Below are positions 1 to 64,000 of a stretch of 64,000 nucleotides of DNA, piece after piece; the stretch's first letter is position 1, and each line of letters opens with the position of its first letter. The stretch is from Gordius sp. MW1 (taxonomy: Eukaryota > Nematomorpha > Gordioida > Gordea > Gordiidae): NCBI GenBank assembly GCA_964036665.1, contig OZ038532.1, positions 1 through 64,000 on the forward strand, given 5' to 3'. The notes beneath the pieces are model-generated. The model did no database searches. It was not told where the DNA came from and saw nothing but the letters and a program-made list of their open reading frames with translations. A program made the translations under genes and the position numbers.

Positions 1-3000
1 CCTAACCCTAACCCTAACCCTAACCCTAACCCTAACCCTAACCCTAACCCCTAACCCTAACCCTAACCCTAACCCTAACCCTAACCCTAACCCTAACCCT
101 AACCCTAACCCTAACCCTAACCCTAACCCTAACCCTAACCCTAACCCTAACCCTAACCCTAACCCTAACCCTAACCCTAACCCTAACCCTAACCCTAACC
201 CTAACCCTAACCCTAACCCTAACCCTAACCCTAACCCTAACCCTAACCCTAACCCTAACCCTAACCCTAACCCTAACCCTAACCCTAACCCTAACCCTAA
301 CCCTAACCCTAACCCTAACCCTAACCCTAACCCTAACCCTAACCCTAACCCTAACCCTAACCCTAACCCTAACCCTAACCCTAACCCTAACCCTAACCCT
401 AACCCTAACCCTAACCCTAACCCTAACCCTAACCCTAACCCTAACCCTAACCCTAACCCTAACCCTAACCCTAACCCTAACCCTAACCCTAACCCTAACC
501 CTAACCCTAACCCTAACCCTAACCCTAACCCTAACCCTAACCCTAACCCTAACCCTAACCCTAACCCTAACCCTAACCCTAACCCTAACCCTAACCCTAA
601 CCCTAACCCTAACCCTAACCCTAACCCTAACCCTAACCCTAACCCTAACCCTAACCCTAACCCTAACCCTAACCCTAACCCTAACCCTAACCCTAACCCT
701 AACCCTAACCCTAACCCTAACCCTAACCCTAACCCTAACCCTAACCCTAACCCTAACCCTAACCCTAACCCTAACCCTAACCCTAACCCTAACCCTAACC
801 CTAACCCTAACCCTAACCCTAACCCTAACCCTAACCCTAACCCTAACCCTAACCCTAACCCTAACCCTAACCCTAACCCTAACCCTAACCCTAACCCTAA
901 CCCTAACCCTAACCCTAACCCTAACCCTAACCCTAACCCTAACCCTAACCCTAACCCTAACCCTAACCCTAACCCTAACCCTAACCCTAACCCTAACCCT
1001 AACCCTAACCCTAACCCTAACCCTAACCCTAACCCTAACCCTAACCCTAACCCTAACCCTAACCCTAACCCTAACCCTAACCCTAACCCTAACCCTAACC
1101 CTAACCCTAACCCTAACCCTAACCCTAACCCTAACCCTAACCCTAACCCTAACCCTAACCCTAACCCTAACCCTAACCCTAACCCTAACCCTAACCCTAA
1201 CCCTAACCCTAACCCTAACCCTAACCCTAACCCTAACCCTAACCCTAACCCTAACCCTAACCCTAACCCTAACCCTAACCCTAACCCTAACCCTAACCCT
1301 AACCCTAACCCTAACCCTAACCCTAACCCTAACCCTAACCCTAACCCTAACCCTAACCCTAACCCTAACCCTAACCCTAACCCTAACCCTAACCCTAACC
1401 CTAACCCTAACCCTAACCCTAACCCTAACCCTAACCCTAACCCTAACCCTAACCCTAACCCTAACCCTAACCCTAACCCTAACCCTAACCCTAACCCTAA
1501 CCCTAACCCTAACCCTAACCCTAACCCTAACCCTAACCCTAACCCTAACCCTAACCCTAACCCTAACCCTAACCCTAACCCTAACCCTAACCCTAACCCT
1601 AACCCTAACCCTAACCCTAACCCTAACCCTAACCCTAACCCTAACCCTAACCCTAACCCTAACCCTAACCCTAACCCTAACCCTAACCCTAACCCTAACC
1701 CTAACCCTAACCCTAACCCTAACCCTAACCCTAACCCTAACCCTAACCCTAACCCTAACCCTAACCCTAACCCTAACCCTAACCCTAACCCTAACCCTAA
1801 CCCTAACCCTAACCCTAACCCTAACCCTAACCCTAACCCTAACCCTAACCCTAACCCTAACCCTAACCCTAACCCTAACCCTAACCCTAACCCTAACCCT
1901 AACCCTAACCCTAACCCTAACCCTAACCCTAACCCTAACCCTAACCCTAACCCTAACCCTAACCCTAACCCTAACCCTAACCCTAACCCTAACCCTAACC
2001 CTAACCCTAACCCTAACCCTAACCCTAACCCTAACCCTAACCCTAACCCTAACCCTAACCCTAACCCTAACCCTAACCCTAACCCTAACCCTAACCCTAA
2101 CCCTAACCCTAACCCTAACCCTAACCCTAACCCTAACCCTAACCCTAACCCTAACCCTAACCCTAACCCTAACCCTAACCCTAACCCTAACCCTAACCCT
2201 AACCCTAACCCTAACCCTAACCCTAACCCTAACCCTAACCCTAACCCTAACCCTAACCCTAACCCTAACCCTAACCCTAACCCTAACCCTAACCCTAACC
2301 CTAACCCTAACCCTAACCCTAACCCTAACCCTAACCCTAACCCTAACCCTAACCCTAACCCTAACCCTAACCCTAACCCTAACCCTAACCCTAACCCTAA
2401 CCCTAACCCTAACCCTAACCCTAACCCTAACCCTAACCCTAACCCTAACCCTAACCCTAACCCTAACCCTAACCCTAACCCTAACCCTAACCCTAACCCT
2501 AACCCTAACCCTAACCCTAACCCTAACCCTAACCCTAACCCTAACCCTAACCCTAACCCTAACCCTAACCCTAACCCTAACCCTAACCCTAACCCTAACC
2601 CTAACCCTAACCCTAACCCTAACCCTAACCCTAACCCTAACCCTAACCCTAACCCTAACCCTAACCCTAACCCTAACCCTAACCCTAACCCTAACCCTAA
2701 CCCTAACCCTAACCCTAACCCTAACCCTAACCCTAACCCTAACCCTAACCCTAACCCTAACCCTAACCCTAACCCTAACCCTAACCCTAACCCTAACCCT
2801 AACCCTAACCCTAACCCTAACCCTAACCCTAACCCTAACCCTAACCCTAACCCTAACCCTAACCCTAACCCTAACCCTAACCCTAACCCTAACCCTAACC
2901 CTAACCCTAACCCTAACCCTAACCCTAACCCTAACCCTAACCCTAACCCTAACCCTAACCCTAACCCTAACCCTAACCCTAACCCTAACCCTAACCCTAA

Positions 3001-6000
3001 CCCTAACCCTAACCCTAACCCTAACCCTAACCCTAACCCTAACCCTAACCCTAACCCTAACCCTAACCCTAACCCTAACCCTAACCCTAACCCTAACCCT
3101 AACCCTAACCCTAACCCTAACCCTAACCCTAACCCTAACCCTAACCCTAACCCTAACCCTAACCCTAACCCTAACCCTAACCCTAACCCTAACCCTAACC
3201 CTAACCCTAACCCTAACCCTAACCCTAACCCTAACCCTAACCCTAACCCTAACCCTAACCCTAACCCTAACCCTAACCCTAACCCTAACCCTAACCCTAA
3301 CCCTAACCCTAACCCTAACCCTAACCCTAACCCTAACCCTAACCCTAACCCTAACCCTAACCCTAACCCTAACCCTAACCCTAACCCTAACCCTAACCCT
3401 AACCCTAACCCTAACCCTAACCCTAACCCTAACCCTAACCCTAACCCTAACCCTAACCCTAACCCTAACCCTAACCCTAACCCTAACCCTAACCCTAACC
3501 CTAACCCTAACCCTAACCCTAACCCTAACCCTAACCCTAACCCTAACCCTAACCCTAACCCTAACCCTAACCCTAACCCTAACCCTAACCCTAACCCTAA
3601 CCCTAACCCTAACCCTAACCCTAACCCTAACCCTAACCCTAACCCTAACCCTAACCCTAACCCTAACCCTAACCCTAACCCTAACCCTAACCCTAACCCT
3701 AACCCTAACCCTAACCCTAACCCTAACCCTAACCCTAACCCTAACCCTAACCCTAACCCTAACCCTAACCCTAACCCTAACCCTAACCCTAACCCTAACC
3801 CTAACCCTAACCCTAACCCTAACCCTAACCCTAACCCTAACCCTAACCCTAACCCTAACCCTAACCCTAACCCTAACCCTAACCCTAACCCTAACCCTAA
3901 CCCTAACCCTAACCCTAACCCTAACCCTAACCCTAACCCTAACCCTAACCCTAACCCTAACCCTAACCCTAACCCTAACCCTAACCCTAACCCTAACCCT
4001 AACCCTAACCCTAACCCTAACCCTAACCCTAACCCTAACCCTAACCCTAACCCTAACCCTAACCCTAACCCTAACCCTAACCCTAACCCTAACCCTAACC
4101 CTAACCCTAACCCTAACCCTAACCCTAACCCTAACCCTAACCCTAACCCTAACCCTAACCCTAACCCTAACCCTAACCCTAACCCTAACCCTAACCCTAA
4201 CCCTAACCCTAACCCTAACCCTAACCCTAACCCTAACCCTAACCCTAACCCTAACCCTAACCCTAACCCTAACCCTAACCCTAACCCTAACCCTAACCCT
4301 AACCCTAACCCTAACCCTAACCCTAACCCTAACCCTAACCCTAACCCTAACCCTAACCCTAACCCTAACCCTAACCCTAACCCTAACCCTAACCCTAACC
4401 CTAACCCTAACCCTAACCCTAACCCTAACCCTAACCCTAACCCTAACCCTAACCCTAACCCTAACCCTAACCCTAACCCTAACCCTAACCCTAACCCTAA
4501 CCCTAACCCTAACCCTAACCCTAACCCTAACCCTAACCCTAACCCTAACCCTAACCCTAACCCTAACCCTAACCCTAACCCTAACCCTAACCCTAACCCT
4601 AACCCTAACCCTAACCCTAACCCTAACCCTAACCCTAACCCTAACCCTAACCCTAACCCTAACCCTAACCCTAACCCTAACCCTAACCCTAACCCTAACC
4701 CTAACCCTAACCCTAACCCTAACCCTAACCCTAACCCTAACCCTAACCCTAACCCTAACCCTAACCCTAACCCTAACCCTAACCCTAACCCTAACCCTAA
4801 CCCTAACCCTAACCCTAACCCTAACCCTAACCCTAACCCTAACCCTAACCCTAACCCTAACCCTAACCCTAACCCTAACCCTAACCCTAACCCTAACCCT
4901 AACCCTAACCCTAACCCTAACCCTAACCCTAACCCTAACCCTAACCCTAACCCTAACCCTAACCCTAACCCTAACCCTAACCCTAACCCTAACCCTAACC
5001 CTAACCCTAACCCTAACCCTAACCCTAACCCTAACCCTAACCCTAACCCTAACCCTAACCCTAACCCTAACCCTAACCCTAACCCTAACCCTAACCCTAA
5101 CCCTAACCCTAACCCTAACCCTAACCCTAACCCTAACCCTAACCCTAACCCTAACCCTAACCCTAACCCTAACCCTAACCCTAACCCTAACCCTAACCCT
5201 AACCCTAACCCTAACCCTAACCCTAACCCTAACCCTAACCCTAACCCTAACCCTAACCCTAACCCTAACCCTAACCCTAACCCTAACCCTAACCCTAACC
5301 CTAACCCTAACCCTAACCCTAACCCTAACCCTAACCCTAACCCTAACCCTAACCCTAACCCTAACCCTAACCCTAACCCTAACCCTAACCCTAACCCTAA
5401 CCCTAACCCTAACCCTAACCCTAACCCTAACCCTAACCCTAACCCTAACCCTAACCCTAACCCTAACCCTAACCCTAACCCTAACCCTAACCCTAACCCT
5501 AACCCTAACCCTAACCCTAACCCTAACCCTAACCCTAACCCTAACCCTAACCCTAACCCTAACCCTAACCCTAACCCTAACCCTAACCCTAACCCTAACC
5601 CTAACCCTAACCCTAACCCTAACCCTAACCCTAACCCTAACCCTAACCCTAACCCTAACCCTAACCCTAACCCTAACCCTAACCCTAACCCTAACCCTAA
5701 CCCTAACCCTAACCCTAACCCTAACCCTAACCCTAACCCTAACCCTAACCCTAACCCTAACCCTAACCCTAACCCTAACCCTAACCCTAACCCTAACCCT
5801 AACCCTAACCCTAACCCTAACCCTAACCCTAACCCTAACCCTAACCCTAACCCTAACCCTAACCCTAACCCTAACCCTAACCCTAACCCTAACCCTAACC
5901 CTAACCCTAACCCTAACCCTAACCCTAACCCTAACCCTAACCCTAACCCTAACCCTAACCCTAACCCTAACCCTAACCCTAACCCTAACCCTAACCCTAA

Positions 6001-7669
6001 CCCTAACCCTAACCCTAACCCTAACCCTAACCCTAACCCTAACCCTAACCCTAACCCTAACCCTAACCCTAACCCTAACCCTAACCCTAACCCTAACCCT
6101 AACCCTAACCCTAACCCTAACCCTAACCCTAACCCTAACCCTAACCCTAACCCTAACCCTAACCCTAACCCTAACCCTAACCCTAACCCTAACCCTAACC
6201 CTAACCCTAACCCTAACCCTAACCCTAACCCTAACCCTAACCCTAACCCTAACCCTAACCCTAACCCTAACCCTAACCCTAACCCTAACCCTAACCCTAA
6301 CCCTAACCCTAACCCTAACCCTAACCCTAACCCTAACCCTAACCCTAACCCTAACCCTAACCCTAACCCTAACCCTAACCCTAACCCTAACCCTAACCCT
6401 AACCCTAACCCTAACCCTAACCCTAACCCTAACCCTAACCCTAACCCTAACCCTAACCCTAACCCTAACCCTAACCCTAACCCTAACCCTAACCCTAACC
6501 CTAACCCTAACCCTAACCCTAACCCTAACCCTAACCCTAACCCTAACCCTAACCCTAACCCTAACCCTAACCCTAACCCTAACCCTAACCCTAACCCTAA
6601 CCCTAACCCTAACCCTAACCCTAACCCTAACCCTAACCCTAACCCTAACCCTAACCCTAACCCTAACCCTAACCCTAACCCTAACCCTAACCCTAACCCT
6701 AACCCTAACCCTAACCCTAACCCTAACCCTAACCCTAACCCTAACCCTAACCCTAACCCTAACCCTAACCCTAACCCTAACCCTAACCCTAACCCTAACC
6801 CTAACCCTAACCCTAACCCTAACCCTAACCCTAACCCTAACCCTAACCCTAACCCTAACCCTAACCCTAACCCTAACCCTAACCCTAACCCTAACCCTAA
6901 CCCTAACCCTAACCCTAACCCTAACCCTAACCCTAACCCTAACCCTAACCCTAACCCTAACCCTAACCCTAACCCTAACCCTAACCCTAACCCTAACCCT
7001 AACCCTAACCCTAACCCTAACCCTAACCCTAACCCTAACCCTAACCCTAACCCTAACCCTAACCCTAACCCTAACCCTAACCCTAACCCTAACCCTAACC
7101 CTAACCCTAACCCTAACCCTAACCCTAACCCTAACCCTAACCCTAACCCTAACCCTAACCCTAACCCTAACCCTAACCCTAACCCTAACCCTAACCCTAA
7201 CCCTAACCCTAACCCTAACCCTAACCCTAACCCTAACCCTAACCCTAACCCTAACCCTAACCCTAACCCTAACCCTAACCCTAACCCTAACCCTAACCCT
7301 AACCCTAACCCTAACCCTAACCCTAACCCTAACCCTAACCCTAACCCTAACCCTAACCCTAACCCTAACCCTAACCCTAACCCTAACCCTAACCCTAACC
7401 CTAACCCTAACCCTAACCCTAACCCTAACCCTAACCCTAACCCTAACCCTAACCCTAACCCTAACCCTAACCCTAACCCTAACCCTAACCCTAACCCTAA
7501 CCCTAACCCTAACCCTAACCCTAACCCTAACCCTAACCCTAACCCTAACCCTAACCCTAACCCTAACCCTAACCCTAACCCTAACCCTAACCCTAACCCT
7601 AACCCTAACCCTAACCCTAACCCTAACCCTAACCCTAACCCTAACCCTAACCCTAACCCTAACCCTAAC
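1..7669. repeat. Telomere, (CCCTAA)n
   Basis: About 1,278 units of CCCTAA, which is the C-rich strand of a TTAGGG telomere running toward the chromosome end at base 1. The array reads as perfect except for one extra C near position 51, close to the outer end. It stops abruptly at 7669 and enters AT-rich satellite with no zone of degenerate telomeric variants. TTAGGG is the ancestral animal telomere repeat; insects and many other arthropods use TTAGG. Confidence 0.98.
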
Positions 7670-10600
7670 ATAAATAAAAGTAACCCTCCCGTAAAGAAAT
7701 TTTAAGCAGCGAAAATTTTCATTTTCACAAAAGACAACGTTTTATAGTTGCGATTAGTTTGTTGTCTCTCAACGTGAGTGCTTAATTTTTTAAACTGCTA
7801 TCTGCGGTCATGATTTTAAAGGGATAGTTTTTTGATTCTTAAAAATATTTACTTTTTATCATGATAATCGTCTCTGAAAACGACAACTTTAATAGGATGA
7901 ATACGATTAAAAATAAAAATGTGAAACTTTTTTAGGTAAAAAAATATTTTTTTTGTTATTTCATGTGAAAGAGCTTGAAAAAATATATAAAAGTAACCCG
8001 ATTTGAGAATCCTATTATCCTCGATGGACTCCCGAAAGGAAATTTTAAGCGGCGAAAATTTTCATTTTCACAAAAGACAACGTTTTATTGTTGCGATTAG
8101 TTTGTCGCAACGTGAGTACTTAATTGTTTAAAACTGCTATCTGCGGTCATGATTTTAAAGGGATAGTTTTTTGACTCTGAAACTTTTATTTTTATAATGA
8201 AAATCCTCTCTGAAAACGACAAATTTAATATGATGAATACGGTTGAAAGATAAAAATGTAAAATATTTTTTTTGTTATTTTATGTGAAAAAGCTTGAAAA
8301 AATAAATAAAAGTAACCAAATTTGAGAATCCTATTATCCTTGATTGACTCCCGAAAGGAAATTTTAAGCGGCGAAAATTTTCATTTTCACAAAAGACAAC
8401 GTTTTATTGTTGCGATTAGTTTGTCGCAACGTGAGTACTTAATTTTTTAAAACTGCTATCTGCGGTCATGATTTTAAAGGGATAGTTTTTTGACTCTGAA
8501 AACTTTTACTTGTTATCATGAAAATCGTCTCTGAAAACGACAACTTTAATAGGATGAATACGGTTGAAAGATAAAAATGTAAAATATTTTTTTTGTTATT
8601 TCATGTCCAAAAGCTTGAAAAAATAAATAAAAGTAACCCAATTTGAGAATCTTATTATCCTCGATTGACTCCGGAAAGAAATTTTAAGCAGCGAAAATTT
8701 TCATTTTGACAAAAGACAACGTTTTATTGTTGCGATTAGTTTGTCGCAACGTGAGTACTTAATTTTTTAAAACTGCTATCTGCGGTCATGATTTTAAAGG
8801 GATAGTTTTTTGACTCTGAAAACTTTTACTTGTTATCATGAAAATCGTCTCTGAAAACGACAACTTTAATAGGATGAATACGGTTGAAAGATAAAAATGT
8901 AAAATATTTTTTTCGTTATTTCATGTGAAAAAGCTTGAAAAAATAAATAAAAGTAACCCAATTTGAGAATCCTATTATCCTCGATGGACTCCCGAAAAGA
9001 AATTTTAAGCGGCGAAAATTTTCATTTTCACAAAAGACAACGTTTTATTGTTGCGATTAGTTTGTTGTATCGCAACGTGAGGGCTTAATTTTTTAAAACT
9101 GCTATCTGCGGTCATGATTTTAAAGGGATAGTTTTTTGATTCTGAAAATTTTTTACTTTTTATCATGATAATCGTCTCTGAAAACGACAACTTTAATAGG
9201 ATGAATACGATTAAAAATAAAAATGTGAAATTTTTTAGGTAAAAAAATATTTTTTTGTTATTTAATGTGAAAAAGCTTGAAAAAATAAATAAAAGTAACC
9301 CAATTTGAGAATCCTATTATCCTCGTTTGACTCCCGAAAAGAAATTTTAAGCAGCGAAAATTTTCATTTTCACACAAGACAACGTTATATTGTTGCGATT
9401 AGTTTGTTGTATCGCAACGTGAGTGCTTAATTTTTTAAAACTGCTATCTGCGGTCATGATTTTAAAGGGATAGTTTTTTGATTCTGAAAAATTTTTACTT
9501 TTTATCATGATAATCGTCTCTGAAAACGACAACTTTAATAGGATGAATACGATTAAAAATAAAAATGTGAAATTTTTTAGGTAAAAAAATATTTTTTTTG
9601 TTTTCATGTGAAAGAGATTGAAAAAATATATAAAAGTAACCCAATTTGAGAATCCTATTATCCGACTCCCGAAAGAAATTTTAAGCAGCGAAAATTTTCA
9701 TTTTGACAAAAGACAACGTTTTATTGTTGCGATTAGTTTGTTGTATCGCAACGTGAGTGCTTAATTTTTTAAAACTGCTATCTGCGGTATGATTTTAAAG
9801 GGATAGTTTTTTGACTCTGAAAACTTTTTTATCAGGAAAATCGTGTCTGAAAACGACAACTTTAATAGGATGAATACGGTTGAAAGATAAAAATGTAAAA
9901 TATTTTTTTTGTTATTTCATGTGCAAAAGCTTGAAAAAATAAATAAAAGTAACCCAATTTGAGAATCCTATTATCCTCGATTGTGTCCCGTAAAGAAATT
10001 TTAAGCAGCGAAAATTTTCATTTTCACAAAAGACAACGTTTTATTGTTGCGATTAGTTTGTTGTCTCGCAACGTAAGTGCTTAATTTTTTAAAACTGCTA
10101 TCTGCGGTCATGATTTTAAAGGAATAGTTTTTTGACTCTGAAAACTTTTACTTTTTATCATGAAAATCGTCTCTGAAAACGACAACTTTAATAGGATGAA
10201 TACGGTTGAAAGATAAAAATGTAAAAATTTTTTTTTTGTTATTTCATGTGCAAAAGCTTGAAAAAATAAATAAAAGTAACCCAATTTGAGAATCTTATTA
10301 TCCTCGATTGACTCCCGAAAGAAATTTTAAGCAGCGAAAATTTTCATTTTGACAAAAGACAACGTTTTATTGTTGCGATTAGTTTGTCGCAACGTGAGTA
10401 CTTAATTGTTTAAAACTGCTATCTGCGGTCATGATTTTAAAGGGATAGTTTTTTGACTCTGAAAATTTTATTTTTATCATGAAAATCGTCTCTGAAAACG
10501 ACAAATTTAATAGGATGAATACGGTTGAAAGATAAAAATGTAAAATATTTTTTTTGTTATTTCATGTGAAAAAGCTTGAAAAAATAAATAAAAGTAACCA

Positions 10601-11730
10601 AATTTGAGAATCCTATTATCCTCGATTGACTCCTGAAAGAAATTTTAAGCAGCGAAAATTTTCATCTTGACAAAAGACAACGTTTTATTGTTGCGATTAG
10701 TTTGTCGCAACGTGAGTACTTAATTTTTTAAAACTGCTATCTGCGGTCATGATTTTAAAGGGATAGTTTTTTGATTCTGAAAATTTTTTACTTTTTATCA
10801 TGATAATCGTCTCTGAAAACGACAACTTTAATAGGATGAATACGATTAAAAATAAAAATGTGAAAATTTTTTAGGTAAAAAAATATTTTTTTTGTTATTT
10901 CATGTGAAAGAGATTGAAAAAATATATAAAAGTAACCCGATTTGAGAATCCTATTATCCTCGATGGACTCCCGAAAAGAAATTTTAAGCGGCGAAAATTT
11001 TCATTTTCACAAAAGACAACGTTTTATTGTTGCGATTAGTTTGTTGTCTCGCAACGTGAGTGCTTAATTTTTTTAAAACTGCTATCTGCGGTCATGATTT
11101 TAAAGGGATAGTTTTTTGACTCTGAAAACTTTTACTTTTTATCATGAAAATCGTCTCTGAAAACGACAACTTTAATAGGATGAATACGGTTAAAAGATAA
11201 AAATGTAAAATATTTTTTTTTGTTATTTCATGTGCAAAAGCTTGAAAAAATAAATAAAAGTAACCCAATTTGAGAATCTTATTATCCTCGATTGACTCCC
11301 GAAAGAAATTTTAAGCAGCGAAAATTTTCATTTTGACAAAAGACAACGTTTTATTGTTGCGATTAGTTTGTCGCAACGTGAGTACTTAATTGTTTAAAAC
11401 TGCTATCTGCGGTCATGATTTTAAAGGGATAGTTTTTTGACTCTGAAAACTTTTACTTTTTATCATGAAAATCGTCTCTGAAAACGACAACTTTAATTGT
11501 ATGAATACGGTTGAAAGATAAAAATGTAAAATATTTTTTTTGTTATTTCCGGTTAAAAAGCTTAAAAAAAATAAATAAAAGTAACCCAATTTGAGAATCC
11601 TATTATCCTCGATTGACTCCCGAAAGAAATTTTAAGCAGCGAAAATTTTCATTTTGACAAAAGACAACGTTTTATTGTTGCGATTAGTTTGTCGCAACGT
11701 GAGTACTTAATTTTTTAAAACTGCTATCTT
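7670..11730. repeat. Subtelomeric satellite, 318-343 bp unit, ~13 copies
   Basis: Head-to-tail tandem array. Using the conserved GCGAAAATTTTCAT motif as anchor, units begin near 7711, 8054, 8373, 8693, 9014, 9356, 9690, 10010, 10336, 10654, 10993, 11320 and 11641. Spacings fall mostly into a short (~320) and a long (~334-343) class. The long units carry an extra TTTTTTAGGT-type segment and/or a few bases in the hairpin loop. Each unit contains AAAGTAACCC, a short echo of the telomeric strand. The last unit is cut at 11730 by retrotransposon sequence. The two short ORFs in the array (near 9005-9190 and 9347-9607, minus) simply repeat with the satellite and are not genes. Confidence 0.95.
8090..8111. 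other. Conserved hairpin in satellite unit (example copy)
   Basis: A perfect 7-bp inverted repeat, GTTGCGA and TCGCAAC, flanks an 8-base loop. The same arms recur in nearly every satellite unit. The loop is TTAGTTTG in short units and about 13-14 bases in the units with TTGTAT or TTGTCT. Only the most telomere-proximal unit has a damaged right arm (TCTCAAC). Arms preserved while the loop length changes could reflect a structural or protein-binding constraint, but array homogenisation could also explain it. Confidence 0.7.
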
Positions 11731-11926
11731 ACCTGCATCGACGTATTTGCACCCTCTAACAATACAGCTGACCCATTAGCTCTAGCGGAAGCACGCAAAA
11801 CTCATAAATACCGTGATATAATGCCTTTTAAAATTTTTATCCCTATCGTGGCCTCTTGTTCCGCCACTTTTGGCAAACAGGCGTTAGCCTTCTTTTAATT
11901 GGTAGGAAAGAGATCTCCCGAATTAT
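11731..11926 (+). pseudogene. RT-RLE retrotransposon fragment (C-terminal domain)
   Basis: Plus-strand translation gives a sequence starting near CIDVFAPSNN and running through KYRD, FIPIVASCSATF and a final KRSPE. It closely matches the plus-strand fragment at 35655-35850. This is the part downstream of the endonuclease catalytic motif in this retrotransposon family. A stop codon interrupts it after ALAFF, near 11898. The fragment abuts the truncated last satellite unit directly, so the junction marks an insertion or rearrangement at the satellite edge. Both ends are truncated and it cannot be functional. Confidence 0.8.
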
Positions 11927-12054
11927 TATAGGACGGTCGTGTTGCCCCCCCCCCCACGCCTGCGTGGCTAAATAAATTAAAAAATCTAATTTTGTAATTT
12001 TTTGCACGTTAAATAAAAAGAAAAATGAAAATAGTGCCAATAAATGTTGATATA

Positions 12055-12475
12055 TCCATGGGCGTAGCCAGGTTTTGAATTAAGAGGGGGGGGGGGGGCA
12101 GATTAAAAAAAAGGTCTTGACTCTGAGAGCAAAAAATAAATAAAAAAAGGTCTCGACTATCCAAAAATTTTCCTGCGACCGTAATTTAAATTTCATTTTA
12201 CCAAAATAATTTATATTTATGTGTAAATTCGCTAATACGCATCTGTATTATTTTGAGTTAAGTTCAAATAGGGGGGGGGGGGGGGGTAGCCGCGCCCCCT
12301 GCTCCCGCCTGGCTAATTAAGGGGGGGGGGGGGTAAAACATAATTTTTTTAATTTTTAAGGGTTTTTGTATTGAAATCCTTCTTTGTTTAAATTAGGAAG
12401 GGGGCAGTCGCGCCCCTTGCTTCCCCCTGGCTAATTAGGGGGGGGGGGGCAGCCTCCCCTCTGGCTACGCCCATG
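12055..12475. mobile_element. G-tract MITE with CATGGGCGTAGCCAGG inverted termini
   Basis: The left end reads CATGGGCGTAGCCAGG and the right end CTGGCTACGCCCATG, an inverted pair. Several runs of 9-14 G lie inside, with repeated GGCTAATTA segments suggesting internal duplication. It is non-coding. Relatives occur at 12697-12945, 43365-43544, 49435-49604, 49633-49832 and 62484-62760. The 43365 and 49435 copies have 8-bp target-site duplications, which supports a hAT-type origin. No clean duplication is seen at this copy. Confidence 0.75.
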
Positions 12476-12696
12476 ATTATGATATTGTTTCTTAATTACA
12501 TAAAAATAAAAAAAAATTGCTTGAAGGGCCAGGGGGCCAAAGATTTTTTCCTTGGGGGGGCCATGGAGCCAGGTTTTCTCTCTTTTTAGTGGGCCTGGGC
12601 CTTGGGCCCTCTTTAACTATTTGTTTAAATTTTTTTGCATAATAAACACTTACCAATTATATTTGATATATTCCTAATCTATTGAAATTTATCTAT

Positions 12697-12945
12697 AAGC
12701 CCCCCCCCCCCCCTAATTAGCCAGGGGGCAGAGGGCGCGGCTGCCACCCTCCCTAATTAAAAAAAGGATCAAATTTCAATACAAATACCCCTAAAAATTA
12801 AAAAAAATTATATTTTTCCCCCCCTCCCCTAATTTAAATTACGGTCGCAGGAAAATTTTTGGATAGTCAAGCAAAAAATTTTAATAATCAGTTCCCCCCC
12901 CCCCCCCTAATTCAAAACCTGGGTACGCTCATGATATATATTCTG
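12697..12945. mobile_element. Second G/C-tract MITE copy inside element L
   Basis: It begins with a C-run, continues through GCCAGGGGGCAGAGGGCGCGG, and ends with AATTCAAAACCTGGGTACGCTCATG, the same terminal sequence as the 12055 copy in inverse orientation. The left terminus is lost. The flanks ATCTATAAG and ATATATTCTGC are joined by only five bases in the related element near 22805-22830, which acts as the empty site. Confidence 0.65.
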
Positions 12946-12980
12946 CTAATACAACCGGTTAAATGGCAAAACAACGTTTG

Positions 12981-13380
12981 ATTTTTCGTTAAATAAACTA
13001 TATGCGTATCCGTATCCGCCTTTTGTTTATATTTTATCATAAAGGTCAGGCGCGATATTTTTTTTTTGATTATAGGTAAATATGACTTAAAAAAATTTGC
13101 TTCATGAAAATTTAAATTCGAACATTATTGAGGTAAAATTTTGTGTTTTTAACCACCCTTAGAATATCAATTATTTGTTATTTTTCGTTAAATAAACTAT
13201 ATGCGTATCCGTATCCGCCTTTTGTTTATATTTTATCATAAAGGCCAGGCGCGATATTTTTTTTTGATTATAGGTAAATTTGACTTAAAAAATTTTGCTT
13301 CGTGAAAATTTAAATTCGAACATCATTGAGGTAAAATTTTGTGTTTTTAACCACCTCTAAAAATATCAATTATTGTTATT
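12981..13380. repeat. Two tandem ~199 bp repeats inside a Helitron-like end
   Basis: A block starting with TTTTTCGTTAAATAAACTAT at 12981 recurs almost identically at about 13180, and a third truncated start lies near 13374. Both full units share CGTATCCGTATCCGCC and GGCGCGATATT. The array sits between two copies of GGCAAAACAACGTTTG (12965 and 13471), so it was probably expanded inside the element. Confidence 0.8.
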
Positions 13381-13465
13381 TTTCGTATAGTTGAGTTTTT
13401 AAAAAATTTTTTTGGTAGTTTTAAATTTTCTTATTTAAATTTTTTATTTTTTTTTAAATTTTTTT

Positions 13466-13502
13466 TAATATGGCAAAACAACGTTTGCCGGGTCAGCTAG
13501 TA
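13466..13502 (+). mobile_element. Helitron/mini-me-like terminal motif
   Basis: The sequence GGCAAAACAACGTTTGCCGGGTCAGCTAGTA appears as the 3' edge of a repeat element. The same terminus recurs at 28664-28687 and 41795-41824, and inverted at 20124-20150 and 22757-22780. Conserved non-autonomous repeats ending in this way are widespread in invertebrates. I connect them to Helitron or mini-me elements from general knowledge, not from a search. Confidence 0.7.
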
Positions 13503-14235
13503 ATATTATATTATATTTCAAAATACGTATTTTTACCTTTAATAAATCAAACGAAAACATTGTATTTTTTTAATTTAAATATTTAGGATTCGTGTCACAT
13601 TTGTATCATAGTAGTAGGAGAGTTGAGTAGGATTTATATAAAGTATAATTGTTCGTTCACCACATTTTATCGATAAATCAGACATATTTTTCTGCTACTT
13701 TTTGTAACGGTTATATAACAACTAGCTTCCTTTATTTTTTTTAATTGTTCTATAAAAAACCTCTAACTCTTGAAACAAGTGTTCGATTTGCCTTTTATTC
13801 TAACACATTGTTCTGATGCCCTTTTATGAAATTTATATGAAAATTTACGTCTTTATATTCATTTTGGTTTTTATTCCTATCATAAAAATCAAGTAAATAT
13901 CCATTTTAACATTGTATCTATGATATATTAAAATTAAGAACGTATACGACAAAATATTACAGATCCACTTGGACAGATCTACACAGTAAGATTTTTATAC
14001 AATAATCTGTTTATTTAAATCTGTTAAAATACATATTTTTATATTCCTACAATATTTTATAACGACGAAGTAACGCTTTGTTAATTCTCAAATTTCTCGT
14101 TCTTGTTAAATATTAAAATATATTAATTTTTTATGGCTAAAAAGTTTATTTTCACTAAACAAAGCTACATAACTAAGCGAAATACAAAAATAAAGACATA
14201 TTGGTTAAATACAAAGATCAATAGGCCATGAGTCG
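13503..14235. other. AT-rich stretch, nothing recognised
   Basis: No ORF, repeat or terminal motif could be supported on either strand. Confidence 0.6.
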
Positions 14236-14239
14236 GCAA

Positions 14240-15785
14240 ACGATTTATCCATAGTTGTTGTTGTTGCCTAAGTAAAAAGGACGCAGAAATTTTAGATTTC
14301 GGTGAGCGTATTCCGATCCCTTTGAAAATCCCATTGCCTGTTTACCAAAGGAATCGGAGCACGAGGCAACGACAGGGATCAAATATTGGATTCCAAAAGG
14401 GCAGAGTACTTTGTAGTTTTACGCCCTTCTGCTGTGGCGATAGGGTCTTAATTAAAATGTAAAGGGGCAAATACGTTAATACAAGTAAAATCCCATTTGA
14501 GGGATAGGCCATTTTGCCAGGGGACTAGAGAAGAGCCGTCAGGGCGCATCCTACCTTCAAGAGGGATCTGACGGCTCAAGGATTGAGGGGATTTTCGCCT
14601 TTTTAAGGGCAGCTTGAACTAATAAATTAGCTTTATTGTGCCTAACATATTTATATTTGTTTGATAGGCAGTTTAGAGGGTGCCTAGCATATTCATCTAC
14701 AATGGTAAAACAATTTCGACAATTGAATTCTCTGCTGTAACTAATCCCCAACCTTAAAGCTATGGAATATGATAGCTCAAAATCTTCAAGCCGCATTCCC
14801 AAAAGTTTGCTGGGATAGGCTTCAAGCCACTAGTGACCGGAACCTTCAAAAGCGAGGGACCTAAGGTTGCAATGCTGGCTATGATCGCTGCTCGATAAGG
14901 TAATCAACGGAGCGCGATACTAGTCCAGAATCCCAATCCTTTTGTCTCGTACTTTGAGGTTGAATGGTCTCGGGTGTGACATTCAAATTCCAAAGCTCCA
15001 AGGCTTGAATTAGCAGAAGGTCGGAATCATGTGTCTTGAGATTAGAAATTAAGTTTTGGACCGACTTAAAAGAGGAAATAAAAGCAGCTAGCGATATGCT
15101 GCCGGGAGGACAAAGTCCTCCAGATTTGGTTGGGAGGGATGCTTGAATCCAATTGCTAGTATTAAATTTTAATTTAAAATTTTTTCTAATAAAGTTTTTA
15201 AAAAGCCTTCGTACGACTTTAAAACGTCTGGGTGTAACCAGATGAGCGAAAACAATGATTAATCTTTGAAATGTTAAAATAGTTTTTGATCATGTAAAAA
15301 GAGTGATGTGAGGCAAGCATTTTAAAAGTTCAGTTTTAGATTTTAAAATTTCAAGGTTTTTATGAAGAAAATTTAAAAGAGATTTTTAACCGCTAATGGG
15401 TGTCCCAAAAGCGATATGTTTTCTCTCTCTAAAACTAAAAAAGTTTTAAAAATTGGAAAGTCAATAGTGTTGGGGGCCTGAAAGATCTCACATTTTTTCC
15501 GGTTTAATTTAAGATTTAGAGTGGGTTCAAAATTTTTGATGATTTCTATAGCTTTACTGATCTCCTCCAGGCGGCCACATAGGGTGGCGTCGTCAAAAGC
15601 TGACCAGCTCTTACCCGTTTTAAAATCTACTAGTCTAGATCTACCGCTTTCGTGTATTTGTAAAATTTATCAGGCCTGCCCTTTGCCATTTAAAAAACTT
15701 ACGTCCTGCTTGAGCCTACCGGTTTAACCTGGGGCACATCCTCTTCGGCCCATCTTATCAAATAATTCGTACTTCAAAATACCTT
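14240..15785 (-). pseudogene. RT-RLE non-LTR retrotransposon, degraded copy
   Basis: Read on the minus strand, three parts survive in order. (1) RT motif C appears as FDDATLCG near 15590, followed by the start of the thumb (EEISKAIEII). (2) A zinc-binding C-x2-C-x9-H-x3-C cluster lies near 14720, followed by RHNKANLL and LEPSDPS. (3) A restriction-like endonuclease motif MRPDG...WDFTC spans 14470-14550. The combination of RT, CCHC cluster and (R/K)PD...D nuclease core is the layout of R2/R4/NeSL/HERO-type elements. Several frameshifts and stops separate the blocks, and the RT upstream of motif C is hardly readable. The longest open piece is 81 codons (14557-14802). It is inactive. Confidence 0.8.
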
Positions 15786-16680
15786 GTATCGCAACCTATG
15801 ACATGTTTTTATGTTTGTTAATTTATATATTCATTACATGTTTTTTGAACTAGGCGAGGGTAGGATTTGAGTTAAAGACTATCCTTAAAAATTAAAAATA
15901 TTTTTCTCATTTCTTTAGAGAAATGTATATAAAGCCTCCTGTGCAATGAAATTAGCAATTAAATTAGCTAAATTGTAAAAAAAGTACCTTATGCTAAATT
16001 GTAAAAAAAGTACCTTATGCTAATGGAATTTTATCCCAAAAACTAGGATACGCTATTATATACTTTTTCGCGCTCTACCGAGTGTCTAATTTTATGAAAT
16101 GAGTTATAAATACCTCTTCAATGAATTCATAGCTTCCGTGCTTAACCAGATATTTAAAAAATTGTCAGAATGACAATAATAAATTCTTTCACCACTCTAT
16201 TTTCAAATGATGCTAGGGGGGCTCTAGTCGTGACACAAAAGGGAAAAATATATTGGCCTCAAGGGGGGGGGGGGGGGGGGGTGAGAAAAAAAGATTAGAA
16301 TATCTGTCATTAATTTTTGTTTTTAGACAAATTTCTTCCCAAATCATAGCTTTACATTATTTAAAGAAAGATAAGTTGGACAAGACATACACGTTGGACA
16401 CGATACTCTAATTTTCGTCGCAATTGATGCATAACAACTATTATATTTTAAGGGCCGCATTAATTGCAAAGATTTAAAGGAGGCGGGGAGGTTTTAAGCA
16501 ACTTTTATTACAACTTAGACAAAAATCATATGGTAGAAAAAGAAATAGGCCTGCTGGAGGAAGAAAAACAAGAGTGATCTAATCGAAAAAACTATTATCG
16601 GGTGGTTCTTAAAACTACTTCTAGTCTGCCTTGTTCCATGTGATATAAAAGGCAATGAAATCTTAAAATATTTATCGATA
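15786..16680. other. AT-rich stretch with short tandem duplication and G-tract
   Basis: No gene was supported. It holds a perfect 26-bp direct duplication (15967-15992 and 15993-16018) and a run of about 17 G near 16264-16281, next to a CTCAAGG segment of the kind seen in the G-tract MITEs. Confidence 0.6.
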
Positions 16681-16684
16681 TATA

Positions 16685-16735
16685 TAAAACCAAAAACGAG
16701 CCCATAAGTTGCATAGCAATTAATATCGTCTACTA
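16685..16735 (+). mobile_element. Solo terminus of F-family element
   Basis: ACCAAAAACGAGCCCATAAG followed by TTGCATAGCAATTAA matches the terminus of the full F elements at 26851-26886 and 39683-39717. No F internal repeat precedes it, so this is a truncated end. Confidence 0.65.
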
Positions 16736-16739
16736 TAAT

Positions 16740-17374
16740 ACTACGGGACGAGCTTCGCCCGGCCAGGCTCACGAGTAAGTCTTAAAGCCCCCCCCCCCGT
16801 CATTTTTTTAAATATTATGGGCCGGGCCTGGACGAGTTATAAGGTAATCAAGAGGGCTCAGGCCGGGCCTAGATACGGTCATAGCTAGCAAATAAAATAT
16901 GCTTTTATCTATGTAGTTTTTGAATATTTTTTAAATATTATTATTGTTAATTGTTTACATTATTGGCTTTTCATCGTCATTTATTATTAAAATTATCTAC
17001 GAATAAAACTTATGGTTCCTGAAAGCTTTAATTTTTAAATATAGTGGAAAAAAGGAATAATATTTGTTAAATAAATTTAAACTAGCATAACTTTATAAAT
17101 TATATACTTGACATAATTAGTTTTCTTTACCTGATCTAGATGTGCCACTAACAAACTTTTTTAAAAGTGAGTCGCGCGTTGGACAAAATACAAACACATT
17201 TAAAGCACTGATATTGCTTAACTTGAATATAATTTTAAAGGCAGCAAAATAGAAAATATTTTTATTAAAAGGGTCTCGGCCAGGTCTGGACTTTGTAAAT
17301 ATTAACGGAGCTGGCCTGAGCCTATCATTTATAATCCTAACATAACCTTAAATTAATTGGGTCGGGCTGAGTAA
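16740..17374. mobile_element. Degraded GGGCCGGGCC-type repeat remnants
   Basis: GC-rich islands stand out in AT-rich DNA: GGGCCGGGCCTGGACGAG near 16815, CAGGCCGGGCCTAG near 16860, and GGCCAGGTCTGGAC plus GGCCTGAGCC at 17276-17325. Similar islands lie at 19965-20095 and inside the hAT-type element at 47827-49409. They are probably ends of related hAT-type elements, but no target-site duplication was found here. Confidence 0.4.
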
Positions 17375-18376
17375 GCCTAAAATGCTGATAGAGAGCGTAT
17401 AGAACACTACACAAATATTTTGAATGTATCTAAACTTTTGATGAGCAACCACGGGGGCCATATTGACCTGTTGGGACATGTTGAGCAAGAATTTAACAAA
17501 TCTTTCAGGTTTTCCTATCTTTAAAGGTTGACATATTTCAAACCTATAATAGGGTGGGGTTTGAGTAGGAAGGAAGGGTTAAAAGGTTATAAGTGGGTTT
17601 TAAAGGAAAATCTATTTGTGGTCGCTAAAAAGCTAAAACGAAATTCCTCTGTAGATTTAAACTTTTTAATCCAAATACTTATAATTATATTATAGAGAAA
17701 CAACAAGAGGTTTTAATTCTAATAACAACGCTTATTTTAAGCTTTTTTTGAATAAAATTTTATTAAATATAATAATGTATATTCTTCTTATGCACTAGCA
17801 TTCCAATAACAACGGCTTAATTTATTTTGAGCTTTTTTATATAATGTTTATTAAATATAATAATGTAAATTCTTCTAATGCACTATCATTCCACATATAG
17901 AGGAGAATTTTGGAGGTCATATTATGGAGATAAAATAATATCCAATTGATCAAACAACCAAACAATATATTAATTTAGGGGGTAACGTCAAATAACCATT
18001 CTTCTGTAATTTAAAATTATTAGAATACAACCAACTTATAGTAATTTAAAATTTGGGGTATTATTCGTGTTAGCATTTTTGCTTAGAGTTTGACCATTGC
18101 CCCCTCTCCCCTCATAATCATTCTCGACCCTTCCCCCCTTTCTTGCCCATAAATTGCATAGCAAATGTGCTACGTATTATATGAAGTATGGATGGGTTTT
18201 GTAAGAGCCATACCCCAGAACTAGGCCCAAGTCCTAAGGCGAACAAAGATCTCCATGTCAGACCCCCGGCGAGGTGTTGGGAGCTACCCTCAACATCCCG
18301 CCCCCCCCCCCTCTAGGGGCGAAGCTCTTGTATTCACCGATTTGACTATTCAAAACTAATATATTATTATTCATAG
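17375..18376. other. AT-rich stretch upstream of the first cysteine-rich exon
   Basis: No exon with the cysteine spacing of the downstream exons was seen. A diverged repeat pair containing AATAATGTAWATTCTTCT lies near 17770 and 17860. A C-run sits at 18299-18310. Promoter elements could not be identified. Confidence 0.5.
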
Positions 18377-18493
18377 GGTGTCAGGAACAGAGAGAATGTG
18401 AGAACATGAATCCGATTCATAGATGCCTCTGTTTCATGAACAAATGTCGTTGCTACTTCAAGGATGATTCTTTTGACGATGAATTCGAATTTA
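18377..18493 (+). CDS. Exon A: cysteine-rich EB/EGF-like module
   Basis: A candidate internal exon of 117 bp (39 codons), bounded by an acceptor ending TTCATAG and a donor GTAATA. Both boundaries fall after the first base of a codon (phase 1). It encodes CQEQREC, then CLCFMNKCRC and an acidic tail (YFKDDSFDDEFEF). The first pair C-x5-C and the late C-x-C match the other four exons, but the final cysteine of the module is absent and a different C-x-C pair appears in the middle. EB modules are found in secreted or membrane-anchored extracellular proteins; the function here is unknown. It is separated from exon B by a 118 bp intron. The frame runs into a stop codon 33 bases past the donor, as expected for an intron. 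Confidence 0.6.
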
Positions 18494-18611
18494 GTAATAA
18501 AATTATTTATATCAGAATACTATGGATTTTTTAAACGCTTTTGAAATAAAATACCATAAATAAATTACAATTGTACGAATAAATTAATGTTTAATAAAAA
18601 TTATTCTCAAG

Positions 18612-18740
18612 ATCTTTCCGCTAAATACCCTGGACAAAGTTGTACTCGGGACGAAGATTGTGTATTTAAAGTATGTCACCGATTAAAAATGTGTTTATGT
18701 GAGCAAGGCTATGGTCTGTCCGGTGGTAAATGTATTCGAG
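18612..18740 (+). CDS. Exon B: cysteine-rich EB/EGF-like module
   Basis: A candidate exon of 129 bp (43 codons), acceptor TTATTCTCAAG, donor GTATTT, phase 1 at both ends. The peptide contains PGQSCTRDEDC, then VCHRLKMCLC, EQGYGL and a closing C. Spacing is C-x5-C-x4-C-x5-C-x-C-x10-C, a full six-cysteine module of EB/EGF type. Such modules form three disulfides in extracellular proteins and are often encoded by symmetrical phase-1 exons that can be duplicated or skipped without a frameshift. An ATG at 18587 in the same frame lies before the acceptor and is probably intronic. A MITE with TA target site begins 84 bp downstream of the donor. Confidence 0.72.
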
Positions 18741-18824
18741 GTATTTTAAAATTATTTTATCATAATTTGATGGCTTTCCATTTTAAAACCAATTTATAAA
18801 AATGACGTTTAAAAAAATTCAATT

Positions 18825-19090
18825 AGGGGAGACCGTGGACTAAATAGCCTTCAAAGATTAAATCGCGTTTTAAAAAAAACTAAAAACTATTTTAAGAATT
18901 TTTGTTGAAACCTGTTTTGAGGTCTATTTTTTCTATAAAATTTGAATTAAAAAAATTAAAAGCTTTCTCACAAATTAAGTTTAAAAAACAAAAATCGTTA
19001 AAATTTTAAAAATGCCTGGGCTAGTCATAGACCCTTTTGGTGGATAGATTGACCCTTAAGTTTTCACTTATTATTAGGGTATGTTAATTA
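18825..19090 (+). mobile_element. GGGGAGACC MITE (TA target site), 5' part
   Basis: Starts TA-GGGGAGACCGTGG and aligns by eye with the left third of the complete copy at 61055-61975. Shared blocks are AAATCGCGTTTTAAAA, TCTCACAAATTAAGTT, GCCTGGGCTAGTCATAG and the TTTTCACTTATTATTAG segment. The right end is lost. It lies just downstream of exon B, as the complete copy lies just downstream of exon E. Confidence 0.7.
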
Positions 19091-19265
19091 AAATCAATTA
19101 AAAGATTTTTTTCCCGATATAAGTTTACTTCCAACTAATTGTGTATGTTGCATGCTAAAATATATTAAATTAATGAGCTGGCATCGAGCCATGGATTGAG
19201 ATTGTATTGGATTTTACAATTTCCATGGTGATTTTCTGATTGATGTAAAAGAATTCTTTGGGATT

Positions 19266-19400
19266 ATGTGTACGCCTCTAGGAAATATTCGAGTCGAATC
19301 CGAATTTGAATCCTTGTGTGTAAATTTCGAATCGATAATTCACTTGATGAGATTCGAAAATCCGAATCGAATCTTCAAAAAGGATTCAAAAAATTATTTA
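19266..19400. mobile_element. ATTCGAATCG-rich terminus (left)
   Basis: TACGCCTCTAGGAAATATTCG is followed by many GAATCGAATC variants. The inverse sequence ends near 24815 (GAAATCCAAAGGCGTAATCG), and a third copy lies at 62810-62960. It is probably an element terminus. Confidence 0.5.
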
Positions 19401-19404
19401 CTCT

Positions 19405-19960
19405 AAATTTATTTTAGATTAGAATGTAACAAGATTTGTTTTATCTTTCCGCAAATCACTAGTTTTTCTTAATCATTGAATTTATTTTATAAGAAAAAAC
19501 AGAATGTATTAAAAATTGCCTATAATATGGATTTCAGCTTCCAAAAAATCTCCAATATTTTTGCTAACATTTTAGGTCAATCGTTATTCAATGTTTAATA
19601 TTATTTTTGTACTTAACCATTATATTTTAACATAAATTAGACTGGTCAACAAACAATGGACTTATAAATTCAACCGACTAACTATTTGCAGAGTCTGGTA
19701 GACTTTTTTACGGTGAACACAAATATATTTTTAGTTAAATAAATTGCAAATTAATCGGTAGAATTTTAGTTTAAAAAATCTGATTAAATAAAGGCAAGAA
19801 ATTTGTTTAAAAATTTTTTTACCCTAGCTCTCTCAATTTTTGATATATATTTATGTCAATCTATAAACATGAAAATTTCCCCAGATTTAAGGTCGCCCTC
19901 CCTTCCTTTTAACATTAGGAATTAGGTGCATGTTGTTTATCTACTACTACAAGAGACCTG
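19405..19960. other. AT-rich stretch, nothing recognised
   Basis: No ORF or exon could be supported. Confidence 0.5.
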
Positions 19961-19964
19961 TCTG

Positions 19965-20095
19965 TACGGCTCGGTCAGGAAACGGGCCCAAAATCCTGGG
20001 CCAGGCGTGGACGGGCTTCCGCTAAAATAAAATAAATTAAGGGCTCTGGCCGGGCCTAGATATGTAAGGCTCATTAGAAGCCCATTTCAAAGATA
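19965..20095. mobile_element. GGGCC-rich repeat remnant
   Basis: Contains GGGCCCAAAATCCTGGGCC, GGCGTGGACGGGC and CTCTGGCCGGGCCTAGATA. The last is nearly identical to 16855-16875. It is a probable fragment of the same repeat family. Confidence 0.45.
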
Positions 20096-20123
20096 ATCAG
20101 ATTTTTCTTTGTGTTTTATAAAT

Positions 20124-20784
20124 TACTAGCTGACCCGGCCAACGTTGTTTTGCTAAAAATACAATTTTCTTTAATATAATAAAATTCAAGAAAACTTTAG
20201 CCTTGTATGTATTACATCATTATTGTATATGATGCTATAAATGAAACTGGCTGGAAAATGTCCGATATTTTTAAAACAAAAAAGTATTTTAGGAATGTGA
20301 AAAAGCTATTTTACCCCTGGCCGCCCTGGGCATCTACGGCTAATTTTTTGCGCGAATCGGGCCGGTAGTTTCAGAGTTTAGCCCTTTTTTAAAACGAAAT
20401 GTCCGATATTTTTAAAACAAAAAGAGGAATCTGAAAGATCGACCACGTGATAATAATGGCAAAAATTGCAAAATTTAAATTTTATTTATTTAATTTAAAA
20501 TAATTTTTACCGTATACTTTAACATTTTTATTATACTTTTATCTAATTCGAGAAAACTTTAACCTTGTATGTATGACGTCATCATTGTATATGATGCTAT
20601 AAATGGAACTGGCCGGGAAATGTCTGATATTTTTAAAACAAAAATATTTTAGGAATCTAAAAAAGCTATTTTACTCCTGTCCGCCCTGGGCATCTATGGC
20701 TAAATTTTCTCGCGAATCGGGCCGGTTGGTTCAGAATTTAGCCCTTATCCACATACATACATACATACATACATACATACATAC

Positions 20785-20815
<31 letters not shown>

Positions 20816-22112
20816 CATACATACATACATACATACATACATACATACATACATACATACATACATACATACATACATACATACATACATACATACATAC
20901 ATACATACATACATACATACATACATACATACATACATACATACATACATACATACATACATACATACATACATACATACATACATACATACATACATAC
21001 ATACATACATACATACATACATACATACATACATACATACATACATACATACATACATACATACATACATACATACATACATACATACATACATACATAC
21101 ATACATACATACATACATACATACATACATACATACATACATACATACATACATACATACATACATACATACATACATACATACATACATACATACATAC
21201 ATACATACATACATACATACATACATACATACATACATACATACATACATACATACATACATACATACATACATACATACATACATACATACATACATAC
21301 ATACATACATACATACATACATACATACATACATACATACATACATACATACATACATACATACATACATACATACATACATACATACATACATACATAC
21401 ATACATACATACATACATACATACATACATACATACATACATACATACATACATACATACATACATACATACATACATACATACATACATACATACATAC
21501 ATACATACATACATACATACATACATACATACATACATACATACATACATACATACATACATACATACATACATACATACATACATACATACATACATAC
21601 ATACATACATACATACATACATACATACATACATACATACATACATACATACATACATACATACATACATACATACATACATACATACATACATACATAC
21701 ATACATACATACATACATACATACATACATACATACATACATACATACATACATACATACATACATACATACATACATACATACATACATACATACATAC
21801 ATACATACATACATACATACATACATACATACATACATACATACATACATACATACATACATACATACATACATACATACATACATACATACATACATAC
21901 ATACATACATACATACATACATACATACATACATACATACATACATACATACATACATACATACATACATACATACATACATACATACATACATACATAC
22001 ATACATACATACATACATACATACATACATACATACATACATACATACATACATACATACATACATACATACATACATACATACATAAACTTTACTTTAT
22101 ATATATTGATAA
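20124..22112 (-). mobile_element. Helitron-like element M with giant CATA array
   Basis: In inverse orientation this starts with TACTAGCTGACCCGGCCAACG and ends with ACTTTACTTTATATATATTG. It matches 27313-28687, which runs the other way. Internally a ~360 bp block (from about 20191 and again from about 20550) is duplicated. The block includes GGCCGCCCTGGGCATCTACGG and GCGAATCGGGCCGG. The tetranucleotide array sits exactly between the CGAATCGGGCC block and the TA-rich terminus, where the other copy has no array. No transposase or helicase ORF is present, so it is non-autonomous. Confidence 0.75.
20751..22086. repeat. (ACAT)n microsatellite, ~334 units
   Basis: 1,336 bp of ACAT/CATA repeats with a single visible interruption (ACTT near 20783). 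Long ORFs through it on both strands (repeating IHTY on plus, MYVC on minus) follow automatically from a repeat without stops and are not genes. Confidence 0.98.
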
Positions 22113-22750
22113 ACCAAATGTTTTTTTTGTAACGTTTCAATCTATAATTATTTTTTGCTTATTAAATTAACAAGAATTTAATGGATTTCTCTCCTCTATA
22201 TACATAAATCAATTTGTTTTAATTAAAATGTTACCCATTAATTTGCAAGTTATTGACGTTTTAAACAGTGGCGTAGCTAGGTGGGGGCCCAGGGCCGGGC
22301 CCCACCGAGCGAAAACCGGGCCCCATGGGCCCCCCAGGGGAAAAATTTTGGGCCCCTGGGCCCCTTAAGCCATTTTTTTATTTTATCTTAATTAAGAAAC
22401 AATATATAGATAATTATCATTGTTTTTAAATAAAACTTTTAATTATAATATTACAAATATAGTTGCTGTATAAGACAATACCATTATGAATTAAAACTGG
22501 AAGATGCCGAAATAAAAATGGCAAAAAATTATGTAATATATTATGATTCTTTATCTTCGAATAAAATAAAATGCAATGACCTAATTTTATTATTTTGATT
22601 AAAATAATTTTAACTATCCCAACTTCATGTTCATGCGAAATATCGTTCTCATTGCTAAAACGGATTAAAACTTATCTTCGTTCCACAATTGGACAAGATA
22701 GGCTATCTTCCTTAGCTTTATTAAGGTGGTAAGAACATGACTTTATGAAT
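22113..22750. other. AT-rich DNA with one hAT-like GC island
   Basis: Mostly unrecognised. At 22268-22375 a GC-rich island starts CAGTGGCGTAGCTAGG, a hAT-type terminus in style, and continues with repeated GGGCCCC segments. No matching right end was found. TTAATTAAGAAACAATAT near 22388 is shared with element L. Confidence 0.5.
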
Positions 22751-22753
22751 AAC

Positions 22754-23609
22754 CAGATGAACCCGGCAAACGTTGTTTTGCCTTTTACCCGGGTGTATTA
22801 GCAGAATATATATCATCTTATAGATAAATTTCAATAGATTAAGAATATATCAAATATAATTGGTAAGTGTTTATTATGCAAAAAATTTTAAACAAATAGT
22901 TAAAGAGGGTTCAAGGCCCAGGCCCACCCAAGAGAGAAAACCTATTCCCATGCCCCCCCCCCCAAGGAAAAAATCTTTGGCCCCCTGGCCCTTCAAGAAA
23001 TTTTTTTTTAATTTTTTGTAATTAAGAAACAATATCATAATTATAATTATTTGTTTCAGAATAAAACTTTTAATTCTGAACTTAATAATGTCCGAAGAAC
23101 TGAAATATATCAACATTTATTGGCACTTTGTTAAAAGTATTTTTATTTTTCTCCTTATTTAACGCGCAAAAAATAACAAAATTAGATTTTTTAATTTATT
23201 TAGCCACGCAGGAGGGGACAGACCGTCCTATAATAATAATAATTGACATGAAAAATAAGCAAAAAAAATGACTTTGATTTAATGTTTCAAATCGTAAAAA
23301 GTTTCCATTTTCCGCAGCACATGCCTACATTTATCACACTACACTACCTACACGCATGACGGTCTAGACAAATTTTCAAACGCAATACGTGATGAGGTTG
23401 CGTTTGATTGACATTTTATTAAACGTCAAAACGTCTAAAACAAACTCGAAAACTACTGGACCGATTTGGCTCGAACAAATCTTAAAACATGCTCCGGAGT
23501 GTCAGGAATAAAGTGTGAAATTTTGAGCCAAATCGGTCTAATAGTTTTCCAAATTGGTGGCGGCATACACACAAACATACATACACAGTTTCATTTTTAT
23601 ATATAAGAT
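22754..23609 (-). mobile_element. Helitron-like element L, copy 2
   Basis: Inverse orientation. It begins ACCCGGCAAACGTTGTTTTGCC and ends TTTCATTTTTATATATAAGA. Near the far end it carries AAAACTACTGGACCGATTTGG and its inverse AAATCGGTCTAATAGTTTT, then a short imperfect CATACAAACATACATACA. The full structure is shared with 40979-41824. It is non-coding and non-autonomous. It provides approximate empty-site sequences for the two MITEs in copy 1. Confidence 0.75.
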
Positions 23610-23965
23610 ATTACCCCGGATGATATTATAAATTTGTTTGCAACATCGAGTAAAAGGCGTAATGAACTACTATTAAAAGACTAATTTTAATATTAATGAA
23701 AAATTATCTGGGCTTTTAAACTTGTTTTAAACTTCTTAATACTTTTAAAATATATTAAAATATTATTAAATTTACGAAAATTCCATCCTGGATTCAATTT
23801 AATTGTCCATCTCACATGCTTATTGTTTAATCTTTATTTTATGCCCTAGAAACATGCGGATCTAAGACATACCAGTGTGATGTTATTAGAAAAAATACAC
23901 AAAGTAATAGCGAAATTTTAAGTTTGTCCAACGTTTATGAGTGAAAATTTTTTCATTTGCGTTTG
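23610..23965. other. AT-rich stretch, nothing recognised
   Basis: No ORF or repeat could be supported. Confidence 0.5.
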
Positions 23966-23968
23966 ACC

Positions 23969-24131
23969 CATGGGCGTATCCAGGTTTTGGATTGAGGGGG
24001 GGGGGGACAAAACATAATTTTTATTAATTTTAAAGGGTTTTGTAATTAAATTTTTTGTCCCCCCCCCCATGGCTTGACCAGCTCAGCCCCCCCCCCCCCC
24101 CCCCAAGGCAAAAAGGCTAGCTACGCTACTA
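23969..24131. mobile_element. G/C-tract MITE
   Basis: Starts CCATGGGCGTATCCAGG and ends GGCTAGCTACGCTAC, with G- and C-runs inside. It belongs to the same loose family as the 12055 element. A short ORF across it is a by-product of the C-runs. Confidence 0.55.
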
Positions 24132-24705
24132 GTTTTAAAAACGCCAAAATCGCTGTTTTTAGCAACTTTGACAGCAAATATTTCAAAATCTTGACGTACA
24201 GGGCAAAATTAAAAACTTGTGATCACCACGAAAAACTCTACCAAAATTTGCAAACTTCTTAAGTATAAAATATATTGTGATATGCCTTAACCTTAAATGC
24301 CGAGATCTTGTTTAAATACATAAAATTTTAGATTCATAATTAAATAAGATAATACTTTGCTTGCACGGGTACCGCTAACTAAATAATAAGTAAACTCTAA
24401 TTAACGCATCTAACCGAAATTTTTAACTAGAAACTATATTAAATTTAGATAATTTAGATACAGAAAAAGAATAATGAATGGTTTTGGACCATTTCACACC
24501 TAATAAATCATCTAATTATGCTACCTGCGTTGATTGAAAAAGTTATTTTTATATAACAAACAAAAACTGACTAAAAACAATTCTTTACTGTTTCAGAGAT
24601 ATCTATATTTTTCCTACTTTTATATTCAATCTTTGTATTTTATAAATAAACTTTTGAAATGTATTAATAAATTAATGCAATATTTAGTAATTAAAAAAGC
24701 TTGAA
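24132..24705. other. AT-rich stretch, nothing recognised
   Basis: No gene could be supported. Confidence 0.5.
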
Positions 24706-24709
24706 AAAT

Positions 24710-24815
24710 TTTCAAATCGAATTCGAATCTTTATTTTAATATTCGACGAACGAATATTTTTTTTTCGAATTCGAATCAAATACCAAAAATTATCGATTCG
24801 ATTTGAAATCCAAAG
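24710..24815. mobile_element. ATTCGAATCG-rich terminus (right)
   Basis: Inverse of the 19266-19400 terminus, ending GAAATCCAAAGGCGTAATCG. The two could be the ends of one 5.5 kb composite element. Confidence 0.45.
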
Positions 24816-24844
24816 GCGTAATCGTGTGTAATGGAGGTAATTAG

Positions 24845-25020
24845 GGATGGATATTTTCCCGGGAAATTTGCTAAGGAAAAATTCCCGGGAAAATACAGGA
24901 AATAATGGGGGGGGGGGGGGAAATGTGAATTTAAGGGAAATAACGGTAAAAATAGGGCAATTTAGATATTTTATTCAATAAAAAAGTTTAAGAGGGGGAT
25001 TCGTAAAAATTAATCCTTAT
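24845..25020. mobile_element. Repeat remnant with TTTTCCCGGGAAA palindromes
   Basis: Begins TTAGGGATGGATATTTTCCC and repeats CCCGGGAA-type palindromes before a G-run. This resembles an end of a hAT-type element in style. No right end was found. Confidence 0.4.
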
Positions 25021-25028
25021 ATAGCAAA

Positions 25029-26886
25029 CTCGGGCCTTCGGCCCTCGTGGGAAGGGGGAGGGGAGAAGGGAAGGGGGGAAGGGAAGGGGGGACGACTCAT
25101 CTTTACTTCGTATAAATGTATCATATTTGCTATGCAATTTATGGGCGAGAAAGGTGGGAAGGGGCGAGAATGCCTATAGGGGGGTATTAAATGCCTAATG
25201 ATTAATTAATTATTCATACAAATTTTCCATTTATAGGCAAAATGTAATATAGGCAAAATGTAATATAGGCGAAATGTAATATAGGCAAGGGTCAGGGTTA
25301 GATTTAGTGTTTGCATCTAGTTGCGTATTACATTAATTTTTACGGCCTTTAGTGATTATGGGTCTAACAAACAATATATTATAAAACATCACAATGTTAA
25401 GAATTTGCAGAATTGTTGGGAGAAATTTTTGTTCAATTTGAACAATTTTTAATTAAAAAAATCAAAAATTTGGCCAATGGTCATTTTTTTCCATCGGTCA
25501 GCAGCCAGCACACGGTAAAAATGGATATAAATTCACAAGAGTAAAAAAAAAGAAAAAAAAATTTTCGAATCACATTTTGGCCAATGGTCATTTTATTCCA
25601 TTGGTCAGCAGCCGGACACGGTAAATTCATAATAGTCAAAAAAAACGAAAAAAAAATTTTCGAATCATTGGCCAATGGTCATTTTTATTCCATTGGTCAG
25701 CAGCCAGCGGACGGCCAAAAAGTCATAATAGCAATGGTAGGAACAGGAACAATCATAATAGTCAAAAAAAAAAACGAAAAAAATAATTTCGATTCACATT
25801 TTGGCCAATGGTCATTTTTTCCATCGGTCAGGAGCCAGCGGAAGGCCAAAAAGTCATAATAGCAATGGTAGTAACAGGAATAATCATAATAGTCAAAAAA
25901 AACGAAAAAATAAACTCGGATTCACATTTTGCCAATAGTCATTTTTTTCATTGGTCAGCAGCCAGCGGACGGCCAAAAAGTCTTATTATCAATGATAGTA
26001 ACAAGAACAATCGTAATAGTCAAAACTAAAACGAAAAAAAAACTTGGAATCACATTTTGGCCAATGGTCATTTTTTCCATCGGTCAGCAGCCAGCGGACG
26101 GCCAAAAAGTCATAATAGCAATGGTAGTAACAGGAACAATCATAATAAGCAAAAAAAACGAAAAAATAAACTTGGATTCACATTTTGGCCAATGGTCATT
26201 TTTTTCATTGGTCAGCAGCCAGCAGACGGCCAAAAAGTCATAATAGCAATGGTAGTAACAGGAACAATCATAATAGTCAAAAAAAAAGACAAAACTTGAA
26301 TTCACATTTTGGCCAATGGTCATTTTTTTCATTGGTCAGCAGCCAGTGGACGGCCTAAAAGTCGTATTAGCAATGGTAGTAACAAAAACAATCATAATAG
26401 TCAAAAAAAAAAAAAAAAAAAATTTGGATTCACATTTTGGCCAATGGTCATTTTTGTCATTGATCAGCAGCCAGTGGACGGCCAAAAAGTCTTATTATCA
26501 ATGGTAGTAACAGGAACAATCATAAGAGTCTAAAAAACTCCGAGATTCTAACCCAAACCCTTGTAGTGGGGTAATTATGGCAATTAATATCAATGTTACC
26601 CAATTCAAAAACGAATAGATATACTTATGCATTAATTTAACGTAGCAATTAAAACCCGACCCCGCCCGGAAGCGAGGGAGATAGAGATGAGGGGTGGGGC
26701 ACCTCTTATGCATTAATTTAAAAAATAACACAGCGAGGGAGATAGAGATGAGGGGTGGGGCACCTCTTTCTCATGCATTAATTTAAAAAATCGATAACCT
26801 AATATACCCAATGCATAGATAGGGAGGACATCAACGGACATCAACGGACAACCAAAAACGAGCCCATAAATTGCATAGCAATTAAT
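25029..26886 (+). mobile_element. F-family element, full copy with nine repeat units
   Basis: One end has the hairpin GGGCC-TTC-GGCCC (25032-25044) followed by a purine-rich G/A tract. The other end reads ACCAAAAACGAGCCCATAA then TTGCATAGCAATTAA. The centre is an array of about nine units, each ~95-130 bp, marked by TTTTGGCCAATGGTCATTTT at about 25471, 25576, 25669, 25800, 25925, 26055, 26184, 26308 and 26437. CCAATGG and CCATTGG form a small inverted repeat in each unit. Short ORFs in several frames merely follow the array. There is no transposase. The structure recalls tandem-repeat-bearing non-autonomous Helentron-like elements, but that class is an inference. Confidence 0.8.
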
Positions 26887-27312
26887 AATTAAAATATAAT
26901 GTTTGTATTTGTGAAAAAATCTACATTTATTACAAGTTAAAATTGTTACCCATAAACCTTTTCTTAGTATTTCTAACTTAAGCTAGCTAATTTTAAATGG
27001 TTATTTTCAATGAAGTGTTATCATTTCTTAATGTATTCACAAAATGAGGCACTTGTTAGATTTTTTAACTAATAGTGTCAATGAAATGTTTATTTTTGAA
27101 TGTATAATTAAATATTTATCAGTTATATCAATTTTAAAAAATAATCAATACATTACGTTTGTCTTGATGACAAACAGAGAAACAAATTATTTTAAGATTT
27201 TATATCATTCATTTAAAGCTGATTGCTCAAAAAATGGTGCTTAGATGTCCCTGCAATTTTATCAGTATTAAAGTGTGGAAATTTGTAAGTAGTATATGTT
27301 CGATATCTTTTA
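26887..27312. other. AT-rich stretch, nothing recognised
   Basis: A 66-codon ORF near 27044 has no recognisable features and is likely chance. Confidence 0.5.
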
Positions 27313-28687
27313 TAATCTATCTATATATATAAAGTAAAGTCTAAATTCTGAAACTACCGGCCCGATTCGCGCGAAAATTTAGCCGTAGATGCCCAGGGCG
27401 GCCAGGGGTAAAATAGCTTTTTCAGAATCCTAAAATTCATTTTAGTTTTAAAAATATCGGACATTCGTTTTAAAAAAGGGCTAAACTCTCAAATTACCGG
27501 CCCGATTCGCGCGAAAAATTAGCCTTAGATGCCCAGGGCGGCCAGGGGTATAATAGCTTTTATTCCAAAAATACCTTTTCGTTTTAAAAATATAGGACAT
27601 TTCCCGGCCAGTTTCATTTATAGCATCATATCCAATAATGACGCCATAATACATACAAGGTTGAAGTTTTCTCAAATTAGATATTTAAAAGTATAATAAA
27701 AATGTTACAATATACGGTCAAAATTATTTTAAATTAAATAAATAAAATTTAAATTATGCAATTTTTGCCATTATTATCACGTGGTCGATCTTTCAGATTC
27801 CTAAAATACCTTTTCGTTTTAAAAATATCGGAAATTTCGTTTTAAAAAAGGGCTAAACTCTGAAACTACCGGCTTGATTCGCGCGAAAATTTAGCCGTAG
27901 GTGCCCAGGGCGGCCAGGGGTAAAATAGCTTTTTCAGATTCCTAAACCGTTTAGTTTTAAAAAATCGGACATTTCCCGGCCAGTCATTTATAGCATCATA
28001 TACGATAATGACGTCATACATACAAGGCTGAAGTTTTCTCGAATTTTATTATATTAAAGTGTAGAGGCTATGAATTAAATTAAACGCGCTAATTGGAATC
28101 AAAAACCTTCTTTCGCACGCTACTTTCCCTTGACCCCGTCTAGGCGAATTCTAACACGTTGCTTTATTTAATAGCCCCTCGTTTGTACTTATCCATCACG
28201 TTATTTTTATTTTAATAGCCCCTTGCTTGTACTTAACCATCACGTTGGGGTCACCAAATGAAGTGGTTATTTCATTAATTAGAAGAGATACTTTTGTAAT
28301 CGAGTTTATTGTTAGTGTAAAATATATGCAAAAAAAATGAATAATGATCATGTTAGTTTTAAAGGTTGTGCTCATGTAGCTGCGCGAGCCCATTATCATT
28401 TGAATAATCAGGCGATGGTTGAATACAAGCGAGGGGCTATTAAAATAAAAATAACGTGATGGTTAAGTACAAGCGAGGGGCTATTAAAATAAAATAACGT
28501 GATGGTTAAGTACAAACGAGGGGCTATTAAATAAAGTAACGTGTTAGAATTCGCCTAGACGGGGTCAAGGGAAAGTAGCGTGCGAAAGAAGGTTTTTGAT
28601 TCCAATTAGCGCGTTTAATTTAATTCGTAGCCTCTACAAAAGAAAATTGTATTTTTAACAAAACAACGTTTGCCGGGTCAGCTAGTA
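27313..28687 (+). mobile_element. Helitron-like element M, copy with nested foldback
   Basis: Starts TCTATATATATAAAGTAAAG and ends CAACGTTTGCCGGGTCAGCTAGTA. It carries three copies of the GATGCCCAGGGCGGCCAGGG block (near 27390, 27530 and 27900) and lacks the CATA array present in the inverse copy at 20124-22112. A 577 bp foldback element is inserted 27 bp before the terminal CAACG motif. Confidence 0.75.
28061..28637. mobile_element. Foldback element with ~180 bp inverted termini
   Basis: The left arm starts GTAGAGGCTATGAATTAAAT and the right arm ends with its inverse. The arms stay complementary through TTGACCCCGTCTAGGCG and a tandem block containing CGTGATGGTTAAGTACAA. The block occurs twice in the left arm and up to three times in the right. 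The related element M copy near 20155-20180 is uninterrupted at this point (its inverse reads ATTAAAGAAAATTG), so the insertion boundaries are confirmed by an empty site. No coding capacity was seen. Confidence 0.85.
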
Positions 28688-28689
28688 TT

Positions 28690-29435
28690 AAAATAAACAA
28701 AAAATTCTATTTCAAAATTAAATAATGGCTAGAGGTTAAATTTAAATGATGTTTAGTTTTATTTTCAATGTAATGTATTTTAACAATCTACAATACAAAA
28801 ATAATTACGAAAGCAAGCATTTTAGCCTAAATTTGGGTTTAGATTAATCCATTTAATAGACTGCACTTCTTTTTAAAAGGGGTTACGAAATGTTAATAAT
28901 GATGGGCTATCCCATATTTATCTAAACAAATATCATATTTAATATTTTTTTAATTTTACTGTAATAGGGAGAATAAACGTTGCCGAATTAAATCTATCCT
29001 TTACACTGCCATATTAAAATGAATTTTGCATCATCTTTTAAGTGAATTTTTGAATTGGACTGAATATAATAAATAATTACACTGGCTTAGCCATAAAGAG
29101 GGAGGGCTGCCCCTAATATTTTAATTTCTTATAAATTTAACTAATTTTATTAAAATTTAAAAATTTCATCCTTTTACCAATACAATCCAGATGAATATAT
29201 TAAAAGGCCTAATTTAAAAAGAGGTCCATTTTTTCAGCATATTAATTGTGCATGAGTAAGTTGGCGTTTAGCTATGATTTTAGATTAAAGTGTAAGAATA
29301 TGCAGGCTCATTATTTAAAATAAGCCCAATTAATGTCTCAAAAGCTAACAACTATGGCTAAATGTTCATTCGAAACTAAATGTATGTTTCACCTAAATTC
29401 AGATTATACAAATAATAAATTCGAAAAAGATATAA
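28690..29435. other. AT-rich stretch, nothing recognised
   Basis: No gene or repeat boundary could be supported. Confidence 0.5.
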
Positions 29436-29439
29436 ATTT

Positions 29440-30250
29440 TTTACGCCGTCGGGTCTTTTACCGTCAGTGGAGCTTAGGCCTGCCGGTTTTTGTGAATTAG
29501 GAAAGCCGGCTTTTTTCAAAAATTGCCCGAGTATTTTAGTTTATTGTGGCATGACTGGGATGCCGCCCCTTGCTGTAAGGCAGTGTAGAGTATGATGGCC
29601 GTTTGCTAGAACGGGTTGGCGAGAGAGGTCGCAGTTGAATGGGGACACAATGTCGCAGCCGGGGCGTAGGCCTACAGCTATTCGAAGTTCCTCACCCGAC
29701 AAGTGTAACCCGAGGTTTTGACTTGGTAGGGCCTCGAGCCATTCGTAGCTCCCGGAGGATGCCCAATTGAAGTAAAGATTTCTCAAAGTAGGTTGTTCGA
29801 AGAGAGATAAGCTACGGAACGTGCTATCAGTGGTTAATTCCATTACTTTTGGGTGGTTCCAGTTTGGGTGAGTTGAGGAATTTAGTGAGATAAACCCTGA
29901 TATTAAAGTAAATGGGGGGGGGGGGGGGAGGGGGTCGGATGCCTATACAACTATTCTTGGAGGGAAGAGTGGCTTAGAGCCATTGGAGAGTCTTAGATTT
30001 TAGGTTAAGGCATGGTTCGATTAGCATTCGAATTTTTTTTTGATTGCGTGGAGTAAGTTAACGCTTAAAAAGACGGGCGACACGCGTAAAGCATAGTTTA
30101 TTTCGAGTATAAAGAAGAAGTTTTTTACGAGAAGGGTGTGGCTTATGGAGTCGATAAAGTCGAAGAAAAGCTCTAAGAATGTTTCAGTAGTTTTGACACC
30201 TCCTATGGGAGCGCCTAAACAATGAAAGTCATCTCTTGTTATAACTGGAA
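29440..30250 (-). pseudogene. RT-RLE retrotransposon, 5'-truncated copy
   Basis: On the minus strand the copy starts in the RT thumb (HCLGAPIGGVKTTETF, matching LTHLGSPIGG of the neighbouring copy). It then passes a 100-codon open piece (29541-29843) containing LHLSGEELRIAVGLRPGCDI, and reaches the nuclease motif TDGKRPDGV near 29450-29470. In the zinc cluster the second cysteine is replaced (CDLS instead of CNLC), and a frame break follows LHC. A G-run interrupts it near 29914-29930. It ends before the WD part of the nuclease. It lies directly downstream of the 3' end of the better copy, in the same orientation. It is inactive. Confidence 0.8.
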
Positions 30251-30454
30251 ATGGTAGGGAGAGTTTGTTGTTTTATAATAAAAATATAAGGAGTTCAAAT
30301 ATAATATGGTTATATTTATTTACTTAATACAAATAAAAAGGGTTAAGATGATAATCTCATTTAAGTACCTATAAAAGAATCTTTTAAATTACACTTTGAT
30401 AAATTTTTTTTAATAGGCATTTTTATTAAATGAAACTATAAAAAACTATAAAAA

Positions 30455-31849
30455 TTATATGCGAGGTAAACATTCAAAAAGTGGGATAGCGTTGAAATGA
30501 CAAATAAAGATTCCGATTTTCTGTTTAATGAAAAAAGTTTCCCTATTGTCAAGAGTATTGGCAGCTATACGGCGTCCCAATTCTTTCAGAAGGGCTTGGG
30601 TTTTAGGACCTATTGTTGTAAGAGGAGTGGTCACTATAGGGGAGAAAAGCAGTGAGAAATTAAGTTCTGCATATTTAGCGGACTTTAATCTTTCAGAATC
30701 AACAAGGGGACCTTTGTTTTGGTTTAAGGGAGCATAGGCATCTGGACAAGTGTAGTCCCAAGCTAGGCATAGCCCTTTTGCCCATGGGATGAGGGTCTGT
30801 TCATCAGGTCTCTTCTTGTCGCTAAGGCAAAGACCATTAGGCTCTAATTGGGAGGGAAAGCCCGCCTTTTTTAATGTCTTCTGTAGAAGAGCATTAACAG
30901 ATGTGTGCCGTAGAAATCTGGCCTTATTAAATTTGCAATGAAGGCCGTGGTGACCTTTTGTACCAACGGATGAGCCACATAAGTTGCATTGATGAGGGGC
31001 AACTATATCACATCCTAGGCGGAGCCCTGTTGCAATCCTGAACTCGTTGTTGGAAAGTTGAAGGTCATGAGTCCGACTTGGGATGGCCTCCAACCACTTG
31101 TGGCCGGACCTTGATGCGGAACTTCTTAAAGCTGGTAACTCCTCCAACGATGCGCCCGATATAAGAGTTTTAAGGGAATGGTCGTAGAGAGGAGTGTTCC
31201 AACTTTTTTGAGTGTTTATGGTAGGGAATGGTGTGTTAGGGTCGGACAAAGAACTCCACATGTCGAGAGCGAATTGGGTGGAGGGATCTGGTTGATCGAT
31301 TATTTTGTCGATGATTAGTTTGGCTGAAAGTCGACTCGAGATGAAGGCCGACAATAGAGAGGGTGATCTCACGCCCAAACCTCCATATTTTGTGGGGAGA
31401 CATGCTTGTTTCCATTGGGACCCTGTAAAAGAAAGGTTTGTGATTTCATCGACAACATCTTTGAGTTTTTGGTCAAATAAAGATAGAGAACTGGGATTTA
31501 AAAATGAGGTGGATGACCTGAAGGTATAATTTATCTCAGGTAGAGAATAGCAGTTTTTAATTAAAAAGAAAGCCTGGTGGGCTGGCAAGGAAGAAAGGAG
31601 GGGTTTGATTACTACTAGTTTTTGTACTTTCTCTGTTAATAACTTGTTACAAGGGTGTGAGCCACCTATGGGAGACCCTAAGTGCGTTAGTTCATTAGGG
31701 TGAATATGTTTGAAAGCGTCAAAGTATGGGTCTAGGCTTAAAGGGTCAGTATTGTTTTTGCAAACCTCGGTCTTGATATGATTTAGGTGGAGACCAATTT
31801 TTGAAGCTTCGACTTCAAGATATGAGAGGGCTTTTGACGTCTTCGGCAT
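30455..31849 (-). CDS. RT thumb plus restriction-like endonuclease, non-LTR retrotransposon
   Basis: An open frame of 464 codons, the best preserved retrotransposon piece in the window. Residues 1-70 continue the RT palm after motif C into the thumb (LTHLGSPIGG at 54-63). Residues 288-305 form a zinc cluster C-x2-C-x8-H-x4-C. RHTSVN follows at 314-319, LEP near 335, the catalytic KRPD at 346-349 and WDYT at 364-367. This is the CCHC plus PD-(D/E)XK nuclease arrangement of R2/R4/NeSL/HERO-type elements, which nick a target site and prime reverse transcription there. The initial ATG is not a real start. The RT reading frame continues upstream with a one-base shift near 31830, so the element is probably dead unless the shift is an assembly error. 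Shorter ORFs on the opposite strand are shadows. Confidence 0.85.
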   Translation of the reverse strand: MPKTSKALSYLEVEASKIGLHLNHIKTEVCKNNTDPLSLDPYFDAFKHIHPNELTHLGSPIGGSHPCNKLLTEKVQKLVVIKPLLSSLPAHQAFFLIKNCYSLPEINYTFRSSTSFLNPSSLSLFDQKLKDVVDEITNLSFTGSQWKQACLPTKYGGLGVRSPSLLSAFISSRLSAKLIIDKIIDQPDPSTQFALDMWSSLSDPNTPFPTINTQKSWNTPLYDHSLKTLISGASLEELPALRSSASRSGHKWLEAIPSRTHDLQLSNNEFRIATGLRLGCDIVAPHQCNLCGSSVGTKGHHGLHCKFNKARFLRHTSVNALLQKTLKKAGFPSQLEPNGLCLSDKKRPDEQTLIPWAKGLCLAWDYTCPDAYAPLNQNKGPLVDSERLKSAKYAELNFSLLFSPIVTTPLTTIGPKTQALLKELGRRIAANTLDNRETFFIKQKIGIFICHFNAIPLFECLPRI

Positions 31850-32400
31850 TTCCTTTGATGGTACTATCGTCTAGGTACAACAAGTTGAGTGATAGATTAT
31901 ATTTAGAGGCTAGGTCTTCAGTCAGGGATTTTTTACCTAGGAATAGTAGGGGGCCTAGCGGGTCTCCTTGTTGGATGCCGTCACTCGATGCTATTATTTT
32001 GGAATTAAAGTTGAGCGTGGAAGTAGGAGCGTAGCATGCGTTAAGGAAAATGAAGTACTCGGGAAGGGATTTGTAAGCCTCTGTTAAGAAGTGTGACCTG
32101 TAAATCGTGTTAAAGGCGTTTTTGAAGTCAATCTTAGCTAGGATCGAATGGTCGGGATGGGCGAGGGTATGCGGACAGCGTGAGAGGCGATTTCACAACC
32201 ACCCTTGATTCCGAAACCTAGTTGGGTGGGAGCTAATTGATCTGCAATGTCGGATTTTACTCGAGCAATAATTAGTTTGCAGCATAGGCGTCTAAATATT
32301 GAACCCATGGCAATTGGACGAAGGCCACCATCAGGTTTGGTGAGAGATATTAAATGTAGGGGTTTAAGCCTACTTTAATCTAACCAAAGGAACTTTATTA
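31825..32400 (-). pseudogene. RT palm/fingers of the same retrotransposon, frameshifted
   Basis: Continuing upstream on the minus strand are the RT motifs in order. LTKPDGGLRPIAMGS (motif 1/2) lies near 32300-32345. QLGFGIKGG lies near 32210. Motif A, AKIDFKNAFNT, lies near 32110-32140. Motif B, GIQQGDPLGP, lies near 31950-31980. Motif C, LYLDDSTIKG, lies near 31850-31880. One frame shift separates the HAVR region from motif A (near 32165), and a second lies just after motif C (near 31830). All catalytic aspartates are kept (D of motif A and YLDD). The part 5' of motif 1 and any N-terminal DNA-binding domain are not found before 32400, so the element is 5'-truncated. Confidence 0.82.
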
Positions 32401-32980
32401 ATATCAAAAGATATAATATAAGGATAATCAATGGCTACGCATTAGTTAATATATCATACTATCGAGGTAAATATGCATAACTCGTACGTTTTTAGGGGGC
32501 TATTCAAATTATAATGATTGTGAATAGAATATCGGAGTATAAATAGTGTGTATTCAAATCGAGTAACCTCTCTTCTAAGGTAACTATAATTTCCCTATAG
32601 ATACTCACCTTCTTAAAAATTGCATACGCCGAAATTATAGTCCTTGCTTTTAAATGCCGTGAAGGTTTGTGTTGTTTGTGATGGCCGTGTTGAGTAGTGG
32701 ACAATTTTAATTACGGCAGACGTTGCAGAAGACATTGTTTAGTGTAATAAAGGCAACCAGACAGTTAAGATCGTTCCACATATTGGGACACATTTACCTT
32801 GAGATTGTTTGTATGTCGATCTCTTTGCCGGTGTCGTATTTGGTGATGGTTTGAGAACCTAGTGCCCAAAAATAATCAAAGGTATGTTTTGGGGGAGATA
32901 AAAACAAAAATGTAGAGTTGGGGTTATAAATATTTTTAGGGGGAGGAATAACATAGATTCGGCTCCCCCGTTTTATTAAA
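32401..32980. other. AT-rich stretch, nothing recognised
   Basis: A 66-codon minus-strand ORF near 32504-32704 has no recognisable features. Confidence 0.5.
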
Positions 32981-32984
32981 CAAA

Positions 32985-33413
32985 TTTTTGTTTTTAATCT
33001 TGTCCTTTGTCTCTATAAAATAAGACACAATGAAAAATGGCTATCACTAGCCCCTTTCCGACTAGCCACGGCTCTTGTTTTTTTAAACAATTAATAAGTT
33101 AACATGCTTCATTGCAAATAAAAATTTAATAATTACACGGTTTATATTTAAAAAATATCCCTTTAAAAGATAAAACTTAAATTAGTCTAAACTATACAAC
33201 CAAAAAAATTTCATGAATACAAAATTTTGTCAGGGCTACTAAAAGCCCTCTAAAATTTTTTCCTCTATGAAATTTTTAATTTTCATTTTTCTGAAAGAAA
33301 ATACCTTATGACAAAATACACATATGGTTTAAATTTTAATGTTTTATAATTTTTCTAAATTATTTGAAAGGATAAAAGTACCCCGGTCTACCACTAGCCT
33401 CGGTCTCTCTTAG
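32985..33413. mobile_element. GGGGAGACC MITE, 3' part
   Basis: Aligns by eye with 61545-61975. Shared blocks are ATGGCTATCACTAGCCCC, a TTTAATAATTACACGGTTT segment and the terminus TACCCCGGTCTACC...CCTCGGTCTCTCTTA. The left half is missing. Confidence 0.65.
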
Positions 33414-33415
33414 CT

Positions 33416-34635
33416 GATTTTATCTTAATACCTGTCTATAATTATGCGTACATGAAAATTCACTATACATTTATATAAAATATTTTATTCGTGAAACTAT
33501 CAAAACCTTAGGAACATTCATTCACTTTGTCCATATATTTGTATATCAGCTTTATGTTCTTGACTAAAATTTTGTAAATCAAATTTTGTATTTTTGTTTT
33601 AAATGCTTATATAGACTTTTTGGCAACAATTAAGAAATATTTTATACCATCTCCCCTCTAAAAATTTATAACGGCCATCACTGTTTAATAAGGTAAAACT
33701 ATTAAGACTTTGCCAAATTAATGTCACCTGAATAGCCTTATAAACTGTATTGTGGGTGAATACGTTTTGAACAGTTTGAGTAAATTTGATTTATTATAAA
33801 TCTATTTGTAAGGATAGAACTCTTAATTATGATTAGTGCAGTGCAAAATATTGGAAACGTATAGATTACTCTAATCTATACAGAGAGAGAAAGAGGTTCT
33901 TAAAATGATAAGGGATATGCAATGCTTGGTAGAGTTTCAAGTTCAAATAATATAACAAAACTGAAAAAAGAAATGATTCTCCTTTTTATTGAGAGAGCGT
34001 ATTTTTTGCGCATCCCCCCCTTACTTTATTGTTCCCCCATATTATGAACGAACTACATTAGTAATCAAGCACATTTTTCAGGCGAGTGCATTAGAACAAT
34101 TTAGACGGCTTTTTTATGATGATTATTCAAATAGTTGTTAAATAGTTTTATTGATTTTAATATCCAATTGCTTATAATTAAGCACCGATTTCCTTTTAAA
34201 TAAATAATAGACTAAAATTTTAGAATTAAAGGATAAGCATTCGTTACCTAGTATTTAACGATTAATTAAGGTAATAGATCTAAAAACTTTCATTAATAGA
34301 AAATAATATCCATTCCGTCGACTAACATCAATTATATTTTAGCTTTTAATCAATTTTCTTAGTTTTGTAAAAGATAATGCTCTTCCTTTTTATTACATTC
34401 CGACACTATATCTGGTCTTAAGTTCTAAAAACATTCATGTTTTTTATCTTCCTTGTCTCTCGACCTAATTACTCAATTTAGTGGCTGCAATATTTTCTAA
34501 ATTTAATATTGTGCTAAACAGTTTATTTATATTTTAGTTAAAGATACAAATTATTTAGAGGTTAATGAAATAATTAAAATATATTATAAATATTTGTAAA
34601 TTATTCCGTTACTGAAAATGATTTATATTTACAGA
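33416..34635. other. AT-rich stretch, nothing recognised
   Basis: No ORF, exon or element boundary could be supported. Confidence 0.5.
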
Positions 34636-35500
34636 TAGTAAAGCCGATTTTCTGTATGAAAAAAGATTCGCGATTAGCAAAGATATTTATGGCTTGGGGG
34701 TTGTGATAGTGGTTGTCTTAATGGGACAAAAAGTTTCTTCTAAAAATTTTCATATGGGTTAATTGGGGATCCTAGTAAAGTTAATGGGGAGGAATCTATT
34801 AATTTGTAACATATACATCCTGGTTGATTATGTTGTATCAAGAGGACAAAGAGTTTTAGCTTGATTTAACGATAAAACAAGTTTTCTTAATTCGTCTTCT
34901 AGGTAACTTAGGATAAAACGACTTATCGTCAATATACCATTGTCAAATTAAACTTCGTTGTCAGCATCAAAAAGTTTTAATACCTAGGGAAAACAAAAGC
35001 GTCCTAGAGGGTCACCTTGTTGAATACCACTATAGTTGATGATATGCTTTTATAATTAAAACAAAGTACTGAGCGTATTAAAGTGGTAAGAAAAATTTGT
35101 ACTCTGCATGCAGCTATTTCACTTCACACACTCCTTTGGCATCTCCGAGTTTGGAGCGAGAATTTTCACAGCTTTAATATCTATTCACTTTGTGATAAGT
35201 TTAGAAATGTAAAACAGAGCCCATTGCTGTAGGTCGAATTTCTCCATCTAATTTTAAAATAATACTAAAGTAGCGCCGTAGAAATGTGGGGCTACTAATT
35301 AGGGGATTAGGCATTTGACGTTGATAGAGTGCTAAAGAAAACTTAAGCGGTCTATTAAGAAATTTGATCATATTAAAAGTTAGGCTCGAGGAGCGTTGAG
35401 AGTATTGATAGTTGCAAAGACTTCTAAAGTTGAGATGTCTTGGTGCTTCGAATTCATAGGTTAAAGTCTGGCGATATTTTATAGAGGAAGTTAAGGGAAT
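34636..35500 (-). pseudogene. RT-RLE retrotransposon, heavily degraded
   Basis: On the minus strand, LDGEIRPTAMGSVL (RT motif 1/2) is readable near 35215-35265 and INYSGIQQGDPLG (motif B) near 35000-35040. The C-terminal end ANRESFFIQKIGF lies near 34640-34690. The middle, with the zinc cluster and nuclease core, appears deleted or unreadable. It lies next to a plus-strand nuclease fragment of the same family. It is inactive. Confidence 0.72.
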
Positions 35501-35504
35501 TGCA

Positions 35505-35906
35505 GCTTGAATGTCACGCCCAGATCAACCTTTTGATTCAAACCGCTTTACTAAAAGCCGGCTTCTCTTCTATTCTCGAACCATCACAACCCACTCTTGA
35601 GTGGAACATCCACAATTCCATGGGATGATGGTAAGTTCCTATCTTGGGACTTTTGCACCGACGTATTTGCACCCTCTAACAATAACGCTGACCCATTAGC
35701 TCTAGCGGAAGTACGCAAAACTCATAAATACCGTGATATAATTCCTTCTATAATTTTTATCCCTATCGTGGCTTCTTGTTCCGCCACTTTTGACAAACAG
35801 GCATTAGCCTTCTTTAAATTGATAGGAAAGAAATCTCCCGAAGGAAAATACTCAGCAAGTTTTCTTTTGCGCAAAAAAATAGGAATTTTAATAGCCAAAT
35901 ACAATT
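35505..35906 (+). pseudogene. RT-RLE retrotransposon, nuclease end
   Basis: On the plus strand, LIQTALLKAGFSSILEPS (35528-35585) is followed by TIPWDDGKFLSWDFCTDVFAPS, then KYRD, FIPIVASCSATF, ALAFFKLIGKKSPEGK and FLLRKKIGI. The RPD catalytic triplet expected between LEPS and IPW is not readable; a short deletion and frame change lie there. A 128-codon ORF covers 35597-35983, but its last part runs into the adjacent F element. The F element starts at about 35907 and has removed the natural end. Confidence 0.78.
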
Positions 35907-36474
35907 ACTCGGGCCTTTGGCCCTCGTGGGAAGGGGGAGGGGGGAAGGGAAGGGGGAACGAAACTCATCTATACTCCGTATAACGTGGCATATTTGCTAT
36001 GCAATTTATGGGCGAGAAAGGTGGGAAGGGGCGAGAATGCCTATGAGGTGGTATAAATGCAAAATAATTGGACTGACGGGCATAGGGTAAATATCAATGG
36101 TAACCAATTTAAAAACGAAACAAAAATTAAAATTTCGAATCACATTTTGGCCAATGGTCATTTTTCCATTGGTCTGTAGCCTGCGGACGGTCAAAAAGTC
36201 AAAATATAGATGGTATTAACAAAAACAATATATTAATTTAATTAAAAAAAATTTTTTGCCCTCTCCGGTATTCGAACCCACATTAGTAGAGGCATAGGCT
36301 TTTGTAGGGGGGGGGGGCACAGGGACCCATATCAGTAGAGGCATAGGCCCTTGTAGGGGAGTAATTATCAATGTTAACCTAATATACCAATTCAAAAACC
36401 AGCAAGTCAGAACTTTGGAGGACGGACAGACAACGAACAATAAAAAGCTAGCCCATATATTGCATACCAATTAA
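35907..36474 (+). mobile_element. F-family element, short copy
   Basis: Starts CTCGGGCCTTTGGCCCTCG (a hairpin) with the same G/A-rich tract. It has a single TTTTGGCCAATGGTCATTTT unit near 36145, a CCGGTATTCGAACCCAC segment (T-loop-like), and ends AGCCCATATATTGCATACC. At ~568 bp it is the minimal form of the family. Confidence 0.75.
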
Positions 36475-38170
36475 AAGAGACGATTTTTGCATCACCATCT
36501 TATATCAGGATAATTTTTGGCGAGGGTGTAGGTCCCATTTATTAAATCTATTTTGGGCCAATACTTTTTAAATTATGGAGGTTTTAAGGGACGAAATCAC
36601 GTTCGCGAGCGTTTTATGGATTTAACTATTATTGACAATAAATGCGTTATTCACTCAAATTTGGTGAATTTTGTTCCTAAAAAATTCTCTATCAAAATAA
36701 TTTAAACCTCAAACATTTGCGGTCATTTTTACCCTTTAAATGAATGAAAAATTTCATTCCCCTAAAAACATTTATAGATGGTGGTATAAATTATCATTAG
36801 AACATATTATTATGTTTGTTTATTATCAAATTGCAAATTTCTAAAGAATATATGGTAAATATATAATATTGGACTAAAAATAAACCTAAATTTTCAGCTT
36901 TTTTTCTGCGCAACGGGCAATTATCAGAATTTATTAGCATATAGAAGAATAGATAAGTAAATAAAGGATTCATATAATAAGGCTCATCTATTTATTGGCC
37001 TTAACATAAAGATTAAACATAAATTTGTAATTTTTTCCTAACCCAATGGCAAATCCTATGCATGAAAGGTTAAAATCTAATTTTCCAGTCCAATTTCCTC
37101 TTGCAAAAACATTATCCAAGCTCATTTTAGACATTTTATATAAATTATTTTGGCCTAGTTTGTAAAGAATTTATGTGGAATGTTAAATAATTCTGAATAG
37201 CAATTATAATTTTAATCTAGAAGGAAAATAAAAAGTGATATAATGTAGAGACAGTGCACCTTCTATATAGGAAGTCCGCTATTGAATTAAAATTAATATT
37301 ATTGTCGATATGGAACGTGTGCTATCTATATCATTATTATTATTAATTTTAGTTTACTCTTCTATTCCCCCTCACTTCAGGCAAATACACTTAGAGCGCC
37401 AAGTCAGCGGTGGGCGGATAAGAGGGTAAGATAGGGGTAGGGTAATAAAATGTAGTTTAACCTTGGCATATAAAAATAACAATAATAATGATAAATATCA
37501 ATTTTTGTTAAACAAACTACGTCTCCACCCCTCAATCGATTACGTCACATGGGTAAGGAAAACGAATACCCCCACAAAGTATATAACTACATTATTGATT
37601 TTATTTAATAGATTGGGGAGGGAAACAAAATTAATTTAGTTGTAAATGAATTTTGGATGATTTTTCAAAATCCTCATTTCACCCACTCATAATAAATCAT
37701 ATCTAAACTTGTTAGGGGATAAAAACACAAATTGTAAAAGATATCATCTAACAAAATTTGCTTCTAGAGCATGACATTAGAAAAGCAACGTTGTTAGAGT
37801 TTCTTTATCGGGAGGGAAGAATTTTCGAAGCAAACCTCACTCTCACAAATTTTTTAAAATATTTGGACAGTTAATAAATAAATTGAAAATTGAAATATAT
37901 TATGTAAAATTGTAAGCATTATACTTATGCTATTAATAATAAAGTTATAAAAATATACTTACGTGAAATGATGTTAATGAAATATAATATATAAATTTAT
38001 ATTATTGCAGGACGAAGTTTGGAATATTTAGAAAATTTTGATGCCTGATAATAATAAAAAGTTAATTGTATAGCGGGGTTAGAAAGCGTATGGATGGACA
38101 AAAACGGGAAGATAAATTTTATTTTCCACACTGACTTTAAATCGAAATGTTCCTAGATGAAGAATTTAAA
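36475..38170. other. AT-rich stretch, nothing recognised
   Basis: 1.7 kb without supported ORFs, exons or element ends on either strand. Confidence 0.5.
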
Positions 38171-38174
38171 TTAT

Positions 38175-39718
38175 TTTTTAAACTTATAGACGTTTTTTGA
38201 TTATCAAATATTCAAGAATTTGTTCAAGTATCTTATGATGATTTTGGGAGGAGCATTTTGAAATTTTAGCCTTTACTTAAAAACAATTTGACCCATGGTC
38301 CTTTTTTCCATTGGTCAGTACGTAGAGACAGTCTATAAATACATACTAGTCAAAAAAAAAGGAAAAAAAAATCGATTTATACTTTGGCCAATGATCATTT
38401 TTTCAGCAGTCACGGACGGCCAAAAAGCCATATTATCAATGGTATTAACAAAAACAATATATTAATTTGAACCAAAAAAACGAAAAATTTTCGATTTATA
38501 CTTTGGCCAATGGTCATGTTTTTGATTGGCCAGTAGCCAGCGGACGGCCAAAAAGTCACATTATCAATGGTATTAACAAAAACAATATATTAATTTAATT
38601 TAAATAAAAATGAAAAATTTGCCCTCTCCGGGATTTGAACCCACACTAGTAGAGGCATAGGCTTTTGTAGGGGCAGCAGCCAGCGGACGACCAAAAAGTC
38701 ATATTATCAATGGTATTAACATAAACAATATATTAATTTAATTTAAATAAAAATAAAATTTTTGCCCTCTCCGGGATTTGAACCCACATTAGTAGAGGGA
38801 TAGGCTTTTGTAGGGGCAGCAGCCAGTGGACGACCAAAAAGTCATATTATCAATGGTATTAACATAAACAATATATTAATTTAATTTAAATAAAAATAAA
38901 AATTTTGCCCTCCTAGGCTTTTGTAGGGGCAGCAGCCAGCGGACGACCAAAAAGTCATATTATCAATAGTATTAACATAAACAATATATTAATTTAATTT
39001 AAATAAAAATAAAAATTTTGCCCTCTCCGGAATTCGAACCCACATTAGTAGAGGCATAGGCTTTTGTAGGGGCAACAGCCAGTGGACGACCAAAAAGTCA
39101 TATTATCAACGGTACTAACATAAAATTTGAAAAGAAAAATGAAAAAAAAATTCCGATTCACAATTTGGCCAATGGTCATTTTTTCCATTGGTCAGTAGTC
39201 AGGGCACGGTTAAAAAGTCATATTATCAAGGGTATTAACAAGAACGATATATTAATTTAATTTAAAAAATAAATAAAAATTTTGCCATCTCCGGGATTCG
39301 AACCCACATTAGTAGAGGCATAGGCTTTTGTAGGGGCACTGGTACCCACATCAGTAGAGGCATAGGTTTTGTAGGGGCACAAGGACCCATATCAGTAGAA
39401 GCATAGGCCCTTGTAGGGAAGGGCTTAGGGTAATTATCAATGTTAACCATTTCAAAATCGGAAAAAAATTTCAATTTATTTGGCCAATGGTCATTTTTTC
39501 ATTGGTCAGTAGCCAGCGGACGGTCAAAAATTCATATTATCAATGTTATTAACAAAAACAGTATATTAATTTAATTAAAAAAAAATTTCATCCTCTCCTG
39601 GGCTTGAACCCGAACCTCCAGGTCACAAAGCTGGGGCAAATAACTTGGTGGACACGGACAACGGATGGACGGACAACGGACACCAAAAAACGAGCCCATA
39701 AATTGCATAGCAATTAAT
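38175..39718 (+). mobile_element. F-family element, left arm of a palindrome
   Basis: Ends GAGCCCATAAATTGCATAGCAATTAA. It contains several ~115-145 bp units with CAGCGGACGACCAAAAAGTC (about 38675, 38816, 38931 and 39073), each preceded by a T-loop-like GGGATTTGAACCCAC segment. The hairpin end of the family is absent. About 110 bp of non-F sequence (38175-38285) on its left is also present, inverted, to the right of the right arm. Confidence 0.75.
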
Positions 39719-39798
39719 AAGGCATTTTCCGATACCTGGCCTCTGACCCTCGATGAAGATGAAGAGTAGTCACGCTTTTTATTTATTCATTGATCGTG

Positions 39799-40900
39799 TT
39801 AATTGCTATGCAATTTATGGGCTCGTTTTTTGGTGTCCGTTGTCCGTCCGTTGTCCGTCCGTCCACCAAGTTATTTGCCCCAGACTTCTTACCTGGAGGT
39901 TTGAGTTCAAGCCCAGGAGAGGACGAATTTTTTTTTAAATTAAATTAATATTTTGTTCTTGTTAATACCAATGATAATATGACTTTTTGACCAACCGCTG
40001 GCTCCTGACCAATGAAAAAAATGACCATTAGACAAATAAATCAAATTTTTTTCCGTTTTTGAATTGGTTAACATTGATAATTGCCCTATGCCCTCCCCTA
40101 CAAGAGCCTATGCCTCTACTGATATGGGTCCCTGTGCCCCTACAAAAGCATATGCCTCTACTGATGTGGGTTCGAATCCCGGCGAACGTTCTGAATTGTT
40201 AGTTTGAATCCCGGACAGGGCAAAATTTTTATTTTTTTTAAAATTAAATTAATATATTGTTCTTGTTAATACCATTGATAATATGACTTTTTGACCTTCC
40301 GCTGGCTACTGACCAATGAAAAAAAATGACCATTGGCCAAATTGTGAATCAAATTTTATTTTTTCGTTTTTGAATATTAGGTTAACATTGATAATTACCC
40401 TATGCCCTTTCCTACAAGGGCCTATGCCTCTACTGATATAGGTCCCTGTGCCCCTAAAAAACTCTATGCCTCTATTTTTTTTAAATTAAATATATATATT
40501 GTTCTTGTTAATACCATTGATAATATGACTTTTTGACCGTGCCCTGGCTACTGACCAATGGCAAAAATGACCATTGGCCAAAATGTAAATCTAAATTTTT
40601 TTTTCGTTTTTTTTGACTCGTATGTATTTGTAGACCGTCTCTTGGTACTGACCAATGGAAAAAAATGACCATTGGCCAAAATGTGATTCGAAAATTTTTT
40701 TTCGTTTTTTTTGACTCGTATGTATTTATAGACCGTCTCTTGGTACTGACCAATAAAAAAAATGACCATTGGCCAAATTGCTTTTAAGTAAAGGCTAAAA
40801 TTTCAAAATGCTACTCCCAAAATCATTATAAAATACTGAACCAAATTCTTGAATATTTGATGATCAAAAAATGCCTATTGCTGAAGTTTTTTAAATCAGT
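39799..40900 (-). mobile_element. F-family element, right arm of the palindrome
   Basis: Starts TTAATTGCTATGCAATTTAT and carries the GTCCGTCCGTTGTCCGTCCG segment, tRNA-like TTCAAGCCC and TTCGAATCCCGG motifs and several TGACCATTGGCCAAA units. The final 110 bp (40775-40890) are the inverse of 38190-38285, including GTAAAGGCTAAAATTTCAAA. ORFs at 40508-40769 follow the repeat units. Confidence 0.75.
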
Positions 40901-40975
40901 GGTTCTTAACCTTTTTATACACGCGGCCCCCCCCCCCCAAATATTTTATAATTTTTTGCGGCCACCCATTTTTTC
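40901..40975. mobile_element. hAT-Charlie-like terminus
   Basis: CAGTGGTTCTTAACCTTTTT followed by GCGGCCCCCC resembles the classic CAGTGGTTCTCAACC terminus of Charlie-type hAT elements. Only this end is present; it stops at the start of element L. Confidence 0.55.
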
Positions 40976-40978
40976 ATA

Positions 40979-41824
40979 ATCTTATATATAAAAATGAAAC
41001 TATGTATGTATGTATGTTTGTGTGTTTGTTTGATTGTGTTTGTTTGTATCTATGCCACCACCAAATTTGGAAAACTAACAGACCGATTTGGCTCAAAATT
41101 TCACAGTTTATTCCCCATACTCTGGAGCATGTTTTAAAATTTGTTTGAGCCAAATCGGTCCAGTAGTTTTTGAGGGGTCACGTTCTTTTGTTTTATACAT
41201 TTTGGCACTTAATAAAGACGTCCCTCAAAAACTACTAGACCGATTTGGCTCAAAATTTCATACTTTATTCCCCATACTTCGGAGCATGTTTTAAGATTTG
41301 TTCGAGCCAAATCGGTCCAGTAGTTTTCGAGGGGTCACGTTTTTTTATAAAAGATGCTTTTCCGTGTAAATTATATTATTGGATAAACTTATTTGGGTTA
41401 TATCTATACTGCGTTATGAATATTTTGTTTTTAGTCAATTATTCATAAAGTGTAAGTCGGATAAATTTTGTCTATTTTTACATTTTATGAAACTTACATA
41501 AACGATGAAAATAAATCCTTTATGCGCCCGCCATAAGCCAAATCGGTCCAGTAGTTTTTGAGGGACGTCTTTATTAAGTGTCAAAACGTATAAACCAACG
41601 TATAAAACAAAAAAACGTGACCCCTCGAAAACTACTGGACCGATTTGGGGTGGAGAGGAGGGATGGCGGGCGCATAAAGGATTTATTTTCATCGTTTATG
41701 TAAGTTTTAAAAAATGTAAAAAGTAGAACATATAGATATTAATTGGTAGTTTTTTTCTTATTTAAATTTTTTATTTTTTAAATATTTTTAATAGGGCAAA
41801 ACAACGTTTGCCGGGTCAGCTAGT
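40979..41824 (+). mobile_element. Helitron-like element L, copy 3
   Basis: Starts TCTTATATATAAAAATGAAAC followed by a short TATG/TTTG repeat. It has several copies of GACCGATTTGGCTCAAAATT and the inverse AAATCGGTCCAGTAGTTTT at both the left and right halves, and ends CAACGTTTGCCGGGTCAGCTAGTA. ORFs at 41088-41692 are by-products of these repeats. Confidence 0.78.
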
Positions 41825-41997
41825 AATTTATATTTGTTAAATTATCTATAATATATTGATTTTCTATTATTGTTTCATTTTATTATATAATAAACATAAA
41901 ACACAACTTTATTATTTCATTATCTATATAAATAACATAAAAACTTCTACCTATCAAAAAATTATTTTCATTATAAATAAAAGTTACACAGATTTTT

Positions 41998-42552
41998 TTA
42001 ATACCAGCAGGGTGTGAGTGGTTAAAGCGAACGGCTTGTAAACACCCGGAGAGGACAAATAATTTTTTCTTTTTTTAATTAAATTAATATTTTGTTCTTG
42101 TTAATACCATGGATAATATTACTTTTTGACCCTCCGCTGGCTACTGACCAATAAAAAAAATGACCATTGGCCAAATTGTGAATCGAATTTTTTTTTTCGT
42201 TTTTGAATTGGTTAACATTGATAATTACCCTAAGCCCTCCCCTACAAGGGCGTATGCCTCTACTCATATGGGTACCTGTGCCCCTACAAAGGCTTATGCC
42301 TCTACTGATGTGGGTTCGAATCCCGGAGAGGGCAAATTTTTTTTTAATTAAATGGAAAATTTGTATAAATAATTAACTAATCATTTTGCATTTAATACCC
42401 CCTATTGGCATTCTCGCCCCTTCCCACTTCTCGCCCATAAATTGCATAGCAAATATGTTACGTTTATACGGAGTATAGATGAGGTTCGTTCCCCCTTCCC
42501 TTCTCTCCTTCCCTTCCCCCCTCCCCCTTCCCACGAGGGCCGAAGGCCCGAG
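41998..42552 (-). mobile_element. F-family element, truncated copy with tRNA-like boxes
   Basis: Ends with the family hairpin (GAGGGCCGAAGGCCCGAG). It starts with GGTGTGAGTGGTTAAAGCGA (resembling an A box of Ser/Leu tRNAs) in place of the usual GTCC-rich start, and contains TGGGTTCGAATCCCGG (a B-box-like T-loop) near 42311. The two boxes are ~290 bp apart, too far for a tRNA gene. Confidence 0.65.
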
Positions 42553-42555
42553 TTT

Positions 42556-43356
42556 TTTATATTTTTTATATATATAGATTTTACCTAATAAAGATTTTTA
42601 ATTAAAAAAAAAGATATAAGAGTATATATCATGAGTATCATGTAATTGGGTAACTGAGATAACTTACAAGATTTAATCCAGGTAAGAAATCCAGTATATG
42701 GTATATGTGGCGCCAAAAGAACGCGAATTGCATAGTAAAAGAACTTTTATCAGTCTTCATAATTATCTAACCACCAGCTATGTCCAATTGTTCAGACACC
42801 TTAAGTTCAGACACCACAATAAGTTCAAGGCCCACAATAATATTCTATCCAATAAAAAAGTTTAATTCCACTTTCAAAATTTATATTATGATTCTCATTT
42901 TCCCAATTATTTAAGATAAATTGTACAAAAACGAATTATATCAATAATAATAGTGATCATAACTCAAATTTTAAAAATAACATATTTTTTATGGAGTGAC
43001 GATGATTAGCACGAACAGGAGGAGTAGGAGATGAATTTGCAATTATAAAAATAAAACTTTTTAAAATCAGCATATCGAATATGCTACAGTTAATATTTCT
43101 GGTGAATTTTGAAAAGGTCTCAGAAAGTGTAAAGGTATCTTGCACCTTTAGCAATACTCTTGATTATTTTATTGAAGGAAAAACTTTGAAAGTTTGTTAA
43201 TGTAATGTCTGAGGAGGTGTCTGACGACATGGGGATAGCTATTGATATTTAGTTTCAATTTGACAGGATTCACCTGATTTGTCTGACACTTTGCATTGTG
43301 CTTACTGCTTAGAGAGACCCGTGCAAGTGAATAATCCTGATTGTATAAGGAACAGG
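42556..43356. other. AT-rich stretch, nothing recognised
   Basis: A short frame near 43279 with three cysteines has neither a start codon nor the EB spacing, so it was not called an exon. Confidence 0.5.
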
Positions 43357-43364
43357 GCTCTGAG

Positions 43365-43544
43365 ACATGGGCGTAGCCAGGGGGGAAACAGGGAGGGGCG
43401 GCTGCCCCCCCCCTCTGAATCCGAAAATTTGTTGAAATTTATAAAAAAAAAAATATGGCATAACTTTCAAAAAATGATCATTTTGCCCCTCCAATCATTA
43501 TTGCCCCCCCCCTAATTCCCATTTCCCATGCTGGCTACGTTCAT
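43365..43544. mobile_element. 180-bp MITE with perfect 8-bp target-site duplication
   Basis: GCTCTGAG is found at 43357-43364 and again at 43545-43552. The element between starts ACATGGGCGTAGCCAGG and ends CTGGCTACGTTCAT, an inverted terminal pair. The 8-bp duplication points to hAT-type transposition. G- and C-runs inside make a by-product ORF. Confidence 0.88.
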
Positions 43545-43552
43545 GCTCTGAG

Positions 43553-43990
43553 GTATATATGACAGGTGGGTATAAAATTTGATTTAGTCAGCTTGGTCAT
43601 GATAACTGAGTGTGAGTACTATTCAGGATTTTCAGGTTATTTTTAAAATGATGTGATGTCGATATAACCTTCATTTTAAATAGGGGACGTTTGAGGATAT
43701 TGGCAATTATGTGAGAAGTCCGCAAGCCAGTAAATTAATAAATATTTAACAGATGTTGCTTACAGCTCGTCGTCCATACCCTATTATAAAAAGATTTTTC
43801 GTTCACTCCTATGATTTGTCACTGTGTAACTTTAGGCCAACCCAGTTTAATAAGGGGTCTCATTTAAATGCACAGTAAAAACTTCCATAAAGCTTAGTGA
43901 TTTGTGTTTAGTTTTTAATTCAATAGGTTAGAATTTTTAATTCTCAGTTTTTAAAAAAAATTTAGTTAAATATGCTCACTTTTTTTAAAT
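43553..43990. other. AT-rich stretch, nothing recognised
   Basis: No gene or repeat was supported. Confidence 0.5.
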
Positions 43991-43991
43991 T

Positions 43992-45720
43992 TTAATTGCT
44001 ATGCAATTTATGGGCTCGTTTTTTGGTTGTCCGTCTGTTGTCCGTCCGTCCGTTGTCCGTCCGTCCGTTGTCCGTCCGTCCGTCCGTTACCCTCCCTATC
44101 TATTTGCATTGGGTATATTAGGTTATCAATTTTTACAATTAATGCATATGAAAGAGGTGCCCCACCCCTCATCTCTATCTCCCTCGCTTTCGGGCAGGGT
44201 CGGGTTTCAATTGCTATGTTAAATTAATGCATAAGTATATCTATTCGTTTTTGAATTGGGTAGCATTGGTATTAATTGCTATAATTACCCTATGCCCTCC
44301 ACTACAAGGGCCTATGCCTCTACTGATATAGGTCCCTGTGCCCCTACAAAAGCCTATGCCTCTATTAATGTGGGTTCGAACCCCGGCGAACGTTCTGAAT
44401 TGCTGGTTCAATTTCCGGAGAGGGCAAAAAAAATTTTTATTTTTTAAATTAAATTAATATATTTTTCCTGTTACTACCATTGATAATATTACTTTTTGGC
44501 CGTCCGCTTGTTCTATTATTGTTTTATTTTATTATATAATAAACATAAATAAAAGTTGTTTACTTTTAATTGCTATGCAATTTAACTAGTTTTTGGGTTA
44601 GAATCCCGGAGTTTTTTTGACTCTTATGATTGTTCTTGTTACTATCATTGATAATAAGACTTTTTGGCCGTCCGCTAGCTGCGGACCAATGAAAAAAATG
44701 ACCATTGGCCAAAATGTAAATCCGAGTTTATTTTTTCGTTTTTTTGACTATTATGATTGTTCCTGTTACTACCATTGCTATCATGAATTTTTGGCCGTCC
44801 GCTGGCTCCTGACCGATGGAAAAAATGACCATTGGCCAAAATGTGAATCGAAATTATTTTTTTCGTTTTTTTTAACTTTTATGATTGTTCCTGTTCCTAC
44901 CATTGCTATTATGACTTTTTGGCCCTCCGCTGGCTACTGACCAATGGAATAAAATGACCATTGGCCAAAATGTGATCCAAAAATTTTTTTCCCGTTTTTT
45001 TTGACTATTATGAATTTATATCCACTTTTACCGTGTCCTGGCTGCTGACCAATGGAAAAAAATGACCATTGGCCAAAATGTGATTCGAAAATTTTTTTTT
45101 CGTTTTTTTTTACTCTTATGAATTTATATCCATTTTTACCGTGTGCTGGCTGCTGACCAATGGAAAAAAATGACCATTGGCCAAAGTGAGCATCAAATTT
45201 TTTTTCCCGTTTTTTTGGCTATCATTGACTTATAGAGTATCTGTTGGTACTGACCAATGGAGAAAAAATGACCATTCGCCAAATTTTTGATTTTTTTAAT
45301 TAAAAATTGTTCAAAATCAACAAAAAATTTCTCCCAACAATTCTGCAAATTCTTAACATTGTGATGTTTTATAATATAATGTTTGTTAGACCCATAATCA
45401 CTAAAGGCCGTAAAAACTAATGTAATACGCAACTAGATGCAAACACTAAATCTAACCATAACCCTTGCCTATATTACATTTTGCCTATATTACATTTTGC
45501 CTATAAATGGAAAATTTGTATAAATAATTAATTAATCATTAGGCATTTAATACCCCCCTATAGGCATTCTCGCCCCTTCCCACCTTTCTCGCCCATAAAT
45601 TGCATAGCAAATATGATACATTTATACGAAGTATAGATGAGTCGTCCCCCCTTCCCTTCCCTTCCCCCCTTCCCTTCCCCCCTTCCCTTCCCCCCTTCCC
45701 ACGAGGGCCGAAGGCCCGAT
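43992..45720 (-). mobile_element. F-family element, full copy (near-tandem pair, first)
   Basis: Starts TTAATTGCTATGCAATTTAT, then the GTCC-rich segment (44036-44085), CATCTCTATCTCCCTCGCTT, a TTCGAACCCCGG T-loop-like site near 44370, and about six TGACCATTGGCCAAA units (44697, 44826, 44955, 45063, 45170 and a variant near 45270). It then has a TAAACACT...TTGCCTATATTACATTTTGCC segment, a C/T-rich tract and the GAGGGCCGAAGGCCCGA hairpin. Short ORFs in the array are not genes. Confidence 0.82.
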
Positions 45721-45940
45721 TTTTTTGTTTTAAAAATCGTTTTGTTTAAATTAATAAGTTTTTCAACGAATATTCATTATTGTGTGACAAGTTAAATTTA
45801 ATGTTTTAAAGGCCTTTGAAGGCTTGTGTAAAAAATGGTAATTGAGATATGTAAACCTTTGAAAGCTCCATAATAAATGCACTTAATCATTGTAAGTTAT
45901 AAATTTAAATTTGTATATTAATATAAATTATGTTTATATT
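45721..45940. other. Spacer between two F copies
   Basis: 220 bp of AT-rich sequence without similarity to either F element. Confidence 0.6.
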
Positions 45941-47690
45941 TTAATTGCTATGCAATAGTTGGGCTCGTTTTTGGTTGTCCGTTGTCCGTCCGTTACCCTC
46001 CCTATCTATTTGCATTGGGTATATTTGGTTATCGATTTTTAAATTAATGCATGAGAAAGAGGTGCCCCACCCCTCATCTCTATTTCCCTCGCTGTGTTAT
46101 TTTTTAAATTAATGCATAAGAGGTGCCCCACCCCTCATCTCTATCTCCCTCGCTTTCGGGCGGGGTCGGGTTTTAATTGCTACGTTAAATTGATGCATAA
46201 GTATATCTATTCGTTTTTGAATTGGGTAACATTGATATTAATTGCTATAATTACCCTATGCCCTCCACTACAAGGGCCTATGCCTCTACTGATATGGGTC
46301 CCTGTGCCCCTACAAAAGCCTATGCCTCTATTAATGTGGGTTCGAACCCCGGCGAACGTTTCTGAATTGCTGGTTCGATTCCCGCTGAGGGCAAAATTTT
46401 TTTTTACTTTTTAAATTAAAATTATATTTTTCCTGTTACTACCATTGATAATATGACTTTTTGGCCGTCCGCTTGTTCTATTATTGTTTCATTTTATTAT
46501 ATAATAAACATAAATAAAAGTTGTTTACTTTTAATTGCTATGCAATTTAACTAGTTTTTGGGTTAGAATCCCGGAGTTTTTTTGACTCTTATGATTGTTC
46601 TTGTTACTATCATTGATAATAAGACTTTTTGGCCGTCCGCTGGCTGCTGACCAATGAAAAAATGACCATTGGCCAAAATGTGAATCCGAGTTTATTTTTT
46701 CGTTTTTTTTGACTATTATGATTGTTCCTGTTACTACCATTGCTATTATGACTTTTTGGCCGTCCGCTGGCTCCTGACCGAGGGAAAAAATGACCATTAG
46801 CCAAAATGTGAATCGAAATTATTTTTTTCGTCTTTTTTACTATTATGATTGCTCCTGTTCCTACCATTGCTATTATGACTTTTTGGCCGTCCGCTGGCTG
46901 CTGACCAATGGAATAAAATGACCCTTGGCCAAAATGTGATTCGAAAACTTTTTTTTCGTTTTTTTTGACTATTATGAATTTATATCTACTTTTACCGTGT
47001 CCTGGCTGCTGACCAATGGAAAAAAATGACCATTGGCCAAAATGTGATTCAAAAATTTTTTTTTCGTTTTTTTTACTCTTATGAATTTATATTCACTTTT
47101 TCGTGTGCTGGCTGCTGACCAATGGAAAAAATGACCATTGGCCAAAGTGAGCACCAAAATTTTTTCCACCGTTTTTTTGGCTATCATTGACTTATAGAGT
47201 ATCTGTTGGTACTGACCAATAGAGAAAAAATGACCATTGGCCAAATTTTTGATTTTTTTAATTAAAAATTGTTCAAATTCAACAAAAAATTTCTCCCAAC
47301 AATTCTGCAAATTCTTAACATTGTGATGTTTTAGAATATAATGTTTGTTAGACCCATAATCACTAAAGGCCATAAAAACTAATGTAATACGCAACTAGAT
47401 GCAAACACTAAATCTAACCCTAACCCTTGCCTATATTACATTTTGCCTATATTACATTTTGCCTATAAATGGAAAATTTGTATAAATAATTAATTAATCA
47501 TTAGGCATTTAATACCCCCCTTTAGGCATTCTCGCCCCTTCCCACCTTTCTCGCCCATAAATTGCATAGCAAATATGATACATTTATACGAAGTACAGAT
47601 GAGTCGTCCCCCCTTCCCTTCCCCTCTTTCCTTCCCTTCTCCCTCTTCCCTTCTCCCCTCTCCCTTCCCACGAGGGCCGAAGGCCCGAGT
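45941..47690 (-). mobile_element. F-family element, full copy (near-tandem pair, second)
   Basis: Same order of segments as 43992-45720 with very high similarity by eye. It includes a duplicated CTCATCTCTATYTCCCTCGC block (46075 and 46136), about six TGACCATTGGCCAAA units, and the closing hairpin GAGGGCCGAAGGCCCGAG. It contains TCTAACCCTAACCC near 47412, a two-unit telomere-like motif. No transposase was seen. Confidence 0.82.
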
Positions 47691-47826
47691 TTGTATCTAA
47701 GTTTCAATCTACTTATATTGTAAACCAACAAAATGGTGTTAAATTTTAGAAAAGTTGTTTTTTTGATTATCCTCTTTAAATAAAAAAAATGTAAGTGGGA
47801 AATATAAAACAATTGAGTGTTTGTTG

Positions 47827-49409
47827 CAGAGGTCAGATTTGTTTAAAAATTTTTGCCCGAACCCGGCCCGGTTTGATTTTATGATTAAACTGCCCGCCCG
47901 GGCCGCCCGAATCCTTCTAAGTACTGCCTGCCCGGCCCGAAGCACAAGAGCAGCCCGAAATGCCCGCCCTAAATATTACATGTGTCCGTTAAGCCCGAAT
48001 TTTTTATTTCTATCTTAAAAATTACCCGATAAAAACAAGCCAAATTTTGCAGAGATATTTAAGGGTAAATTTTGTTAGGCAATAAAATTATAACATTCAC
48101 TAACTTATAATGTACAGAATTTTTAAACGGGGCACTAAATAAATTTTATCTTTAAATTCGTTTACTTGATTAAATCAGGTTTTTATATTAGCTTTAGCTT
48201 AAACCAATGTAATTCCCTCATTTTAAATAGATTCGAGAATAAGAAAAACCTATTTAAACTTAAGATAATTTAGTCTTTAAATAATAATGAGTTAATTATT
48301 TGTTTAAAAAACAAACAATTTATAAATATAAATTACTTGAATGGAATAAATAATGGAAATTTTTGTTAGAATGAATTTGAATATGAAACTTAAATTTAAA
48401 CAATATTCTGTTAAACGTGGCGTGTCGCCTTGAAGACGCCGATCGTAAGATAAGGGGGAAAACACTTTTCTCATAAATCATTCCTTATTTAATATTTTAT
48501 AATCTCTCTCTAATCTACTTTTTAACTCCTAACAAAATTGGATGTTTGTCTAGACTGCACGCACATGCACATGCGTTGCGTTAGTTAGCAATAAAAAAGG
48601 ACGTAAAAGTAAATATTCAAATTCATTAAATTCTTTTTAAAACCAACGTAGTTAGCGATAGGATTTAACCCTCGAGAGCATTCGTGGTACACCACGGACC
48701 CCACGATAGTTATAAACATACATATGAAACGCGTTTAAGGACGAATTCTGGCCTTTTTAGTAATCTAATATCTTACCAAGAACAAAATTTGGAGAATTTT
48801 ATAACTTTTGGTCCACTATTTTTTAAATATAGCATCTTTTTGGTCACAGGGGTCCTGTATACCCCACGAATAAATGCTAATAGTTTTTTTATATCATCAT
48901 ATCTTTGTGCAATTATATTTTTTATGATTTCCACTTGATTTTAATAAAAAATCATTTTGATTTTGATTTATTTCATGGTATATGATGAAAATGAGGCGAG
49001 GCTTTGAAACTAAAAAAAATAATATGACCACAGAAAAATGTTAAAAAATTTTGTAATATTGTTTAATTATTTATCAAAGTTTATACCATCAATTAAGAGT
49101 CCTTTACAAACATTATTCAAAATCTGAGATAATTTTAATTAATAGTTCGATAGTTATAAGAAATTACAAATGGGGCCAAATATACCCGACGGCTCTCGCG
49201 TTCGTTTCAGGATACTCTTGAGGGTTAATTAAAGGGAATGGGGTGCTAAGCTAAGCTTTCTCGATCAAATAAAAAAAATAACAAATTTTTAATTTAATTA
49301 GGCCCAAATTGCCCGAATCTTATCAGCGTGCCCACCCGGGCCAGCCCGAAGACTAAAATTTAAGACAATTGCCCGGCCCAGCGGGCCAATCCGGGCATTC
49401 TGATCTCTG
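47827..49409. mobile_element. hAT-type element, 1583 bp, with 8-bp duplication
   Basis: The left end is CAGAGGTCAGATTTG and the right end (inverse) is CAGAGATCAGAATGCCCGG. Both are followed inward by CCCGGCCCG-type GC clusters. The flanking octamers are GTTTGTTG (47819-47826) and ATTTGTTG (49410-49417), 7 of 8 identical. An 8-bp duplication plus CAGAG ends indicate the hAT superfamily. No transposase ORF is present. A piggyBac-type MITE is nested inside at 48669-49224. Confidence 0.85.
48669..49224. mobile_element. piggyBac-type MITE with TTAA duplication
   Basis: TTAA at 48665-48668 and 49225-49228 flanks a 556 bp element. It starts CCCTCGAGAGCATTCG and ends with the inverse of CCCTCAAGAGTATCCTG. 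TTAA target sites with CCC...GGG ends are the hallmark of piggyBac transposition. It is non-coding and lies inside the larger hAT-type element, so it inserted later. Confidence 0.85.
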
Positions 49410-49434
49410 ATTTGTTGTTATATATAAGTAATAT

Positions 49435-49604
49435 CATAGGCGTATTCAAGGGGGCAGAGGATCGGCTGCCCCCCCCCCTTAAAGACGAAAAAAAATTCAA
49501 TTTAAAAACCCTCACAGATAAAAAAAATTATGTTTTGCCCCCCCCCCTAGTTAAACTTCTAAACCTTTGCCCCCCCCCCAATCCAAAACCTGATTACGCC
49601 CATG
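49435..49604. mobile_element. 170-bp G-tract MITE with 8-bp duplication
   Basis: Ends CATAGGCGTATTCAAGG and CCTGATTACGCCCATG. Flanks are AGTAATAT (49427-49434) and AGTATTAT (49605-49612), 7 of 8 identical. It is a relative of the 43365 element. Confidence 0.78.
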
Positions 49605-49632
49605 AGTATTATGTATCAATATCTATATATTC

Positions 49633-49832
49633 ATGTTTAGAGGTTTTGAATTGGGAGGGGGGGCAGATTCTTTTTAACAAAAATTTTTTGCTTGACTATT
49701 CAAAATTTTTCGCGACCAAAAAACAAGAAACTTAACTATTCAAAAATTTTCCTGCGCCCAAAAAAAAACTTGACTATTCAAATTAGGGGGGGGGGAGCCG
49801 CCCTTCCCCCCTGCGCCTCTGGGTACGCCCAT
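49633..49832. mobile_element. G-tract MITE, imperfect copy
   Basis: CATGTTTAGAGGTTTTGAATTG to CTCTGGGTACGCCCATG, with G-runs and three GACTATTCAAAA segments inside. No target-site duplication was identified. Confidence 0.6.
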
Positions 49833-49839
49833 GGGTTTT

Positions 49840-52800
49840 TCGGTAGGTTAAAATCCGGTAGCAATCTGTTTTTATTTGAAACTTAAAACCAATTTGCACC
49901 AAAAAAACCTTTGCGAGGGGTTAATAAATCTCAAAGCAAATAATTTAATATTTGAACATTTTATTAAAAATTCAAGATTCAACACTCCATAGGTTAGGTG
50001 GGGTCATGGTGACCCCACGCAGTTAAATAATTCTGTACCAAGAAAGTTAGTTATTTTGTGGTTTCATTATTTCAATAGCTTAGCTGAATTTACTTTAAAA
50101 TATCTCTGCAAAATTGGCTTGTTTTTGTCAAATGGTTTTTGAGACACAGAGTGTTTAGATGCCTGGGGTCTTCCAGGATACCACTTTATACACAATATAA
50201 AACAAAAAATTTCAATATTTTTGTAAATATATTATCAAAAACCATTTTTCTAACCCTATTTGTAAAACAACTTATTTATAAATTTTATTTTATTTGAGAT
50301 ATTTAAATTATAAACTTAGATTTTAACATGCTTATTTTTCCTCATGGTATTTTAAAGTGTGCAAAGTGCTCATTTGCGCAAGCGCACTTTATATTTAACG
50401 TGTCTAACTTTAAAAAGTGTTCATTGCCTGGAGAAAGTGTATTACATAACAATTTATTAAGTGGTCCCAAATAAATAAATAATAAAAATTAGTTTGAGGA
50501 GTTTATACTTTAAAGTTAATATTTAAAAGCTTAGCAATTTAATATACTAAAAAATCACATATTAATGAGCTTATATAACTGATGTTTAGGGAAGGGAGGG
50601 GTTTCAAGTTAGAACCACCCTCCCCATGGACAAAAAAAATTGGTTTTTTTTTTAAATTATACGGAAAAATTCAATGATATTAATAAGAGGCTTGTTAGTG
50701 TTGCGCATATAAAAAATAATAAATAATCTTAATTCATGTGATATTTAATTTTAGATAAAATCTACTTATTCTAACACTACTTAGACAAAAATTATCTGTC
50801 CCGAGTGAGTGTTTTTTAATAGGAAGAAGTTTAAATTTCTTTTTAAATAAACGAGGAACATCATGCTAAATACAGGGCAAATTTTAATAAAGGTAATTAA
50901 TAATTTTATTTTCTAGGTATTTAACATGGTTATTTAACTTACATTAGTTCCTTGTTTGTATAGATTGCGGTTATACTACTAGAGAGGAGTATTTGTTTAT
51001 AAAGTTACTTAATTAAAACCTATTTTTAATTTACAACATATCAAATTTGATACTAAATAAAATGTGTAGGAACTGGATTTTCTTAAAAATACCATTTCTA
51101 TAGCCCTTAGTCTATTTTAAGCTATTACATGTAGATTTTTTCCATAATTTCATATCTAACCTTCTATAATGTATTTCTATTATAAAAATTTAAAATGAAC
51201 AAAAAATTCTTTGAAACGGATTCAGAACAACATAAACTCAAGTCAAATCTTCCATAATTTTGGACAACTCTATTTATTTTTGTTTTCGGGCTGATTATTT
51301 AAACCATAAAAAAGTTATTTTTGTTATGAGCCAAATTAATTTTGGGGGTCGTATTAATTGTGGATATTAAATTTTAGTTACTTGATCGAATAACCAAATA
51401 ATATATTAATTTATTGATTAAAGTAGAAATATTATGATTCTTAAATTACATCCCATACAACCAAATTATAGCTATTTAGAGTTTTGGGTCATCATGTCAC
51501 CTTTTACCATCCGTGTTAGCATTTTGTGACCAACGGGTTAATAAAAAAAAACTTGGCATATTCAAAAAAACTTGGAAAATAGCAAAAAAATGCACTTCGA
51601 AATAAAAACTATGTAAAATAATTTGTTGCCTATAATAAGGTCATTATTGAACATATTGGGAGGGAGTTTCTTTATTAAATGTAAATAATAAAGTGAGGGA
51701 AAAGTAAAGAGTTCGTAAGTGAATTGTAAAGAAGTGTTTTAAACTCCTTTATATATTTGCAAATTAATTGAATAAATCAATTACATTTAGTGGTGAATAC
51801 GCGAGGTATATGTGATTGGTCAATTAACGTCGCGAAGTAGTAAGGTAATGTAAATGAGTCAATTAAGTTTCAAAGTAGATATAAGTAATATGCCGCGAGC
51901 AATCAATTAAGGTAATGGACGCAACAAACATATGCCAAAATCAATTTTTATTTTTGAACTTTAATTTTAGACAAATTTGTTTAGTCTATATAGATCAATT
52001 TGATATCTGCTGGTCTAGAATAACTATTATGGTTGGATTATGACTTTTCTAATTATTTCGTTTTTTAAATATTTAAAACCAAAATTTTGAAAGGCATCAT
52101 TTTATTAGCTGTGCGAGACAGGTTTATAAATAGATAAAGTTTTTTGACTCCTTGCCTGGGCCAAATTTTTTTATTAACTTTGTAAGGGCTTGCTATAATA
52201 GGCGATTTTGAAGCAATGCAAAAAAAGCGAATGTTTATTAATACATAGCTGCATCCTAATACCCGTGTTTCATTTATAATTTTAATATCGGTCATCATAT
52301 GAACGAACATCTATGTATAGTCTTTTTGATAATGGGTCTATTTCATAGAGTAATAAAAAGAATAATACTAATAGATAGGGTTCATTTTTAGGAGAAATAA
52401 AAAATGAAAGTTACTTGATATAGATAAAGCATTCGTGGATTAATTACTGTCATAAGTTGTTCCTTAATGTTTTACATTTTTATAGAGTTTATAGTACCTA
52501 TGCAATTTATTTTACATTAATGTCAAATTCGGAATTTAAATATCTTGTTTAGAGGTGAATACATATTATAGAAATGTACTAAACCGTATAAATATAAACA
52601 CTAATATAAATTTATTAAGTTGATCGAAATTAAACCATGGTTAAGTAAGATTATTTGAGTTAATACTAATAACAATTTTTTTTATTACGATATCTAAATC
52701 AAAACCATATAACAAATAACAGTTTTTTAAAATACAATATTTTTATTAAAGTCAAGGTAAAGTAACGAACGTTGAAATGATGGGTTGTTTTTAGGTAATA

Positions 52801-53877
52801 ATTGTCGTGTCTGAGAGTGAGGTCATCATTAAACTTATATTTATGGAATGGCAGGTCCCTTATTCCCAAAACTTTGCAATATACAAACAGCCTGGACTGC
52901 TATATCCGCCTTTTTAGGCCTAGTTATATTAAAGCTATGAAGGATGCTAATGGTTTTGATTGACACATCCCAAAATAACACTCAACACAATTTTTGATCC
53001 TTGCCAATCTTTTGCTAGACTTGATTTTCTCATCATTTAGACAAGGGCTTGATTAAAGTTTTCAGACATAGTTACTGAAAAAAGCCTTATCAACTATAAA
53101 CAAATAAGAAATATTATATGGATATTGAAAATATAATTATCAGGAGCTATATAGTTGTTATTTTTTGTATTATTTTATATAGGGAGCATTGATTCCACAC
53201 CCCTCCGCGCACCCAAATAAAAATATATAAATATTTAGCACCTGAAACAGCCAGTAATTGCTGGTTTAAAAATTCTTATTTGTTTCTTCTCTATTTCCCC
53301 TAAGTCATTAAGAAAGTTATATATATCATCTTTTGCTATCTTAATAATTACTTATTTCATAATGAATCTAATTATCATAAGTAATGATACTTATGGATAT
53401 CCTAAATAAAAAGGCCAATTGCCTAAAAAACTGACCTTAAGAGATGTGATGTTAATTTATAATCATAATATGCGTTAAAATGAAGATCAACCTTTATGTT
53501 GGAAATATCCATTTAACTACAAAATTTAAATAATTTATTCTATTTGGACATAGATGTTAGTAAATGTGCTAGGTCGCATTAGGGCGTGATCAAAAATAAT
53601 TTTTCATTCTTTAAGATTTTCTTGGTTAAGTGATAAAATTCAACTACCTTGTGTCTTTGTTTATAAAGGGCATTACTGTGCTTTTAATAGGTTTTTCTAA
53701 AGCAACTCAAATAGTAAAAGGATTAATATAGTAGTTATATATATCCTTGAAATTTGAATCGCAAATTTTGGGGAAAAAACTGGAACGCTTGAAGTTGAGT
53801 CTCGTATTAGGGCGGTATTGAAGGACTTATAAATTAAGCGTTTATTTTTTCGTATTTAAACTTAATCTATTTATTAG
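49840..53877. other. AT-rich stretch; only weak piggyBac-like traces
   Basis: Mostly unrecognised. At 49995-50190 GGTGGGGTCATGGTGACCCC and CTGGGGTCTTCCAGGATACC resemble the interior of the piggyBac-type MITE. AATATCTCTGCAAAATTGGC at 50100 is the near inverse of 48035-48060. No exon with EB spacing was found. Confidence 0.5.
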
Positions 53878-54012
53878 GTAACCTTGGAAATCTCTGTCAA
53901 TCAAGTAGGGAATGTCCTCTGAATGGATTTTGTGCAGCACGTAGAGGTTATAGATGCAGATGTGAAGGTGGATTTTTTCAAAAACCAAATGATAATGAAA
54001 CTTGCCATTTTA
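53878..54012 (+). CDS. Exon C: cysteine-rich EB/EGF-like module
   Basis: A candidate exon of 135 bp (45 codons), acceptor CTATTTATTAG, donor GTATGG, phase 1 at both ends. It encodes NLGNLCQSSREC, then GFCAARRGYRCRC, EGGFFQKP and a final C. Spacing is C-x5-C-x5-C-x7-C-x-C-x13-C, a complete six-cysteine module. Each boundary is in the same phase as exons A, B, D and E, so it could be spliced to any of them without a frameshift. It lies 35 kb from exon B and 6.7 kb from exon D. The intron on the left is packed with mobile elements. Confidence 0.72.
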
Positions 54013-55175
54013 GTATGGGATTTTTATTCGTTCAAAGATTTTTTACATTTACTATTTTAAAAAAAATAAGTATATTAACAATGTGATAATCCTTAAGAAT
54101 TTCGCCATTGGCTTAACTTCGAATAGGTTGACATTAGTTTCTAGCCAATACTACGATAGCTCATCAAAGCACAAAATGTGTACCCTTTTTTCCACCATTT
54201 TAATAATAACATGGTAAAGTAGTGATAATATGTAATTTTTGTAAATTAAATAATCATAAAAGGTAAATAAAATTAATATCAAATTGGGTAGATATCAAAA
54301 ACAGCTTTCTAAAATAAATATCATTTACACAATACATAAAAACTGTGATTAAGGTTATTTTTAATAATATGGCGCTATCTATATTTTGTTTAAAAAAATT
54401 TATTGACGTTCGTTCAATTTATAAACTAGTGAGGAAGGTAAATAGACTGTTATAGCGCAAAATGACTGGTTTACACCAGTTGTTGCCTTTAAAATAGAGG
54501 AAAGTTTGACATAGAACTTACCATATGGAACATATGGCATGAGCAGTCTATCTAGTCTATGAACACTGGTAATGCCATATTTTATTAGTTAAGGTTGCGC
54601 ATCTAAAACAACCTATCGAAGCTTCATTAAAAATTTTATAGTTGAGTGTAAAAAAACCCGCATAAAATGCAAAATAATTTGCAAATCATCGGTAGTTTAT
54701 GTCGGTCTACTTACAAACTTTTATATCAGTACCAATAGTAAAGTAATACTCCCCAACTAGAAACAAAATCAATGTTTTACATTCAGGAGCTAGTAACGAG
54801 AGGGTTAAGATAGCAAGGAACGCTTCGATGACACAAATCCATGTACCCTTTATCACCCCCCTTGACTTACATACACATAATCTTAAGGCTTAATTGTTTG
54901 TTGGAGAAGCTTAATTAAAAATAAAATTAACTTAGCCAAGTATTTCTGATATGGATTTTTTAAAATAATTTTTTTCTTTTTTTTAAAAGGCGAAATGAAG
55001 AAATTTCTACGTTTTATAATATTATCAGTTTGGTGAAATGATATAATAGCTATAATTTGTATTTTTTTCCATAAAAAGTTTATTGATATAAGGCTAATTA
55101 TAATACGTAAAATGTAATACAAATATAGTATATTAAAAAAAATAAGAGCGTAAGGTAGCTAATATTCTTCATCTT
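54013..55175. other. AT-rich intronic or intergenic stretch
   Basis: No exon or repeat was supported. A C-rich run lies near 54855. Confidence 0.5.
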
Positions 55176-55179
55176 CCTC

Positions 55180-57250
55180 TTTTAAGGTAGGACAAGAATC
55201 CCAAAAGGATTTAAAATTGAATTTTACGATTAAAATCGCAATTGGTTGTTATAGTAGAAATATATTCAGAAGGAGGATATCGTCTTCCTATTTCTTTAAA
55301 AAAGGCCAATGCCATTTTTTCATAAAGCTGGAGCAGGATTGAACTATGGGGATGAAATTTGATTTTGTAAGGGCCTTGTATTTTGTTAATTTGCGCTCCT
55401 CTGCGAAGTCACTGACGGCTTAAGAATGTAGAAGGCCGACTGGATGATGGAGTTGTTTTTGGAGTGCCGCACGTGTCTTTATTTGTTCAACCTGCAATGT
55501 AATGGATGACGGGCTTCTTTGTCAACTGACAGGTCGCACTTCCCACAGGCATATGGTTTGGTGTATTTGATGTCAAGGCGTAAAGCTATACTGTAGGAAA
55601 GCTAGGAATCTCCAACATCATGTTTGAATACTTACTGGGGTAAGCCTCAAACCATTCGTGGCCAGATTTATCATGACCGAAGATTGTAATGTTGCTTGGT
55701 ATCGCTGCTCGAAAGTAGGTGAGCAACGGAGCGCGAAACCAAACAGGCATCCCAATCCTTTTGAATTGATGTTAGTGGATACGAGGTTTCTGGAATACAT
55801 TAAGGTTCCAGAGGGATAGGGCCTTCACGAATGTTTCATCGGACGGATATGGGATTAATTTTGCGACAATGGATTTTGAAAAGAAATGGGAGAATATAGA
55901 TGAGGCTATTGATAAGGAGCAGGATGAGCGAATTCCCAAGCCTCCCGATTTTGTAGGTAAAGTGGCCGGTGTATTACTATTAAATGATAAGTTAAAACTA
56001 CCTTCGACGACGGATTTGATGTGGATTTCAAAATTATGTAAAATTAGGGTGTGCAAAAAGCGCTTGTGGAGCGAAAGCAAAATAAGATTTTTGCGATATT
56101 AAAATAATTTTTAAGCATCTGAACCACCTATTGGAAATCCTAGGATAAAAATTTCGTTTTTCGTAAGGCGTAAAAAAGATAAAAAGGAGGGGTGAATGTT
56201 ACTTGTATCGCTAGTAAAAATTCGCATTTTGTAACATTTAATGCTAGATTAAGCTTTGTGGATAATCCTTTATAATCTCGACAGCTTTTGCTAATTCTTC
56301 CGAGGTGCCTGATAGAGTAGCATCATTGAGGCACATTTATTGTTGATAAGCTCTATGAGAAGTTGGATAGCCATACAAAATAAAGGGGGACCTAGGGGGT
56401 CCCCTTGTTGAATGTCCTCAGCTGAATCAATTAAAAATTGCCCGAATTTTAGCATAGAGCGTGTCCCATAACTTAAAAGGATATAATTAGCATATTGAAG
56501 ATAAGTCTCGATAAAAGTATAAATAAAGGAATCTCTGTTTAGGTTATTAAAAGCGTTTAAAAAATCTAATTTTAAAAAGGACTCATTGGGTAATAGATTT
56601 TTGAGGGTCAATCTTGTAGCATGCGTTGCTATTTCTCACCCTCCTTTAACCCTGAAGCCTAGCTGGTAAGGCATTAAGGATAGGGTTAAATTTGGCATTA
56701 TTGCTTTGCATATTACTTTAGAGATGATTCTTCTAAAAACTCCGTTGATGGCGATCGGTCTCAAAGTTTTGTTTGGTTTCTCAATAGCAAGTAACTTTGC
56801 CCCTAAAACTATAGGTCGTACGGGGATGTTGCCCTTAGTGATTTGATTGCAAAAATCTGTTAGGGCAGTCAGTAAAACTGAAGATTTGATGTTTTCAAGT
56901 TTTATGAGATCTTAAACATAGATTGGTTTAATGCCATCCAAACATGCAGCAGAATCCATGGAAAAAGAATGGATAGCATCACTTATATCTGAGGGCTCTA
57001 AGTTGGACGGTGTAAGGGGAAGGAATATTGTGAGCAATGTTTGGGGTGTTTTGCTTGCAGTTGTTAATATGACTCCTGACTAGGGGTTTCAATTGGATTA
57101 TTATCCTCTAAAAGACTCATTACCCCTTTGATGTTAAGGGAATGATTTTTCCTTGAGATCCTATTTGCCGTTTGTTTTGGAGTAAAAGACTTGAGTTCTC
57201 TTTCTGAATGTGTGTAAGGCTCAGGGGTATTATTAATATCAAAATTCAAA
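55180..57250 (-). pseudogene. RT-RLE retrotransposon, long degraded copy
   Basis: The most 5'-complete copy of the family, read on the minus strand. NIKGVMSLLEDNN lies near 57100 and, after a stop, LQAKHPKHC. SAACLDGIKP lies near 56930 and LLAIEKPNKTLRPIAI (motif 1/2) near 56780. YQLGFRVKGG lies near 56660, motif A KLDFLNAFNN near 56560 and motif B DIQQGDPLGP near 56390. Motif C is destroyed. The thumb follows (KSGGLGIRS near 55940). A zinc cluster CGKCDLSVDKEARHPLHC lies near 55500-55550 and RHVRHSKNNSIIQ after it. The KRPD nuclease core is deleted, because the frame jumps to FAEERKLTKYKAL near 55380. The remaining tail includes FIPIVQSCSSF. Open pieces include 55772-56080, 56291-56611 and 57064-57249. 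It sits between exons C and D, on the opposite strand. Confidence 0.85.
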
Positions 57251-57254
57251 ATAT

Positions 57255-58063
57255 TATTTTTAATTTTCTGTGATAAATTAGACTCTTAAATTTGAAATGG
57301 AAGTCTTTGATATCGAAAAACAAAATATCACGGTTACTCGGCACAAACCAGAGAACCAGTTTTTAACTTATGAGTAATAGTGGTAATAAAAAAACGTTGA
57401 GAAAGGGTGGAACACCACAGTCACCATGTTAGGTTGACAAATTAAATTTATTTAAACTAATCCTATGATTCAAAAATGTCTAATTACTATTTTTTTATTT
57501 CAAAAAACCTTGCCCATTTACTTTTTTAAATTAAAAAATATTTGTTTATCTTTTTGTTTACCATATGTCTAATCAGTTCCATTTTAAAGGAATATTGGTT
57601 CAAAACAACTATATATATGTGTAATTGAAGTATTGTAAAAGATTAGCATATTGCACGGTAATTATTTCCTAGTTCGACTCAGCATAGTTTTTATTAAGCC
57701 AAAATAAAATCAGCTGTCAAATAATTAAACAAATCCTTTTATCTTTTGGTCACACAATTTACGCCTTTAGTATGACAAGACCATACCTAGGATCACCGCC
57801 TTGTATCTACCGTAGCTTTAAGTATTTTTTGTTTTTATTTGTTAAGACTGCTGCATTCAAATGCACAGTCACATAATAATATTTATAAAAATTGGTATAC
57901 TAAGTCAGACATGTAATATCCATTTAATAGAAGCTATTTAAAAGCATGCGTTTTGTTTTGAAAAAAATAAGTAGATATTTAAGCCGTTCTCTAAAATACT
58001 TTTTCCAGCTCCGAGTATTTTAACGTTAAACGATTTGAGCTTAAATTTTTTCAAATTTATCTT
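57255..58063. other. AT-rich stretch, nothing recognised
   Basis: No exon or element boundary could be supported. Confidence 0.5.
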
Positions 58064-58071
58064 TTAATAGC

Positions 58072-59744
58072 TAGTGTTTCGATCTCGTCTCGTCTCGGTC
58101 TCGAAAACAAATTCTCGTCTCGTCTCGGGAGCGATTATGAAAATCTCGATCTCGTCTCGTCTCGGTCTAGAAAAATCTCGGTCTCGTCTCGTCTCGACGA
58201 GAATTCTCGTCTCGTCTCGACTTTTTAAAAAATGTTTTTACGGAATAAAAATTTCTCCCGTTTTATTAAAAATATTAAATAAGTGTTAAAAAATCCAAAT
58301 GGCAAAATTTTATATTTTTTAAAAAACTTTAATATGCAAACTATTTTAAGATTTAGCGGGACATGACATCTCATTGACAATATAAAAGATAACATTTTCT
58401 ATGGAAAGTGCAGACTAAAAAAAGTATAAATAAATTTGAAGTATAAAAAATTAAATTTCTAGCAAATTGTAACATTTATATCAAATTAACTGTGTTTGTC
58501 CATTAAAAATAGAATCAGAAAATTATAAGTTCGCTTATAGTTGACTTAGTGCATAATTGAGCAAATTGAGACCCTTTATGTATTAAACCTGGCTAAATAT
58601 TCAAAGTAGAACTTAATTTAAGGCAAACGTTTAAGTCTATTGATATTACCATCAGCAATTATAGCGCATAGTCTATTGCAGGTTTACTATAACATTATAA
58701 ACCACAAAGTGCGAGTTTTAATGATAATATTTTTCACAGAATTGAAAACTTGTTGCATATATTCAAACGTTGTAAAAACAACTTTAAAAGCAGCATTATA
58801 ATAAGATTAAGAACATAGGGTTTTAAACTTTAAATTAAAGTTATGATCAAATATATATTTCAAATAATTACCTTCCAATTCTAACTAACTTTGCCATTAA
58901 ATAGTTAGTTATTGTTTATTTTGTATTGCACAATTATGGAAATTATAGGAAATTTGAATACATCTGCCAAACCAGCTTATAATGCGAAAAGAATGCATAT
59001 GACAAAACTATGTATTCGCATAATGTCTTATTTAAGTTCAAAATTTTGAGAGGTGTACTATTAGTTAAAGCATAAAAAATTCAAGAAAACTCATGATTTA
59101 AGATTTAATCTATTACGGTGTCATTACATACTCTATTGTACTTTAGAAATCGTTAGGTGGGTGCTTAAATATTTCGAGCCACCTTAGTTTAGCTTTTGTA
59201 ATTATTCAAACTGATTGACCACCAATTTATAATTACCGCATCATGCAGGATTAGTAACTGCGAAATTCAAATATGCTTTAGTAATATTTATTATTCCATC
59301 AAAACTCATTCTAAGCCTAAATTTTGTAACATTTAATAATATGCATAAAAATATGTGCTAATTATATTATGAAATTATTTACATACCCTATAGGTCAACC
59401 TTACTTAGGTAAATGATCGCCAAATTATAAATTTTTGGAAAAAATATATAATATTTACTATACTTAGGAATTTTTTTTAAAAAAAATATATTCCATATAT
59501 ATTGATTTACACTTAAACCTTTAATGTAAATCATATAAATTATAATACAAAATAATTTACTAAAATCAAACGATCAATAAAAAGTCGAGATCTCGCCGAG
59601 AAAATCTCGTCTCGTCTCGTCTCGACATCAAAATTCTCGTCTCGATCTCGACTCCATTTTTCACAATCTCGTCTCGTCTCGTCTCGGTTTTTCGAGACGA
59701 GACGAGACGAGACCGAGATTTTTCTCGTTTTTTCCGCATCACTA
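58072..59744. mobile_element. hAT-type element, 1673 bp, perfect 8-bp duplication
   Basis: TTAATAGC at 58064-58071 is repeated exactly at 59745-59752. The element begins TAGTGTTTCGATCTCG and ends (inverse) TAGTGATGCGGAAAAAACG. Just inside both ends lie about 130-160 bp of TCTCG/CGTCT pentamers in inverse orientation. The right side also has a local hairpin of TCTCG and CGAGA repeats near 59675-59715. The interior is AT-rich with no transposase. ORFs at the ends come from the pentamers. Confidence 0.9.
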
Positions 59745-59752
59745 TTAATAGC

Positions 59753-60714
59753 TCTAGGCCGGATTAAAGTGCATACTGTCAATCGGAACAATTGATTTCA
59801 AAAATCCATCGAAACAAAAATAACTTGTTAAATATTTGATCAGCTTGATCTATATTGCATGCACAAACTCTAATTTTTCTAATATTTAAATTTTCCTAAC
59901 GCCCTTCTCTTCAACTCATTATTGTTCCGAAACAGTTTCATTGACTATGGCTTATACCAACTTATCTTAAATTATCTACCCCTAACTCATTTTGCTAAAA
60001 TTTTCTACACTTTTTCGTCCTTGTTAATAGTTAATAATATGGTATAAAATTAAACAATTTCCTTCGCATTTTCTTATAAAAAGCGGCGTAACCCTTAATA
60101 AAACCAGAGTTTCTATATAAAAATTTTATAAAAAATAAATTTTCAAACATAGATTATTAGTAATTTTAAAGTATTAATGAATGTAAATTTTAATTATTTT
60201 TGTTAGGGAGCTTATTTACCATAGTATTTAATATAGATAACACAATATTAATTGATAATTTACTGCATGCTAAAGAAAAAATGCTATAAAGTAATTGCAA
60301 AACTAATAGTTAAATAAAAATAATTGTATAAAAAAAGTATATCAATTGCTAATAAAATGTTATATATTTTATTAATTTTGATATTTTATGTTATTTAAAT
60401 AGTAATAAATGGGGCACATTTAAGGTAATCATAGCAATTTATTAAGAGTTCCGTTTATAACATTATATTAATTTGTATTATATATACTCGCTTAAAAGTT
60501 GAACGTATAATTTGTCCAGCTGTTGACGCATCTGAAAAAGAGCCCAGTATTTAAACTGCAAGCTTTAAATTTAGCGCTCTAATTATATCTAATTTTATCT
60601 AAAATTGAGTAGCGTACTACTTAACAGTTTTAATTTTTGATTTTCCATTTTTTGAACCATTTATATTGAATCTTTCACAAGTGCATATTTTGCATTATTA
60701 AGTGAATACCCTAG
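59753..60714. other. AT-rich stretch, nothing recognised
   Basis: Probably intron upstream of exon D. No exon with EB spacing was seen. Confidence 0.5.
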
Positions 60715-60825
60715 GTGAGGAGTGTGAAGTGGACGACGGTTGCGCAGGAGACGCATGGTGTGTAAACAGAATATGCCAATGTAATTGGGCGTTAGAGTAC
60801 GAAGATGATTTGTGGTGCAAAAAAA
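60715..60825 (+). CDS. Exon D: cysteine-rich EB/EGF-like module
   Basis: A candidate exon of 111 bp (37 codons), acceptor AATACCCTAG, donor GTAACT, phase 1 at both ends. It encodes EECEVDDGC, AGDAWC, VNRICQC, NWALEYEDDLWC and KK. Spacing is C-x5-C-x5-C-x4-C-x-C-x11-C. An alternative upstream acceptor near 60701 would give an immediate stop, which supports the chosen boundary. The frame runs into a stop three codons past the donor. It is separated from exon E by a 105 bp intron, similar to the 118 bp between exons A and B. The acidic composition resembles exon A's tail. The protein is probably extracellular; ligand and partner are unknown. Confidence 0.75.
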
Positions 60826-60930
60826 GTAACTAATAACATTTTTAGAACATATTAGCTTTAAAAAAGTTTTAACATTTTTTATAAATTTAGGTTTTATAAT
60901 CTTCATCAGATTACAATTTCTTATTATTAG

Positions 60931-61047
60931 AAAAAAAGCTGAATCAAAGTTGCCGAAGTAATGAGGACTGCCAAACTAACGTTTGCTCGGATCAAAAATG
61001 CGTTTGTCCCTATGGGTATTTGGATGATAAAATTAGGTGTCTCAAAA
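60931..61047 (+). CDS. Exon E: cysteine-rich EB/EGF-like module
   Basis: A candidate exon of 117 bp (39 codons), acceptor TTCTTATTATTAG, canonical donor GTAAGT, phase 1 at both ends. It encodes KLNQSCRSNEDC, QTNVC, SDQKCVC, PYGYLDD and a final C. Spacing is C-x5-C-x4-C-x4-C-x-C-x10-C, the clearest EB/EGF-like module of the five and close to exon B. The donor overlaps the TA target site of the MITE inserted at 61055, so the splice site ends exactly where the mobile element begins. No following exon was found before 64000, so the gene probably continues beyond the window or in undetected exons. Confidence 0.78.
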
Positions 61048-61054
61048 GTAAGTA

Positions 61055-61975
61055 GGGGAGACCGGGGCTACATTAGCCATAAAAAATTAAATCGCGTTTT
61101 AAAAATAACTAAAGATTATTTTTCCACTTTTTTGTTGGAATATATTTTTAAGGTCTATTTTTAATATAGGAAAAATTTTTGGAGGGAAATAAGTGATAGT
61201 TTTCTCACAAATTAAGTTATAAAAAAAAACAAAAATCCTAAAAATTTCAAAAATGCCCGGGGCTAGTCATAGCCGATAGATTAACTGAGACGTTTTCACT
61301 TCTTATTAGTGTATGCTAACTCAAATCAATAAAAAGATGTTTTATTATAAAAAATTATAGAAAATGCAAATGTAATAAGATTGTATTTTATATAAACAAA
61401 TAAAAAAGGGTCAAGATGACAACCTGACTCAAGAACATTTAAAAGACGGATTAAGCGATGGAAAAAAACTTTTAGTCGTTTTATAATGTATAATCATAGT
61501 CTATTTCTATTCCAAATAACACTAAGTTAGATTATTAAACAAAATTCTTTTTTTTTTAAAACTTGTCAATTTTAAAACACAGTAAAAAATGGCTAGCAAT
61601 AGCCCCTCTCCTAGCCCCGACCCCTATTTTTATAAACTATTAATAATTTAAGATGTTATATTGAATATAATAATTTAATCATTAGACGGTTTTTATAAAA
61701 AAAATCTCCCTTATGAGATTAAAGTTGAATTAATCCAAAATATTAAGCTAAAAAATTTATGTGCAAAATTAAAAATTTTGTCAAGGCTACTAATAGCCCC
61801 GAAAAATCGTTTTTTCTTAAAAATTTTAAATTTTATTTTTTCTAAACAAAAATTTTTTAACTTATACCTTATAAAAAAATACACATATGTTTTAAATTTT
61901 GATTTAATATCATTATTATTTTAAAAATAATAGAAAGATAATAGTAAGCACGGGCTACGACACCCCGGTCTCCCC
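61055..61975. mobile_element. GGGGAGACCGGGG MITE, complete, TA target site
   Basis: The 13-bp inverted terminal repeat GGGGAGACCGGGG (61055-61067) and its inverse at the right end (61963-61975) are flanked by TA on both sides (61053-61054 and 61976-61977). The TA duplication suggests a Tc1/mariner-type origin. At 921 bp it is non-coding. Partial copies lie at 18825-19090 and 32985-33413. A segment around 61380-61440 resembles 30310-30370 downstream of an RT-RLE copy. Confidence 0.85.
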
Positions 61976-61977
61976 TA

Positions 61978-62480
61978 GTTCAGGACAAAATAAATTAAAT
62001 TATTTTAACCCGACAGGTACCATGGTAAATGTAGGATTATAAGTTTATTTAGGAATATTCTAAAAAATAATTTAACAACTTGTTTTTAAAAACAACAAAG
62101 TTCAATGATTCCTTGACAGGACAATAGAGCTGACAGGAATTTCGATAAGCGGCATTTAATCCAACTTATGGGAAGTACTATTTTCTAACTCGAAAAAACA
62201 TTGTTTTGGGCATTTAATCATAGAGATCTACATTGTCTATAAATTAATTTACATCTTTGGGCATTTAACTTAATTTTTTTCCTGATTTTAATACATGTAA
62301 CCACGATATGATCGTTTTTCTTTTCTCTGTTTATTCCCTACTTGGGGGCCATTTATAAATATGTTTATAGGAAATGGTATGAAGGAATAAATAGAATTAG
62401 AAAAAAAAATATAATAAATCTTAATTAATTAATAGGGCTAGGGGTAGTGAATAATTAGGCAGAAGAAATGTGATTATACT
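61978..62480. other. AT-rich stretch, nothing recognised
   Basis: No exon with EB spacing was found. Confidence 0.5.
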
Positions 62481-62483
62481 TAC

Positions 62484-62760
62484 TCATGGGCGCCCCCCCC
62501 CCTAATTTTGAAAAAAATGATTTGCCTTCCCCCCCTAATTAGCCAGAGGGGGGCAGCCGACCCCCTGCCCCCCCCCCTGATTTGCCAGGGGGGCAGGGGG
62601 TCCGGCCTGCCTAATTAGGGGAGTTGCGTTTGCTCTGAGGAAAATTTGGATTTGGATAGTGAAAACCTTTTTTTTGCTCTCAAGAAATTTTAGAAGAAAA
62701 TTTTTGGATTTGGATAGTTGAAACCTTTTTGTTTAATCTGCCCCCCCCCCTAATGACTTT
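62484..62760. mobile_element. G/C-tract MITE cluster
   Basis: TCATGGGCGCCCCC starts a region with CCTAATTAGCCAGAGGGGGGCAG-type palindromic units and two GGATTTGGATAGTGAAAACC-like segments. It is related to the 12055-12945 elements but rearranged, without a clean right end. Confidence 0.55.
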
Positions 62761-62809
62761 AGGCGATTAATAGTAATTAAAAAAATCTAAGAAAAAATTG
62801 GAATTGAAT

Positions 62810-62962
62810 CTTAAAACTTTTTTTGAATCAAATTTCAATCCTTATTTTAATATTCGCCGAATCTCGAATCAATTATTTTTTAATTTGATTCGAATATTTG
62901 TTTTTTAATTTTGAATTAGAATTGAATACTAAAAATATTTGATGAAAATCCAGAGGCGTAGA
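62810..62962. mobile_element. ATTCGAATCG-rich terminus, third copy
   Basis: Contains TATTCGCCGAATCTCGAATC and ends AAAATCCAGAGGCGTAGAGC, matching the ends at 19266 and 24815. Confidence 0.5.
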
Positions 62963-62964
62963 GC

Positions 62965-64000
62965 ATATATAAAATGTAGGCAGGTAGAAATCTAGTTTTT
63001 TGAACGAAAAAATAATAAACAAATTTATTTTCTTAATGTGACAAACAGCTATTGCATTTTTTTTATTAGTTTCTAAAAAAAGTACGTGTAAAGTTATGTC
63101 ACCTATAGGTTACCTGTGGGGATATTTACAAGATAAACGCTGACCCCTCATCGGCAGGTTTTTTCTTCGATTTCCAAATTCTTGTAAACTGATAAAAAAA
63201 ACTAATTCGCAATACCTTTTTTAAGTGTTATTTATTTTATAAGATGGATGTTTAACTTGCCTGAGCCCAAAGGGGTGAATACCATTTCAGGGACTATTCC
63301 CACGATAAACACCTTAATATTGGTTAAAAAAACAAATTTCGCTCTCCACTTTTGTTCACTCATAGGGGTGGGTTAAACAGCATTTTATCGATTCGCCTAC
63401 ATGTCGTGCCGTGTGTGTTTTCTATGTTTCATAGGAAGGATGTTTGTTTGTTTGTTACGTATGTCAAGTGACTTGTCGTTTAATCTAAAAAGATGAGTTT
63501 CACCCTACTCATACAGTAGATGATTTTTTGTTGCTTTTTTTCTTTATAATGGATTCTTAAATATGTCGCCTATTAATGTACCTGCCAGATCCTAATTAAG
63601 CTGAAGACTTAAAGTAATCGTCAATTAATATCTTGGCATCTCGAAGGACAAAACCTAAGACCATTTTTTTGTTCTTCACGTCCTTTATACAGTTTAAAAC
63701 GGCAACATTACCCGTTTGGCTCTCAAGCACCAAAAATTAATTCTAATTCAATTGCGCTATGTGACTAATTTAGGTAACAAAAACCGTTAAAATTGCAAAG
63801 ACGTTAGGATGCCTATAAATCTTTTGCTATGGTAGACGTAATATAAATTCTGATTGTGACATGTGTTTTTGTTAAAAAAAATTCCATTAGATACTTTATA
63901 GGTTTTAGTTGTCCATTCTATACATTAGGTTAGTATTTGTATCAACTTAACTTTAATAGATAACAAAACAATTAAGAAATATATCATAAAAACCCCAGTC
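62965..64000. other. AT-rich stretch to the window edge
   Basis: No ORF, exon or repeat was supported. Confidence 0.5.

Follow-up and report, generated by a model that had tools for sequence, protein, structure and literature searches.

The window analyzed here, the initial 64 kb of a Gordius sp. MW1 contig 23.0 Mb long, raises the question of whether five short cysteine-rich exons near a telomere, two of them separated by 35 kb of sequence, are parts of a single gene and, if so, what kind of protein would change rapidly at such a position. A TTAGGG array of 7.7 kb, reading CCCTAA on the shown strand, lies at the start of the contig. The features of the window are as follows, with the modules lettered in their order from the telomere:

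1-7669, no strand: TTAGGG telomere array (Tandem Repeats Finder, period 6, 1278 copies), the chromosome end adjoining the gene.
7686-11729, no strand: 321-bp satellite of ~12 copies in the telomere-to-gene interval (Tandem Repeats Finder).
18377-18493, forward strand: exon A, 117 bp, six-cysteine module of variant spacing, phase 1-1; present in eight copies.
18612-18740, forward strand: exon B, 129 bp, EB module, phase 1-1; Pfam EB 26.6 bits; eight copies.
18741-53877, no strand: B-C intron, 35 kb, containing tandem arrays as well as repeats that are probably mobile; its length in the eight copies is 4.5-35 kb.
53878-54012, forward strand: exon C, 135 bp, EB/EGF-like module, phase 1-1; pN/pS, pooled over the five closest copies, 1.30.
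60715-60825, forward strand: exon D, 111 bp, variable EB-like module, phase 1-1; eight copies; Pfam EB 22.4 bits (under the cut-off).
60931-61047, forward strand: exon E, 117 bp, EB module, phase 1-1; Pfam EB 25.4 bits; eight copies.
61055-61975, no strand: inverted-terminal-repeat element, TA-flanked, starting 7 bp behind exon E.

The exon borders proposed in the initial annotation were all borne out: each of the five exons is preceded by AG and followed by GT, is in phase 1-1, has a length that is a multiple of three and is free of stops. The figures given for the short introns (A-B, 118 bp; D-E, 105 bp) and for the B-C gap of 35 kb also agree. The motif C-x5-C-x4-5-C-x4-7-C-x-C-x10-13-C is present in exons B, C, D, and E, and exon A is a variant with six cysteines otherwise spaced, as had been described. 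That the four regular exons are not a product of chance is evident from dinucleotide-preserving shuffles of positions 7701-64000 (n = 60), none of which contained the motif with phase-1 AG/GT borders, against four occurrences in the window itself.

The expected assignment of the modules to known domains was upheld in part. Relative to the curated cut-off of Pfam EB (PF01683, 24.3 bits), exons B and E score above, whereas D and C (17.4 bits) score below and A has no match. The suggested alternative, EGF, was not recovered, as no EGF profile exceeded its cut-off (exon C, EGF_2 17.9 vs. 22.1; exon E, EGF_4 18.6 vs. 27). The modules share with EB proteins the six-cysteine spacing, two passing scores and phase-1 module exons, but differ in forming a fixed array of eight modules followed by a distinct further module, in the repetition of this array near chromosome ends and in the diversification of its front modules. 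The six-cysteine framework of EB is found throughout modules A-H, with module A keeping its own spacing, and all 48 cysteine columns (six per module) are invariant in the seven to eight copies compared. Phase-1 exons of this type also occur elsewhere in the genome: a 100-module EB cluster on C5 has a phase-1 AG and GT nearby in 99 modules, as judged by a permissive test.

Eight copies of the gene were found in the genome, with exons A-E in eight and exons F-J, which lie beyond the window, in seven (the C10 copy is cut off after exon E). Because exon order and strand are unchanged in all eight, we conclude that the five exons of the window are the front (5′) half of one predicted gene; exons B and C, whose membership in a common gene had been in question, are collinear throughout. 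The proposed location near a chromosome end was likewise confirmed. Each copy lies near a different contig end, at 13.6-178.5 kb (six within 27 kb, and C8R 178 kb from its end), and each has its 5′ side outward and points inward. TTAGGG was seen at six of the eight ends, and the ends of C5R and C8R carry other repeats instead. Having related copies near several chromosome ends, the genes qualify as a subtelomeric multigene family. Premature stops in homologous exons, named in the initial annotation as evidence against its reading, are absent; all 75 exon copies have an open frame and AG/GT borders in the phase expected (68, a C10 row assigned in error being left out, plus seven of exon J). The idea that the gene changes by frame-neutral loss or duplication of exons was not supported, as the exon set and order are constant in 8/8 copies as far as these reach, with no gain or loss of an exon seen among them. 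The copies differ instead by amino-acid substitutions, which are densest in modules A-E.

Past exon E the gene continues with five more exons between 67.9 and 89.7 kb of the contig, of which F, G, and H are EB-like and I and J are not; the phases are 1-1 for A-H, 1-0 for I and 0-1 for J. Exons I and J together make a 113-codon unit of phase 1-1, and their conservation marks them as one predicted module, which had no domain-library match. A SEA domain (PF01390) was considered for this module, which resembles one in being a phase 1-1 unit with a weak profile hint (best E 0.072, in one of six copies scanned), but none exceeded the cut-off in those six (a set without C8R), and hhalign of its profile against three SEA domains from the same genome gave a probability of 0.4%, which is no support. 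A conserved block 3 kb behind exon I is a repeat. No exon after J was seen in C6L to 114 kb, or in the 3.6 kb covered behind J in C5R. Upstream, no common signal-peptide exon was found by tblastx of C6L against C10 or among partial stretches of six copies (C5R, C2L, C6L, C10, C1R, and C8R). A strict scan of these six stretches (ATG, hydrophobic core, phase-1 GT) returned no candidates, and a looser scan of C6L, C10, C5R, and C2L returned 38, none common by eye. Because neither a signal-peptide exon, in this partial upstream sequence, nor an exon after J was found, we only infer that the protein is secreted or membrane-anchored, which is most likely.

The front and rear of the gene differ markedly in how they evolve. 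For exons A-E in seven copies, model M2a was favored over M1a (LRT 18.8, p = 8e-5; 12% of codons at omega 4.0), and for the five closest copies the signal was higher (LRT 28.4, p = 7e-7; 34% of codons at omega 3.75); these are site models in a purpose-written implementation that exchange between paralogs can inflate. All seven leave-one-out sets agreed (p < 0.007), and four codons only had a posterior above 0.9. For exons F-J the LRT was 0, with no class of omega > 1, and omega for F-H was 0.14 (seven copies; p = 2e-25 vs. 1). pN/pS ranges from 1.30 in exon C down to 0.07 in exon H; C and D are the most variable modules (pooled pN/pS of D, 1.12). The initial description is supported in these respects: the gene is of EB type, lies beside a telomere, changes rapidly, has introns swollen by repeats and probably encodes an extracellular protein.

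We consider it reasonably probable that the copies form a family of extracellular proteins, located in subtelomeres, whose head diversifies while its base is conserved. Each copy encodes the six-cysteine EB/EGF-like array A-H and then the I+J module, as conservation shows. In modules A-E the cysteines stay in place and some of the remaining residues evolve rapidly, apparently through diversifying selection, and strong conservation marks F-H; the two rates come from codon models, which recombination can affect. Fast front modules on a fixed cysteine scaffold and rear are as expected of a recognition protein, and the A-E head would most likely bind a fast-changing partner, such as a microbe, cells or gametes of another individual, a parasite or a host, with F-J as the constant base beneath it.

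A competing possibility, to which we give appreciably less credence, is that A-E, under relaxed constraint, serve as a spacer stalk: its disulfide framework alone would matter, the other residues would drift, and no binding partner would drive change. Retention of all the cysteines would fit such a stalk, as would a mean omega for C+D that is near 1 and does not differ from it (0.90 in seven copies, p = 0.44; 1.67 in five, p = 0.13). Drift alone, however, yields an omega of 1 at most, and this reading is disfavored by the fraction of A-E codons above 1 in both the seven- and five-copy sets and by the agreement of every leave-one-out set on such a class.

It is improbable that gene conversion or the exchange of sequence from one chromosome end to another has produced the selection signal as an artifact. 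C6L and C1R have 2.1 kb in common at 96% identity, intron included, which indicates that blocks move between ends, and the copies may have spread by duplication or such exchange, as their end-to-end similarity suggests. When each exon group was given its own tree, the AB, C and DE trees of the eight copies disagreed (LRT 5.2, p = 0.076; 10.7; and 19.9, respectively). In the five closest copies, by contrast, the three trees have the same topology and the signal persists in each group (AB, LRT 9.6, p = 0.008; C, 7.9, p = 0.020; DE, 13.5, p = 0.001), and pS is alike over exons A-I (0.11-0.21). The claim of selection on the head rests on site models nonetheless, and exchange between copies could inflate it.

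Gaps between exons that reach 46 kb among the eight copies might suggest that A-B, C, D-E, and the later exons are several small neighboring genes, but this is very unlikely given the identical order and strand in every copy and phases that join from A through J. Subtelomeres accumulate duplicated pseudogenes, and the introns here are rich in repeats and TAA codons occur in 12 family matches; the reading of the copies as dead or dying duplicates is nevertheless largely refuted, as those TAA codons sit in matches that overrun exon borders or extend across the G-H intron, every exon copy is open, all cysteine columns are kept and the low omega of F-H denotes purifying selection, hence copies that are not dead.

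If the head of these proteins indeed diversifies over a conserved base, how does the family compare with known systems? In protists and fungi, chromosome ends are known to foster variable surface genes, and the trypanosome VSG and Plasmodium var genes are subtelomeric surface-protein families of protists. Like these, the present genes form a multigene family at chromosome ends in which the outer part varies and another part is conserved; they differ in belonging to an animal, in their many introns and in their few copies, and we know of no shared domain. It is tentatively possible that we are seeing an animal recognition system at chromosome ends, in which inward-facing copies of a modular surface protein near many telomeres have selection-driven heads, exchange sequence between ends and may serve self/non-self, immune or mating functions, on a logic resembling that of protist antigen families. 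A clear animal case would allow one to ask whether telomere proximity itself speeds recognition diversity, a question that complete chromosome-end assemblies make testable in animals; this case would offer intact copies near eight contig ends, in one orientation, with a diversifying head and a constant base. Searches of the literature for EB modules with subtelomeric gene families, EB with SEA, and EGF-like domains with chromosome ends returned nothing, and among the papers listed by wider searches no title or opening of an abstract described this family. Expanded invertebrate recognition receptors such as the SRCR families (PMC10855680) are similar in being multigene families with cysteine-rich extracellular modules, but their domain is another one and the present family is placed near chromosome ends.

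The presence of mobile elements in the window, as initially proposed, is supported in part: the label is based on repeated sequence and one inverted-repeat element, and Pfam searches with four of the 12 long ORFs listed for the window matched no element protein. The inverted-terminal-repeat element behind exon E leaves the splice donor of that exon intact, was not seen at the corresponding place in the C1R copy and has a relative on C2 (87% identity). The 321-bp satellite had no match in C10 (whole), in C2 (1-10 and 38-80 kb), in C5 (1-10 kb) or in the 6 kb upstream of the C5R copy. Elsewhere in the assembly, the cuticle family PF00379 gave no hits, a result short of showing its absence because the control was silent as well, and a non-arthropod invertebrate using mitochondrial code 5 seems likely; COX1 on C12 has an open reading under codes 5 and 9 and an interrupted one under code 2.

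The five exon intervals proposed in the initial annotation (A–E) held up, each being open, preceded by AG and followed by GT, divisible by three in length and in phase 1 at both borders. The cysteine pattern of EB, a six-cysteine module (Pfam PF01683), occurs with phase-1 splice borders four times in the non-telomeric window, and not once in 60 dinucleotide-preserving shuffles of it. Two of the five exons (B and E) pass the Pfam EB cut-off; D and C score under it and A is without a match. Exons F, G and H, beyond the window, were detected with a profile built from EB-type exons of the same genome, and I and J were recognized by comparing diverged copies. The features, in window numbering, are:

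Start of window, 7.7 kb: TTAGGG array (CCCTAA on the given strand)
7686–11729: 321-bp satellite, adjoining the telomere array
18377–18493, 18612–18740, 53878–54012, 60715–60825 and 60931–61047, + strand: exons A–E
61055–61975: TA-flanked element with inverted ends, beginning 7 bp behind exon E
67919–68047, same strand as A–E: exon F, EB-type profile
77488–77604, same strand as A–E: exon G, EB-type profile
77647–77778, same strand as A–E: exon H, EB-type profile
84269–84387: exon I, non-EB, phase 1 in and 0 out
89459–89678: exon J, non-EB, phase 0 in and 1 out

Together I and J form a 113-codon unit of phase 1-1. A SEA domain is only hinted at by a match (E 0.072) in one of six members scanned, and comparison of the I+J profile with three SEA domains of the same genome lent that reading no support.

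Eight collinear copies, named here by contig and end, emerged from whole-genome searches whose queries were exon A, exon I, the joined A–I peptide and exon J. Seven (C6L, which is the copy of this window, C1R, C2R, C3R, C5R, C8R and C2L) carry the full A–J set and one (C10) carries A–E only, the 32.5 kb contig ending there. Exon order and strand are identical in all eight, and by this collinearity the ten exons are one gene. The copies are open: in a splice table built from whichever in-phase AG and GT lay closest to each predicted border, all 68 exon copies (A–E in eight, F–I in seven, with a row that mistook exon E of C10 for G left out) were stop-free and had both splice sites. The C6L length recurs in 65 of the 68, and exon J was intact in 7/7. 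TAA codons do lie inside 14 of 63 genome matches, 12 of these in the subtelomeric EB family, but the family matches concerned overrun exon borders or cross the G–H intron, and no stop falls within the splice-table borders.

Every copy sits close to a contig end, its 5′ side facing that end. The distance from the end to exon A is 13.6 kb in C10, 17.8–26.6 kb in C5R, C6L, C1R, C2R and C3R, 41.9 kb in C2L and 178.5 kb in C8R; if there are 16 chromosome ends, which is an assumption and not a count, 1.4% of the genome falls within 180 kb of one. The assembly comprises 211.8 Mb in 12 contigs; C6, whose bases 1–64000 make up the window, is 23.0 Mb long. Six of the eight contig ends concerned (C6L, C2L, C10, C1R, C2R, C3R) carry TTAGGG arrays. 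At C5R and C8R (the right ends of C5 and C8, loci L082 and L083) the final 200 bases consist instead of simple repeats, AAAGTT-like and GGACAACGGAC-like, reflecting either another end sequence or incomplete assembly. The 321-bp satellite had no match in the checked parts of C10, C2 and C5 and is perhaps specific to the C6 left end. C6L and C1R have in common a 2.1 kb block of 96% identity, intron included, which implies that blocks were copied or exchanged between ends; the family thus probably spread by such exchange.

Introns vary widely in size between copies: the B–C gap extends from 4.5 kb (C2L) through 6.5 kb (C10) to 35 kb (C6L). The element with inverted ends is absent from the 40 bases behind exon E of C1R, and the exon E splice donor is intact in both C6L and C1R. 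The earlier description of the region as invaded by transposable elements is fair as regards repeats, but Pfam recognized no element protein in the 4 of 12 long window ORFs tried. Positions 20751–22087 hold a tetranucleotide array in which ACAT is repeated 334 times with 99% matches.

The most informative result is the way in which the copies differ. Among the five closest, pS is alike across exons A–I (0.11–0.21), whereas pN/pS is 0.46, 0.69, 1.30, 1.12 and 0.64 in A–E and 0.12, 0.12, 0.07 and 0.26 in F–I, respectively. IQ-TREE codon models gave omega 0.14 for F–H (seven copies) and, for C+D, 0.90 (seven copies) or 1.67 (five copies), neither differing from 1 (p = 0.44 and 0.13). A custom site model, whose one-ratio likelihood for C+D agrees with IQ-TREE (−1267.37), favored an omega > 1 class in A–E across seven copies, C10 being left out (M2a vs. 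M1a, LRT 18.8, p = 8e-5). This class holds 12% of codons at omega 4.0, with posterior > 0.9 at four codons; no such class was favored in F–J (LRT 0). It was recovered in 7/7 leave-one-out sets (p 6e-6 to 0.0065), and the five closest copies gave LRT 28.4. With each exon group on its own tree, LRTs were 9.6 (AB), 7.9 (C) and 13.5 (DE) for five copies, under a single common topology, and 5.2 (p = 0.076), 10.7 and 19.9 for eight copies, whose three trees differ mutually, as exchange or weak resolution may produce. All 48 cysteine columns of A–H are invariant; taken with the rate contrast, the framework is kept while the rest of the head (A–E) changes.

The initial annotation had noted that phase symmetry makes exon loss or duplication frame-neutral; that such events drive change here is left unsupported, because exon content is constant in 8/8 copies, as far as each extends. 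Most likely this is an extracellular protein in which modules A–E would face a moving target and F–J would form a conserved base; it would be secreted or membrane-anchored, presumably with a binding role. EB relatives elsewhere suggest that the subtelomeric family derives from an older EB stock: a cluster on C5 (6311513–6348375, L021–L024) has 100 modules on one strand in 37 kb, 99 with phase-1 AG and GT nearby, and is perhaps one giant modular gene; seven EB modules lie at 9.64–9.65 Mb on C6, and C1 has a sequence at 25.26 Mb that matches exon H distantly (43%). Mitochondrial COX1 was also matched at several nuclear places, including C4:356383–379815 and, over the whole profile length, C8:2829490–2830827; these look like mitochondrial insertions.
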